Shown: in pieces, positions 1 through 44,400 of the stretch
Layout: each line of letters starts with the position of its first letter
Numbering within the stretch: position 1 is the first letter of the stretch
NCBI GenBank assembly: GCA_014799475.1
Contig: JAAVHX010000046.1
Span: 1 to 44,400 of the forward strand
From: Clostridiales bacterium
GTDB lineage: Bacteria; Bacillota; Clostridia; Oscillospirales; Oscillospiraceae
Length of the DNA: 44,400 nucleotides
Direction of reading: 5' to 3'
The notes under the pieces: model-generated
Seen by the model: only the letters and a program-made list of their open reading frames with translations
Database searches by the model: none
What the model was told of the DNA's origin: nothing
Made by a program: the position numbers and the translations under genes

Positions 1-536
1 AGCAGGCCCGTGCGGTGTCCAAGGTGGAGAAGATCCTCTTCCCCATTATTGTGGCCGTGTTCGTCATCCTGCTGATCCCCTCCACCGCCCCCCTCATCGG
101 CTGCCTGATGTTCGGCAACCTGCTGAAGGAGACCGGCGTCACCGAGCGCTTGTCTGACACCGCCCAGAACGCCTTGATGAATATCGTCACCCTGTTCCTG
201 GGCATCAGTGTGGGCGCCACCACCGTGGCCACCCGCTTCCTCACCCTTCAGACCATCGCCATCGTGGTGCTGGGCGTCATCGCCTTCGGCTTCTCCACCA
301 TCGGCGGCCTGCTGGTGGGCAAGCTGATGTATAAGCTGTCCGGCGGCAAGATCAACCCGCTGATCGGCTCCGCGGGCGTGTCCGCCGTCCCCATGGCGGC
401 CCGTGTGTCCCAGGATGTGGGCCGGGAGGCCAATCCCAACAACTTCCTGCTGATGCACGCCATGGGCCCCAATGTGGCCGGCGTCATCGGCTCCGCCATC
501 GCGGCGGGCTTCCTGATCGCTGTGTTCGGCGGTTGA
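1..536 (+). CDS. Sodium ion-translocating decarboxylase beta subunit, C-terminal part (partial)
   Basis: The 5' end lies outside the window; about 177 residues are visible in the frame of position 3. The protein is a run of hydrophobic helices ending in a segment with [11 protein letters not shown] and [19 protein letters not shown], typical of the membrane beta subunit of biotin-dependent Na+ pumps (oxaloacetate, glutaconyl-CoA or methylmalonyl-CoA decarboxylase). The family subunit decarboxylates carboxybiotin and couples this to Na+ export. The substrate cannot be told from the beta subunit alone. It is the last gene of its operon, because a strong hairpin terminator follows 15 bases after the stop codon. 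Confidence 0.9.
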
Positions 537-554
537 TTTCCACACTTTTAAGCA

Positions 555-595
555 AAAAGATCCCGCTTCCAACTGGAAGCGGGATCTTTTTCTTT
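555..595. terminator. Bidirectional intrinsic terminator
   Basis: A 16-bp perfect stem (555-570 with 575-590, loop AACT) carries an A-run on one side and a T-run on the other. It can end both the decarboxylase operon from the left and the fumarase beta gene from the right; the two genes converge here. Confidence 0.9.
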
Positions 596-1150
596 TTACA
601 ATCTTTGATATTCCTCTCTGCCCTGGCGGAACAGGTCGTTCCCCCGGCTGTCAATGGCTGCGGTGAGGGGTAGGTCTTTTACTGTCATGCGCTTGATGGA
701 CTCGCAGCCCAGATCGTTGAAGGCGATGACCTCCGCCGTCTCAATGCACCGGGCAATGAGGGCCCCCGCGCCGCCCACGGCGGCGAAGTAGCACGCCCCA
801 TTGCGGACAATGGCGTCAATGACAGCCTGGTTCCGCTCCCCCTTGCCGATCATGGCGGAAAGGCCCCGCTCCAGCAGCCTGGGGGCGAAGCCGTCCATCC
901 GCCCTGCCGTGGTGGGGCCGCAGGCCCCCACCGCCATCCCCTGCTGTCCAGGGGTGGGCCCGGCGTAGTAGATGACGGCCCCCTTCAGCTCAAAGGGCAG
1001 CGGCTTGCCCCCGTCCAGCAGCTCAAATATCCGCTTGTGGGCGGCGTCCCGGGCGGTGTAGATGGTCCCGGACAGCAGCACCCGGTCCCCGGCCCGCAGC
1101 TCGGGCAGGCGGGCGGCAAGCTCCCCGGTGTTCAAGCTCAAGGCGCTCAT
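596..1150 (-). CDS. Class I fumarate hydratase, beta subunit (C-terminal domain)
   Basis: 184 residues, the usual length for the separate beta subunit of Fe-S fumarases / L-tartrate dehydratases. Family features include GDRVLLSGTIYTARDAAHKR near the start, the YYAGPTP segment, GACGPTTAGRMD and the C-terminal half GGAGALIARCIE. The beta subunit closes the active site of the 4Fe-4S alpha subunit in fumarate/malate interconversion. Start chosen at ATG 1150, which overlaps the stop of the upstream DivIVA-like gene by 4 bases (translational coupling). Oddity: the alpha subunit, normally directly upstream, is not in this window. Confidence 0.88.
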   Translation of the reverse strand: MSALSLNTGELAARLPELRAGDRVLLSGTIYTARDAAHKRIFELLDGGKPLPFELKGAVIYYAGPTPGQQGMAVGACGPTTAGRMDGFAPRLLERGLSAMIGKGERNQAVIDAIVRNGACYFAAVGGAGALIARCIETAEVIAFNDLGCESIKRMTVKDLPLTAAIDSRGNDLFRQGREEYQRL

Positions 1151-1785
1151 TCCAGGCCACCCCGCTCCCGGAGGGCCCGGACGGCATCGTCCAGCGCGCT
1201 CAGCCCCTTCGAGTCCCGGTTGAGCAGCCGCACCTGCTTCAGCAGGCCGTCCATCCCCTGGCGCAGCCGGCTGTACTGCGCCAGCACGCCCTCCAGCCAC
1301 TCCCGGGTCTCCGCCCGGATGCGCTCCGCCTCCGCCTGGGCCTCGCTTACGGTGTCCTGGGCCTTGCGGTGGGCATCCAGCTCCACGGTGGCCACCCGGT
1401 CCTTCAGCTGGGCGTAGCTTTCCGCCATGGGCTCCAGGGAGCCCACCTGGGCCTGGAGTCGGGACAGCTCCTGCTTGGCCACCGTCAGCTTGGACTCGGT
1501 CTGGGACAGCTCGCCTCGCAGCTTTGCCAGCGACCGGGTGGACTCCTCCAGGCAGGCCCGGGCCTTGGCCTCCTCCGCCGCGGCGCCGCTCTTGGCGCTC
1601 TCCGCGCCGGACAGGGCGGCCTCCAGCTCGCTGGCCCTTCCCTCGCTCTCATCCAGCCGCGCCTGGAGCTTGGCCAGCTCCTGACGGTGGGCGGCGGCGG
1701 TCTGTTCGATATAGCGCTGCACGTCCTGGCGGTTGAAGCCCCCCAGGGCGGCGCGGAATTTTTGGACAACTGCGGTGGTTTCCAT
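1147..1785 (-). CDS. DivIVA-like coiled-coil protein
   Basis: 212 residues. The N-terminal 35 residues (KFRAALGGFNRQDVQRYIE) match the short DivIVA/GpsB membrane-binding module as it appears in Clostridia. Nearly all of the rest is heptad-rich coiled coil in Ala, Glu, Lys, Leu and Arg. Such proteins sit at curved membranes or the division site as scaffolds. Start chosen at ATG 1785 because an AAGAAGGGG ribosome-binding site lies just upstream; a 26-residue N-terminal extension is open but has no such site. It overlaps the fumarase beta gene by 4 bases, an unusual pairing. Confidence 0.8.
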   Translation of the reverse strand: METTAVVQKFRAALGGFNRQDVQRYIEQTAAAHRQELAKLQARLDESEGRASELEAALSGAESAKSGAAAEEAKARACLEESTRSLAKLRGELSQTESKLTVAKQELSRLQAQVGSLEPMAESYAQLKDRVATVELDAHRKAQDTVSEAQAEAERIRAETREWLEGVLAQYSRLRQGMDGLLKQVRLLNRDSKGLSALDDAVRALRERGGLE

Positions 1786-2031
1786 CCGATCCCCTTCTTT
1801 CTGTCTGATGCGCTTTGGAATGATTCTACCACATTTTGCGGCCCCTGGCAATGCCAATTCCATCTCCGCCTGATTTTTGCTGTCTTTTTGCCGGATAAGC
1901 CGAGAAATTTTATCACATTTTATGAATTGTCCCTTCCCCCACCCGGAAATCCATGATATAATAACATTGGTTCAGGTCCAGGATTTTCCTGCCCGTAACC
2001 ACACTCTGACAGAAACGATGTGACGCTTTTG

Positions 2032-3195
2032 ATGAACTATGACGTTTTGATCGTGGGCGCGGGCTACGCCGGGGCGGTATCCGCCCGGCGGCTGGCCGAA
2101 GAGGCGGACAAAAAGGTCCTGGTGCTGGAGCGCCGCCCCCATGTGGCGGGCAACGCCTACGACTGCCTGGACGGCGCCGGGATCCTCATCCACCAGTACG
2201 GCCCCCACGTCTTTCACACAACTGACAAACGGGTATATGACTATCTGGGCCGTTTCACTAAGTGGATGCCCTATGAGCACACCGTGGTAGCCGACCTCCC
2301 CGACGGCAGGGGCGGGCGGATGAACTTCCCCGTCCCCTTCAACCTGGACTCTATGGAGATCGCCTTTGGGCTTGAGGAGGGGAAACGGCTGGGCGATAAG
2401 CTCATCGCCGCCTACGGCGCGGAAAAAAAGGTGACCATCCTGGAGCTGCGGCAGAACCCCGACCCCGAGATCGCCGCCATCGCGGACTATGTGTACGAGC
2501 ACGTGTTTGTCCACTACACCATGAAACAGTGGGGACAGAAGCCGGAGGAGATCGACCCCAACACCACCGCCCGGGTGCCCGTGTTTCTGTCCCGGGATCC
2601 CCGGTATTTCCAGGACGCCTACCAGGCCATGCCGGCGGACGGCTACACCCCCATGTTCGAAAAGATGCTGGACCACCCCAACATCACCGTAGAGACGGGG
2701 GTGGACGCGCTCAAGCGGCTGGAACTGGCGGACGGCGTCATTAAACTGGACGGCGAAGCGTTTGACGGCGCCGTCATCTACACCGGCCAGGCCGACGAGC
2801 TGTTCGGCTTCCAGTTCGGCCCCCTGCCCTACCGCACCTTGGATTTCCGGTACGAAACGCTGGATTGGGACTACTTCCAGAGCCACGGCACCGTGAATTA
2901 CACCGTGGACGAGGAGTTCACCCGCATCACCGAATTCAAGCGCCTCAGCGGCCAGGAAAAACCCGGCGTCACCACCATCATGAAGGAATACTCCCGGGCC
3001 TACGCCGGGGCGGAGGGCGAGATCCCCTACTACGCCATCATCAACCCGGACAACAACGCCCTGTACGCCAAGTATAAGGCGGAGGCGGACAAATATCCCA
3101 ACCTGCACCTGCTGGGCCGTCTGGCGGAGTATAAATACTACAACATGGACGCCATCGCGGCCAGGGCATTGGCCCTCACCGACAGCATGATTTGA
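2032..3195 (+). CDS. glf: UDP-galactopyranose mutase
   Basis: 387 residues, normal for Glf. It interconverts UDP-galactopyranose and UDP-galactofuranose with FAD and supplies Galf for surface glycans. Visible features: FAD-binding GAGYAG at residues 9-14, the conserved HVAGNAYD and QYGPHVFHT segments, and the family C-terminal region (NNALYAKYKAEADK and LGRLAEYKYYNMD). ATG 2032 is preferred; an in-frame GTG at 2020 would add four residues, and neither start has a clear ribosome-binding site. A TATAAT box at 1957-1962 may belong to its promoter. A glycosyltransferase follows after 47 bases, consistent with a glycan operon. Confidence 0.95.
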   Translation: MNYDVLIVGAGYAGAVSARRLAEEADKKVLVLERRPHVAGNAYDCLDGAGILIHQYGPHVFHTTDKRVYDYLGRFTKWMPYEHTVVADLPDGRGGRMNFPVPFNLDSMEIAFGLEEGKRLGDKLIAAYGAEKKVTILELRQNPDPEIAAIADYVYEHVFVHYTMKQWGQKPEEIDPNTTARVPVFLSRDPRYFQDAYQAMPADGYTPMFEKMLDHPNITVETGVDALKRLELADGVIKLDGEAFDGAVIYTGQADELFGFQFGPLPYRTLDFRYETLDWDYFQSHGTVNYTVDEEFTRITEFKRLSGQEKPGVTTIMKEYSRAYAGAEGEIPYYAIINPDNNALYAKYKAEADKYPNLHLLGRLAEYKYYNMDAIAARALALTDSMI

Positions 3196-3242
3196 CCCCG
3201 TTCGGGAAATATTAGATTTGAAACAGATTTGGAGAGAACAAT

Positions 3243-4271
3243 ATGGACAAGCTCATCACCTTTGCCGTCCCCTGCTACAACTCCGCCGCCTATATGGATC
3301 ACTGCGTGGAGACCCTGCTGACCGCCGGGGAGGACGCGGAGATCATTTTAGTGGACGACGGCTCCACCAAAGACGACACCCCCGCCAAATGCGACCGGTG
3401 GGCGGAAAAATACCCCGACATCATCCGGGCCATCCACCAGGAGAACGGCGGACACGGCGAGGGGGTCAACCAGGGCATCCGCAACGCCCGGGGCCTGTAC
3501 TACAAGGTGGTGGACTCCGACGACTGGCTGGACACCGACGCTTTGGCCCGCGTCATGGCCAAGCTGCGGGAGTTTGCCGTCATGCCCGCCCCGGTGGATC
3601 TCGTGATCGCCAACTATGTCTACGAGCACGTGGAGGACAACACCCAGAAGGTCATGGGGTACAAAAACGTGTTCCCCCAGGAGCAGATCTTCACCTGGGA
3701 CAATATCCACCGCTTCCGCACTTCCCAGTACCTGCTGATGCACTCGGTGATCTACCGCACCCAGCTGCTGCGGGACTGCCACCTGGAGCTGCCCAAGCAC
3801 ACCTTCTATGTGGATAATATCTTCATCTACCAGCCCCTGCCCTACGTCAAGACGATGTATTATATGAACCTGGACCTGTACCGCTATTTCATCGGCCGGG
3901 CGGATCAGAGCGTCAACGAATCGGTGATGGCAGGGCGCATCGACCAGCAGGTTCGGGTCACCCGCCACATGATCGATTCCCACGACGTGATGGCCATCAA
4001 GGCCGTCCAGCCCAAGCTGGGGCGGTATATGCTCAATTACCTGTCCATGATGATGTCCATCTCCTCCATCTTCGCCGTCATTGCCGCCACGCCGGAGGCC
4101 CTGGGCCTGCGGGCGGAGCTGTGGGAGTATCTGCGCCAGAAAAACGCCCCCCTCTACCGCCGCTGCCGCTACCGCCTGATCAATGTGGGCACCAACATCC
4201 CCGGCTACCAGGGCAGGAAGCTGTCGGTGCAGCTCTACCGGGTGGCCCAGAAAATCTATAAATTCAACTGA
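3243..4271 (+). CDS. Family 2 glycosyltransferase (GT-A fold)
   Basis: 342 residues. The N-terminal GT-A domain shows PCYNS (9-13), the LVDDGS nucleotide-sugar loop around residue 38 and the DxD-type VVDSDDW around residue 92. There is no membrane segment, so it is probably a cytoplasmic or peripheral enzyme. The C-terminal 120 residues are of the kind found in clostridial capsule or teichoic-type transferases. It follows glf with a GGAGAG ribosome-binding site, so a galactofuranose-containing polymer is a reasonable but unproven role. Donor and acceptor cannot be read from the sequence. Confidence 0.88.
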   Translation: MDKLITFAVPCYNSAAYMDHCVETLLTAGEDAEIILVDDGSTKDDTPAKCDRWAEKYPDIIRAIHQENGGHGEGVNQGIRNARGLYYKVVDSDDWLDTDALARVMAKLREFAVMPAPVDLVIANYVYEHVEDNTQKVMGYKNVFPQEQIFTWDNIHRFRTSQYLLMHSVIYRTQLLRDCHLELPKHTFYVDNIFIYQPLPYVKTMYYMNLDLYRYFIGRADQSVNESVMAGRIDQQVRVTRHMIDSHDVMAIKAVQPKLGRYMLNYLSMMMSISSIFAVIAATPEALGLRAELWEYLRQKNAPLYRRCRYRLINVGTNIPGYQGRKLSVQLYRVAQKIYKFN

Positions 4272-4286
4272 AGGAGAAATGCAGCC

Positions 4287-4598
4287 ATGTCCGTACAGAC
4301 CATAACCCGCGAAAACTTCGACGAGCTGGTGCTTCGATCCGACAAGCCCGTGCTGGTGGACTTCTGGGCTCCCTGGTGCGGCCCCTGCCGCATGGTGTCC
4401 CCCCTGGTGGACGAGATCGCCGAGGAGCGCGGCGACATCGTGGTGGGCAAGGTCAACGTGGATGAGCAGCCCGAGCTGGCCATGCGGTTCGGCGTGATGA
4501 GCATCCCCACCCTCCTGGTATTCAAGGACGGCGAGCTGGCGCAGACTGCCGTAGGCGCCCGCCCCAAGGAGGAGCTGCTGGCTCTTCTGGACGCATAA
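4287..4598 (+). CDS. trxA: Thioredoxin
   Basis: 103 residues, full length for a classical thioredoxin. The active site WCGPC is at residues 30-34, followed later by the cis-proline motif SIPT and a GARPKEEL C-terminal helix. It reduces protein disulfides in the cytoplasm using electrons from thioredoxin reductase, which is not in this window. It begins 15 bases after the glycosyltransferase stop with an AAGGAG ribosome-binding site, so it may share that transcript. A hairpin terminator follows directly. Confidence 0.96.
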
Positions 4599-4604
4599 CG
4601 GTCT

Positions 4605-4640
4605 AATAGCCGCCCCCTTATGGGGCGGCTATTGATTTTT
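4605..4640 (+). terminator. Intrinsic terminator after trxA
   Basis: A 12-bp stem (4605-4616 with 4622-4633, loop CTTAT) is followed by a short T-run. It closes the glf-glycosyltransferase-trxA group. Confidence 0.88.
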
Positions 4641-4734
4641 TCGGGAAAGCCGGTATACTGTGGTCTGTTTCGGTCCGCGCCGCATAGAATGGAGCGGCAA
4701 ATCCAACAAACCGGCCAACAGGAGGTTATCCATC

Positions 4735-5421
4735 TTGTCCGACGACCCGTTTTTACCGAAACTGATTATCCTGGTCATCCTGATCCTCATCAACGCCTTT
4801 TTCGCCGCGGCAGAGATCGCCGTCATCTCCCTGTCCGGGGCCAGACTGAAAAAACAGGCCGGGAAAGGGGACAAAAGAGCGCAGCAGCTGCTCAGGCTCA
4901 CCCAGTCCCCCGACCACTTCCTGGCCGCCATCCAGATCGCCGTTACCCTGGCCGGGTTCCTGTCCTCCGCTTTTGCCGCCGACAGCTTTTCCGACCCGCT
5001 GGTGGCGTGGCTGGTGGAGCAAAAGGGCGTCACCGCCCTGGACCCCCGTACCCTCAACAACATTATGGTGGTGCTCATCACCGTGGCACTGTCCTACTTC
5101 AGCCTGGTGCTGGGAGAACTGGTACCCAAGCGCATCGCCATGAAAAAGCCCCAGGCGGTGGCCTGCCTCACCCTAAGGCCCATCTGCGCGGTGGCGGCGG
5201 CGACCCGGCCCGCCATCTGGCTGCTGTCCAAGTCCACCAACGGCGTGCTGCGCCTGCTGCACATCGACCCAAAGGCCGCCCAGGAAGAGGTCGGCAAGGA
5301 CGAAATCCTCATGATGGTGGATCTGGCCGAGGAACAAGGCGCCATTGAGGCGTCGCAGAAAGAGCTCATCAAAAACATTTTACAGTCCGGCGGCACCTCC
5401 GGGGAAGATACGCAGGATTGA
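4735..5421 (+). CDS. DUF21-only CNNM/CorC-family membrane protein, lacking CBS and CorC domains
   Basis: 228 residues. It contains the DUF21 transmembrane domain of CNNM/HlyC/CorC Mg2+-efflux-type proteins: an N-terminal LILINAFFAAAEIAVISL segment, an AVTLAGF segment and SLVLGELVPKRIA, then the cytoplasmic linker ending EASQKELIKNIL. Full-length relatives continue with two CBS domains and a CorC_HlyC domain (about 430 residues); here a stop comes exactly at that boundary. Start chosen at TTG 4735, nine bases after a perfect AGGAGG; an upstream in-frame ATG at 4660 has no such site. It may be a natural short form or a truncation. Confidence 0.82.
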   Translation: MSDDPFLPKLIILVILILINAFFAAAEIAVISLSGARLKKQAGKGDKRAQQLLRLTQSPDHFLAAIQIAVTLAGFLSSAFAADSFSDPLVAWLVEQKGVTALDPRTLNNIMVVLITVALSYFSLVLGELVPKRIAMKKPQAVACLTLRPICAVAAATRPAIWLLSKSTNGVLRLLHIDPKAAQEEVGKDEILMMVDLAEEQGAIEASQKELIKNILQSGGTSGEDTQD

Positions 5422-5432
5422 TCAAACAGATT

Positions 5433-5471
5433 CAGGCACAAGCCGGGGCTTCCGGCTTGTGCCTGCTTTTT
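5433..5471 (+). terminator. Intrinsic terminator after the DUF21 gene
   Basis: A 14-bp stem (5433-5446 with 5452-5465) is followed by CTTTTT. Its presence only 11 bases after the stop argues that the short DUF21 gene is a stable unit rather than a fresh frameshift. Confidence 0.88.
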
Positions 5472-5494
5472 GGGGTACTTTGACTTTCAAATGA

Positions 5495-5944
5495 TCATGA
5501 TAAGTCCAATCTCATGAAAACATATCCGTCCTCAATGTTATTGGACGGACTAAACCCTAACTTTTCCCAAAACTTTCGCGCGGCTGTGTTTTCCAGTTCT
5601 ACCGGGACTGAGACCCTGCCCGCGTTATATTCTTTTCGCAGATAATGGATGCACTCCTTTGCAGCCCTTGTCCCCAGCCCCTTTCTCTGGAACGCGTCGT
5701 CGATCAAAAAATTGATGATTTGGTGGTTCCCCTCTCCAACATACATGGAAACGAATCCTATCATTTTATCATCTTCATAAATGGCAAATGGCCTGGTGTC
5801 CTCATGGAACACCCATGCTTCCGCCAGGGAATAGGTAACCGGATCCACAAAGCTTTCCCTTTCAACGCTTGCCTTTAGGCCAAAGCACTGTTGATAATTA
5901 TCTTCGTTGATCGTCCGCAGTTCTACCAACAATATCATCCCCAT
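5495..5944 (-). CDS. GNAT family N-acetyltransferase
   Basis: 149 residues with a single GNAT fold. Acetyl-CoA-binding motif A is visible as DDAFQRKGLGTRAAKE around residues 83-98, and motif B as ENTAARKFWEKLGF. The overall look is that of BltD-type polyamine acetyltransferases, but the substrate is not determined by sequence. Base composition is lower in GC than the flanking genes, hinting at transfer. The start is uncertain: ATG 5944 is used, but a TTG 18 bases further in, behind a GGGG stretch, is also possible. Confidence 0.8.
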   Translation of the reverse strand: MGMILLVELRTINEDNYQQCFGLKASVERESFVDPVTYSLAEAWVFHEDTRPFAIYEDDKMIGFVSMYVGEGNHQIINFLIDDAFQRKGLGTRAAKECIHYLRKEYNAGRVSVPVELENTAARKFWEKLGFSPSNNIEDGYVFMRLDLS

Positions 5945-6041
5945 AAATCCCGGTTTACCGCCCTGATTATATCACAGCCCGATTTTGAACTTCAAGGCAC
6001 AATTACAGCGCAAAAGCAACATGGACTTTCTGTCTGACGGC

Positions 6042-6070
6042 TTGCGGCGGCGACAAAAAGGTGCTATAAT
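6042..6070 (+). promoter_or_regulatory. Sigma-A type promoter for sdaAB-sdaAA
   Basis: TTGCGG (6042-6047), 17-base spacer, TATAAT (6065-6070), 39 bases before the start codon. Confidence 0.7.
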
Positions 6071-6109
6071 CATAAATGTACAAATCACAAGCTCTATGGA
6101 GGTGCTTTT

Positions 6110-6775
6110 TTGAACATCTTCGATATCATGGGCCCCGTCATGGTGGGTCCCTCCTCGTCCCACACCGCCGGAGCCGCCCGTATGGGCTACGTGGCCCGGA
6201 AGCTGCTGGGCTTCCAGCCCGCCCGGGCGAACATCGCCCTGCACGGCTCCTTCGCCGCCACCGGCGCGGGCCACGGTACCGATAAGGCTATCGTGGCCGG
6301 CCTTCTGGCCATGAAGCCGGACGATCCAAACATCCCCCACAGCTTCCAGCTGGCCAAAGAGGCCCGGCTGGACGTGCATATCCAGACCGTGGACCTGCGG
6401 GACGCCCACCCCAACACCGCCGTCATGACCCTCATCGGCGAGCGGGGCCGCACTGTGGTGGTCAACGCCTCCTCCCTGGGGGGCGGGCGCATCCGGGTCA
6501 ACTCCATTGACGGCATGGCCGCCGCCTTTTCCGGCGATATGCCCACCCTCATCATCCGCAACCAGGACAAGCCCGGCATCGTGTCCGAGGTGAGCTACTG
6601 CCTGGCCCGCCGGGCGGTGAACATCGCCACCATGCAGCTCTACCGGGACCGCCGGCAGGGTTTGTCCGTCATGGTGCTGGAGTGCGACCAGCCGCTGAGC
6701 CAGGAAATCATTGACGACATCCAGCTGCTGGGCGGCGTGGTGCGCTGCATCTATCTGAATCTGGAGGAGGGCTGA
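6110..6775 (+). CDS. sdaAB: L-serine dehydratase, Fe-S type, beta subunit
   Basis: 221 residues. Its N-terminal domain begins with the family signature DIMGPVMVGPSSSHTAGA. The C-terminal 75 residues form an ACT-like domain (TLIIRNQDKPGIVSEVS) that senses or binds ligand. With the alpha subunit it deaminates L-serine to pyruvate and ammonia. Start is TTG 6110, spaced six bases from a GGAGGTG site; no ATG fits. The alpha subunit starts two bases after the stop. Confidence 0.95.
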   Translation: MNIFDIMGPVMVGPSSSHTAGAARMGYVARKLLGFQPARANIALHGSFAATGAGHGTDKAIVAGLLAMKPDDPNIPHSFQLAKEARLDVHIQTVDLRDAHPNTAVMTLIGERGRTVVVNASSLGGGRIRVNSIDGMAAAFSGDMPTLIIRNQDKPGIVSEVSYCLARRAVNIATMQLYRDRRQGLSVMVLECDQPLSQEIIDDIQLLGGVVRCIYLNLEEG

Positions 6776-6777
6776 TC

Positions 6778-7623
6778 ATGTTTGGTTCTGTGGAAGCCCT
6801 GCTGTCCGCGTCGGTGGAAAAGCCGCTGTGGCGGGCTGTTTGGGAGGACGACTGCCAGGATCGGGGCGCGGACCCCGAGGCCAGCCAGGCCCGCATGGGC
6901 AGGCTGTGGCAGACCATGAAGCAGTCCGTGCTGGACTACGACCCCACCCGCCGCTCCCCCTGCGGGCTGTCCGGCGGACAGGGAGCGCGGATGGCCGCCT
7001 ACGCCAACGCCATCTGCGGGCCGTTCATCCAGGAGGTCATCGCCACCGCCTTGAAAATGGGGGAGCAAAACGCCTGTATGGGCCGCATCGTGGCCGCCCC
7101 CACCGCCGGGGCCTGCGGGGTGCTGCCCGCGGTGCTCATCCCCCTCCAGCGCAAGGACAGGCTGTCTGACGAGGAAATGGTGCAATGCCTCTACGTCGCC
7201 GCCGGGTTTGGGCAGGTCATCGCCACCCGGGCCTCCATCTCCGGGGCGGAAGGGGGCTGTCAGGCGGAGGTGGGCTCCGCCTCCGGCATGGCCGCCGCCG
7301 CGCTGGTCCACGCCCGGGGCGGCACGGGAGCGCAGATGGCCGCCGCCTGCGCCATGGCGCTGCAAAACGTGATGGGGCTGGTGTGCGACCCGGTGGCGGG
7401 GCTGGTGGAGGTGCCCTGCGTGAAGCGCAACGTTATGGGCGCGGTAAACGCCCTGTCCTGCGCCGATATGGCCCTGGCGGGGCTGGAGGGCGGCATCCCC
7501 TGCGACGAGGTCATCGACGCCATGGGCGCGGTGGGCCGCGCCCTGCCCTCCGCCCTGCGGGAGACCGGCCAGGGCGGTCTGGCCGCCACCCCCACCGGGC
7601 GGAGGATCGCGGAGCGGCGGTAG
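6778..7623 (+). CDS. sdaAA: L-serine dehydratase, Fe-S type, alpha subunit
   Basis: 281 residues, near the usual length. It carries the catalytic 4Fe-4S cluster domain: TAGACG, SGAEGGCQAEVGSASGMAAAA and the C-terminal VCDPVAGLVEVPC pair supply the conserved cysteines. A serine-binding loop is seen as APTAGA. It is cotranscribed with sdaAB and ends at a strong terminator. The enzyme is oxygen-sensitive in the family, which fits an anaerobe. Confidence 0.95.
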   Translation: MFGSVEALLSASVEKPLWRAVWEDDCQDRGADPEASQARMGRLWQTMKQSVLDYDPTRRSPCGLSGGQGARMAAYANAICGPFIQEVIATALKMGEQNACMGRIVAAPTAGACGVLPAVLIPLQRKDRLSDEEMVQCLYVAAGFGQVIATRASISGAEGGCQAEVGSASGMAAAALVHARGGTGAQMAAACAMALQNVMGLVCDPVAGLVEVPCVKRNVMGAVNALSCADMALAGLEGGIPCDEVIDAMGAVGRALPSALRETGQGGLAATPTGRRIAERR

Positions 7624-7629
7624 GTTTCA

Positions 7630-7672
7630 AAAAAACGGTCCCGCTGTCAATTGACAGCGGGACCGTTTTTTG
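7630..7672. terminator. Bidirectional intrinsic terminator
   Basis: A perfect 21-bp palindrome (7630-7650 with 7651-7671) has an A-run on the left and a T-run on the right. It ends sdaAA and the convergent small gene at 7702-7914. Confidence 0.9.
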
Positions 7673-7701
7673 GTATGGTATGTTATAATTTCAACCCAGC
7701 G

Positions 7702-7914
7702 TCACAGCTTTTTCAGATCCGATATGACCCCGTTGATCATCATGCCCGGCACCCAGCCGGCCATAAAGTCCCGCAGCTGCTCCAGGGTCACCGTGCGGGC
7801 GGCCCCCTTCACCGGGTGCTTGGCCAGCATGGGAATGCGTTTCTGGAACACCGCCCGGCTCCTCGGGTCGTCCCACAGCTCGCCCAGCGTGATCTGATTG
7901 TTACGTAAGTCCAT
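7702..7914 (-). CDS. Small helical protein of unknown function
   Basis: 70 residues. I do not recognise the family with certainty. It looks like the short helical module ITLGELWDDPRSRAV ... LAKHPVKG that occurs alone or as a C-terminal appendage in some clostridial carbohydrate-active proteins. Start chosen at ATG 7914, nine bases after GGAGG; a TTG directly before it is also in frame. There is no membrane segment or cysteine. It stands alone between sdaAA and a divergent membrane-protein gene. Confidence 0.7.
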   Translation of the reverse strand: MDLRNNQITLGELWDDPRSRAVFQKRIPMLAKHPVKGAARTVTLEQLRDFMAGWVPGMMINGVISDLKKL

Positions 7915-8018
7915 CAAAAATCACCTCCAGAAACATACTATGCTCCAAGGGGCGCGGACTGACATTGTTTCATTGACAAAACCGGCCAACCGTACAGAAA
8001 AGGGGAAAGGAGTACATC

Positions 8019-8915
8019 ATGCCAAAGCGAGAAAAGAGGAAGCCTGTCGGCCACGAGTGGCGGCATATAGAAAACAAAAAATTGGTCTATACCATCTACT
8101 TTGTGCTGCGGCTGTCGGTGGTAGGCATGCTGGTCGCCCAGTTCTTCAACCGGAACTATGAGAATGTCTCGCTGTGCGTGCTCACCCTGGTGCTGTTCAT
8201 GCTGCCCTCCGCCTTTGAGCGGCGGCTGCACATCGATCTGCCGGACACGCTGGAGATCATCATCCTTCTGTTCATCTATGCCGCCGAAATTCTGGGCGAG
8301 ATCCGGGACTACTACATTGAGTTCCCCTTCTGGGACACCATGCTCCACACCATGAACGGCTTCCTCTGCGCCGCCATCGGCTTCGCCCTGGTGGACATCC
8401 TCAACCGGGAGGAAAAGGTGTCCCTCCACCTGTCCCCCTTCTTTATGGCGGTGGTGGCCTTCTGCTTCTCTATGACCATCGGTGTGCTGTGGGAGTTCTT
8501 TGAGTTCTCCATGGACCAGTTCCTGCTGTTCGATATGCAGAAGGACACCATTGTCAACACCATCTCCACCGTCAACCTGGATCCCAGCCACGGCACCAAC
8601 GCCGTGGTGGTCAAGGGCATTCAGGACATCATCCTGGTTCTGGAGGATGGCACCCAGCAGTCGCTGGGCCTGGGCGGCTACCTGGACGTGGGCATCATCG
8701 ACACCATGAAGGATCTGTTTGTCAACTTCATCGGCGCGGTGGTGTTCTCCACCATCGGCTACTTCTACGTGCAGGGCCGGGGCAAGGGGAATTTTGTCAC
8801 CCGGTTCATCCCCCGCCTCCAGCGCAGACCCGCCGCTCAGGTGGAAGCGGCTCAGGAAAAGCCTGCTTCGGACAGCTGCGAGCAGGCCGCGCCCTCAGGC
8901 GAAAAGCCTGAATAA
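8019..8915 (+). CDS. YjdF/DUF2238-like integral membrane protein
   Basis: 298 residues with about six predicted membrane helices, including YTIYFVLRLSVVGMLVAQFF, LEIIILLFIYAAEILG and FFMAVVAFCFSMTIGVLWEF. The central signature FWDTMLHTMNGFLCAAIGFA with conserved Asp/His resembles DUF2238 (YjdF). A soluble loop of about 60 residues (TVNLDPSHGTN to GTQQSLGLGG) is inserted before the last helix, and the tail is rich in Ala, Gln, Glu and Pro. Function unknown. The AAAGGAG site sits nine bases before ATG. Confidence 0.8.
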   Translation: MPKREKRKPVGHEWRHIENKKLVYTIYFVLRLSVVGMLVAQFFNRNYENVSLCVLTLVLFMLPSAFERRLHIDLPDTLEIIILLFIYAAEILGEIRDYYIEFPFWDTMLHTMNGFLCAAIGFALVDILNREEKVSLHLSPFFMAVVAFCFSMTIGVLWEFFEFSMDQFLLFDMQKDTIVNTISTVNLDPSHGTNAVVVKGIQDIILVLEDGTQQSLGLGGYLDVGIIDTMKDLFVNFIGAVVFSTIGYFYVQGRGKGNFVTRFIPRLQRRPAAQVEAAQEKPASDSCEQAAPSGEKPE

Positions 8916-8981
8916 TGCCCGCCGCCTTCGGGCATACTCCTCTTGGTATTCGAAACATCAGGATACAAGGAGGAAACGACC

Positions 8982-9167
8982 ATGTTTGACCAGACCAATC
9001 CCAGCATCAAGTGCACTGTGAACAGCTGCGCCCACCACAAGGACCAGCGCTGCACCCTGAACGAGATCCAGGTGGGCCACTGCCAGAACAGCGTGTGCAA
9101 CTGCCAGGAGACCGAGTGCGCGTCCTTCAAGCTGGGCGACCACGGCACCAGCTGCGGCTGTAACTAA
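8982..9167 (+). CDS. DUF1540 cysteine-rich small protein
   Basis: 61 residues with the DUF1540 pattern of paired cysteines (IKCTVNSCAHH, RCTLNEIQVG, CQNSVCNCQETECASF), probably a metal-binding knuckle. Start at ATG 8982 behind AAGGAGG. Such proteins are widespread in spore-forming Clostridia; no biochemical role is established to my knowledge. A GC-rich hairpin follows. Confidence 0.85.
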   Translation: MFDQTNPSIKCTVNSCAHHKDQRCTLNEIQVGHCQNSVCNCQETECASFKLGDHGTSCGCN

Positions 9168-9180
9168 ACAACGAGCTGAG

Positions 9181-9214
9181 AAGCGGGAAGGGCCTTTGCC
9201 CTTCCCGCTTCTTG
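9181..9214 (+). terminator. Hairpin terminator after the DUF1540 gene
   Basis: A 12-bp stem (9181-9192 with 9199-9210) is followed by only a weak T-run (CTT). Confidence 0.6.
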
Positions 9215-9295
9215 ACAAAACGGCATAAATCAAGGCGCAAAAGACCCCTTTCTTCGTCTGGGTTGCGAAATTTGCGAACTGGCGGGCATTTTACA

Positions 9296-9324
9296 TTGAC
9301 AAACCCTCCTAAAAGCATTATGAT
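9296..9324 (+). promoter_or_regulatory. Strong sigma-A promoter for ilvB-ilvN
   Basis: TTGACA (9296-9301), 17 bases, TATGAT (9319-9324). It leaves a leader of about 100 bases before ilvB. Confidence 0.8.
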
Positions 9325-9330
9325 AACCTC

Positions 9331-9432
9331 AATACGCACAAATATGTGGTTTCAAATGTACCGCGAAGCACGGTTTCGTCCTGTGTTGGGCGCGGCTGTG
9401 CTTTTTTGTGGTTTTAAGGAGGTCATCCCAAT
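9331..9432 (+). promoter_or_regulatory. ilvB leader with possible attenuator
   Basis: AAGCAC (9366-9371) can pair with GTGCTT (9398-9403), which runs into a T-run, giving a small terminator-like hairpin. CCGCG (9361-9365) can instead pair with CGCGG (9391-9395). The two pairings cross, so they exclude each other in one nested fold. A 31-codon ORF (ATG 9342, stop overlapping the ilvB start region) crosses both, but it has no ribosome-binding site and no run of Ile/Leu/Val codons. Attenuation is only a possibility. Confidence 0.35.
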
Positions 9433-11142
9433 ATGTTGATGAGAGGATCCCAGATCGTGATGGAGTGCCTGCTGGAGCAGGGCGTGGACACGGTGTTCGG
9501 CTATCCCGGCGGCACAATTTTGAACATCTACGACGAGTTTGAGCTCCACGGCTACAACCAGAAGATCCACCATTACCTCACCGCCCATGAGCAAGGCGCG
9601 TCCCACGCCGCCGACGGCTATGCCCGATCCACCGGCAAGGTGGGCGTGTGCTTCGCCACCTCCGGCCCCGGCGCCACCAACCTAGTCACCGGCATCGCCA
9701 CCGCCTACTACGACTCCTCCCCCGTGGTGTTCATCACCTGCAACGTCAGCGAGAACCTCATCGGCAAGGACTCCTTCCAGGAGGTGGACATCACCGGCAT
9801 CACCATGCCCATCACCAAGTGCAATTTCCTGGTGAAGGACGTGAACGAGCTGGCCGATGTGATCCGGGAGGCCTTTGCCATCGCCCGCTCCGGCCGCCCC
9901 GGCCCGGTGCTGGTGGACATCGCCAAGAACGTCACCGCCATCGAGGGCGAGTACGAATACCTCCCCGTGTCCGAACACCCCAACCACGGGCGGCTGGCCA
10001 CCCTGCTGCGCCGCTCCAACCGGGATCTGAAAAACCCCGAACCCAACCGGGAGGACATCGACAAGCTGCTGGATCTGATCTCCCAGTCCCAGCGGCCCAT
10101 GGTGTTGGTGGGGGGCGGCGTGATCCGCTCCAAGGGCGCGGTGCCCGAGTTCCGCAAGTTCATCGAGACGCTGGACGCCCCTGTGGGCTCCACCATCATG
10201 GGCGGCGGGGCCTGCCCGGGCAATCATCCCCTGTTCACCGGCATGGTGGGTATGCACGGCTCCCACGCCTCTAACATGGCCACCGCCGAGTGCGACCTGC
10301 TCATCGCCATCGGCTGCCGCTTCTCCGACCGAGTGGCCACCGATCCCCCCTCCTTTGCCAAAAACGCTAAGATCGTCCACATCGACATCGACCGGGCGGA
10401 GATCGACAAGAACGTCCAAACCTACCACCACATCATCGGCGACGCCCGCCGGGTGCTGGAGCTTCTGAACGCCAAGCTGGAGCCCCACGACTACACCGCC
10501 TGGAAGGCCCAGGTGTTTGCCCGGAAGGAACTGCCGCTGAAAAAGGACAACATCCTCCACGCCCACGAGATTTTGGAGACGATTTCCGACCTGACCGGCG
10601 GCGACGCCATCATCGCCACCGACGTGGGCCAGCACCAGATGTGGTCCTGCCAGTACTACCACTTCTCCCGGCCCGGCCAGCTCTTGACCAGCGGCGGCTT
10701 CGGCACCATGGGCTTCGGCCTGGGGGCCGCCATGGGAGCGAAAGTCGGCAATCCCGATAAAGTGGTTGTCCACTGCACCGGGGACGGCTGCTTCCGCATG
10801 AACTGCCACGAGCTGGCCACGGTGGAGCACTACAACATCCCCGTCATCACCGTCATCTTCGACAACCGAACCCTGGGCATGGTGCGCCAGTGGCAGAACC
10901 TGATCTACGGCAAGCGGTTCTCCCAGACCACCCTGGACCGGGGCCCGGACTTCGTCAAGCTGGCGGAGGCGTACGGCCTGAAGGGGTTCAGGGCCCGAAA
11001 CCAGGCGGAGTTCGAGGAAGCCTTCCAGCAGGCCCTGGAGGCGGGCTGCGGCTGCGTCATCGACTGCGCCATCGACATCGACGCCATGGTCCACCCCATG
11101 GTGGGCGGCGGCACCCCTGTCACCGATTTCCTGCTGCATTAA
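9433..11142 (+). CDS. ilvB: Acetolactate synthase, large (catalytic) subunit
   Basis: 569 residues, full length. The ThDP-dependent enzyme condenses two pyruvates, or pyruvate and 2-oxobutyrate, as the first common step of Val/Leu/Ile synthesis. Visible are the substrate-domain YPGGTILNIYDE, the catalytic-glutamate segment AHEQGASHAADGYAR, the central FAD-region GGGVI and GMHGSHASN, and the ThDP/Mg motif CTGDGCFRMN. Start at ATG 9433, ten bases after AAGGAGG; ATG 9439 is an alternative. The regulatory subunit follows 15 bases after the stop. Confidence 0.96.
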   Translation: MLMRGSQIVMECLLEQGVDTVFGYPGGTILNIYDEFELHGYNQKIHHYLTAHEQGASHAADGYARSTGKVGVCFATSGPGATNLVTGIATAYYDSSPVVFITCNVSENLIGKDSFQEVDITGITMPITKCNFLVKDVNELADVIREAFAIARSGRPGPVLVDIAKNVTAIEGEYEYLPVSEHPNHGRLATLLRRSNRDLKNPEPNREDIDKLLDLISQSQRPMVLVGGGVIRSKGAVPEFRKFIETLDAPVGSTIMGGGACPGNHPLFTGMVGMHGSHASNMATAECDLLIAIGCRFSDRVATDPPSFAKNAKIVHIDIDRAEIDKNVQTYHHIIGDARRVLELLNAKLEPHDYTAWKAQVFARKELPLKKDNILHAHEILETISDLTGGDAIIATDVGQHQMWSCQYYHFSRPGQLLTSGGFGTMGFGLGAAMGAKVGNPDKVVVHCTGDGCFRMNCHELATVEHYNIPVITVIFDNRTLGMVRQWQNLIYGKRFSQTTLDRGPDFVKLAEAYGLKGFRARNQAEFEEAFQQALEAGCGCVIDCAIDIDAMVHPMVGGGTPVTDFLLH

Positions 11143-11157
11143 GGAGGGAGGAAAGCC

Positions 11158-11718
11158 ATGAATACCACCATCAAACGCCATACCCTGTCCGTCCTGGTGG
11201 AGAACACCGCCGGCGTGCTCAGCCAGGTGTCCCGGCTGTTCTCCCGGAAGGGATATAACATCGAATCCCTGGCGGTGGGCACCACCGACGACCCGGCGGT
11301 GTCCCGCATCACCATCGAGCTGCTGTGCGGGGAGCAGCAGGTGGGCCAGATCATCAACCAGCTGCGCAAGCAGTTTTCCGTGTACTCCGTCCGTCTGCTG
11401 CCGCCGGAGGAGTCCATCCGCCGGGAGCTGGTGCTCATCAAGGTGAAGGCGGAGAGCCGGGAGGTGCGCAACGAGGTCATTCAGATCGCCAACATCTTCC
11501 GGGCGTCCATCATCGACGTATCCACCCAGAGCCTGACCCTGGCCATCATCGGCCAGGAGTCCAAGGACGACGCGCTGGAAAAGCTGCTGGCCGAGTTTGG
11601 CATCCTGGAGCTGGTGCGCACCGGCATGGTGGCGCTGGAGCGGGGCGAGGCCACCATCCGCAACAACGCCAGCAATAAGGTGCGGGATGAGTTTGACCTG
11701 GGCAAGAACATTCTTTAA
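11158..11718 (+). CDS. ilvN: Acetolactate synthase, small (regulatory) subunit
   Basis: 186 residues, slightly longer than the common 160-175. An N-terminal ACT domain (LSVLVENTAGVLSQVSRLFS, then GYNIESLAVG) binds valine for feedback inhibition in the family. The C-terminal half (AESREVRNEVIQIANIFRA) activates the large subunit. The gene ends in codons for LGKNIL; a second copy of those six codons and the stop lies 70 bases downstream, differing only at synonymous positions. Confidence 0.94.
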   Translation: MNTTIKRHTLSVLVENTAGVLSQVSRLFSRKGYNIESLAVGTTDDPAVSRITIELLCGEQQVGQIINQLRKQFSVYSVRLLPPEESIRRELVLIKVKAESREVRNEVIQIANIFRASIIDVSTQSLTLAIIGQESKDDALEKLLAEFGILELVRTGMVALERGEATIRNNASNKVRDEFDLGKNIL

Positions 11719-11889
11719 ATTCAGCGCCCCATCTCACGAAGCGCAGCGGGGTCAGGAGGATCCCAGCTTGGGCAAGAATATCCTGTAATTGTATCACAGT
11801 TATCATTCTTTTCTTTGACACTGTGCTATGATATTTGGAAAGCAAATCCATTGGCTTAATTTATATATTTTTATGAGGAGTGTTTTACC

Positions 11890-12912
11890 ATGGCAAAAAT
11901 GTACTACGAGAAGGACTGCGACCTGAGCTACCTGAAGGGCAAGAAGATCGCCATCATCGGCTACGGCTCCCAGGGCCACGCCCACGCGCTGAACCTGAAG
12001 GATTCCGGCTGCGACGTGTGCGTCGGCCTGCGCGAAGGCTCCAAGAACTGGGCCAACGCCGAGAAGGCCGGGCTCCAGGTCAAGACCGTGGAGGACGCCG
12101 CCAAGTGGGGCGACATCGTGATGATGCTCATCAACGATGAGGTCCAGGCCGACGTCTACAAGAACAGCATCGCTCCCTATTTGACCGAGGGCAAGGCCCT
12201 GGCGTTTGCTCACGGCTTCAACATCCGCTATCAGCAGATCGTCCCTCCCGCTGGCGTCGATGTGTTCATGGCCGCCCCCAAGGGTCCCGGCCACACTGTG
12301 CGTTCTACCTACGTGGCCGGTAAGGGCGTGCCCTGCCTGGTCGCGGTTGAGCAGGATGCCACCGGCCACGCCTACCAGATCGCCCTGGCCTACATCGCGG
12401 GCATCGGCGGCGCCCGTGCAGGCGTGATGGAGACCACCTTCCAGGATGAGACCGAGACCGACCTGTTCGGCGAGCAGGTAGTGCTGTGCGGCGGCCTGGT
12501 GGAGTTGATGCGCTGCGGCTTTGAGACTCTGGTGGAGGCCGGTTACGAGCCTGAGAACGCCTACTTCGAGTGCATCCACGAGGTAAAGCTCATTGTGGAC
12601 CTCATCAACAAGGGCGGCGTGGCTGCCATGAACTACTCCATCTCGGACACCGCAGAGTTTGGTGAGTATGTCTCCGGGTCCCGCATTCTCCCCTATGAGG
12701 AGACCAAAGCCCGGATGAAGGCCGTCCTCTCCGACATCCAGGACGGCACCTTCGCCGGCCGCTGGATCGCCGAGAACAAGAGCATGGGCCGCACCTTCTT
12801 CAATTCCAAGCGCCAGCAGCTCAAGAAGCACCAGATGGAGATCGTGGGCGGCGAGCTGCGCAAAAACATGATCTGGGGCGGGGACTCCGACCTGGATACC
12901 GCGTCCAACTAA
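11890..12912 (+). CDS. ilvC: Ketol-acid reductoisomerase (NADP+), class I
   Basis: 340 residues, the class I length. An N-terminal Rossmann domain has [17 protein letters not shown]. The knotted C-terminal domain holds the Mg-binding [12 protein letters not shown] and [13 protein letters not shown] acidic residues. It isomerises and reduces acetolactate or acetohydroxybutyrate, the step after ilvBN. It has its own 170-base upstream gap and a GAGGAG ribosome-binding site, so it is probably transcribed separately from ilvBN. A TATGAT box at 11827-11832 is visible but lacks a convincing -35. Confidence 0.96.
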
Positions 12913-12925
12913 AAACGGATATGAA

Positions 12926-12957
12926 GAAGCCCCCGGCGTAAGCCGGGGGCTTCTCTT
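12926..12957. terminator. Intrinsic terminator between ilvC and the convergent HTH gene
   Basis: A 12-bp GC-rich stem (12926-12937 with 12942-12953, loop GTAA) is followed by TCTTA. It directly abuts the stop codon of the minus-strand gene. Confidence 0.85.
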
Positions 12958-13162
12958 ACTTGTCATTTGGAATATAGATCAGCACATCTTCTACCCTGCA
13001 ATCCAAGATTCTGCAAATATCATCCAGCGTAGCGGTGGAAATATTGCGGTTATGCTTCAAGGAATCCAGTGTCCCCCTGCTGAAATTATATTCTTTTACC
13101 AACACATATGTGGTGATATTTTTTCTGCGCATGGTCTCCCACAGCGGCTCATAAGAAATCAC
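12956..13162 (-). CDS. XRE-type helix-turn-helix regulator (small)
   Basis: 68 residues, essentially one Cro/C1-type HTH domain: EPLWETMRRKNITTYVLVKE, FSRGTLDSLKHNRNISTATL, then ICRILDCRVEDVLIYIP. This is the short YozG-like class that regulates adjacent genes. Start chosen at GTG 13162 because an AAGGGGG site lies about nine bases upstream; the longer upstream frame has no site. It is divergent from the small gene at 13254, with the latter's promoter in the 90-base gap, so autoregulation and control of that gene are plausible. Confidence 0.85.
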   Translation of the reverse strand: MISYEPLWETMRRKNITTYVLVKEYNFSRGTLDSLKHNRNISTATLDDICRILDCRVEDVLIYIPNDK

Positions 13163-13208
13163 AAGAAGCACCCCCTTGCGATTTCTATTATATTTTGAGA
13201 AATATAGC

Positions 13209-13237
13209 TTGAATATTCCCGAAATACCGGGTATAAT
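13209..13237 (+). promoter_or_regulatory. Promoter of the small gene at 13254
   Basis: TTGAAT (13209-13214), 17 bases, TATAAT (13232-13237), lying in the gap shared with the divergent HTH regulator, a likely site for the latter to act. Confidence 0.65.
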
Positions 13238-13253
13238 ATGCAGGGGTGGAAAT

Positions 13254-13508
13254 ATGGAACAGACAATCACGGAAGAATTATTCGCCAACCTTATCGGTAA
13301 AAGTGTCTTGCAATATTGCAAAACACAACATATCCTGGACGAAACGGCCCAGCAAGTGGAGTCCGGGGCGCTGGCTGTCCTGGCACAAGTCAAGGAGGCC
13401 CTAAATGATGAAACGCTGGATGATCCCGAGTGCTTCCGGCGTATTGAAGCCATCGTTGAAGCATTCCACGGAAACGGCCTTAGCACATCCCGTCACGATT
13501 GGGGATAA
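13254..13508 (+). CDS. Small acidic protein of unknown function
   Basis: 84 residues with no membrane segment; mostly predicted helix, with one cysteine in SVLQYCKTQH and one in DDPECFRRIEAIVEAFHG. I do not recognise the family. Start at ATG 13254 behind a weak GGGGTGG site and 17 bases after the TATAAT box. It is divergently paired with the XRE regulator; such pairs can be toxin-antitoxin-like, but nothing in the sequence proves that. Confidence 0.65.
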   Translation: MEQTITEELFANLIGKSVLQYCKTQHILDETAQQVESGALAVLAQVKEALNDETLDDPECFRRIEAIVEAFHGNGLSTSRHDWG

Positions 13509-13514
13509 AACATC

Positions 13515-13542
13515 AGGGCGCTTTGTACTTGACAAAGCGCCC
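13515..13542. terminator. Inverted repeat overlapping the locus A left promoter
   Basis: AGGGCGCTTTG (13515-13525) and CAAAGCGCCCT (13532-13542) form an 11-bp stem just after the stop of the 13254 gene. The -35 box of the locus A promoter is inside it. On the minus strand a T-rich stretch follows, so it may also terminate the locus A minus-strand transcript. Confidence 0.55.
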
Positions 13543-13556
13543 TGGAGGTGTATAAT
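13529..13556 (+). promoter_or_regulatory. Locus A left promoter (plus strand)
   Basis: TTGACA (13529-13534), 16 bases, TATAAT (13551-13556), followed by GAAAAC. The same TAtAATGAAAAC block appears inverted at the right promoter of the cassette. Confidence 0.75.
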
Positions 13557-13562
13557 GAAAAC

Positions 13563-13663
13563 ATAAAGGCGCTGCCGGTAAGCGGTTAGCTCAACTTTGC
13601 GAAAGTTTCACAGTTTTATGGACAGGAAACCGTCACTTGGCAGAGTGGCGGTTTCTGCTTTTT
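13563..13663 (+). ncRNA. Locus A candidate antisense small RNA
   Basis: About 100 bases from the expected start of the left promoter to a strong intrinsic terminator (stem 13626-13638 with 13643-13655, loop GGCA, then TGCTTTTT). There is no good ORF on the plus strand. The 3' part is antisense to the last codons and stop of the 27-codon minus-strand ORF. The 5' segment GGCGCTGCCGGTAAGCGG is shared with locus B at 40971. Confidence 0.6.
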
Positions 13664-13773
13664 ACCTGAATTGTCACAGTCCATTGACGGATGTGAAATG
13701 TCAAAGTAATCGGCATATATACACCCCCTTTCGGGTAGTGTAGCTTCCCGCCTACCGTTATCACGACAGCGCC
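13568..13773. repeat. Locus A terminal inverted repeats
   Basis: GGCGCTG (13568-13574) is inverted at 13767-13773 (7/7), and CGGTAAGCGG (13576-13585) at 13748-13757 (9/10, the mismatch a G-U pair in RNA). In the minus-strand transcript these would pair the 5' and 3' ends with each other. Confidence 0.7.
13633..13716 (-). CDS. Locus A 27-residue peptide (candidate type I toxin-like ORF)
   Basis: The ORF starts MPITLTFHIRQW and ends VKSRNRHSAK. Its middle is a short beta-like stretch of alternating hydrophobic residues and its tail is basic. A strong AAAGGGGGTG site lies seven bases before ATG 13716, and a consensus promoter lies 64 bases upstream. The 3' third overlaps the plus-strand RNA in antisense. 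There is no membrane helix of normal length, so a membrane toxin is not assured. I do not recognise the family; function unknown. Confidence 0.55.
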   Translation of the reverse strand: MPITLTFHIRQWTVTIQVKSRNRHSAK

Positions 13774-13779
13774 GTTTTC

Positions 13780-13808
13780 ATAATAGCATCTGCGAGATAT
13801 TTTGTCAA
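13780..13808 (-). promoter_or_regulatory. Locus A right promoter (minus strand)
   Basis: Read on the minus strand: TTGACA (13808-13803), 17 bases, TATTAT (13785-13780), then GAAAAC and the inverted repeat. It drives the 27-codon ORF. Confidence 0.75.
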
Positions 13809-13815
13809 CAAACGC

Positions 13816-13865
13816 CGGGAGCGCATGGGAATCAAGGGATTTCCCATTGCGCTCCCGCTCTTTTT
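13816..13865 (+). terminator. Hairpin with T-run overlapping the ilvD promoter
   Basis: A 10-bp outer stem (13816-13825 with 13848-13857) and a 6-bp inner stem (13826-13831 with 13841-13846) are followed by CTCTTTTT. No plus-strand gene needs ending here, and the right arm contains the -35 box of ilvD. Confidence 0.6.
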
Positions 13866-13875
13866 ATGGTACAAT
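13847..13875 (+). promoter_or_regulatory. Promoter for ilvD
   Basis: TTGCGC (13847-13852), 17 bases, TACAAT (13870-13875), giving a leader of about 30 bases with a GAAGGAG site. Confidence 0.6.
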
Positions 13876-13911
13876 ACTTTAACCTATAAAATCGCGAAGG
13901 AGACTTGCGCT

Positions 13912-15573
13912 ATGCGTTCCGACCATGTAAAAAAAGGCGTCCCCACCGCCCCTAACCGCTCCCTGTTCTACGCCCTGGGCTACACCAAGGAGGAGCTGGA
14001 GCGGCCCCTCATCGGCGTGGTGTGTTCCTATAACGAGATCGTCCCCGGCCACATGAACCTGGACAAGATCGCCGAGGCGGTCAAGGCGGGTGTCCGGGCC
14101 GCGGGCGGCACCCCCATCGAGTTCCCCGCCATCGCCGTGTGCGACGGCATCGCCATGGGCCACGTGGGCATGAAATACTCCCTGGTCACCCGGGACCTCA
14201 TTGCCGACTCCACCGAGGCCATGGCCATGGCCCACCAGTTCGACGGGCTGGTGATGATCCCCAACTGCGACAAGAACGTCCCCGGCCTGCTCATGGCGGC
14301 GGCCCGGGTGAACATCCCCACCATTTTCTGCTCCGGCGGGCCCATGCTGGCGGGTAAGCTTAACGATGGCCGCCGCACCTGCCTGTCCCATATGTTCGAG
14401 GCCGTGGGCGGCTACTACGCAGGCAAGCTGGATGAGGCGGGCGTGGAGGAATACGAGAACTGCGCCTGCCCCACCTGCGGCTCCTGCTCTGGGATGTACA
14501 CCGCCAACTCCATGAACTGCCTCACCGAGGCCATCGGCATGGGTCTGAAGGGCAACGGCACCATCCCCGCCGTGTGGTCCGCCCGCCTGCGGCTGGCCAA
14601 GCACGCCGGTATGCAGATCATGGAGCTGGTGAAGCAGGACATCAAGCCCCGGGACATCATGACCGAAGCGGCCTTCCACAACGCCGAGACGGTAGACATG
14701 GCTTTGGGCTGCTCCACCAACACCATGCTCCACCTGCCCGCCATCGCCCACGAGTGCGGCATCGAGCTGGATCTGGATATGTCCAACGAGATCTCCTCCA
14801 AGACCCCCAACCTGTGCCACCTGGCCCCCGCCGGGGACACCTATATGGAGGATCTGGAGGGCGCGGGCGGCGTCCACGCCGTCATGATGGAGCTGAACAA
14901 AAAGGGCCTGCTGGACACCAGCGTCATGACCTGCACCGGCAAGACCCTGGGCGAGAACCTGGAGGGCGTGGTCAACCGCGACCACAACCTGATCCGGCCC
15001 ATCGAGAACCCCTACTCCGCCGACGGCGGCATCGCCGTCCTCAAGGGCAACCTGGCCCCCGAGGGCTGCGTGGTGAAGCGCTCCGCCGTGGCTCCCGAGA
15101 TGATGAAACATCAGGGCCCCGCCCGTGTGTTCAACTCCGAAGAGGAGGCCATCGAGGCCATCTACGCCGGCAAGATCGTGGCGGGCGACGTGGTGGTCAT
15201 CCGCTACGAGGGCCCCAAGGGCGGCCCCGGTATGCGGGAGATGCTCAACCCCACCTCCGCCATCGCGGGCATGGGGCTGGACAAGGACGTGGCCCTCATC
15301 ACCGACGGGCGGTTCTCCGGCGCCACCCGGGGCGCGTCCATCGGTCACGTCTGCCCCGAGGCCGCCCAGGGCGGCACCATCGCCTTCGTGGAGGAGGGCG
15401 ACCAGATTTCCATCGACATCCCCGCCTGCAAGATCGAGCTGCTGGTGGACGAGGCCACCCTGGCCACCCGTAAGGCCGCGTGGGTGTGTCCCGAGCCCAA
15501 GATCAAAACCGGCTACCTGGCCCGGTACGCCAAGCTTGTCACCTCCGCCGCCCGGGGCGCGGTGCTGGAGTGA
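13912..15573 (+). CDS. ilvD: Dihydroxy-acid dehydratase
   Basis: 553 residues, full length. It dehydrates dihydroxyisovalerate and dihydroxymethylvalerate to the 2-oxo acids, the step after IlvC. Cluster cysteines are visible in PNCDKNVPG and in [17 protein letters not shown]. Substrate/Mg motifs include [12 protein letters not shown] and [16 protein letters not shown]. Start at ATG 13912 behind GAAGGAG; the open frame upstream to 13825 contains the promoter. It is separated from ilvC by the HTH pair and locus A. Confidence 0.96.
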
Positions 15574-15614
15574 TCCCCTTCTCCAATCTGTGACGCAAGG
15601 TGGGATTTCGCAAC

Positions 15615-17335
15615 ATGGAACCTATGGATCAGACCTATATGAAGGAGCTGGCCCGGGTGAACGCCGCCCTGGAGGAGGCGCTGAAAGCCGCCGAGGAGGC
15701 CAACCAGGCCAAGAGCCGCTTCCTGTCCAGTATGTCCCACGACATCCGCACCCCCATGAACGCCATTGTGGGCATGACCTCCATCGCCCTGTCCCACATC
15801 GGCGACATCTTTGAGGAAAATCTGGTGGGCGACCCTCTGCGCCTGCGCCAGATCCTGGTGAATATCATCGGCAACGCGGTCAAGTATACCCAGGAGGAGG
15901 GCGAGATCCGAATTCGCTTCACCCAGCGGCCCGCCCCCAACCCCGAGGACGGCCGCCTATGGCTGGACTTTTCCTGCCAAGATAACGGGATCGGCATGAG
16001 CCAGGAATTCCTGAAGCGCATTTTTCTCCCCTTCGAGCGGGTGCAAAACACCACCATCAGCAAGATCGAGGGCACGGGCCTGGGTATGTCCATCGTGAAA
16101 AAGCTGGTGGACAGCATGGGCGGCGACATCACCGCGGAAAGCCAGGAGGGCGTGGGCAGCTGCTTCCGGGTATCGCTCCCCTTCTCCGTCTCCCCGCGCG
16201 GCCACAGAGAGCCCGCCCTGCCTGTGGGGCAGACCGTACTGGTGGCGGAGCCTCGGGACGACCGGGCCGGACAGGTCATGGCCTACCTCCGGGATGCCGG
16301 CCTGGAGCCCATCCGCCTGACCCGCGGCGTGGAGGCCGTCACCCTGCTGACGGAGGCAAAGTACGAAAACCGTATGCCCTGCGCCCTGCTGCTGGGGCAG
16401 GAATTGGCGGATATGTCCCCGCTGGACGCGGCCACTCATGTGCGGCAGCTGGCCGGATCCGCCTTCTCCATCCTTCTGGTGTCCGAGGACGATTGGGGAC
16501 AGATCGAATACCGGGCGGTTTCAGGAGGCGGAGACCCAGGGCAGCCAGCCCCCCGCCAAATCCGCCTTCGGCTACTACACCATTGAGTTCTACTGCGGCC
16601 TCTACAGCCTGGATACCCTGCTTCAAAAGCTGGAGGATGCTGGACGCCGCCGACCCCGCCGACTACTCTACCGACGGAATGTACAGCATGATTTCCCTGC
16701 CCGCCTTTTACAGCCAGTACCTCTCCCAGTACCCCGACCGGATCCCGCCCCGGACAGAGTATATTCAAAGCCTCTACCGGCGGATGCTGGACTACGCGGA
16801 CGCTTACCCCAGACAGCTGAGCGGAGACGGCCTCTTCCTCTACCTGCGCCAGCTCTGCTTTACCTTTATCGAGACCGACGGCGGCCTCTCCTATGGGAAA
16901 TTTTTGCTGCGGCTGATGCCCCGCTTTGCCCCGGAAATCTATCGCCACTCCTATATCGTGGGAGAGGCGGCAAAGACCCTGTGCGCCGCCATTATGGACG
17001 ATGACCCCTTCTATTTTGATGACATCGGCTTTATCCGGGCCCTCAGCGATCCTATGGAGAAGCGCCGGGCGGCAGATGGTGGACATCATCGGCCTGGTCG
17101 ACTGGCTGGAGACTGTCGTCAACTCCGCTCAGATGTATGACAAACCGGCACTGACCTTTGAGGACGCGGCGCGTGCCGCCGCCGAGCTGGAGGGGACGCG
17201 TTTCTCCCCCCTGCTCACCGCCCGTCTCCGGGACGCGCAGACCGCCGCGCGCCTGAAGCTGGCCTGGAGACAGGCGCGCAGGACGCTTACCGCCGGATGT
17301 GCGGCGACGCTCATCCGTCCGAGCCCAAACGCTAA
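15615..17335 (+). pseudogene. Decayed sensor histidine kinase / HD-type signalling gene
   Basis: The first frame (15615-16586) has the phospho-acceptor box SHDIRTPMNAIVGM, then jumps straight to LVGDPLRLRQILVNIIGNAV, so about 80 residues of the dimerisation and ATP-lid region are missing. The ATPase motifs DNGIGM, GTGLGMSIVKKLVDSMGGD are intact, followed by a degraded receiver-like stretch. Homology continues in a second frame (to about 17065: YSQYLSQYPDRI ... EIYRHSYIVGEAAKTL) and then a third (VDIIGLVDWLETV ... EGTRFSPLLTARL), resembling an HD-GYP-type output domain without clear HD residues. Two frameshifts plus an internal deletion indicate a dead gene. Confidence 0.75.
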
Positions 17336-17343
17336 ACCTCAAG

Positions 17344-17378
17344 AACCGCCCCCGGGCACTTGCCCGGGGGCGGTTTTT
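17344..17378 (+). terminator. Intrinsic terminator downstream of the kinase pseudogene
   Basis: A 14-bp GC-rich stem (17344-17357 with 17362-17375) is followed by TTT, just after the last frame of the pseudogene. Confidence 0.88.
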
Positions 17379-17524
17379 ACGCGGGCCATGTGTCTGCATA
17401 AAACTTGAAAAAGGGCTTTCTTTTTCCCCGGCTTTCGTGTATAATGGAGCGAATATACAAAATGGGTTGTTGTGCCCAATAAGACGCGTGCCGGCGGCAG
17501 CCCGCCGGAAGAGGAGGAGTTCCC

Positions 17525-17980
17525 ATGAACAGAAGCACCGCGCGGGAGATCGCCGTCCACTTCGCCTTTGAGCTGGCCTTTTCCGATGAAAAGGCCCAGC
17601 AGCTCCTGGACCGGGCGTTTACCCCGGAGTCTTTCGCCCTGCGGGCCAAGGACGAGCCCATGTATGCCGAGTTCCCCGAAGAGGGGGAGCTGGACTATAT
17701 CACCCGGCTGGTTCGGGGCGTGGGCAGCCACGGCGCGGAGCTGGACGGCTACATCGCCAAGTACGCCAAGGGGTGGAAGTTTGCCCGCATTGACCGGGTG
17801 GCCTCCGCCATCATGCGGGTGACCATGTACGAGATCCTGTATATGCCCGACATCCCCAACAAGGTGGCCATCAACGAGGCGGTGGAGATCGCCAAGAAGT
17901 ACGTGGACGACGATGTGGTGAAGTTCATCAACGGCATCCTGGGCTCCTTTGTCCGCGAGGAGCTGCCGGAGCAGGAGTGA
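17525..17980 (+). CDS. nusB: Transcription antitermination factor NusB
   Basis: 151 residues, all-helical NusB fold. Family pattern: REIAVHFAFELAFSD at the N-terminus, then FARIDRVASAIMRVTMYEI and NKVAINEAVEIAKKYVDDD in the C-terminal half. It binds boxA RNA with NusE/S10 in rRNA antitermination. GAGGAGG sits a few bases before ATG; a TATAAT lies at 17440-17445. First gene of a long overlapping operon running to about 27.9 kb. Confidence 0.94.
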   Translation: MNRSTAREIAVHFAFELAFSDEKAQQLLDRAFTPESFALRAKDEPMYAEFPEEGELDYITRLVRGVGSHGAELDGYIAKYAKGWKFARIDRVASAIMRVTMYEILYMPDIPNKVAINEAVEIAKKYVDDDVVKFINGILGSFVREELPEQE

Positions 17981-17985
17981 GGGCC

Positions 17986-18930
17986 ATGGACGCGCAGTGC
18001 ATCGGGTTCGACACCAGCAACTACACCACCTCCGCCGCCGTGTTCGGCAATGGCACGGCGGAAAACCGGGGCAGGCTGCTCACCGTCCCCGAGGGGGCGC
18101 TGGGCCTGCGGCAGAGCGACGCGCTGTTCCAGCACGTGAAGCGGCTGCACCTCATGGTGGAGCAATTGCGGTCTGACGGGGCCATCGGTCAAATCGCCGC
18201 CGTGGGGGCCTCCACCCGGCCCCGGGAGGTGGAGGGCTCCTATATGCCCTGCTTCCTGGTGGGCGAGGGGGAGGGCCGCGCCCTGGCCTCCGCGCTGGGG
18301 GTTCCCTTTTACCCCTGCTCCCACCAGCAGGGCCATGTGGCGGCGGCGGCCTGGTCGGCTGGTCGGGAGGACTTGCTGGACAGGCCCCATCTGGCCTGGC
18401 ACCTGTCCGGCGGCACCACCGAGCTGCTGCGGGTGGAGCCGGAGGGCCACACCGTCCGGGCGGAAGTGGTGGGCGGCACTGCCGACATCGCGGCGGGCCA
18501 GCTGGTGGACCGGGCCGGAGTACTGCTGGGCCTGCCCTTCCCGGCGGGCAAGGCGCTGGACGCGCTGTATCCCGAGGCGGACAGCGCCGACTTTTTCCGG
18601 GTGAAGCTGAATGACCTGACCTTCTCCCTGTCCGGCATGGAGAACAAGGTGAAGGGACTGGCGGAAAAAGGCGAAGCTCCCGCCAACATCGCCCGGTTTA
18701 CCATCGACACCATCATGAACGTGCTGCTGCGGGCCACCCAGGAGGCGCAGAGGCGCTGGCCGGGGCTGCCCGTGCTGTGCTCCGGCGGAGTGGCCTCCAA
18801 CCGGCAGATCCGGGATGCCATGGAGAAAACCTGCGGCGCGGTGTTTGCCCAGCCCCAGTACGCCACCGACAACGCCATGGGGGTGGCTATTCTTGCCCAC
18901 CGGGCGCTGGAGCGGGGGGTGCCGTGGTGA
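17986..18930 (+). CDS. TsaD/Kae1-like protein (peptidase M22 family paralogue)
   Basis: 314 residues with an ASKHA fold. It opens with CIGFDTSNYTTSAAVF (phosphate-1 loop), has a HxxxH metal pair in HQQGH at residues 113-117, LSGGTTELLRV, and the C-terminal CSGGVASNRQIRDAM. It is shorter and more divergent than canonical TsaD, and is the clostridial paralogue usually found between nusB and xseA. Whether it takes part in t6A synthesis is unknown. Start at ATG 17986 after GGAG; GTG 17977 overlaps the nusB stop and is an alternative. Confidence 0.85.
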   Translation: MDAQCIGFDTSNYTTSAAVFGNGTAENRGRLLTVPEGALGLRQSDALFQHVKRLHLMVEQLRSDGAIGQIAAVGASTRPREVEGSYMPCFLVGEGEGRALASALGVPFYPCSHQQGHVAAAAWSAGREDLLDRPHLAWHLSGGTTELLRVEPEGHTVRAEVVGGTADIAAGQLVDRAGVLLGLPFPAGKALDALYPEADSADFFRVKLNDLTFSLSGMENKVKGLAEKGEAPANIARFTIDTIMNVLLRATQEAQRRWPGLPVLCSGGVASNRQIRDAMEKTCGAVFAQPQYATDNAMGVAILAHRALERGVPW

Positions 18931-20213
18931 ATATTGCCAATTTTCCTGTCTATACTGTATCTCAGGTCAACGGCTATGTGAAGTCGCTGATGGACGATGA
19001 TCCCCTGCTCACCGGCCTGCTGGTGCGGGGGGAGGTCTCCAACTACAAATGCTACCCCTCCGGGCACCACTACTTTTCCCTGAAGGACGAGCAGGGCTCT
19101 CTGCGGTGCGTCATGTTCCGGGGGGAGGCGGCGCGGCTGCGCTTCCGCCCCGCCAACGGGATGCGGGTGGTGGCCTTTGGCCGGGTGTCCGTGTTCCCCC
19201 GGGACGGGCAGTACCAGCTCTATTGCACCGAGCTGATGCAGGACGGCCGGGGGGCGCTGGACGAGGCCTTTGAGCGCCTGCGCCGCCGCTTGGAGGAAGA
19301 GGGCCTGTTCGCCCCCGAGAGCAAGCAGCCCCTCCCCCGCTACCCCAAAAAAATTGCCCTGGTCACCTCCCCGGCGGGGGCGGCGGTCCGGGATATGCTG
19401 CGCGTTTTAGGGGCACGGTGGCCGCTGGCGGATGTGCTGATCGCCCCCGTCCGGGTTCAGGGCCAGGAGGCCGCGGGGGAAATCGCCGCCGCCATCCACC
19501 GCCTGAATAACCGGGCGGACATCGACCTCATCATCACCGGGCGGGGCGGCGGCTCCAAGGAGGATCTGTGGGCCTACAACGAGGAAGTGGTGGCCCGGGC
19601 CATTTACTTCTCCAACATCCCGGTGATCTCCGCCGTGGGCCACGAGCCGGACGTGACCATCGCCGACTATGTGGCGGACGTGCGGGCGGCCACCCCCTCC
19701 AACGGTGCGGAGCTGGCGGTGCCCGACCAGAATGAGGAACGGGCCCGGCTGGAGCAATTGAACCGGCGGCTGGCCCGTGCGCTGCAAAGCCGTCTGGGTG
19801 GGGCCCGGCGGGAGCTGGACCGGCTGAAGCGCAGCCGCGCGCTGACCAACATCAAAACCCCCATCCAGGACCGGCGTTTGGCGGCAGACGACCTGCGGCG
19901 ACGCATGGGCCTGGCCCTGCGGGGGAAAACCGACCGGGCGCGGCAGGAGCTGAACGCCCAGATGGAACGGCTTCCCCTGGCGGCGCGGGCAAGGCTGGCC
20001 GCCCAGCGGAGTCGGCTGGGCCGTCTGGCGGCGGGGCTGGACGCCATGAGCCCGCTGAAGGTGCTGGGCCGGGGTTACGCCATCGCCCGGGCGGGCGATG
20101 ATGTGGTATCATCCATCGCCCAGGCGCGGCCCGGGGACAGATTGGACGTGCTGGTGTCCGACGGCGTGCTGAAATGCGTTGTAGAGGATAAGGAGGAGCG
20201 GACATGGCGGTAA
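18927..20213 (+). CDS. xseA: Exodeoxyribonuclease VII large subunit
   Basis: 428 residues. An N-terminal OB-fold domain (FPVYTVSQVNGYVKSLMDDD, GEVSNYKCYPSGHHYFSLKD) is followed by the catalytic core with GRGGGSKEDLWAYNEE and the HEPDVTIADYVADVRAATPS motif, then a long coiled coil. With XseB it degrades single-stranded DNA to oligonucleotides. Start at GTG 18927, overlapping the previous stop by four bases and preceded by a GGGGGG stretch. Confidence 0.95.
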   Translation: MNIANFPVYTVSQVNGYVKSLMDDDPLLTGLLVRGEVSNYKCYPSGHHYFSLKDEQGSLRCVMFRGEAARLRFRPANGMRVVAFGRVSVFPRDGQYQLYCTELMQDGRGALDEAFERLRRRLEEEGLFAPESKQPLPRYPKKIALVTSPAGAAVRDMLRVLGARWPLADVLIAPVRVQGQEAAGEIAAAIHRLNNRADIDLIITGRGGGSKEDLWAYNEEVVARAIYFSNIPVISAVGHEPDVTIADYVADVRAATPSNGAELAVPDQNEERARLEQLNRRLARALQSRLGGARRELDRLKRSRALTNIKTPIQDRRLAADDLRRRMGLALRGKTDRARQELNAQMERLPLAARARLAAQRSRLGRLAAGLDAMSPLKVLGRGYAIARAGDDVVSSIAQARPGDRLDVLVSDGVLKCVVEDKEERTWR

Positions 20214-20434
20214 AAAAGCAGTCCTTTGAGGAATCCATGGCCCGACTGGAGGCCATCGTGGCCCAGCTGGAAAAGGGCGAGTGCGGCCTGGATCAGTCCC
20301 TGAAGCTGTTCGAGGAGGGGGCCAAGCTGGCCGGCCAGTGCGAGGAGCTGCTGGACAAGGCGGAGCAGAAGGTAGATCTGCTGCTGGCGAACGACCAGGA
20401 GGTTCCCTTCGAGGAGGAAGCAAATGAACTTTGA
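20204..20434 (+). CDS. xseB: Exodeoxyribonuclease VII small subunit
   Basis: 76 residues, two-helix XseB: SFEESMARLEAIVAQLEKGE followed by LDQSLKLFEEGAKL. It binds the coiled coil of XseA in several copies. It overlaps xseA by 10 bases and ispA by 11, with AAGGAGGAG before ATG. Confidence 0.95.
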   Translation: MAVKKQSFEESMARLEAIVAQLEKGECGLDQSLKLFEEGAKLAGQCEELLDKAEQKVDLLLANDQEVPFEEEANEL

Positions 20435-21308
20435 GCGGGAATATCAAGCGGCGCTGTCTCTCGTGGAGGGAGAATTGAACGGCTGCTTCCAGGAGGGCGG
20501 CCCCCAGGGGGAGCTGCTGGACGCCATGCGGTACAGCCTGCTGGCGGGCGGCAAACGGGTGCGGCCCGTGCTGGCGCTGAAGTTCTGCGAGGCTCTGTGC
20601 GGCCAGATGGAGCCCGCCCTGGACTACGCCTGCGGCGTGGAAATGCTCCACACCTACTCTCTCATCCATGACGACCTACCCTGCATGGACGACGACGAGC
20701 TGCGCCGGGGCAAGCCCACCTGCCACGTAAAATACGGCGAGTGGCTGGCCCTGCTGGCGGGGGACGCGCTGCAAACCGCCGCCTTTGAGCGGCTGGCCAC
20801 CTCCCGGCGAGCCGCCCCGGCGGCAAACGGCAGGGCCTGCGCTGTCCTGGCCAAAGCCGTGGGGCGCGGCGGAATGTGCGGCGGGCAGTACCTGGACATG
20901 GTAGACGAGGGCAAAAGCGTGGATCTGGACCGCCTGACCCAGACCCACCTCTGGAAAACCTCCGCCCTGCTGGAGGCGGCCTGCCTGCTGGGGCTGACGG
21001 CCTCCACCGTGGAACCCTCCCCCCAGCAGTGGGCGGCGGCGGAGGAATACGCCCGGGAGTTGGGGCTGGCCTTCCAGATCCGGGACGATATGCTGGACGT
21101 GACCTCCACCGCCGGGGAGCTGGGCAAACCCATCGGCTCCGACGCGGACAACGGCAAAACCACCTTCGTCACCCTGTTCGGGCTGGACAAATGCGCCCAG
21201 CTGGTGGCGGAGCACACCCAGTTTGCCAAACAGAGCGTGTCCGGGGCGTTTGAGCGCCCGGAATTCCTGTGCGCCCTGGCCGATTCCCTGTCGGAACGAA
21301 AAAACTGA
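20424..21308 (+). CDS. ispA: Polyprenyl synthetase (farnesyl diphosphate synthase type)
   Basis: 294 residues. First Asp-rich motif DDLPCMDDD at residues 83-91, followed by LRRGKPT; second Asp-rich motif RDDMLDVT; a GGKRVRP lysine/arginine motif near residue 42. It adds isopentenyl diphosphate to allylic diphosphates, most likely making C15. Its place directly before dxs ties it to the MEP isoprenoid pathway. Chain length is inferred from family and context. Confidence 0.93.
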   Translation: MNFEREYQAALSLVEGELNGCFQEGGPQGELLDAMRYSLLAGGKRVRPVLALKFCEALCGQMEPALDYACGVEMLHTYSLIHDDLPCMDDDELRRGKPTCHVKYGEWLALLAGDALQTAAFERLATSRRAAPAANGRACAVLAKAVGRGGMCGGQYLDMVDEGKSVDLDRLTQTHLWKTSALLEAACLLGLTASTVEPSPQQWAAAEEYARELGLAFQIRDDMLDVTSTAGELGKPIGSDADNGKTTFVTLFGLDKCAQLVAEHTQFAKQSVSGAFERPEFLCALADSLSERKN

Positions 21309-21399
21309 GGGGACGCTTTTAACACTCTTCTCAGCGCCGGAAGCGGCCTTATCGCCTTCAGGCGCTGAGCGCGCCAATGTACAGAAAGGAAGTGCGGCC

Positions 21400-23235
21400 A
21401 TGGGCCCGGAGCAGCTGAATACCCTCACCGACCTCCAGGCAAAGCTGCTGTGCGACCAGCTGCGGGAGCAGATCATCGACAGCGTCTCCAAGACGGGGGG
21501 CCACCTGGCCTCCAGCCTGGGGGTGGTGGAGGCCACCGTGGCCGTCCACCGGGTGTTCGACCTGGAAACCGACCGGCTGGTGTTCGACGTGGGCCACCAG
21601 TGCTATGCCCACAAGATCCTGACCCAGCGGGGCGGACAGATGGACACCCTGCGCAAGCTGGGCGGCCTGTCCGGCTTCCCCAAGCCCAGGGAGCACCGGG
21701 CGGACGCCTTTATCGCCGGACACGCCTCCAACGCGGTGTCGGTGGCCCTGGGCATGGCCCGGGCCCGGACCATGAACCGTGAGGACTACTGTGTCCTGGC
21801 CATGCTGGGGGACGGGGCCATGACGGGCGGGCTGGCCTATGAGGGCCTGTCCGACGCGGGGCAGAGCGGTGAACAGCTGGTGGTCATTCTCAACGACAAC
21901 GGGATGTCCATCACCAAAAACGTGGGCGGCGTGGCCCGCCACCTGGCCCAGCAGCGGCTGAAGCCCCAATATCTCCAATTCAAAAAATTCTACCGCAAGG
22001 TCACCGGCTGTACCGCCGCGGGCCGTGGACTGTACCGTTTTACCCACCGGGCCAAGCAGGCGGTGAAGGACGCGGTGCTCCACTGCAGTATGTTCGAGGA
22101 TATGGGCTTTACATATCTGGGGCCGGTGGACGGCCACGATGTAAACTACCTGACCCGGCTGCTGCGGTATGCCAAGGAGCTGAACTGCCCTGTCCTGCTC
22201 CACATCAAAACTGTAAAGGGAAAAGGCTATCCACCCGCGGAAAAGGAACCGGATCACTTCCACGGCGTGGGTCCCTTCAACAAAGAGGACGGCACTCCGC
22301 TGAACCAGGCCGGGGAAAGCTTTTCCTCCGTCTTTGGCGACACCATGCGGCAGCTGGCACGGGAGCGGGACGACGTGGCCGTCATCACCGCCGCCATGCC
22401 GGACGGCACGGGGCTGACGGAGTTCGCCCGGGAGTTCCCGGATCGCTTCTTTGACGTGGGCATCGCCGAGGGCCACGCCGTCGCCATGGCGGCGGGCATG
22501 GCCAAGCAGCGCATCATCCCGGTGGCGGCGATCTATTCCACCTTTTTGCAGCGGGCCTATGATATGCTTATACACGACGTGGCCATCCAGGGGCTTCATG
22601 TGGTGTTCGGCGTGGATCGGGCGGGATTGTCTGGGGAGGACGGCGAGACCCACCACGGCGTATTCGACGCGGCCTACCTCGGCTCCGTGCCCGGAATGAA
22701 GATCTACTGCCCCGCCAGCTTTGAGGAGCTGCGCACCATGCTCCGCTACGCCGTGGAGAAGGCGCGGGGCCCGGTGGCGGTGCGCTACCCCAAGGGGGGC
22801 GAAGGGGAGTTCTCCGCCCTGTGCGGCATCGAGGGCGCCAGCGTGATCCGTCCCGGCACGGACGTGACCATCGCCGCCTACGGCACCATGGTCAACGAGG
22901 CCCTGGCGGCGGCGCGGCTTTTGGAGGAAAAGGGAACGTCCGCCCAGGTGGTGAAGTGGAACAGCATCTCCCCCCTGGACGTGGACACCGTGGCCGCCTG
23001 CGCCCAAAAAACCGGGACCCTGCTTGTGGCGGAGGAGTGCGTGGACGCCGGCTGTGTGGGGCGGCGGGTCGCCGCCGAGCTGGCCCTGCGGGGAGTGAAC
23101 GGCATCAGGCTTGCCCTGGTGAACTTGGGCAACCGCTTTGTCCAGCACGGCACGGTGGCGGAGCTGCGCGCGCTGTGCGGCATCGACGGCGCGTCCATCG
23201 CCCGTCGGGCGCTGGAGGTGATGGCAAATGTCTAA
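21400..23235 (+). CDS. dxs: 1-deoxy-D-xylulose-5-phosphate synthase
   Basis: 611 residues. ThDP-dependent first enzyme of the MEP pathway, joining pyruvate and glyceraldehyde 3-phosphate. Visible are SKTGGHLASSLGVVEATVAV, the conserved VGHQCYAHKILTQR, the ThDP/Mg motif GDGAMTGGLAYEGL followed by NDNGMSI, and FGVDRAGLSGEDGETHHG in the pyrimidine domain. Start at ATG 21400 behind AAAGGAAG; the 59 extra open codons upstream overlap ispA and lack a site. Confidence 0.95.
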   Translation: MGPEQLNTLTDLQAKLLCDQLREQIIDSVSKTGGHLASSLGVVEATVAVHRVFDLETDRLVFDVGHQCYAHKILTQRGGQMDTLRKLGGLSGFPKPREHRADAFIAGHASNAVSVALGMARARTMNREDYCVLAMLGDGAMTGGLAYEGLSDAGQSGEQLVVILNDNGMSITKNVGGVARHLAQQRLKPQYLQFKKFYRKVTGCTAAGRGLYRFTHRAKQAVKDAVLHCSMFEDMGFTYLGPVDGHDVNYLTRLLRYAKELNCPVLLHIKTVKGKGYPPAEKEPDHFHGVGPFNKEDGTPLNQAGESFSSVFGDTMRQLARERDDVAVITAAMPDGTGLTEFAREFPDRFFDVGIAEGHAVAMAAGMAKQRIIPVAAIYSTFLQRAYDMLIHDVAIQGLHVVFGVDRAGLSGEDGETHHGVFDAAYLGSVPGMKIYCPASFEELRTMLRYAVEKARGPVAVRYPKGGEGEFSALCGIEGASVIRPGTDVTIAAYGTMVNEALAAARLLEEKGTSAQVVKWNSISPLDVDTVAACAQKTGTLLVAEECVDAGCVGRRVAAELALRGVNGIRLALVNLGNRFVQHGTVAELRALCGIDGASIARRALEVMANV

Positions 23236-24034
23236 AAAGCGCGTAGACCTGCTGCTGGTGGAGCGGGGCCTCATAGAGAGCCGTCAAAAGGCCCAGGCCG
23301 TCATCATGGCGGGCCTGGTGTACTCCGGCGAGCGGCGGTGCGACAAGCCCGGCCTTACCCTGGAGGAGGACGCCCCGCTGGAGGTGCGGGGCCAGCCGCG
23401 CTATGTCAGCCGGGGCGGGCTGAAGCTGGAAAAGGCCATGCGGTCCTTCCCTATCACGTTGACAGATAAAATCGCCGCCGACATCGGGGCCTCCACCGGC
23501 GGCTTCACCGACTGTATGCTGCAAAACGGCGCGGCCAAGGTATACGCCGTGGACGTGGGCTACGGCCAGCTTGCCTGGTCCATCCGCAGCGATCCCCGAG
23601 TGGTGTGCCTGGAGCGCACCAACGCCCGGTATCTCACCGCAGAACAGATCCCCGAACCGCTGGACTTCGCCTCCATCGACGTGTCCTTCATCTCCCTGGG
23701 GCTGATCCTGCCCGCCCTGCGGCCGCTGATGGCCTCGAACGGCCAGGTCGCCGCCCTGGTGAAGCCCCAGTTCGAGGCCGGGCGCGGCAAGGTGGGCAAA
23801 AAGGGCGTTGTCCGGGATCCGGCGGTTCATCTGGAGGTTCTGGAGCAGTTCCTATCCCACGCCGCCCAGGCGGATTTCTCTGTCAAGGGGTTAGACTTTT
23901 CACCCATTCGGGGGCCGGAGGGAAACATCGAGTACTTGGGCTATCTGCACGCCGGCGCCGGGGAACATTTTGACTTTGATCTGAAGGAGCTGGTGGAACG
24001 CTCCCACCAGACGCTGAGGAGAGAGGAACCATGA
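23228..24034 (+). CDS. tlyA: TlyA-family rRNA 2'-O-methyltransferase
   Basis: 268 residues. An N-terminal S4 RNA-binding domain (KRVDLLLVERGLIESRQKAQ, VSRGGLKLEKAM) is followed by an SAM-dependent FtsJ-like methyltransferase with ADIGASTGGFTDCMLQNGA as the SAM loop. Family members methylate cytidines in 16S and 23S rRNA; some were first labelled haemolysins. It overlaps dxs by eight bases and nadK by four. Confidence 0.93.
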   Translation: MSKKRVDLLLVERGLIESRQKAQAVIMAGLVYSGERRCDKPGLTLEEDAPLEVRGQPRYVSRGGLKLEKAMRSFPITLTDKIAADIGASTGGFTDCMLQNGAAKVYAVDVGYGQLAWSIRSDPRVVCLERTNARYLTAEQIPEPLDFASIDVSFISLGLILPALRPLMASNGQVAALVKPQFEAGRGKVGKKGVVRDPAVHLEVLEQFLSHAAQADFSVKGLDFSPIRGPEGNIEYLGYLHAGAGEHFDFDLKELVERSHQTLRREEP

Positions 24035-24897
24035 AAATCGTGCTCAGCCCCAACCCATACCGCGACCGGGGCCTGCGCTCGGCCCAATCCGCCCAGCGCA
24101 TCCTGGAGAATGCCGGGGCGCAGACCGCCATCTGCCTCCCGTTCGATCTGGATCAGGGCAGCAAGCTGGAGATACCCTCCGGGGTGGCCCTGGGTCAGCT
24201 GGAGGAGGAGTTGGAGGACGCCGATGTGCTGGTGTGCTTCGGCGGGGACGGCACCATCCTCCACGCCGCCCACGAGGCCAACGCCCGGGGCATCCCTATC
24301 CTGGGGGTGAATCTGGGCAGCATCGGCTTCATGGCCGAGCTGGAGCACGGGGAGCTGTCCCTGCTGGCCCGGCTGGCCGGGGGAAAATTCGGCATTGAGC
24401 GGCGGATGATGCTGGACATCTGCGTCCGCCGGGAGGGACGCTGCGTGTTCTCGGAGCAGGCCCTCAACGACGCGGTACTCACCAAAGGGGCGGTGGCCCG
24501 GGTGCTGGATCTGGAGGTGACGGGCGACCGGGTGGTCATCTCCTCCTTTTCCGGGGACGGGCTGGTGGTGGCCACCCCCACCGGCTCCACCGCCTACTCC
24601 ATGGCGGCGGGCGGGCCCATCGTGGAGCCCACCGCGGAAAACATCATCATCGCCCCCATCTGCGCCCACTCCCTCCACGCCAAGCCCTTCGTCCTGGGGG
24701 CCAACCGGACGGTGGGCGCGCGGCTGGCGCCGGGGGGCAAAAAGACCGCCTATCTGTCGGTGGACGGGGGCAGGGCCTTCCGGGTCCAGCCCGGGGACTG
24801 GGTGGAATGCCGCCGGTCCCGGCAGACCACCCAACTGGTCAAGCTCACCGGCCGGAGCTTCTACGAGCGGATCAATCAAAAACTGGGAAAGGCGTGA
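24031..24897 (+). CDS. nadK: NAD kinase
   Basis: 288 residues. The ATP/polyphosphate-NAD kinase signature is visible: CFGGDGTILHAAHEA with the catalytic Asp, GVNLGSIGFMAELE, LNDAVLTKG and TPTGSTAYSMAAGGPI. It makes NADP+. Start at the ATGA overlap with tlyA. Confidence 0.95.
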   Translation: MKIVLSPNPYRDRGLRSAQSAQRILENAGAQTAICLPFDLDQGSKLEIPSGVALGQLEEELEDADVLVCFGGDGTILHAAHEANARGIPILGVNLGSIGFMAELEHGELSLLARLAGGKFGIERRMMLDICVRREGRCVFSEQALNDAVLTKGAVARVLDLEVTGDRVVISSFSGDGLVVATPTGSTAYSMAAGGPIVEPTAENIIIAPICAHSLHAKPFVLGANRTVGARLAPGGKKTAYLSVDGGRAFRVQPGDWVECRRSRQTTQLVKLTGRSFYERINQKLGKA

Positions 24898-25361
24898 ACG
24901 CGTTGAAGTCCAAACGACAAGCGGAGATCCTGCGCATCATCGGCGAGCAGGACATCGAGACCCAGGAGCAGATGCTGGATCAACTGCGCAAATGCGGCAT
25001 CCGGGCCACCCAGGCCACCATCTCCCGGGACATCAAGGAGCTGAATCTGGTCAAACAGCCCGGAGAAGGCGGAAGCTACCACTACGTGGCGTCCGCCGCC
25101 CGGCCCGCGAAGCAGGCGCTGGCAGGCCGGCTCCAGAATATTTTCAAGGAGGGTGTCATCGCCTGCGACGTGGCCCAGAACATCGTGGTGGTCAAGACCA
25201 TGCCCGGTCTGGCCCCCGCCGCCGCCGCCGCGCTGGACGGCATGGAGCTGACTGGGCTGGTGGGCTCCCTGGCGGGGGACGACACCGCCATCCTCATCAT
25301 GCGCACCAACCAGGTGGCGGAGGAACTGGCCCTGGCGATCGAATCCATGCTGGAGAGGTGA
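24894..25361 (+). CDS. argR: Arginine repressor ArgR/AhrC
   Basis: 155 residues. A winged-helix DNA-binding domain (KRQAEILRIIGEQDIETQEQ, then ATQATISRDIKELNLVK) is joined to the hexamerisation/arginine-binding domain (NIVVVKTMPGLAPAAAAALD, GDDTAILIMR). It represses arginine synthesis in response to arginine. Start is GTG 24894 in the nadK stop (GTGA) or TTG 24903; the latter has better spacing from GGGAAAGG. In Clostridia it is regularly found between nadK and recN, as here. Confidence 0.93.
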   Translation: MNALKSKRQAEILRIIGEQDIETQEQMLDQLRKCGIRATQATISRDIKELNLVKQPGEGGSYHYVASAARPAKQALAGRLQNIFKEGVIACDVAQNIVVVKTMPGLAPAAAAALDGMELTGLVGSLAGDDTAILIMRTNQVAEELALAIESMLER

Positions 25362-25367
25362 GACATT

Positions 25368-27068
25368 TTGCTCAGCTTGCTGCATATCGAGAATATCGCG
25401 GTGATCTCCCAGGCGGACATCACCTTTGACAAGGGCTTCAACGTGCTCACCGGCGAGACCGGCGCGGGCAAGTCCATTGTCATCGACGCCATTGGAGCCA
25501 TCATGGGGGAGCGCACCAGCCGGGACCTCATCCGCACCGGGGCCAAATCCGCCCGGGTGTCCGCCCTGTTTCGGAACCTCCCTCCCCTGCCCTGGTTTGA
25601 GGAGCAGGGCGTCGGCCCCGACGAGAACGGGGAGCTGCTCATTGAGCGCGCCATCCAGGGGGACGGCAAAAACGTGTGCCGGGTAAACGGGCGGCCCCTG
25701 CTGGTCACCCAGCTCCGGGAGCTGGGCTGCCAGCTGGTAAACGTCCACGGCCAGCACGACGGCCAGCAGCTTCTGGACGAGGAGTGCCACCTGGGCTATC
25801 TGGACAGCTTCGGCGGCACGGAGGAGAGCTTGACTGCCTTTTCCGCCGCCTACGCCCAGGTGCGGGAGCTGCGCCGGGAGCTGGAGCGGCTCCAGATGGA
25901 CGACGGGGAGAAAGCCCGCCGGGTGGACACCCTGACTTATCAGATCGAGGAACTGGAGCGGGCCCAGCTGCGGGAGGGCGAGGACGAGGAGCTGTCCCAG
26001 CGGCGTGAGGTGCTGCGCAACGCCGAGCGGCTCACCGACGCGGTGGACGGGGCCTGGCAGGCCCTCACCGGCGGAGAGGACGGCGAAGGGGCCGTCTCCC
26101 TGCTCATGGAGGCGAGAAACCATCTGGCCCAGGGGGGGCGGTACAGCGGCGATCTGAAGGAGCTGTCGGAAAAGGCGGAGCAGCTTCGCTGCGACGTGGA
26201 CGACCTGGCGGAGCTGGTGCGGGACCTGCGGGGCACCCTGGACTTCTACCCCGGTGAGCTGGACGAGATCGAGGAGCGGCTGGATCTGCTGTACCGCCTG
26301 AAGAAAAAGTACGGGAACAGCACGGAGGAAATGCTGGCCTATCTGGACAAGTGCCGCCAGGAGCTGGACGCCATCCAGTTCTCCGAGGACCGCATGGCCC
26401 GGCTGGATAAGGAGCTGGCAAAGGCCCTGGACAAAGCGGCAAAGCTGGGCCAAGCCCTCTCCGCCCAGCGGCATAAGGCCGCGGAGGAGCTGGCCAAACG
26501 CATCCAGTCCGAGCTGAAGCAGCTGGATATGCCCCGGGTGCAGTTCCAGGTGGAGTTCGCCCCCAAAGACGCCCCTGACGGCATGGACGCCACCGGCATG
26601 GACACGGTGCGCTTCCTCATGTCCGCCAACGTGGGCGAGGCGCTGAAGCCCATCAATAAGATCGCCTCCGGCGGCGAGCTGTCCCGGATCATGCTGGCGC
26701 TGAAAAACGTGCTGGCGGAGACGGAGCAGGTGTCCACCCTGATCTTCGACGAGGTGGACACCGGCGTGTCCGGACGGGCGGCGGTGAAGGTGGCCCGGAA
26801 GCTGTTTGAGGTGTCCAAGGGGCGGCAGGTGCTGTGCGTCACCCACCTGCCCCAGATCGCCGCCATGGGGGACGTCCACTTCTCGGTGGAAAAGGGCGAG
26901 GCGGACGGGCGGACGTTCACCCGTGTTGAGCGGCTGGACCGCGCCCAGCGCCGGGAGGAGCTGGCCCGCCTCAGCGGCGGCCAGACCACCGCCGTCATGC
27001 TGGAGGGCGCGGAGGAGCTGCTGTCCACGGCGGAACAATACAAGACGGGAGCGGTGAGCCAATCATGA
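25368..27068 (+). CDS. recN: DNA repair protein RecN
   Basis: 566 residues, SMC-like ATPase. Walker A GETGAGKS is at residues 29-36. The middle is coiled coil around LERLQMDDGEKARRVDTL. The ABC signature ASGGELSRIMLALK and Walker B TLIFDEVDTGVSG lie near the C-terminus, with the LCVTHLPQIAAMGD switch. It acts in double-strand-break repair. Start at TTG 25368 after GGAGAGGTGAG. It overlaps the next gene by four bases. Confidence 0.95.
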   Translation: MLSLLHIENIAVISQADITFDKGFNVLTGETGAGKSIVIDAIGAIMGERTSRDLIRTGAKSARVSALFRNLPPLPWFEEQGVGPDENGELLIERAIQGDGKNVCRVNGRPLLVTQLRELGCQLVNVHGQHDGQQLLDEECHLGYLDSFGGTEESLTAFSAAYAQVRELRRELERLQMDDGEKARRVDTLTYQIEELERAQLREGEDEELSQRREVLRNAERLTDAVDGAWQALTGGEDGEGAVSLLMEARNHLAQGGRYSGDLKELSEKAEQLRCDVDDLAELVRDLRGTLDFYPGELDEIEERLDLLYRLKKKYGNSTEEMLAYLDKCRQELDAIQFSEDRMARLDKELAKALDKAAKLGQALSAQRHKAAEELAKRIQSELKQLDMPRVQFQVEFAPKDAPDGMDATGMDTVRFLMSANVGEALKPINKIASGGELSRIMLALKNVLAETEQVSTLIFDEVDTGVSGRAAVKVARKLFEVSKGRQVLCVTHLPQIAAMGDVHFSVEKGEADGRTFTRVERLDRAQRREELARLSGGQTTAVMLEGAEELLSTAEQYKTGAVSQS

Positions 27069-27886
27069 TAAAGGCCATATTTTTTGACATTGACGGCACG
27101 CTGGTATCCTTCCGGCAGAAATTTCTCTCCGACCAACTGCTGGCCGACCTGACCACCCTGCGGGAGCGGGGGATCAAAACCTTCATCTGCTCGGGCCGGG
27201 CCTTGCAAGACCTGGAGAACACCGGGATGCTCCGGGGGGCCAAATTTGACGGCTATGTGACCATCAACGGCCAGTTCTGCTGCGACGGGGACGGCACCCC
27301 CTTCCGGGACGAGCCCATCGGTTTGGACGATATGCGGGGGGCCTACCAGGTGCTGCTGGACAACCCCACCGTCCCCGCCCTGTTGGAAGGGAACGGGGAG
27401 AGCTACCTCACCCAGATCAACGACCGGGTGCGGGAAATCTATGAGTTTCTCCACACGGAGCCGTACCCGTTGTGCCCTTTGGAATGGCTGCTGGAGCGCA
27501 AGGTGTACCAGTTTGTCCCCTTTGTCGCCTCCGGGGAGGAGGCGCTGTTTCTGGACGCCATGCCGGACTGCACCTATACCCGCTGGCACCCGAAGGGCAT
27601 CGACATCATGCCCAGGGACGGCGGCAAGGGCGTGGGCGTCCTCGCCACCATGGAGCGGTACGGCTTCACTCGGGACGAGGTCATGGTCTTTGGCGACGGC
27701 GAAAACGACATGAGCATGATGGCCCAGGCGGGGCTCAGCGTGGCCATGGGCAACGGCGAGGACATGGTGAAGGCCATGGCCGATCATGTCACGGACACGG
27801 TGGAGAACGACGGCGTGTCCAAGGCCCTGCGGCATTTCGGGCTGCTGCTCGATGAAAAAGGGTTTGACAACGGCCATATCTTGTGA
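27065..27886 (+). CDS. Cof-type HAD hydrolase
   Basis: 273 residues. HAD motif I DIDGT at residues 8-12, motif II in ICSGR, and motifs III/IV in FGDGENDMSMMAQAG with a conserved upstream lysine (GGKGVGV). The type IIB cap matches Cof/YcsE-like sugar-phosphate or flavin-phosphate phosphatases; substrate unknown. Last gene of the nusB-recN operon. The promoter of the T-box leader lies inside its last codons. Confidence 0.9.
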   Translation: MIKAIFFDIDGTLVSFRQKFLSDQLLADLTTLRERGIKTFICSGRALQDLENTGMLRGAKFDGYVTINGQFCCDGDGTPFRDEPIGLDDMRGAYQVLLDNPTVPALLEGNGESYLTQINDRVREIYEFLHTEPYPLCPLEWLLERKVYQFVPFVASGEEALFLDAMPDCTYTRWHPKGIDIMPRDGGKGVGVLATMERYGFTRDEVMVFGDGENDMSMMAQAGLSVAMGNGEDMVKAMADHVTDTVENDGVSKALRHFGLLLDEKGFDNGHIL

Positions 27887-27892
27887 TATGAT
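27864..27892 (+). promoter_or_regulatory. Promoter of the T-box / tyrS transcript
   Basis: TTGACA (27864-27869), 17 bases, TATGAT (27887-27892). It begins inside the 3' end of the HAD gene. Confidence 0.85.
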
Positions 27893-27899
27893 CCTGTCA

Positions 27900-28170
27900 A
27901 TGCGAGGATGAGGATCAGTAACCAAAGGCCCTCCTGCCCAGAGAGCCCCCGTTTGGTGGAAGGGGGACAGGAACCGTTGGCGAATACCCCTCGGAGCAGC
28001 CGCCTGAACGGGACGTTTACCGCTCCCCAGTAGGGTCGGACGGGTGCGCCCGGTACAGCGCCGGGGTCCTGTTGGGGACTCCCTGAGGCCGCTCTTCGCG
28101 AGAAGGCGGCAAAACAGAGGTGGTACCGCGAACCTTCGCCCTCTGTCCTGAATGGGACAGGGGGCGTTTT
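27900..28170 (+). promoter_or_regulatory. T-box riboswitch, tyrosine-specific
   Basis: Stem I carries the AGTA motif (27917-27920) and a specifier loop GAATACCCC in which TAC (27985-27987) is the Tyr codon. The T-box core AGGTGGTACCGCG is at 28118-28130; its TGGT bulge would pair with a tRNA 3' end having discriminator A, as tRNA-Tyr does. The terminator is CGCCCTCTGTCC paired with GGACAGGGGGCG (28137-28166) plus TTTT. Uncharged tRNA-Tyr should favour the antiterminator and read-through into the three following genes, the last being tyrS. This also accounts for the non-coding stretch 27887-28206. Confidence 0.93.
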
Positions 28171-28206
28171 GATCGTCTAATAAAAAATGGAAAGGAGCAG
28201 AAAGAT

Positions 28207-28677
28207 ATGGTTTTTCAAGGCGCGGCGGAACAGAACGGCTGGGTGATCGTTGAATACAAGACCACCTGGCAATATGGGTATGATTTCATGCTGGACGCGG
28301 CACAGGTCATCATTGACACGGACTTTCGAGATAAGCTGCAGGGCGTCGCGGTGGCGGAGGTCGCCGGAGCGGAGGATATGGAGCAGCTCGACCAGGTCAG
28401 GGCTTGCGGGAACCACCTGCGCGAATGTCCGTCTGTGGCCGAGGAGCACGGCGTTTTGACGGTAACGGGCGTCAGCCAGATCATGGAATGCGCCGTTCAA
28501 GTGGAGTTCTTCAACCAGACAAGGCTGGTGAGGCTGTTTTCGCCATTTCCGCAGTATTTTAAAGAGCATGGGGATCAGGTTTTCGACCATTATATGAACA
28601 GCATTGAAATTATGGCGTACTGCAAAGACACGGAGCGCCGGACGATAGAAAAAATGCGGCGGGCCAATCCGGGGTGA
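28207..28677 (+). CDS. Hypothetical protein between T-box and tyrS
   Basis: 156 residues. I do not recognise a family. There is no membrane segment; it reads as a mixed alpha/beta soluble protein (NGWVIVEYKTTWQYGYDF, HGVLTVTGVSQIMECAVQVE). Start at ATG 28207 with AAAGGAG nine bases upstream. It is the first gene behind the T-box. Codon use is less GC-rich than tyrS, suggesting later arrival. It is followed by a GNAT gene after five bases. Confidence 0.65.
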   Translation: MVFQGAAEQNGWVIVEYKTTWQYGYDFMLDAAQVIIDTDFRDKLQGVAVAEVAGAEDMEQLDQVRACGNHLRECPSVAEEHGVLTVTGVSQIMECAVQVEFFNQTRLVRLFSPFPQYFKEHGDQVFDHYMNSIEIMAYCKDTERRTIEKMRRANPG

Positions 28678-28682
28678 TTTTG

Positions 28683-29150
28683 ATGGCGGGCGAAATACAG
28701 CTGGAAAAGGTTTCTTTGGATGACGCAGAGCTACTTTGGCGGATGCAGAGAACAGCGTTTTCCGAACTTTTGGAAAAGTATCAGGATACGGACACCAATC
28801 CCGCCTGTGAAACGCTGGAACGTGTCCGGGAAAAGGCGGCGCAGCCGGACTCCACGTTTTACTGGATCAAGCAAGACGGTGAGCCGGTTGGGGGTATCAG
28901 AGTGGTGCTCCGGGAGAATGAAAGCAAGCGCATCTCTCCGCTGTTCATCCTGCCCCAGTACCGCAACAAAGGGATCGCCCAACAGGCGATCAGACTGGCG
29001 GAGGAGCTCTATGGAGACGAGGACTGGGAGCTGGGCACGATCCTACAGGAGAAGGGAAACTGTCATCTGTATGAAAAGATGGGCTATCGCCCCACCGGGG
29101 CGACGCTGGAAATCAACGACAAACTGACATTGATATTCTATAAAAAGTAA
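28683..29150 (+). CDS. GNAT family N-acetyltransferase
   Basis: 155 residues. Motif A is recognisable as ISPLFILPQYRNKGIAQQAI and motif B as HLYEKMGYRPTG. Substrate unknown. Start chosen at ATG 28683 after GGGGTGA; GTG 28674 overlaps the previous stop. It lies under the same tyrosine T-box, 13 bases before tyrS, and has the lower-GC composition of its neighbour. Confidence 0.85.
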   Translation: MAGEIQLEKVSLDDAELLWRMQRTAFSELLEKYQDTDTNPACETLERVREKAAQPDSTFYWIKQDGEPVGGIRVVLRENESKRISPLFILPQYRNKGIAQQAIRLAEELYGDEDWELGTILQEKGNCHLYEKMGYRPTGATLEINDKLTLIFYKK

Positions 29151-29163
29151 GGAGAAGATCATT

Positions 29164-30396
29164 ATGACGCTTTACGACGAATTGGTTGCCCGGGGCCTGG
29201 TGGCCCAGGTGACCAGCGAGGACGAGATCAAAGACCTCATCAACAACGGCAAGGCCACCTTCTATATCGGCTACAACTGCACCGCCGACAGCCTGACGGC
29301 GGGCCACTTTGTGACCCTGACCCTGATGAAGCGGCTCCAGCAGGCGGGCAACAAGCCCATCGCCCTCATCGGCGGCGGCACCACCACCATCGGCGACCCC
29401 TCCGGCCGCACCGATATGCGCAAGATGCTCTCCCGGGAGGACATCGACCACAACGCCGCCTGCTTTAAAAAGCAGATGGAGCGCTTCATCGATTTCGGCG
29501 AGGGCCCCGGCCAGGCCATGATGCTCAACAACGCCGACTGGCTGCTGAGCCTGAACTACGTGGAGCTGCTGCGGGAGGTGGGCGCCTGCTTCTCCGTGAA
29601 CAATATGCTCCGGGCGGACTGCTACAAGCAGCGCATGGAAAAGGGCCTCTCCTTCCTGGAGTTCAACTATATGATCATGCAGTCCTACGACTTCTACCAT
29701 ATGTTCCAGACGGTGGGCTGCAACCTCCAGTGCGGCGGCAACGACCAGTGGAGCAATATGTTGGGCGGTACGGAGCTGATCCGCCGCAAGCTGGGCAAGG
29801 ATTCCCACTGCATGACCATCAACCTGCTCACCGACTCTCAGGGCAACAAGATGGGCAAGACCGCCGGCAACGCCGTGTGGCTTGATCCCAACAAGACCAG
29901 CCCCTACGACTTCTACCAGTACTGGCGCAACGTGGGCGACGCGGACGTGATGAAGTGCATCCGCTGGCTCACCTTCCTGCCCCTGGAGCAGATCGACGAG
30001 ATGGACCACTGGAAGGACGCCCAGCTCAACCAGGCCAAGGAGATCCTGGCCTGGGAGCTCACCAACATGGTTCACGGCAAGGAGGAGGCGGACAAGGCCC
30101 AGGCCGCCGCCCGGGCGCTGTTCTCCGGCGGCGGGGACGCCGGCAATATGCCGTCCACCGAGCTGACCGACGCCGACTTTACCGACGGCTCCATCGGTGC
30201 GCTGACGCTGCTGGTGAAATGTGGGCTGGCCGCCTCCAACGGCGAGGCCCGGCGGCTCATCCAGCAGGGCGGCATTGCCGTGGCCGACGAGAAGGTGGCC
30301 GACCCCGCCGCCCAGTTCCCCAAGGACAAGTTTGCTGGGGAGGGCGTCATCGTCAAGAAGGGCAAAAAGGTGTTCCACCGGGCAACCTTTTCTTGA
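29164..30396 (+). CDS. tyrS: Tyrosyl-tRNA synthetase
   Basis: 410 residues, full length. Class I signatures: the HIGH-equivalent GYNCTADSLTAGH near residues 38-50 and the KMSKS-equivalent NKMGKT near residue 232. The tyrosine-binding CGGNDQWSNMLGG is present, and a C-terminal S4 RNA-binding domain (SNGEARRLIQQGGIAVADEK). Start ATG 29164 after AAGGAGA. The tyrosine-specific T-box lies 1 kb upstream with two other genes between. Confidence 0.96.
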   Translation: MTLYDELVARGLVAQVTSEDEIKDLINNGKATFYIGYNCTADSLTAGHFVTLTLMKRLQQAGNKPIALIGGGTTTIGDPSGRTDMRKMLSREDIDHNAACFKKQMERFIDFGEGPGQAMMLNNADWLLSLNYVELLREVGACFSVNNMLRADCYKQRMEKGLSFLEFNYMIMQSYDFYHMFQTVGCNLQCGGNDQWSNMLGGTELIRRKLGKDSHCMTINLLTDSQGNKMGKTAGNAVWLDPNKTSPYDFYQYWRNVGDADVMKCIRWLTFLPLEQIDEMDHWKDAQLNQAKEILAWELTNMVHGKEEADKAQAAARALFSGGGDAGNMPSTELTDADFTDGSIGALTLLVKCGLAASNGEARRLIQQGGIAVADEKVADPAAQFPKDKFAGEGVIVKKGKKVFHRATFS

Positions 30397-30414
30397 AGAT
30401 TAGAGGTAATCCTT

Positions 30415-30768
30415 ATGTATTATTCTTATGTTATGGGAATTAGCGATAGAATCCTTGCTTTGAGAGACAGTGGTTTTATCATTGAGCAATTTGGTGACAA
30501 TTATGGTGTCGCATTTCCGAAAGGAAAAGCTGATGAATGGGAACAATTTATAAGCCAATATTTAGAGTTAGGTTATTGGAATGAGTATCTTTCAGATGAT
30601 GGGGTCATTTTCTTATTCCATCTTGAAGATGGGTTAAGGAGATATGTTGTAAAAGATTTTAATAATGATGAAGTCCTATCTTTGTGTGAAAATCTTTGTG
30701 AACGCAAATTCAATTCACTAAAGGATATGTTAAAGGAAAACCATTATTATTGTGATAAGATAATATAA
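30415..30768 (+). CDS. AT-rich orphan protein, unknown function
   Basis: 117 residues, acidic and aromatic-rich (QFGDNYGVAFPKGKADEWEQ, YLSDDGVIFLFHLEDGLRRY), soluble. The gene is strikingly AT-rich beside its GC-rich neighbours, a sign of transfer. Size and composition are like small immunity-type or phage-defence accessory proteins, but I cannot assign it. ATG 30415 follows AGAGG; ATG 30433 is possible. It starts 18 bases after tyrS. Confidence 0.6.
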   Translation: MYYSYVMGISDRILALRDSGFIIEQFGDNYGVAFPKGKADEWEQFISQYLELGYWNEYLSDDGVIFLFHLEDGLRRYVVKDFNNDEVLSLCENLCERKFNSLKDMLKENHYYCDKII

Positions 30769-30806
30769 TTGAAAGAAAAAGTTTCCAAAAGGGGCTTTAA
30801 ACTCAC

Positions 30807-30860
30807 TTCCACTGTGGGTGGCAGCTATCACGATTCCCCACGACGACGGCCACAGTGGAA
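30807..30860. repeat. Perfect 11-bp inverted repeat
   Basis: TTCCACTGTGG (30807-30817) and CCACAGTGGAA (30850-30860) are separated by 32 bases. There is no T-run. It lies between the AT-rich orphan gene and the dapB terminator. Confidence 0.6.
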
Positions 30861-30871
30861 TCCAGACGCAA

Positions 30872-30904
30872 AAAATCCCCTCCAGCGCCGCTGGAGGGGA
30901 TTTT
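30872..30904. terminator. Bidirectional intrinsic terminator at the end of dapB
   Basis: A 15-bp stem (30872-30886 with 30890-30904, loop GCC) with A/T flanks works for the convergent dapB and for the orphan gene. Confidence 0.88.
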
Positions 30905-30905
30905 C

Positions 30906-31664
30906 TTATTGACTGATGAGGTGGGACATATCGTACATACCCGGCGCGTCCACCCCGGCCAGGAACTTGGCCGCCTTCACCGCGCCCACGGCGAACACCT
31001 CCCGGCTGGCGGCATGGTGGCTGATTTCAATCACCTCGTCCCGCCCGGCGAACACCACCGTATGGTCGCCCACGATGGTGCCCCCCCGCAGGGAGGAGAT
31101 GCCGATTTCCCGCCTGTCACGGGGCTTGCGGACGCTGTGGCGGTCATAGACGTATTCCGGCTCATAGGGAAGCGCCTGGGCGGCGGCGTCCGCCAGCATC
31201 AGGGCGGTGCCGCTGGGGGCGTCCAGCTTGCGGCGGTGGTGGCGCTCCTCGATCTCCACATCGAAGTCCTCCCCCAGCAGGGCGGCGGCGCGGCGGATCA
31301 AATCCATCAGCACGTTGATGCCCAGAGACATATTGGCGGAACGGAACACGGGGATGGACTTGGCAGCTTCCCCGATCCGGGCAAGCTGCTCCTCCGAATA
31401 GCCCGTGGTGGCCAGCACGATGGGGAGCTTGCGGGCAGCGCAGAAGTCCAGCAGTCCCTCCAGCGCGGCGGGATGGGAGAAGTCGATCACCGCGTCCGCC
31501 TCCACGCCGCAGGCGGCGGGGGTGGAGAACACGGGGAAGCCGTCCATAGGCTGGGGCAGCAGGTCGATGCCCGCCACCACCTCCACGTCCGGGTCGTTGG
31601 CGCAGATGTCCGCCACCACCCGGCCCATGTGGCCGCAGCAGCCGGAGATGATTATCTTTCGCAT
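30906..31664 (-). CDS. dapB: 4-hydroxy-tetrahydrodipicolinate reductase
   Basis: 252 residues. The N-terminal dinucleotide-binding motif is GCCGHMGR at residues 8-15; substrate-binding motifs are DFSHPAAL and the catalytic HHRRKLDAPSGTA. It makes tetrahydrodipicolinate for lysine and the diaminopimelate of peptidoglycan. It starts nine bases after dapA, so the two are cotranscribed. Confidence 0.96.
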   Translation of the reverse strand: MRKIIISGCCGHMGRVVADICANDPDVEVVAGIDLLPQPMDGFPVFSTPAACGVEADAVIDFSHPAALEGLLDFCAARKLPIVLATTGYSEEQLARIGEAAKSIPVFRSANMSLGINVLMDLIRRAAALLGEDFDVEIEERHHRRKLDAPSGTALMLADAAAQALPYEPEYVYDRHSVRKPRDRREIGISSLRGGTIVGDHTVVFAGRDEVIEISHHAASREVFAVGAVKAAKFLAGVDAPGMYDMSHLISQ

Positions 31665-31673
31665 ATTTCCACC

Positions 31674-32564
31674 TTATTTCAGCAGGCCGGCACGCTTCAT
31701 GGCCTGGCGCAGGACCTCCAGGTTCTTCTCCGAGATGTCGCACAGCGGCAGGCGCAGGGGGCCGGCCTCCATGCCCAACAGGTTCATGGCCGCCTTGATG
31801 GGGATGGGGTTGACCTCGGTGAACAGCGCGTCGATGAGGTCCATGTACTGGATCTGGAGCTTTGAGGCGGCGGCGAAGTCGTTGTCCAGGCACAGCCGGG
31901 TCATTTTCACCATCACCTCGGGGACGATGTTGGAGGCCACGGAGATGACGCCCTTGGCCCCCAGGGCCATCATGGGCACCACCTGGTCGTCGTTGCCCGA
32001 CCAGATGTAGAAGTCGTCCCCGCAGAGGAACCGGGTGTGGGCCAACAGGGAGAAGTTGCCGCTGGCCTCCTTCACGCCGTTGATCTTGGGATTCTGGGAG
32101 AGTACCTTGTAGGTCTCAGCGGTGAAGGACACGCCGGTGCGGCTGGGCACGTTGTACAGGATGATGGGCAGCTCCACCCGGTCGGCGATGTACTCGTAGT
32201 GCTTGATGAGGCCGGTCTGGCTGGCCTTGTTGTAGTAGGGAGTGACGTGGAGCAGGGCGTCCGCCCCGGAATCCTGGGCGTGCTGGGACAGGTAAACGGC
32301 GGCGGAGGTGTCGTTGGAGCCCGCGCCCGCGATGACCTTCACCCGGTGGTTCACCCGCTTCACGCAGAACTCCACGGCGGCGATGTGCTCCCGGATGGAC
32401 ATGGTGGCGGACTCGCCGGTGGTGCCGCACACGCACACCGCGTCCACCCCGGCCTCGATCTGGGCGTCGATGAGCTTGCCAAAGGCGTCGTAATTGATGA
32501 TGTTGTTCTGGTCAAAGGGGGTGACCAGGGCGGGACAGGAGCCGGTAAAGACAGGAGTTCTCAT
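31674..32564 (-). CDS. dapA: 4-hydroxy-tetrahydrodipicolinate synthase
   Basis: 296 residues, TIM barrel. Schiff-base lysine in GVKEASGN, catalytic tyrosine region ILYNVPSRTG, substrate loop CGTTGESATMS. It condenses pyruvate with aspartate semialdehyde, the product of the asd gene upstream. A GAAAGGATG site precedes ATG 32564. A terminator-like hairpin separates it from asd. Confidence 0.96.
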   Translation of the reverse strand: MRTPVFTGSCPALVTPFDQNNIINYDAFGKLIDAQIEAGVDAVCVCGTTGESATMSIREHIAAVEFCVKRVNHRVKVIAGAGSNDTSAAVYLSQHAQDSGADALLHVTPYYNKASQTGLIKHYEYIADRVELPIILYNVPSRTGVSFTAETYKVLSQNPKINGVKEASGNFSLLAHTRFLCGDDFYIWSGNDDQVVPMMALGAKGVISVASNIVPEVMVKMTRLCLDNDFAAASKLQIQYMDLIDALFTEVNPIPIKAAMNLLGMEAGPLRLPLCDISEKNLEVLRQAMKRAGLLK

Positions 32565-32593
32565 AAATCAGCATCCTTTCACATGATAAAAGA

Positions 32594-32616
32594 GGGCCCG
32601 CCCGCTGGGCGGGCCC
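32594..32616 (-). terminator. Hairpin between asd and dapA
   Basis: A 10-bp perfect GC stem (GGGCCCGCCC, 32594-32603, with 32607-32616) is followed on the minus strand by TCTTTTATC. It lies inside the asd-dapA-dapB set and could reduce read-through. Confidence 0.8.
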
Positions 32617-32621
32617 GAAAA

Positions 32622-33707
32622 TTATTTATGCTCAATATATCCCTCGGCGCACAGCAGCTCCGCCAGCAGCACGCCGCCGCCGGCGGCGCCCCGGAGGGTG
32701 TTGTGGGACAGGGAGACGAACTTGTAATCGTACTGGGTGTCCGGGCGCAGGCGGCCGATGGACACGGCCATGCCGCCCTCCAGATCCCGGTCCAGCTTGG
32801 CCTGGGGACGGTCAGGCTCCTCGAAGTAGTTCAGGAACTGCTTGGGGGCGGTGGGCAGATCCAGCTCCTGGGCGCGGCCCTTGAAGCTGGCCCACGCCTC
32901 CTTCATCTGCTCCATGGTGGGCTTGTTCTTAAAGGTGACAAAGGCGGCGGCGGTGTGGCCGTTGGACACGGGCACCCGCAGGCACTGGGCGGTGATGGAG
33001 GTGCCCTCGGCGTTGACGATGACGCCGTTTTCCACCCGGCCCCACACCTTCAGCGGCTCCTGCTCGCTCTTCTCCTCCTCGCCGCCGATGTAGGGGATCA
33101 GGTTATCCACCATCTCGGGCCAGCGCTCGAAGGTCTTGCCCGCGCCGGAGATGGCCTGATAGGTGCACACCAGCACCTTCTCGATGCCAAACTGGCGCAG
33201 AGGGGACAGAGCGGGGACATAGCTCTGGATGGAGCAGTTGGACTTGACAGCGATGAAGCCCCGCTTCGTGCCCAGTCGGGCCCGCTGGGATTTGATGACC
33301 TCGATGTGCTCCGGATTCACCTCGGGGATGACCATGGGCACGTCGGGCGTCCAGCGGTGGGCGGAGTTGTTGGACACCACCGGGCACTCGTGCCGGGCGT
33401 AGTCCTCCTCCAATGCCTTGATCTCGTCCTTCTTCATGTCCACGGCGGAGAACACGAAATCCACCTGAGACGCGATCTGATCCACATCGTCCTGGGCGCT
33501 GAGCAGCACCAGATCGCGGGCCTCCTGGGGGATGGGGGTGTCCATGGCCCAGCGGCCTCCTACCGCGTCCTCATACCGCTTGCCCGCGGAGCGGGGGCTG
33601 GCGGCCACCACGGTGAGCTGGAACCAGGGGTGGCTCTCCAGCAGGGTGACGAAGCGCTGGCCCACCATGCCGGTGGCGCCGATGACGCCGACTTTATACT
33701 TTTCCAT
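32622..33707 (-). CDS. asd: Aspartate-semialdehyde dehydrogenase (archaeal/fungal type)
   Basis: 361 residues. N-terminal NADP site GVIGATGMVGQRF; catalytic cysteine in KSNCSIQSYVPAL; active-site His/Arg region NGHTAAAF. Sequence and length fit the archaeal/fungal-like Asd group common in Clostridia rather than the E. coli type. It provides aspartate semialdehyde to DapA. Confidence 0.95.
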   Translation of the reverse strand: MEKYKVGVIGATGMVGQRFVTLLESHPWFQLTVVAASPRSAGKRYEDAVGGRWAMDTPIPQEARDLVLLSAQDDVDQIASQVDFVFSAVDMKKDEIKALEEDYARHECPVVSNNSAHRWTPDVPMVIPEVNPEHIEVIKSQRARLGTKRGFIAVKSNCSIQSYVPALSPLRQFGIEKVLVCTYQAISGAGKTFERWPEMVDNLIPYIGGEEEKSEQEPLKVWGRVENGVIVNAEGTSITAQCLRVPVSNGHTAAAFVTFKNKPTMEQMKEAWASFKGRAQELDLPTAPKQFLNYFEEPDRPQAKLDRDLEGGMAVSIGRLRPDTQYDYKFVSLSHNTLRGAAGGGVLLAELLCAEGYIEHK

Positions 33708-33913
33708 CTTGTTTGACCTCCCGCGCGCCGTTCCATCCGGCTGGAATTTAGGGGTTGCGGCCGGTTGGCGGATGCGCTATAATATGAATATTGTCGAAAG
33801 AAGCCGCAAAATGCAGGCTTTGACCACAACACAGCGGTACCTATCATGATAACATCAACACACTAAAGTGTCAATTTTACGTTGCCCTCGCAAGTGGAGA
33901 AATGGAGGACTAA

Positions 33914-35671
33914 ATGAAGCGGAAATTCGTGCAAATTGCAGCCCTATGCCTCTCAGTGGCCCTTTTGCTGCTCTCGGGAGGGGGAAAAGCCGCCGCCTCT
34001 CCCCTGCCCTCCTCCTCGGGCGACAAGATCATCCGGGTGGGCCTCCACTACGGCACCGGGGCCATGGAGGGGCTGAACCTGCTCAACGACGTGGGCTCCG
34101 GCTTCCGCTTCGGCTATTATGACAGCGCCAACCGGTTCGTCGAGCTTGGCTCCACCCCGCAGAAGTCCATCTCCGTGGTGGAAACCATGAACGTCTATTA
34201 CGGCGCCTACAACGGCTATGCCTGCTACCACACCGCCCTCACCGCCTCCGCCGTGGCGGTGGGCGAGTACCATCTCCAGCTGCCGGGGGTGTACGGCACC
34301 TTTGCCGAGGCCCAGGCGGCGGCATCCGCCTATCCCGGCGGCTTCCCGGCGTACATCGGCGGGGCCTTCTACGCCCGCGTGGGCAACTACACTACCCGGG
34401 ATGGGGCGGTTGCCGCCCAAAGCAATCTGGCCGCGCAGGGGGTATACACAGAACTGCGGGGCACATCGGAGTACGGCGTCAGCGTGGTGATCACCGGCAC
34501 CAACACCATCCTGTTCCAGTATGACGACCTGGGCAATGGCACCGGCCTGGGCGTTGAGCCAACTTCACTCAACGGAGAAAAGTGCACCACCTGGAGCAAA
34601 GAGCGTCTATACAACGGCGGCTTCCGCTTCGAGCGCATCAAGGGCGGCAAGCTCACCGTGGTGAACATCCTGGGGCTGGAGGACTACGTGAAGGGCGTCG
34701 TCCCCAATGAGATGAGCAACAGCTGGCCCCTTGAGGCGCTGAAGGCCCAGGCGGTGGCGGCCCGCAGTTACGCCCTCTCTTTGGGCACAAAGCACAGCGC
34801 CCATCACTTTGACATCTGTTTCGATGTCGACTGTCAGGCCTATTATGGCCGGGCCAAGGCAGGGGCAAATTCCGACGCGGCAGTGGATCAGACCGCCGGA
34901 CAGGTGGCCATCTACAACGGCAAGGTCGCCCAAACCTTCTATTATTCCAGCAACGGCGGGGCCAGCGAGAGTGTGTCCACTGTGTGGGGCAGCAACCAGG
35001 CCAGCTACCCCTATCTCGTTGGCAAAATCGACCCCTATGAGGCTGCCGCGAACCTCAACAACAGCTGGACCTATTCCATCAGCGGCGCTTCCCTGGCGGC
35101 CAAGCTCAGGGGGATCGGCTATAACAGCGTGGGCAGCTCCATCACCGCCATCGCCGTGGCCTCCCTGACGGATTCCGGCAACCCCAAGCAGATCACCTTT
35201 ACCGACAGCAGCGGGAAGAACTTCACCATAGACAGCCGGTACGTGGTGGGCATGCTGTCCCTGCGGTCTTACCGCTATGGCTTTGACTCGGCGGCAGCCC
35301 AGCAGCAGCCGTCCGCCGCCGCCCCGTCCTTCAGCGTCAACGGCGCCACGCCCGTCAGCGGCACCGACGGCCTGTACGCCATCGACGGCTCCGGCAACGT
35401 GGTTCCCGTAGGGGCGGACGCCTATGTCATCACCGACAGCGGCACGTCCCTTCTGGGCCAGAGCGGCGGCACAACGGGCGCGGGCGGGAGCGGCCTGGGC
35501 GGGCTCAGCAGCAGCACCGGCCAAAACGGGACATTCACGTTTATCGGCAGAGGCTGGGGCCACAATATCGGCATGAGCCAGTTCGGCGCGAAAGCGATGG
35601 CCGAACAGGGGCATACTTACCTACAGATCCTGCAATTCTACTATACTGGCATTACGGTGGGATATATGTGA
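33914..35671 (+). CDS. SpoIID/LytB-domain secreted protein with SPOR-like region
   Basis: 585 residues. A signal peptide ([20 protein letters not shown]) leads to a roughly 200-residue N-terminal part containing a SPOR-like stretch ([38 protein letters not shown]). The SpoIID core then has [26 protein letters not shown] and the C-terminal [20 protein letters not shown]. SpoIID proteins are lytic transglycosylases acting on peptidoglycan stripped of stem peptides, in engulfment or spore cortex work. A Gly/Ser-rich linker splits the core near residue 530. It overlaps queA by three bases. Confidence 0.9.
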
Positions 35672-36690
35672 AAACCTCAGATTTTTATTTCGACCTTCCC
35701 CAAGAGCTGATCGCCCAGACCCCGCTGGAGCGGCGGGACGCCTCCCGCCTGCTGGCGCTGGACAAGGCCACGGGCGAAAAGCGGCATATGCACTTCTACG
35801 ACCTGCCCTCCCTTCTGCGCCCCGGTGACTGTCTGGTGCTCAACGACAGCCGGGTGCTCCCCGCCCGGCTCATCGGCCGCCGCGCGGGGGGCGGCGCCTG
35901 CGAGGTGCTGCTGCTCATCGATCGCGGGGACAAGGTGTGGGAGTGCCTGGTGCGCCCCGGCAAAAAGCTGCGCCCCGGCGCGAAAGTCACCTTCGGGGAC
36001 AACGAGCTTACGGCGGAAGTGGTAGGTGAAGCGGAGGGCGGCAACCGCCTGGTCCGCTTCGACTACGACGGCATCTTCCTGGAAACCCTGGAGCGGCTGG
36101 GCAAAATGCCCCTCCCCCCCTACATCAAGGAAGAGCTGGAGGACGGGGAGCGCTATCAGACGGTATACTCCAAGGTGGTGGGCTCCGCCGCCGCCCCCAC
36201 GGCGGGGCTGCACTTCACAGATGGACTGCTGGAGCAGATCAAGGCCATGGGGGTGAAGGTGTGCTATGTGACCCTCCACGTGGGCCTGGGCACCTTCCGC
36301 CCGGTGAAGGCGGAAAACCTGGACGAGCACGAGATGCACTCGGAATACTGCGTCATTCCCCAGGAGACCGCCGACACGATCAACGAGACAAAGCGGAACG
36401 GGGGCCGGGTGGTCTGCGTGGGCACCACCTCCTGCCGCACCATCGAGAGCTGGGCGGGCGAGGACGGCACGCTGAAGGCGTCCGCCGGTTGGACGAATAT
36501 CTTCATCTACCCCGGCTACCGCTTCAAGGCGCTGGACGCTTTGGTCACCAACTTCCACCTGCCTGAGTCCACCCTCATCATGCTGGTGTCCGCCCTGGCA
36601 GGCCGGGAACAGGTGCTGGCCGCCTATGAGGAGGCGGTGCGGGAGCGCTACCGCTTCTTCTCCTTTGGGGACGCCATGTTCATCGGATGA
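35668..36690 (+). CDS. queA: S-adenosylmethionine:tRNA ribosyltransferase-isomerase
   Basis: 340 residues, full length. Family motifs: [20 protein letters not shown] at the start, [31 protein letters not shown]-type [14 protein letters not shown] and TTSCRTIES. It transfers the ribosyl group of SAM onto preQ1-tRNA in queuosine synthesis. Start GTG 35668 overlaps the preceding stop (GTGA). Confidence 0.96.
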
Positions 36691-36715
36691 CCGGCATATG
36701 GCAAGACCGGGGCCC

Positions 36716-36755
36716 AAAAATAAAAGGACTGCCTATGGCAGTCCTTTTATTTTTG
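36716..36755. terminator. Intrinsic terminator after queA
   Basis: A 17-bp stem (36717-36733 with 36737-36753, loop TAT) is flanked by A- and T-runs. It marks the end of core DNA before the accessory region. Confidence 0.9.
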
Positions 36756-36762
36756 TCTTGTG

Positions 36763-36926
36763 TTGACAAAAAAGATGCGCCGAACGAAAAGTCTGCAAAA
36801 AGGGGAAAATAAAGGGACCGTCATTCGCCGGGCAGCCGGAAGGCTGCCAGCGAACGATTGGTTGGCAGTTCGCTGGACTGCCTAGTACACCAAAAGAAAA
36901 GACACCCAAAGGGTGTCTTTTCTTTT
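36763..36926 (+). ncRNA. Structured RNA candidate with competing hairpins and a strong terminator
   Basis: A TTGACA at 36763 could be a -35 box but has no good -10. Three pairings compete: hairpin 1 (36824-36854, GGCAGCC/GGCTGCC with TTCGC/GCGAA), hairpin 2 (CCAGCGAAC 36847-36855 with GTTCGCTGG 36868-36876) and hairpin 3 (GGCAGT 36864-36869 with ACTGCC 36877-36882). A 16-bp terminator follows (36892-36907 with 36911-36926) ending in TTTTCTTTT. There is no ORF of note. Identity unknown. Confidence 0.45.
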
Positions 36927-37182
36927 GGTCGGAGTGTAATTATAGGACTTAAAATCGAGAATAAATATCAATGGTTTTCTTCTCCAAGCAAGGGGTTTTA
37001 TCCAAACTGAGAACTTTTTAACGCTGCTCAAATTTGGCTTTGAGCAGCGTTTTCATATAAACATGGAAGGAGACGGCAACAATCATGCCGGAAGTCGTTT
37101 AGGTATGGCTTTCAATATAATCATCGAGATAGTCGTGTAAAGTACGATAATAACGTATATTTTCAGGTTTATCATTGCCAAA
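36927..37182. other. Non-coding junction region
   Basis: It starts with a block resembling a tRNA 3' end, then AT-rich sequence and a 13-bp hairpin (37021-37033 with 37040-37052: AACGCTGCTCAAA/TTTGAGCAGCGTT). A ribosome-binding site and a five-codon ORF MPEVV (37084-37101) follow. 37099-37180 is AT-rich and on the minus strand ends an open frame in YYRTLHDYLDDYIESHT, which looks like the tail of a lost gene. No intact gene seen. Confidence 0.5.
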
Positions 37183-37869
37183 ATGCCGGTCAGCAAGCTC
37201 AACCGCCTGATCCGGCTGTCCGAGGCCACCAAGGACGTGTGCGACCGGGTGGACGATGGCTCCCTCACCCTGTCCGTTGCGTCGGCCCTGTCCTTTTTGA
37301 AGCCGAAAAACCAGGATAATGTGCTGCATCTGATGGACCTGGGCTACAAAGTGCCCGCTGAACGGGTGGAGTACATGAAGAAGGTGGAGAAGGCGGGCAA
37401 GCTGGACGAGGAATCCATGCGGGCTGTGCTGGAGGGCAAAAATGTTCTGGACCCGCCCAAGCAGGAAGCTCCCCAGGCGCCCCAGGTCGAGCAGCCCCAG
37501 CCCAGCGCCCCCGCCCCGTCCACCATCCCCCCGTCCCCGGACGTGCCCCAGGCGGAGGGCGCCCCCGCCGTTCCGCCCCAGCCCACCGAGGGCCAGGATG
37601 GACCTGCCCCCGCCGCTCCGCCTGCCCCTGCCTCCACCGAGGTCCAGCCCCAGGAGAGCAAGGCCCCCTTTGAGGGGAAGCAGGAGCGGCCCGAGCACAC
37701 GAAAGTGGTTTTGGCCGGGGACAGGCTGCGGAAATATTTCCCGGACGTGATGATGACGCCCCGCGAGATCGAGGAAAGCATCTACGACGCCCTGGAGGAA
37801 CGCCGCCAGCGCCAGCAGAAGGAAAAGGAAAAGCTGACGATTTTCCCCAAGCGGGGGCCAAAGCGTTAA
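37183..37869 (+). pseudogene. ParB/Spo0J-family partition protein, N-terminally truncated
   Basis: 228 residues remain. The first 80 match the HTH and linker of ParB proteins of mobile elements (KLNRLIRLSEATKDVCDRVD, LTLSVASALSFLKPKNQDNV). A Pro/Ala/Gln-rich linker and a basic C-terminal segment (RRQRQQKEKEKLTIFPKRGP) follow. The N-terminal nuclease-fold/CTPase domain with its GERR-type motif is missing. The junction to unrelated AT-rich DNA is at about 37178, right before MPVSKLNRL, so this is a deletion remnant although the frame is open. Confidence 0.7.
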
Positions 37870-37949
37870 ATGGTGAGACGCAAAACCCGGCGCGGTTATG
37901 CGCCGCCGCCATTGTCCCCCATAAAATAAATCTCATGGTGAGACACAAA
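37870..37949. repeat. Direct repeat pair and hairpin upstream of mobC (oriT-like)
   Basis: ATGGTGAGACGCAAA (37870-37884) recurs as ATGGTGAGACACAAA (37935-37949), 14/15 identical. Between them is a 6-bp hairpin (37888-37893 with 37900-37905). The position just before a MobC-like relaxosome gene makes this a candidate transfer origin. Confidence 0.4.
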
Positions 37950-37968
37950 TCTATGAAAGGATGGTGCC

Positions 37969-38200
37969 ATGCGAACACGAAAGCACTTCGTTGGTTTATG
38001 GCTGAATGACCAAGAACATCAGCACCTTGTGCGGCAATGTTCAGTGTCCGGCTTAACTGCCAGCGGCCTACTTCGGCAAGCCATTTTAGGCATCGAGCTC
38101 CGCCCACGTCCACCCGACACTTATGCTGCCCTACTCCGGGAGCTGTCCGCTATCGGCAATAACGTGAACCAAATTGCCCACAACACCAACGCCAGCAAAA
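37969..38200 (+). pseudogene. MobC-like relaxosome accessory protein, C-terminally truncated
   Basis: The first 75 residues (FVGLWLNDQEHQHLVRQCSV, TASGLLRQAILG, LLRELSAIGNNVNQIAHNTN) match plasmid/ICE mobilisation proteins of the MobC type: a ribbon-helix-helix DNA-binding part plus the conserved GNNxNQIA helix. At about 38195 the sequence fuses to terminase DNA, and the frame runs on to 38283 as unrelated residues. Normal length is about 110-130 residues. An AAAGGATG site precedes ATG 37969. Transfer function is presumably lost. Confidence 0.75.
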
Positions 38201-39205
38201 CAGCGTCCCAGGATTATTGTTTCTACAGCGGGCAACAAGGACGTGGCCCGTGGCCTGACGCTGCGGTTTGCCCACCTTTCTGAATATGCTTTCTTCCGTC
38301 CAGACCGGGCGCAAAAGCACCTGCTGGCGGTGGAACAGGCTTTGCGGCCTGATGGCTCTATCGTGATTGAATCAACCGCCAATGGCTTGAATCACTTTTC
38401 AGAGCTATGGCAAAAGGCCACCAACGGCGAGAATATGTATCAGCCGCATTTTTATGGCTGGGTGCAGGACAAGCGGATGTTCGCGGACGAATACCGCCAA
38501 TTTACACAGCGGTACATACGGCTCCATGGGAAACTGCCGGAGCTGAACGAACTGGATGAAGCGGAACAGGCCCTTATGGAGCAGGGCGCGAGTATAGAGC
38601 AAATCATATGGCGGCGGATGAAGATTGCCAACAGCAGCCCGGAGGGTTTTCGGCAGGAGTTCCCCGGCAATCCCACGGAGGCATTTGTGTCCACGGGCCG
38701 GAACTTTTTCAATACCGCCCTCATTGCCGAGCGTGTGGCCTTTGTCCATCCGTCTGTCCCGGCCCCGGAACAATTCAAGGGGTACAGCGGCCTGACGTTC
38801 TGGCGGCTCCCAGAGGCCGGGAAACGGTTCTATGTTGGCGTGGACACCGCCGAAGGGCTGGGCAGCGGTGCAGACCATTCCGCCGTTGAGATCATCGACA
38901 AGGACGGCTACCAATGCGCCGAACTTTATAGCGATACAATCAAGCCTTACAAGCTGGCGGCGCTGGTGCTGGAACTGGCAGAATATTATAATCATGCGCT
39001 CATTGTGCCGAAAAAGGCGGCTGCTGGGCACATCGTTGTGGACAAGCTGCGAAACGAGTATCACTACGCAAATCTATACAAATCAAAGCAGTATGACCAA
39101 ACAGGCCGGGTGAAGCGCCGTCCTGGTTGGGAAACCACATCCAAGAGCAGACCTATCATGCTGGAAGATTTTTCAGAGCAGTTTGAACATGGCGAAAGCG
39201 TCTTT
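38201..39205 (+). pseudogene. Phage terminase large subunit, truncated at both ends
   Basis: The frame 38174-39220 is open. Recognisable terminase begins around PRIIVSTAGNKDVARGLTLR, keeps the Walker-B-like HLSEYAFF and SIVIESTANGLNHFSELW, and the RNase H-like nuclease start FYVGVDTAEGLGSGADHSAV. The N-terminal Walker A half is gone. The C-terminus breaks off at about FEHGES, where the frame runs into the end of the minus-strand zinc-ribbon gene. No portal, capsid or small terminase gene is nearby, so it is a stranded fragment. Confidence 0.8.
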
Positions 39206-39721
39206 AGCCATAGCATATAACTCTGATTTTGAAACATAACAATATGAGTTTCCATATTCCTTTGTGGCATTGCAAACTGAACAGATTCCCGTTGTGTTGT
39301 ATTTATGATCTTTCATTTCCGAATAACTTTTTTCACCGCAACGGGAGCATACCGCCGGTTCGGAACAGGTGGCACCAGTCCATTTATGTCCAAGTTTTTC
39401 ACCCGATGTTTCACCGCAAACAGAACAAGTCAATGGAGCAATACAAGTTGCTTGTTTCCAAGTATGGCCATTCCTACAAGGATTCAAGAAAATGACCGCT
39501 ATGGGAATACTTATGATTATTACAAGTGCTAAGAGAGAAATGGCAATGATAGGTGCTTTTGATTTCTTCTTTTTTGGGGTTTTCGTTACTGTGGGGGCTG
39601 GCACCTGGGCTGGTGACGGCATCGGGGCATTTGCTACAACCAGCTTTTTATTGCCGCACATCGGGCAGGCGGTAGCAGACAAGGGTACGAACTTTTTGCA
39701 AGTTGGGCAGATTTTGACCAT
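39173..39721 (-). CDS. Membrane-anchored zinc-ribbon protein
   Basis: 182 residues. An N-terminal zinc ribbon (CPTCKKFVPLSATACPMCG) is followed by a Pro/Lys-rich linker, one membrane helix (IIAISLLALVIIISIPIAVI), then repeated C-x2-C-G / GHxW units (CSVCGETSGEKLGHKW, CSRCGEKS) like those of clostridial surface proteins. GAAGGAGG lies before ATG 39721. The last 15 residues are antisense to the terminase fragment, so the C-terminus is probably not original. Function unknown. Confidence 0.7.
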   Translation of the reverse strand: MVKICPTCKKFVPLSATACPMCGNKKLVVANAPMPSPAQVPAPTVTKTPKKKKSKAPIIAISLLALVIIISIPIAVIFLNPCRNGHTWKQATCIAPLTCSVCGETSGEKLGHKWTGATCSEPAVCSRCGEKSYSEMKDHKYNTTGICSVCNATKEYGNSYCYVSKSELYAMAKDAFAMFKLL

Positions 39722-39860
39722 GGTATGTTCCTCCTTCTATGTATGCCTGCCCTTATTTTACATTATATTATAAAGATATTCAAGATATAATTATATTCAA
39801 ATATAAAAAGGATATATATGGTAATTGAGATATAAGGTATACTTATACAGAGGTGATACC

Positions 39861-40049
39861 ATGGAGCGCCGGAAAATCACAATTTCAAAAAAGGGTGACG
39901 ACGGGTATAAAGTTATTTCTGTGAGACTTAAAGAAAAGACCCTTGAAGCTATTGAGGATATATCAGCGCAAACCAACAGATCACGGAACGAAGTTATCAA
40001 TATCCTTTTGGAAAATGCCACTGAAGATATTGAAATTAAAGAAGATTAG
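39861..40049 (+). CDS. Ribbon-helix-helix (CopG/Arc-type) DNA-binding protein
   Basis: 62 residues. The pattern YKVISVRLKEKTLEAIEDIS followed by TNRSRNEVINILLENA is a classic RHH fold: beta strand, helix, turn, helix. Start at ATG 39861 after GAGGTGAT; the longer frame from 39825 has no site. AT-rich. Such proteins act as antitoxins or autoregulators; the NYN-domain gene downstream is a possible partner. Confidence 0.8.
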   Translation: MERRKITISKKGDDGYKVISVRLKEKTLEAIEDISAQTNRSRNEVINILLENATEDIEIKED

Positions 40050-40137
40050 AAGGGAACGCCAAAATTGACAAGGCGAGATTTATATGAAAAACATTCTAAT
40101 CTGAAAGAAAAGAAAGGGCCGTCAATATAACTTCTTA

Positions 40138-40166
40138 TTGACTTCTAACCCCAGAGGGCTTATACT
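40138..40166 (+). promoter_or_regulatory. Promoter for the NYN-domain gene
   Basis: TTGACT (40138-40143), 17 bases, TATACT (40161-40166). The leader has an 11-bp hairpin (40212-40222 with 40228-40238) eight bases before the ribosome-binding site. Confidence 0.65.
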
Positions 40167-40259
40167 ATTAGTGCAAGGGGCCAAGGTGTCTTTTGTAAAG
40201 TATACGAAAACGGGGAGTAGTGTACAGCACTACTCCCCAAAGTTATGGAGGGGAAAATT

Positions 40260-40868
40260 ATGTTACGTGGTATGGTATTTGTAGATCATATGAATTTTGA
40301 CATTGCTATCCGAGATTACTATATTAAAAGTGGACGTGCCCCGATAAGTTTGGATTATGGAACTCTGTTCCAAGGCATAGTTTCTTTGCTGCCAAACATT
40401 GACTATCTAAAAACTTTTATATTTGCGCCAGCACCTGATAAGTTTTTGATGCAAGATGAAAAATTATCAAGTTATTACAGATGGATTCAAGGTCTAAAAG
40501 GCAGTCCATGTATAGATATAATAGAGGGTAGGTATTTGGCAAGGCCCAAAAATCCGACTGTTGAGATGGACATAAATGATACAAATACATATTATAAAGT
40601 TGAAAAAGGAACGGACATCAATTTAGCGATTCATGCTATAACAAAAGCTCAAGCAAATTCGTTTGATGTGGCTTTCATTGTGAGTGCAGATACAGATTAC
40701 ATTCCTATCTATAGACAGCTAAAAACGCTTGGGAAAATTACCGTTGTTGTTGCTGTGGATGGGCAAAAAATATCAAAGATAAGGCCAGAATGTGATAACT
40801 GTATTTTTTTGGATGATAAGTTTTTTACAAAGCACATTAGAAGAAAAAAAGAAGAAGTAGACGATTGA
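40260..40868 (+). CDS. NYN-domain (PIN-like, LabA/DUF88) putative ribonuclease
   Basis: 202 residues. The PIN-like NYN core is visible: VFVDHMNFD at the N-terminus with the first acidic residue, EKGTDINLAIHAI in the middle, and FIVSADTDYIPIYRQLKTLG near the end, giving the metal-binding aspartates. The C-terminal tail is basic (HIRRKKEE). The family comprises predicted or shown endoribonucleases. Start at ATG 40260, six bases after GGAGGGG, preferred over ATG 40245. AT-rich, in an accessory region; defence or RNA turnover is a guess. Confidence 0.85.
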   Translation: MLRGMVFVDHMNFDIAIRDYYIKSGRAPISLDYGTLFQGIVSLLPNIDYLKTFIFAPAPDKFLMQDEKLSSYYRWIQGLKGSPCIDIIEGRYLARPKNPTVEMDINDTNTYYKVEKGTDINLAIHAITKAQANSFDVAFIVSADTDYIPIYRQLKTLGKITVVVAVDGQKISKIRPECDNCIFLDDKFFTKHIRRKKEEVDD

Positions 40869-40931
40869 ATCCGACAATCGCCCACTTCTAATTGTTCTTC
40901 ATTATGAATTGAAGTGCGAAGATAAAGGAAC

Positions 40932-40960
40932 TTGACAGACAAGGAACAATGGCCTATAAT
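40932..40960 (+). promoter_or_regulatory. Locus B left promoter (plus strand)
   Basis: TTGACA (40932-40937), 17 bases, TATAAT (40955-40960): full consensus, followed after ten bases by the inverted-repeat end. Confidence 0.8.
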
Positions 40961-40966
40961 GTTTTA

Positions 40967-41056
40967 TAAAGGGCGCTGCGGCAAGCGGTTAGCCTGACCA
41001 TTCGACTAAACTAAGTTAGCCGTCCGGGGGCAAGCCGGGCGGCTAACGCGCTTCTG
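40967..41056 (+). ncRNA. Locus B candidate antisense small RNA
   Basis: It begins a few bases before GGGCGCTGC and ends at a 13-bp hairpin (41015-41027 with 41035-41047) with only a weak T-run (CTTCT). It overlaps in antisense the stop and last codons of the 31-codon minus-strand ORF. Its 5' segment matches locus A: ggcgctgc, gg, aagcggttagc. Confidence 0.55.
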
Positions 41057-41196
41057 GGGCTATGTAAATCATCAGTGCAAGCACGATGATGAACCATACC
41101 ACGAAACGAAGGACTTTCGCCCAACGCCCGTTTCCCATCCGCATCACCCCCTTTCGTCAAGGGAGTGGCTAACCGCCTGCTGCTCTTGCAGCGCCC
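40971..41196. repeat. Locus B terminal inverted repeats
   Basis: GGGCGCTGC (40971-40979) is inverted at 41188-41196 (9/9) and GCGGTTAGCC (40985-40994) at 41167-41176 (10/10). The cassette between outer ends is 226 bp, against 206 bp for locus A. Confidence 0.75.
41043..41138 (-). CDS. Locus B 31-residue single-span membrane peptide (candidate type I toxin)
   Basis: From ATG 41138: a short basic start (MGNGRWAKVLR), then one membrane span (FVVWFIIVLALMIYI) and the tail APEAR. This is the usual build of type I toxin peptides: one helix with basic residues next to it. The ribosome-binding sequence CGAAAGGGGGTG is identical to that of locus A and lies eight bases before this ATG; an ATG six bases earlier is too close to it. 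No clear minus-strand promoter was found, unlike locus A. Confidence 0.6.
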   Translation of the reverse strand: MGNGRWAKVLRFVVWFIIVLALMIYIAPEAR

Positions 41197-41290
41197 GGCC
41201 CCACAAGTGGGGTTGCGCTTACCTTACCACATAATCCGACAAAAAGCAAGGGGCAGGGGGCCACATCCCAGCCCCTTGTCCCTGTTATTT

Positions 41291-41351
41291 GGTAACATTT
41301 TTTCGGTGGGGGCTGGTAACAGCGGCGAATTTGGTAACAGTTTTGGTAACA
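41291..41351. repeat. Four GGTAACA direct repeats next to tRNA-Pro
   Basis: Copies start at 41291, 41315, 41333 and 41345, with spacings of 24, 18 and 12 bases. Such short repeats beside the 3' end of a tRNA are typical of arm-binding sites for a tyrosine recombinase. No tyrosine recombinase gene is in the window. Confidence 0.55.
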
Positions 41352-41400
41352 CACCCAAAAGCCGAAAAAATGAAATTGAATGAAAAGTTCAAGAAAATAG

Positions 41401-41429
41401 AAGAAAACCGCCTAATCGGCGGTTTTCTT
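41401..41429. terminator. Terminator of the tRNA-Pro transcript
   Basis: A 12-bp stem (41401-41412 with 41418-41429, loop TAATC) contains AAAACCGCC/GGCGGTTTT. It lies just beyond the tRNA 3' end on the minus strand. Confidence 0.8.
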
Positions 41430-41439
41430 CTTGGAAAAA

Positions 41440-41516
41440 TGGTCCGAGTGACAGGACTTGAACCTGCGGCCTCTTGACCCCCAGTCAAGCGCGATACCAA
41501 ACTTCGCCACACCCGG
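41440..41516 (-). tRNA. tRNA-Pro (anticodon GGG)
   Basis: 77 bases including an encoded CCA (41440-41442), followed by TTTTT. Acceptor stem CCGGGTG pairs with CACTCGG (one G-U). The anticodon arm CTTGA-CTGGGGG-TCAAG gives GGG, reading CCC and CCU proline codons. The T arm is CAGG-TTCAAGT-CCTG. The 3' end is a classic integration target and here faces the accessory region. Confidence 0.95.
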
Positions 41517-41545
41517 AAATATTCCACACTCTGTGGACCTCAAGT

Positions 41546-41574
41546 ATATTACCACATTGCCGTGAGAAATGCAA
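41546..41574 (-). promoter_or_regulatory. Promoter of tRNA-Pro
   Basis: Minus strand: TTGCAT (41574-41569), 17 bases, TAATAT (41551-41546), 30 bases before the tRNA. Confidence 0.65.
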
Positions 41575-41625
41575 GAGGTAAATCAAAGTTTTTTCAACAA
41601 AGTCAATGCCGATTTTTCATTCAGC

Positions 41626-41672
41626 GTAAAAGGCCGGCCGCCCACTGCCTTTTCCCGCAGCGGGCGGCCTTA
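41626..41672 (-). terminator. GC-rich hairpin downstream of the amidase
   Basis: GGCCGCCC pairs with GGGCGGCC across a loop of about 20 bases; on the minus strand it runs into TTTTACG. It is the only terminator-like structure in the 270-base gap 41517-41787, which otherwise holds the tRNA promoter and AT-rich sequence without a gene. Confidence 0.5.
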
Positions 41673-41787
41673 TGATTCAAGAAAGAGAGGGAGGAGTTGT
41701 CACTATTTATGACATAAATAAAGTATCACTTCAATGAAAAAATGTAGTGGATAGATTTTAAAATATCTTTGAACAATTTGTAAAGAG

Positions 41788-42513
41788 TCAGAGCAACGTG
41801 ATGAAGTCGCTATTGGCATAGCCTTCGGCACCATCGAAGGACACCAGATACCAGCCCTGCCATTGGTTCAAGATGGTCAGCCGCGCGCCGTCATAGGCTT
41901 TGGCGATGACAGGGGCGGACGTAGACGGCCTGGCGCGAATATTCAGATAGCCCCAATCGACATCGACTACTCCCTGACGGGAGGTTGTGGGCGTTAAAAA
42001 GGGTATATTGAAATATTCGGTGAGCGCCAGCACGATGGCTCTGGCGGCCTCGTCCAAATGGCCTTTGATCCAGGTGGCGTCATCCTCATTGTCGTGGTAG
42101 CCCAGTTCGATGAACACCGATGGCGCCCTGGGCTGGCGCACCTCGCCGATGGAGGTGGAGGCCTCCGCCCTCACCCGGTTGGGAAGGGGGTAAATGGCCT
42201 TGAGATTTTCCGTCACGAGCTCCGCTGCCCGCTTGCCGTTGGTGCTGCCAGGGTAATAGAACACGATGATCCCCCGGGTTTTGCCATAGTTGCTGGGAGC
42301 GGAGGCGTTGGAGTGCAGCGCCAGATGGAGATCGTAAGTACCGGCGTTGGACGCGCGGATGGAGGATGCGGCGGTCATATCTGGAGTATTTCGCGTGTAT
42401 TGAATACCCGACGCGTCAAGATAAGGGATCATGGCGTCGGCCAGGCGATTCATCCACTCCTCCTCACTGCCGCCGTTAACATACATATTGGATTCTTGGG
42501 TCGATGAAGCAAT
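41788..42513 (-). CDS. N-acetylmuramoyl-L-alanine amidase with SH3 domain, start cut off
   Basis: About 240 residues of real homology. The amidase_3-type catalytic domain shows STQESNMYVNGGSEEEWMNR, the zinc-ligand HSNA in LALHSNA and the catalytic-Glu region FIELGYHDNEDDA. A C-terminal bacterial SH3 domain (GYLNIRARPSTSAPVIAKAY, GYANSDFITLL) binds the wall. It cleaves the lactyl-amide bond of peptidoglycan stems. The usual opening residues (a short strand ending YLSP) are absent: the frame runs upstream straight into the recombinase gene in antisense. No start codon with a ribosome-binding site precedes STQ; ATG 42486 is the first inside. Probably inactive or weakly expressed. Confidence 0.75.
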   Translation of the reverse strand: MASSTQESNMYVNGGSEEEWMNRLADAMIPYLDASGIQYTRNTPDMTAASSIRASNAGTYDLHLALHSNASAPSNYGKTRGIIVFYYPGSTNGKRAAELVTENLKAIYPLPNRVRAEASTSIGEVRQPRAPSVFIELGYHDNEDDATWIKGHLDEAARAIVLALTEYFNIPFLTPTTSRQGVVDVDWGYLNIRARPSTSAPVIAKAYDGARLTILNQWQGWYLVSFDGAEGYANSDFITLL

Positions 42514-42514
42514 A

Positions 42515-43855
42515 TTATGTAATAAGGTCAAAGCCGATGTGTCTGTCCGGGTAGACCCTGATCTCCCGCAAAACAATGCGCCAAAACGCCCGCTTTTCCT
42601 CTTTGCCCATATCGCTGTACATGCTTCTCCAATCTTCGGACAGGGCGGCTTCAAGCACCGTGAAATCTGGCTTTTCAAATGGCTTATCCTTCTCGACAAG
42701 CTCGTTCAGCCGGGCCTCAAATGCTGCCCTATCCGCCTTGTACTCCTCGAGCCCAATCAGATCGTTCAGGTATAGCTCCTTCAGCCGCGACAGCTTCCCT
42801 CGAACCGCGGAGATCTCGGCCTTGTAGCCGGCGTCTGTTTTGCGGATCTCGTCCTGCGCGTATACCAGTTTCCGACCTCTCATCACATCATCAATGGCGC
42901 CAAGGAGAAATGCCTCGATCTTTCGCTCGCCCAGGCAGACCCGGTTTTCACAGACCCCGGCCATTGTGTAGGGGCCAGGACAGGTGTAGTACTGATAATC
43001 GGCGGCGGTGGATCGCCGTGTGCCCATCCTTCGCCCGCACTCCGGACACACGACAAGCCCGGAAAACAGGAATACGTTGTTCTTTGGGGACTTCCTCACC
43101 ACCCTTCGTTTCATCCCTTGGATCCGTTCAAATTCTTCTTCTGTGAGATATGGAGGGGTCATCCCATCCGCGCCGAAGTACCGCCCATAATACGCGGTGC
43201 AGCCCATCATCTTGTGAACCTTTTGATAGCTGATGCTGATCCCGCACTGCTCGAAAACGTCCCGCTGGGCCTGCGCGATGGAGCCGGAGGCCAGAAACGT
43301 GCGGAAGAAGGTATCCACCGCCTTTTCTGTTTTTGGGTCTTTTACGATCTTCTTCCCCTCGATGATGTAGCCATAGGGCATTTGCCCGGTCAGCGGCTCC
43401 AGCTTTTGCCGCTTGGTCTCGAAAACGGCTTTGATCCGTTCACTGGTGCGGTCGGCCTCATCCTGGGCCACCGACAGCATGATGTTGATCTTCAGCCGCC
43501 CGGAAGCGGTGGAGGTGTCGTAATCCTCGTGGATGGTGCGCCAGTCAACATGGCACTTCTCCAGGATCTCCTGCACCTTGTAGTATTCGGCGATGCTGCG
43601 GAACCAGCGGTCGAGCTTGGTAAAGACGATCAGGTCGCCTTTTCCCGCCCGCGCGTCCGCAAGGAGGCGCTGAAGCTCGGGGCGCTTTGCGGCAGGCTTG
43701 CGGGCGGATATGCCCGCGTCAATATAAGTGTCTATGACGTTACACCGATTGGCCTTTGCCCACTCTGCCAGGGATTTCACCTGGGCCTCAATGGAGAGGC
43801 CGTGTACCGCCTGCTCCTCTGTGGAGACGCGGGCGTACAGAAATACTCGCTTCAC
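42515..43855 (-). CDS. Large serine recombinase
   Basis: 446 residues. The N-terminal resolvase domain has the nucleophile in YARVSTEEQ (Ser11), then SIEAQVKSLAEWA, KLDRWFRS and NIMLSVAQDEADRTSERIK. The recombinase domain follows, a zinc ribbon with CPECGRRMG and CENRVCLGERKIE, a coiled coil, and a C-terminal FWRIVLREIRVYPDRHI. It carries out site-specific integration or excision of a mobile element. Start GTG 43855 after AAGGGGTG. The stop lies within a few bases of the amidase homology break, so an attachment site is probably there. Confidence 0.92.
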   Translation of the reverse strand: MKRVFLYARVSTEEQAVHGLSIEAQVKSLAEWAKANRCNVIDTYIDAGISARKPAAKRPELQRLLADARAGKGDLIVFTKLDRWFRSIAEYYKVQEILEKCHVDWRTIHEDYDTSTASGRLKINIMLSVAQDEADRTSERIKAVFETKRQKLEPLTGQMPYGYIIEGKKIVKDPKTEKAVDTFFRTFLASGSIAQAQRDVFEQCGISISYQKVHKMMGCTAYYGRYFGADGMTPPYLTEEEFERIQGMKRRVVRKSPKNNVFLFSGLVVCPECGRRMGTRRSTAADYQYYTCPGPYTMAGVCENRVCLGERKIEAFLLGAIDDVMRGRKLVYAQDEIRKTDAGYKAEISAVRGKLSRLKELYLNDLIGLEEYKADRAAFEARLNELVEKDKPFEKPDFTVLEAALSEDWRSMYSDMGKEEKRAFWRIVLREIRVYPDRHIGFDLIT

Positions 43856-43859
43856 AAAT

Positions 43860-43916
43860 TCACCCCTTGATGCATTCTCGCGGCGTCAGATTATATGCCC
43901 CGCCAACAATGCGCAT
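43860..43916 (-). CDS. Possible 18-codon leader ORF upstream of the recombinase
   Basis: MRIVGGAYNL...ECIKG, stop four bases before the recombinase GTG. AAGGAGG lies eleven bases before its ATG. It could couple translation to the recombinase, or be the tail of a lost gene. Weak support. Confidence 0.25.
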   Translation of the reverse strand: MRIVGGAYNLTPRECIKG

Positions 43917-44033
43917 GACGCGCTGATCCTCCTTCACACCTCCACGGAAACAGGGGCGGGCCGCATCGACGGCCACGCTTAGGGGATAGGACGACCATGA
44001 CGGCGCATAGCATGGAGCAGAGGGGGTGCTTTT

Positions 44034-44189
44034 ATGGAAAACGGGCAAAAGGACGTATTTGACCGGGCACTGGAGTTTCTGGGGAACAAGTGGCTGGAAA
44101 AGCACGGGATCCAGGGGTATGTGGCGAAGTCGGCGCATATCGGGAAGGACAACGCGCCTGCGGAGGCCGCGGAAGAGATCGGCGCGTGA
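44034..44189 (+). CDS. 51-residue protein of unknown function
   Basis: ATG 44034 is preceded by AGAGGGGGTG at good spacing. The sequence (KDVFDRALEFLGNKWLEKHG, IQGYVAKSAHIGKD, acidic Ala/Glu tail) is helical and soluble. I do not recognise it. It is divergent from the recombinase and ends 28 bases before a strong terminator, so it is likely a real short gene. Confidence 0.6.
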   Translation: MENGQKDVFDRALEFLGNKWLEKHGIQGYVAKSAHIGKDNAPAEAAEEIGA

Positions 44190-44216
44190 GGCCCCAGAGG
44201 TGACTGCTTTCAAACT

Positions 44217-44257
44217 AAAAACCCCGGCGCGGTCTGAACGACCGCGCCGGGGTTTTT
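44217..44257. terminator. Bidirectional intrinsic terminator
   Basis: A perfect 18-bp stem (44217-44234 with 44240-44257) with A- and T-runs lies between the 51-residue gene and the convergent metal-binding gene. Confidence 0.92.
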
Positions 44258-44263
44258 AGGAAT

Positions 44264-44400
44264 TTACCCGATGCTGACCACCTGATAGCCGGCCTCCTCC
44301 ACGGCGGCGCGGATGGCCTCGTCGGACACGTCGCCGGTGACCACGGCGGTCTTGCTGTCCAGATCCACGGTGGCGGACGCGCCGGGGATGCCGTTCAGCG
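44264..44400 (-). CDS. Heavy-metal-associated (HMA) domain protein, C-terminal part
   Basis: Partial; the start is outside the window. The last 44 residues read ATVDLDSKTAVVTGDVSDEA, IRAAVEEAGYQVVSIG and stop, the second half of a ferredoxin-like HMA domain. It could be a CopZ-type copper chaperone or the end of a longer metal transporter; the CxxC metal site lies upstream and cannot be seen. Confidence 0.8.
   Translation of the reverse strand, partial: LNGIPGASATVDLDSKTAVVTGDVSDEAIRAAVEEAGYQVVSIG

Follow-up and report, generated by a model that had tools for sequence, protein, structure and literature searches.

Two small cassettes, A (206 bp) and B (226 bp), lie in the window of 44,400 nt of contig JAAVHX010000046.1, and they are probably modular type I toxin-antitoxin-like loci whose peptide mRNA would be held by a 5′-3′ lock of the hok/aapA kind, a reading to which we give a probability of roughly three in four. 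The evidence from sequence covers the paired convergent promoters, the pairing of the ends of the mRNA strand, the Shine-Dalgarno (SD) hairpin, selection on the coding sequence of A and the exchange of effectors; transcription, toxicity, the block of translation, processing and decay of the duplex are what we infer. More tentatively, both loci may belong to a large and undescribed modular superfamily of type I systems in gut Oscillospiraceae and their phages, in which the antitoxin RNA would be a copy of the 5′ end of its toxin's mRNA, and the effectors, including the amphipathic β-type peptide of A, would be exchanged.

Both cassettes are flanked by convergent promoters, of which the one for the antisense RNA has the consensus sequence and the one for the mRNA of a peptide of 27 or 31 codons (A and B, respectively) is weaker, and both carry terminal inverted repeats (Table 1). 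The plus-strand starts of A (13568, ggcgctgccggtaagcggttagc) and B (40971, gggcgctgcggcaagcggttagc) align, and this alignment, the shared leader CGAAAGGGGGTG (minus strand 13733-13722 in A and 41156-41145 in B), the close sizes and the inverted-repeat ends, all of them advanced by the initial annotation, were confirmed on the sequence of the two loci. The arm of A is imperfect, with GGCGGGAAGC facing GCTAACCGC, and for this reason the effector-independent pattern recovers B and misses A in its own genome. In A, the antisense RNA has a terminator-like hairpin that lies over the coding end of the peptide ORF, which is on the opposite strand, and the mRNA has one whose stem-loop takes in the antisense -35 box; the terminator scan of B returned none on either strand. 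No tandem repeats were found at 12900-14000. The leader CGAAAGGGGGTG by itself was dropped as a family marker, being neither enriched nor diagnostic: when up to two mismatches are allowed, the window has 7 occurrences where 7.0 are expected, and only two of its five exact copies in the genome fall within cassettes, another two making up a palindrome and the last one preceding an ordinary ORF.

Table 1. Features of cassettes A and B in the window
Feature	Position	Strand	Basis
A antisense RNA promoter (TTGACA, 16 nt, TATAAT)	13529..13556	+	12/12 consensus positions
A predicted antisense (antitoxin-like) RNA, start GGCGCTGCCGGTAAGCGGTTAGC, ends inferred	13566..13665	+	promoter/terminator scan, sequence
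A antisense RNA terminator-like hairpin, then T-run	13625..13656	+	scan; covarying helix 4 (A)
A peptide mRNA promoter (TTGACA, 17 nt, TATTAT)	13780..13808	-	11/12 consensus positions
A mRNA 5′ arm, GGCGCTGTCG..GGTAGGCGG, inner end imperfect	13747..13773	-	fold, covariation
A Shine-Dalgarno hairpin, GAAA loop, ribosome-binding site AGGGGGTG	13720..13742	-	helix 3 (A)
A peptide ORF, 27 aa + stop codon, MPITLTFHIRQWTVTIQVKSRNRHSAK	13633..13716	-	relatives, dN/dS 0.29
A mRNA 3′ arm, complement of antisense RNA start	13568..13590	-	covariation
A mRNA terminator-like hairpin	13514..13544	-	terminator scan
B antisense RNA promoter (TTGACA, 17 nt, TATAAT)	40932..40960	+	12/12 consensus positions
B predicted antisense (antitoxin-like) RNA, 3′ end uncertain	40968..41062	+	sequence, fold
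B weak peptide mRNA promoter (TTGCTT, 17 nt, TAAGGT)	41221..41250	-	by eye; scan missed
B further annotated part	41199..41212	-	
B mRNA 5′ arm, GGGCGCTGC..GGCGGTTAGCC	41167..41196	-	pattern, covariation
B Shine-Dalgarno hairpin	41145..41167	-	helix 4 (B)
B peptide ORF, 31 aa + stop codon, MGNGRWAKVLRFVVWFIIVLALMIYIAPEAR	41043..41138	-	relatives
B stop-codon hairpin, on both strands	41015..41047	.	fold; covarying helix 5 (B)
B mRNA 3′ arm, complement of antisense RNA start	40971..40994	-	covariation

Across the cassettes, an antisense promoter was predicted in 111 of 112. It agreed with the consensus at all 12 positions in 87 of these 111, against 12 of 112 for the mRNA promoter, and it was better than its mRNA counterpart in 89, equal in 20 and worse in 2, both scores being flattered because the best match in the region was taken. 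A terminator-like hairpin past the 3′ arm that satisfied all three criteria was seen in only 21 of 110 cassettes, so that the 3′ end of the mRNA is uncertain.

The start of the peptide mRNA had been proposed to pair with its far 3′ end, and covariation together with a strand-specific wobble bias bears this out; the conserved pairing of the mRNA ends that characterizes a hok/aapA-like 5′-3′ lock was thereby found. Among 110 cassettes, the 5′ arm of an mRNA aligns much more closely with the 3′ arm of its own cassette than with those of the others, with a mean own-arm alignment score of 15.2 in the 64 of A type (permutation mean 9.5, maximum 10.5) and of 17.4 in the 46 of B type (permutation mean 11.9, maximum 13.4; 5000 permutations in both cases), and the inverted-repeat ends exceed chance. 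Two-sided changes affect 25 of 39 pairs in the 56 rows of A, and 19 of 23 when the end-to-end helices are taken by themselves; in the 40 rows of B the corresponding figures are 22 of 42 and 12 of 21. The SD hairpin of A (helix 3) is paired in 88.0% and has no two-sided changes; that of B (helix 4) has them in four of its nine pairs. Moreover, the differences between arms preserve G-U pairs on the strand of the mRNA in 83 loci and go the other way in 6, with 21 ties (n = 110), which argues that the mRNA is the strand folding end to end, and the lean of non-cognate arms in the same direction (656:339) indicates that part of this bias comes from a few fixed columns. A conserved motif, box 1 (GGCGGTY) with box 2 (RRCCGCY) at the stop codon, was present in 149 of the 178 loci, compared with 237 of the 3560 control windows; an additional pairing between the two boxes, for which 94-95% of cells are able to pair, showed no covariation, and the motif was retained as conserved.

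In the mechanism that we propose, the strong promoter would drive a short antisense RNA, the putative antitoxin, and the weaker convergent promoter would drive the small-peptide mRNA, which would traverse the antisense gene and finish in the complement of the antisense 5′ end. Since the mRNA starts with the same sequence as the antisense RNA, its two ends would pair with each other and close the full-length molecule end to end, with the SD in a local hairpin, translation off and the antisense target at the 3′ end occupied. Losing the 3′ end, or the antisense RNA, would leave the 5′ leader free and permit translation, and mRNA opened in this way would then be removed by the antisense RNA, which is complementary to its coding end and its 3′ arm. 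As antitoxin and 5′ leader would be rivals for one and the same 3′ end of the mRNA, one sequence would set both lock and silencer. Silence until processing, in the fashion of hok, is suggested by analogy; the SD hairpin remains in the predicted shortened mRNA, so that removal of the 3′ arm may be insufficient by itself for translation.

Coding selection, as looked for in a type I toxin-antitoxin locus, was found for A, where the dN/dS of A-type ORFs is 0.29 against 1.04 and 1.62 in the shifted frames, and 0.19 in the first 17 codons; in B it is weak (0.58 against 0.65 and 1.21). The suggestion of the initial annotation that one regulatory frame carries different effectors was supported, with 166 distinct peptides in the frame-positive loci, of which 40 fall outside the models of A and B, and with Hol_Tox peptides (PF16935, putative holin-like toxins) riding in the same RNA frame within the same order. 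Peptides in the counted cassettes have 20-33 aa, and of ten other frame peptides compared with PF16935 three scored above the cut-off and a fourth just below; the frame is modular and accommodates A, B, Hol_Tox and several other peptides. Pfam gave no match for A or B, hence neither is Hol_Tox PF16935; NCBIfam left A without a match and gave B a single one beneath the cut-off (14.4 of 30 bits), PHROGs gave only E 0.11 or worse, PADLOC none, and Rfam at gathering score none at the cassettes of the window and none in 8 relatives. The tblastn search of B returned none in plasmids, and 214 mycobacteriophage records from phages were discarded (E 0.5 or worse among the matches listed).

Peptide A is amphipathic with a β periodicity and is not a plain transmembrane helix, and the toxicity of A and B is putative, features that would also suit a rather unlikely alternative in which the same RNA frame holds low, through its antisense RNA, a non-toxic peptide such as a membrane regulator, a signal or a bacteriocin-like product. 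Such a product fits poorly with the Hol_Tox peptides carried in this frame, with a double lock and a strong antisense promoter that would meet the needs of a harmful product, and with the presence or absence of the cassette at one site, where a remnant is missing the peptide start.

Among known systems, the type I toxins of Hol_Tox share the frame itself with the cassettes, since Hol_Tox peptides sit in it in this order; in Hol_Tox phage loci outside it, the arms beat all shuffles in two of five. Hol_Tox is found in Bacillus subtilis, where we take TxpA/RatA and BsrG/SR4 to belong to it. Antitoxins of B. subtilis are described as pairing with the mRNA at the 3′ ends, with sequestration of the ribosome-binding site, and related loci as able to bear a different toxin (PMC6562991); an end-to-end lock copied by the antitoxin, a feature of the cassettes, is not described for these systems in the available text of that source. 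As judged by their description (PMC6733600), aapA/IsoA of Helicobacter pylori and hok/sok resemble the cassettes in the long-distance 5′-3′ pairing of the mRNA and in SD-masking hairpins, whereas the long-distance pairing itself masks their SD in the full-length mRNA and an adjoining local hairpin would do so here. In Clostridioides difficile, type I systems (CD2517.1-RCd8 and others) are likewise reported to have toxin and antitoxin genes that converge and overlap and that often lie on prophages, and their toxins of 34-53 aa with lysine-rich ends set them apart by description (PMC6563280). The lock itself resembles known ones; new are the inverted ends, the exchanged effectors and the β-patterned peptide, unlike the α-helical transmembrane peptides as which the vast majority of type I toxins are described.

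A module like par(pAD1)/Fst, with convergent RNAs that share a hairpin and 5′ repeats and an antitoxin that pairs in trans where translation of the mRNA begins, agrees with the cassettes in the convergent promoters, the coding-end hairpin, the SD stem-loop, the small size and the repeats at both 5′ ends, as far as PMC7472228 describes it. Its repeats are direct, so that both RNAs are complementary at the toxin mRNA start, whereas those of the cassettes are inverted, so that antisense RNA and mRNA have identical rather than complementary 5′ ends; this identity, and peptides A and B without a Pfam family match, make such a module quite improbable.

The initial annotation suggested that the family may be mobile and common in these genomes. 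Its commonness is borne out by a set of 300 genomes of the family, of which 75 have relatives of peptide A and 30 have relatives of peptide B; cultured carriers include Flavonifractor plautii ATCC 29863, Gemmiger formicilis ATCC 27749 and Oscillibacter ruminantium GH1. A failure to find further copies, or the finding of copies with interrupted ORFs throughout, had been named there as evidence against a family; neither applies, as many copies were found by profile and pattern searches, the inverted-repeat score cut of 12 for pattern-found loci being loose, since several cassette-free matches pass it. Among the matches listed, internal stops appear in 0 rows of the first table of relatives and in 3 rows and 1 row of two longer tables of relatives. 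For mobility speak only the occurrence of cassettes on viral contigs and their presence or absence at one site, where 30 loci comprise 4 intact cassettes, 1 remnant (L364) that keeps the antisense gene and has lost the peptide start, 24 loci without an A-type cassette and 1 unusable; no transposition signature was found, with a search for target-site duplications that was not systematic. A miniature mobile element, with the inverted ends as transposon ends and an incidental ORF, would account for those ends, the small size and the presence or absence among the 30 loci, and is very improbable in view of the purifying selection on A, the wobble bias favouring one RNA strand, the conserved SD and stop hairpins and the promoters placed outside the repeats.

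If the modular type I toxin-antitoxin-like reading is true, gut Oscillospiraceae, cultured strains included, would have a common type I system, in a class, the Clostridia, for which few have been described besides those of C. difficile (as far as covered in PMC6563280), and the 5′-3′ mRNA lock would become testable in a Gram-positive lineage. Moreover, toxin-like peptides without a common sequence may be found through their RNA frame.

The two cassettes, each carrying a peptide mRNA on the minus strand and a predicted antisense RNA on the plus strand, were found on a check against the sequence to have the coordinates, sizes and repeats that the initial annotation had assigned to them. In both A and B, the plus-strand promoter matches the consensus at 12/12 positions in the promoter scan and would give rise to an antisense RNA starting GGCGCTGC..AAGCGGTTAGC. 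On the minus strand, the scan recovered a promoter with 11/12 consensus positions in A; that of B is weak, was read by eye and is absent from the scan output. The encoded peptides are MPITLTFHIRQWTVTIQVKSRNRHSAK in A and MGNGRWAKVLRFVVWFIIVLALMIYIAPEAR in B. By itself, the leader CGAAAGGGGGTG is no commoner in the window than expected (7 matches vs 7.0). Two exact copies occur at 2900-2960 of another stretch (L001) as a terminator-like inverted pair round a short loop, without a cassette. The tRNA gene near B and the ORFs that follow it possibly constitute an integrated element.

Cassettes and neighbouring features, with their positions in the window
Feature	Position	Remark
Cassette A	13514-13808	between two convergent sigma-70-like promoters
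T-box leader	27896-28146	Rfam RF00230
ORF upstream of cassette B	40245-40868	NYN-domain match
Cassette B	about 40932-41250	between two convergent sigma-70-like promoters
tRNA gene	41443-41516	near cassette B
ORFs with amidase and resolvase domains	41788-43855	after the tRNA gene

Pairing between the two ends (arms) of the peptide mRNA was examined in relatives carrying peptide A (A-type) or B (B-type). From 116 candidate rows, 4 non-cassette loci were removed to give 112 cassettes, and 2 without a usable antisense start to give 110 (64 A, 46 B). The mRNA 5′ arm fits the 5′ end of its own antisense RNA, whose complement is the 3′ arm, much more closely than it fits the antisense 5′ ends of the remaining same-type loci, with mean scores of 15.2 (A) and 17.4 (B) against means of 9.5 and 11.9 and maxima of 10.5 and 13.4 in 5000 same-type permutations. 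Because related cassettes have similar arms, the own partner comes first in rank in no more than 24/64 A and 14/46 B (median rank 2). Covariation was counted in 56 A-type and 40 B-type rows, after exclusion of arm scores below 10 (2 rows of each type) and, as a deliberate choice, of rows whose leaders were long or aberrant or whose ends were cut (6 A-type, 4 B-type), a selection that biases the counts toward the structure. In the A-type, 91.1% of cells are paired (34-48% in slid controls), two-sided changes affect 25/39 pairs, including 19/23 in the end-to-end helices, and two-sided cells number 183 vs 50.8 (sd 5.8) in shuffles. The corresponding B-type values are 92.3% (35-53%), 22/42, 12/21 and 150 vs 47.1 (sd 8.2). 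Counting against the pairing are the innermost pair of the A outer helix, paired in only 14/55 rows, the outermost B pairs, each unpaired in 11 rows, and the B measure of further pair types, equalled or exceeded by 20/500 shuffles. The Shine-Dalgarno (SD) hairpin shows two-sided changes in 4/9 pairs of the B-type and 0/5 of the A-type. Removing the 3′ arm changes the predicted folding energy of the A mRNA from -81.5 kcal/mol (z -6.0) to -53.4 (z -2.6), and that of the B mRNA from -117.7 (z -5.3) to -95.0 (z -3.1). Both shortened RNAs are predicted to keep the SD hairpin, and in shortened B the 5′ arm pairs instead with a stem at the stop codon.

Two-sided changes could also arise by gene conversion between the arms, which would leave the G-U bias toward the mRNA strand unexplained. 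Where the arms differ, a back-folding mRNA should keep G-U on its own strand, and a folding antisense strand should do the reverse; the 110 cassettes gave 193 vs 27 for the mRNA strand, and by locus 83 vs 6 with 21 ties. Pattern-found loci, which partly overlap that set, lean the same way per locus (A 53:6 in 73 loci, B 52:4 in 65, neither type 39:7 in 56, chance matches included). Non-cognate arm pairs share the lean (656 vs 339); since some columns are fixed, part of the bias consists of old changes counted often, and strand-biased mutation may contribute to it. Altogether, own-arm scores, covariation and G-U bias argue for the pairing of the mRNA ends; the assignment of A and B to one family with one frame is supported.

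As for other elements, the best antisense promoter matches at 12/12 positions in 87/111 cassettes and at least 11 in 107/111 (112 extracted), and the best mRNA promoter in 12/112 and 51/112. Per cassette the antisense promoter is better in 89/111, equal in 20 and worse in 2, scores on both strands being flattered because each is the best match within a region. A hairpin past the 3′ arm exceeds the shuffled mean + 2 sd in 48/110 cassettes, and in 21/110, cassette A of the window included, it also overlaps the antisense -35 box with a T-run behind; the scan found no terminator for cassette B of the window. Moreover, an RRCCGCY motif lies near the stop codon in 149/178 pattern-found loci with a callable ORF (16 further loci had none) vs 237/3560 control windows; its pairing to the leader is possible at 94-95% of cells, with no covariation.

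Purifying selection acts on peptide A, with a dN/dS of 0.29 overall and 0.19 over codons 1-17 (1.0-2.3 in shifted frames), and the coding signal for B is weak (0.58 vs 0.65 and 1.21 shifted; first 17 codons, 0.50 vs 0.60 and 1.57). The hydrophobic moment of the A core, 0.514 vs 0.218 shuffled at 170 degrees and 0.172 vs 0.225 at 100 degrees (64 peptides), shows beta-strand periodicity; B shows little of either (0.197 vs 0.194 and 0.227 vs 0.200, 46 peptides). PMC6562991, on B. subtilis, ascribes an alpha-helical transmembrane domain to the vast majority of known type I toxins and notes that a different toxin can sit in bsrG/SR4-like loci, which sets a precedent for effector exchange in one frame.

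At E up to 1, A is present in 21/42 genomes of the genus and B in 17/42 (weakest best matches of counted genomes, E 0.0012 and 2.2e-4). In the family, A occurs in 75/300 genomes (41/106 genera) and B in 30/300 (21/106), some of the weakest matches sitting in long frames rather than cassettes. An effector-independent leader pattern matched 45/300 genomes, vs 3/300 for the reversed pattern, and 92 viral-contig stretches; of 110 inspected matches from both scans, 29 are of type A and 22 of type B, and the remaining 59 hold effectors of other kinds, truncated loci and matches by chance. A stricter pattern found at least 120 stretches in species genomes; 120 of them contain, by script, 133 matches, of which 68 are A, 52 B and 13 neither. 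Counted by hand, 75 of 80 titles among them are Clostridia or a group or genus of that class; 4 go no further than bacterium, Firmicutes or Bacillota. The last is Streptomyces, with no ORF. Flavonifractor plautii ATCC 29863 (L292) carries a B-type cassette with an open frame. Tandem copies exist, as in Vescimonas fastidiosa pMM35_01, where the match has no annotated gene. Cassette pairs a few hundred bases apart were seen at six loci (L004, L073, L082, L096, L100, L120), and several cassettes with different effectors on single viral contigs (L157, L186, L193 and other IMG/VR loci; e.g., IMGVR_UViG_3300012979_000008, 3300012016_000039, 3300006147_000088 and 3300006217_001470). Thirty loci upstream of ilvD were inspected, taken from the 40/42 genomes of the genus that gave a match: 4 have an intact A cassette and one a cassette that is reduced by eye (L364), in 24 none was found, and L382 was not assessable. 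The L364 remnant retains the antisense promoter, RNA gene and terminator, and has lost the peptide start and its promoter.

The literature search, which reached few subscription papers, found no paper on the cassette family among the matches listed. The sources consulted concern the aapA lock (PMC6733600), Clostridia (PMC6563280, a review), Fst/par (PMC7472228) and toxin folds (PMC8309996). PMC8040213, on structured RNAs of the human microbiome, has candidate RNAs in the thousands, and one of these could belong to the cassette frame.

The frame-positive loci encode 166 distinct peptides, 40 of them outside the A and B models, although a few look A- or B-like by eye. Hol_Tox (PF16935, putative holin-like toxins) scored above cut-off in 3/10 non-A/B peptides tested, with a fourth just below. 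The exchange of effectors within one frame is thereby supported, as is the initial reading of A and B. PF16935 is present in 10/245 genomes of the order; its 15 rows comprise 9 distinct loci whose end arms outscore all 30 shuffles, one repeat of these, one just below the shuffle maximum (L388), one cut by a contig end (L398) and 3 that yielded no Hol_Tox-like ORF by script. End-to-end complementarity is also visible by eye in five Hol_Tox loci from Brevibacillus phages and Streptococcus satellite phages (L403-L407). In 2/5 of these phage loci the arms outscore all 100 shuffles, which suggests that the end-to-end lock may be older than the cassette family.
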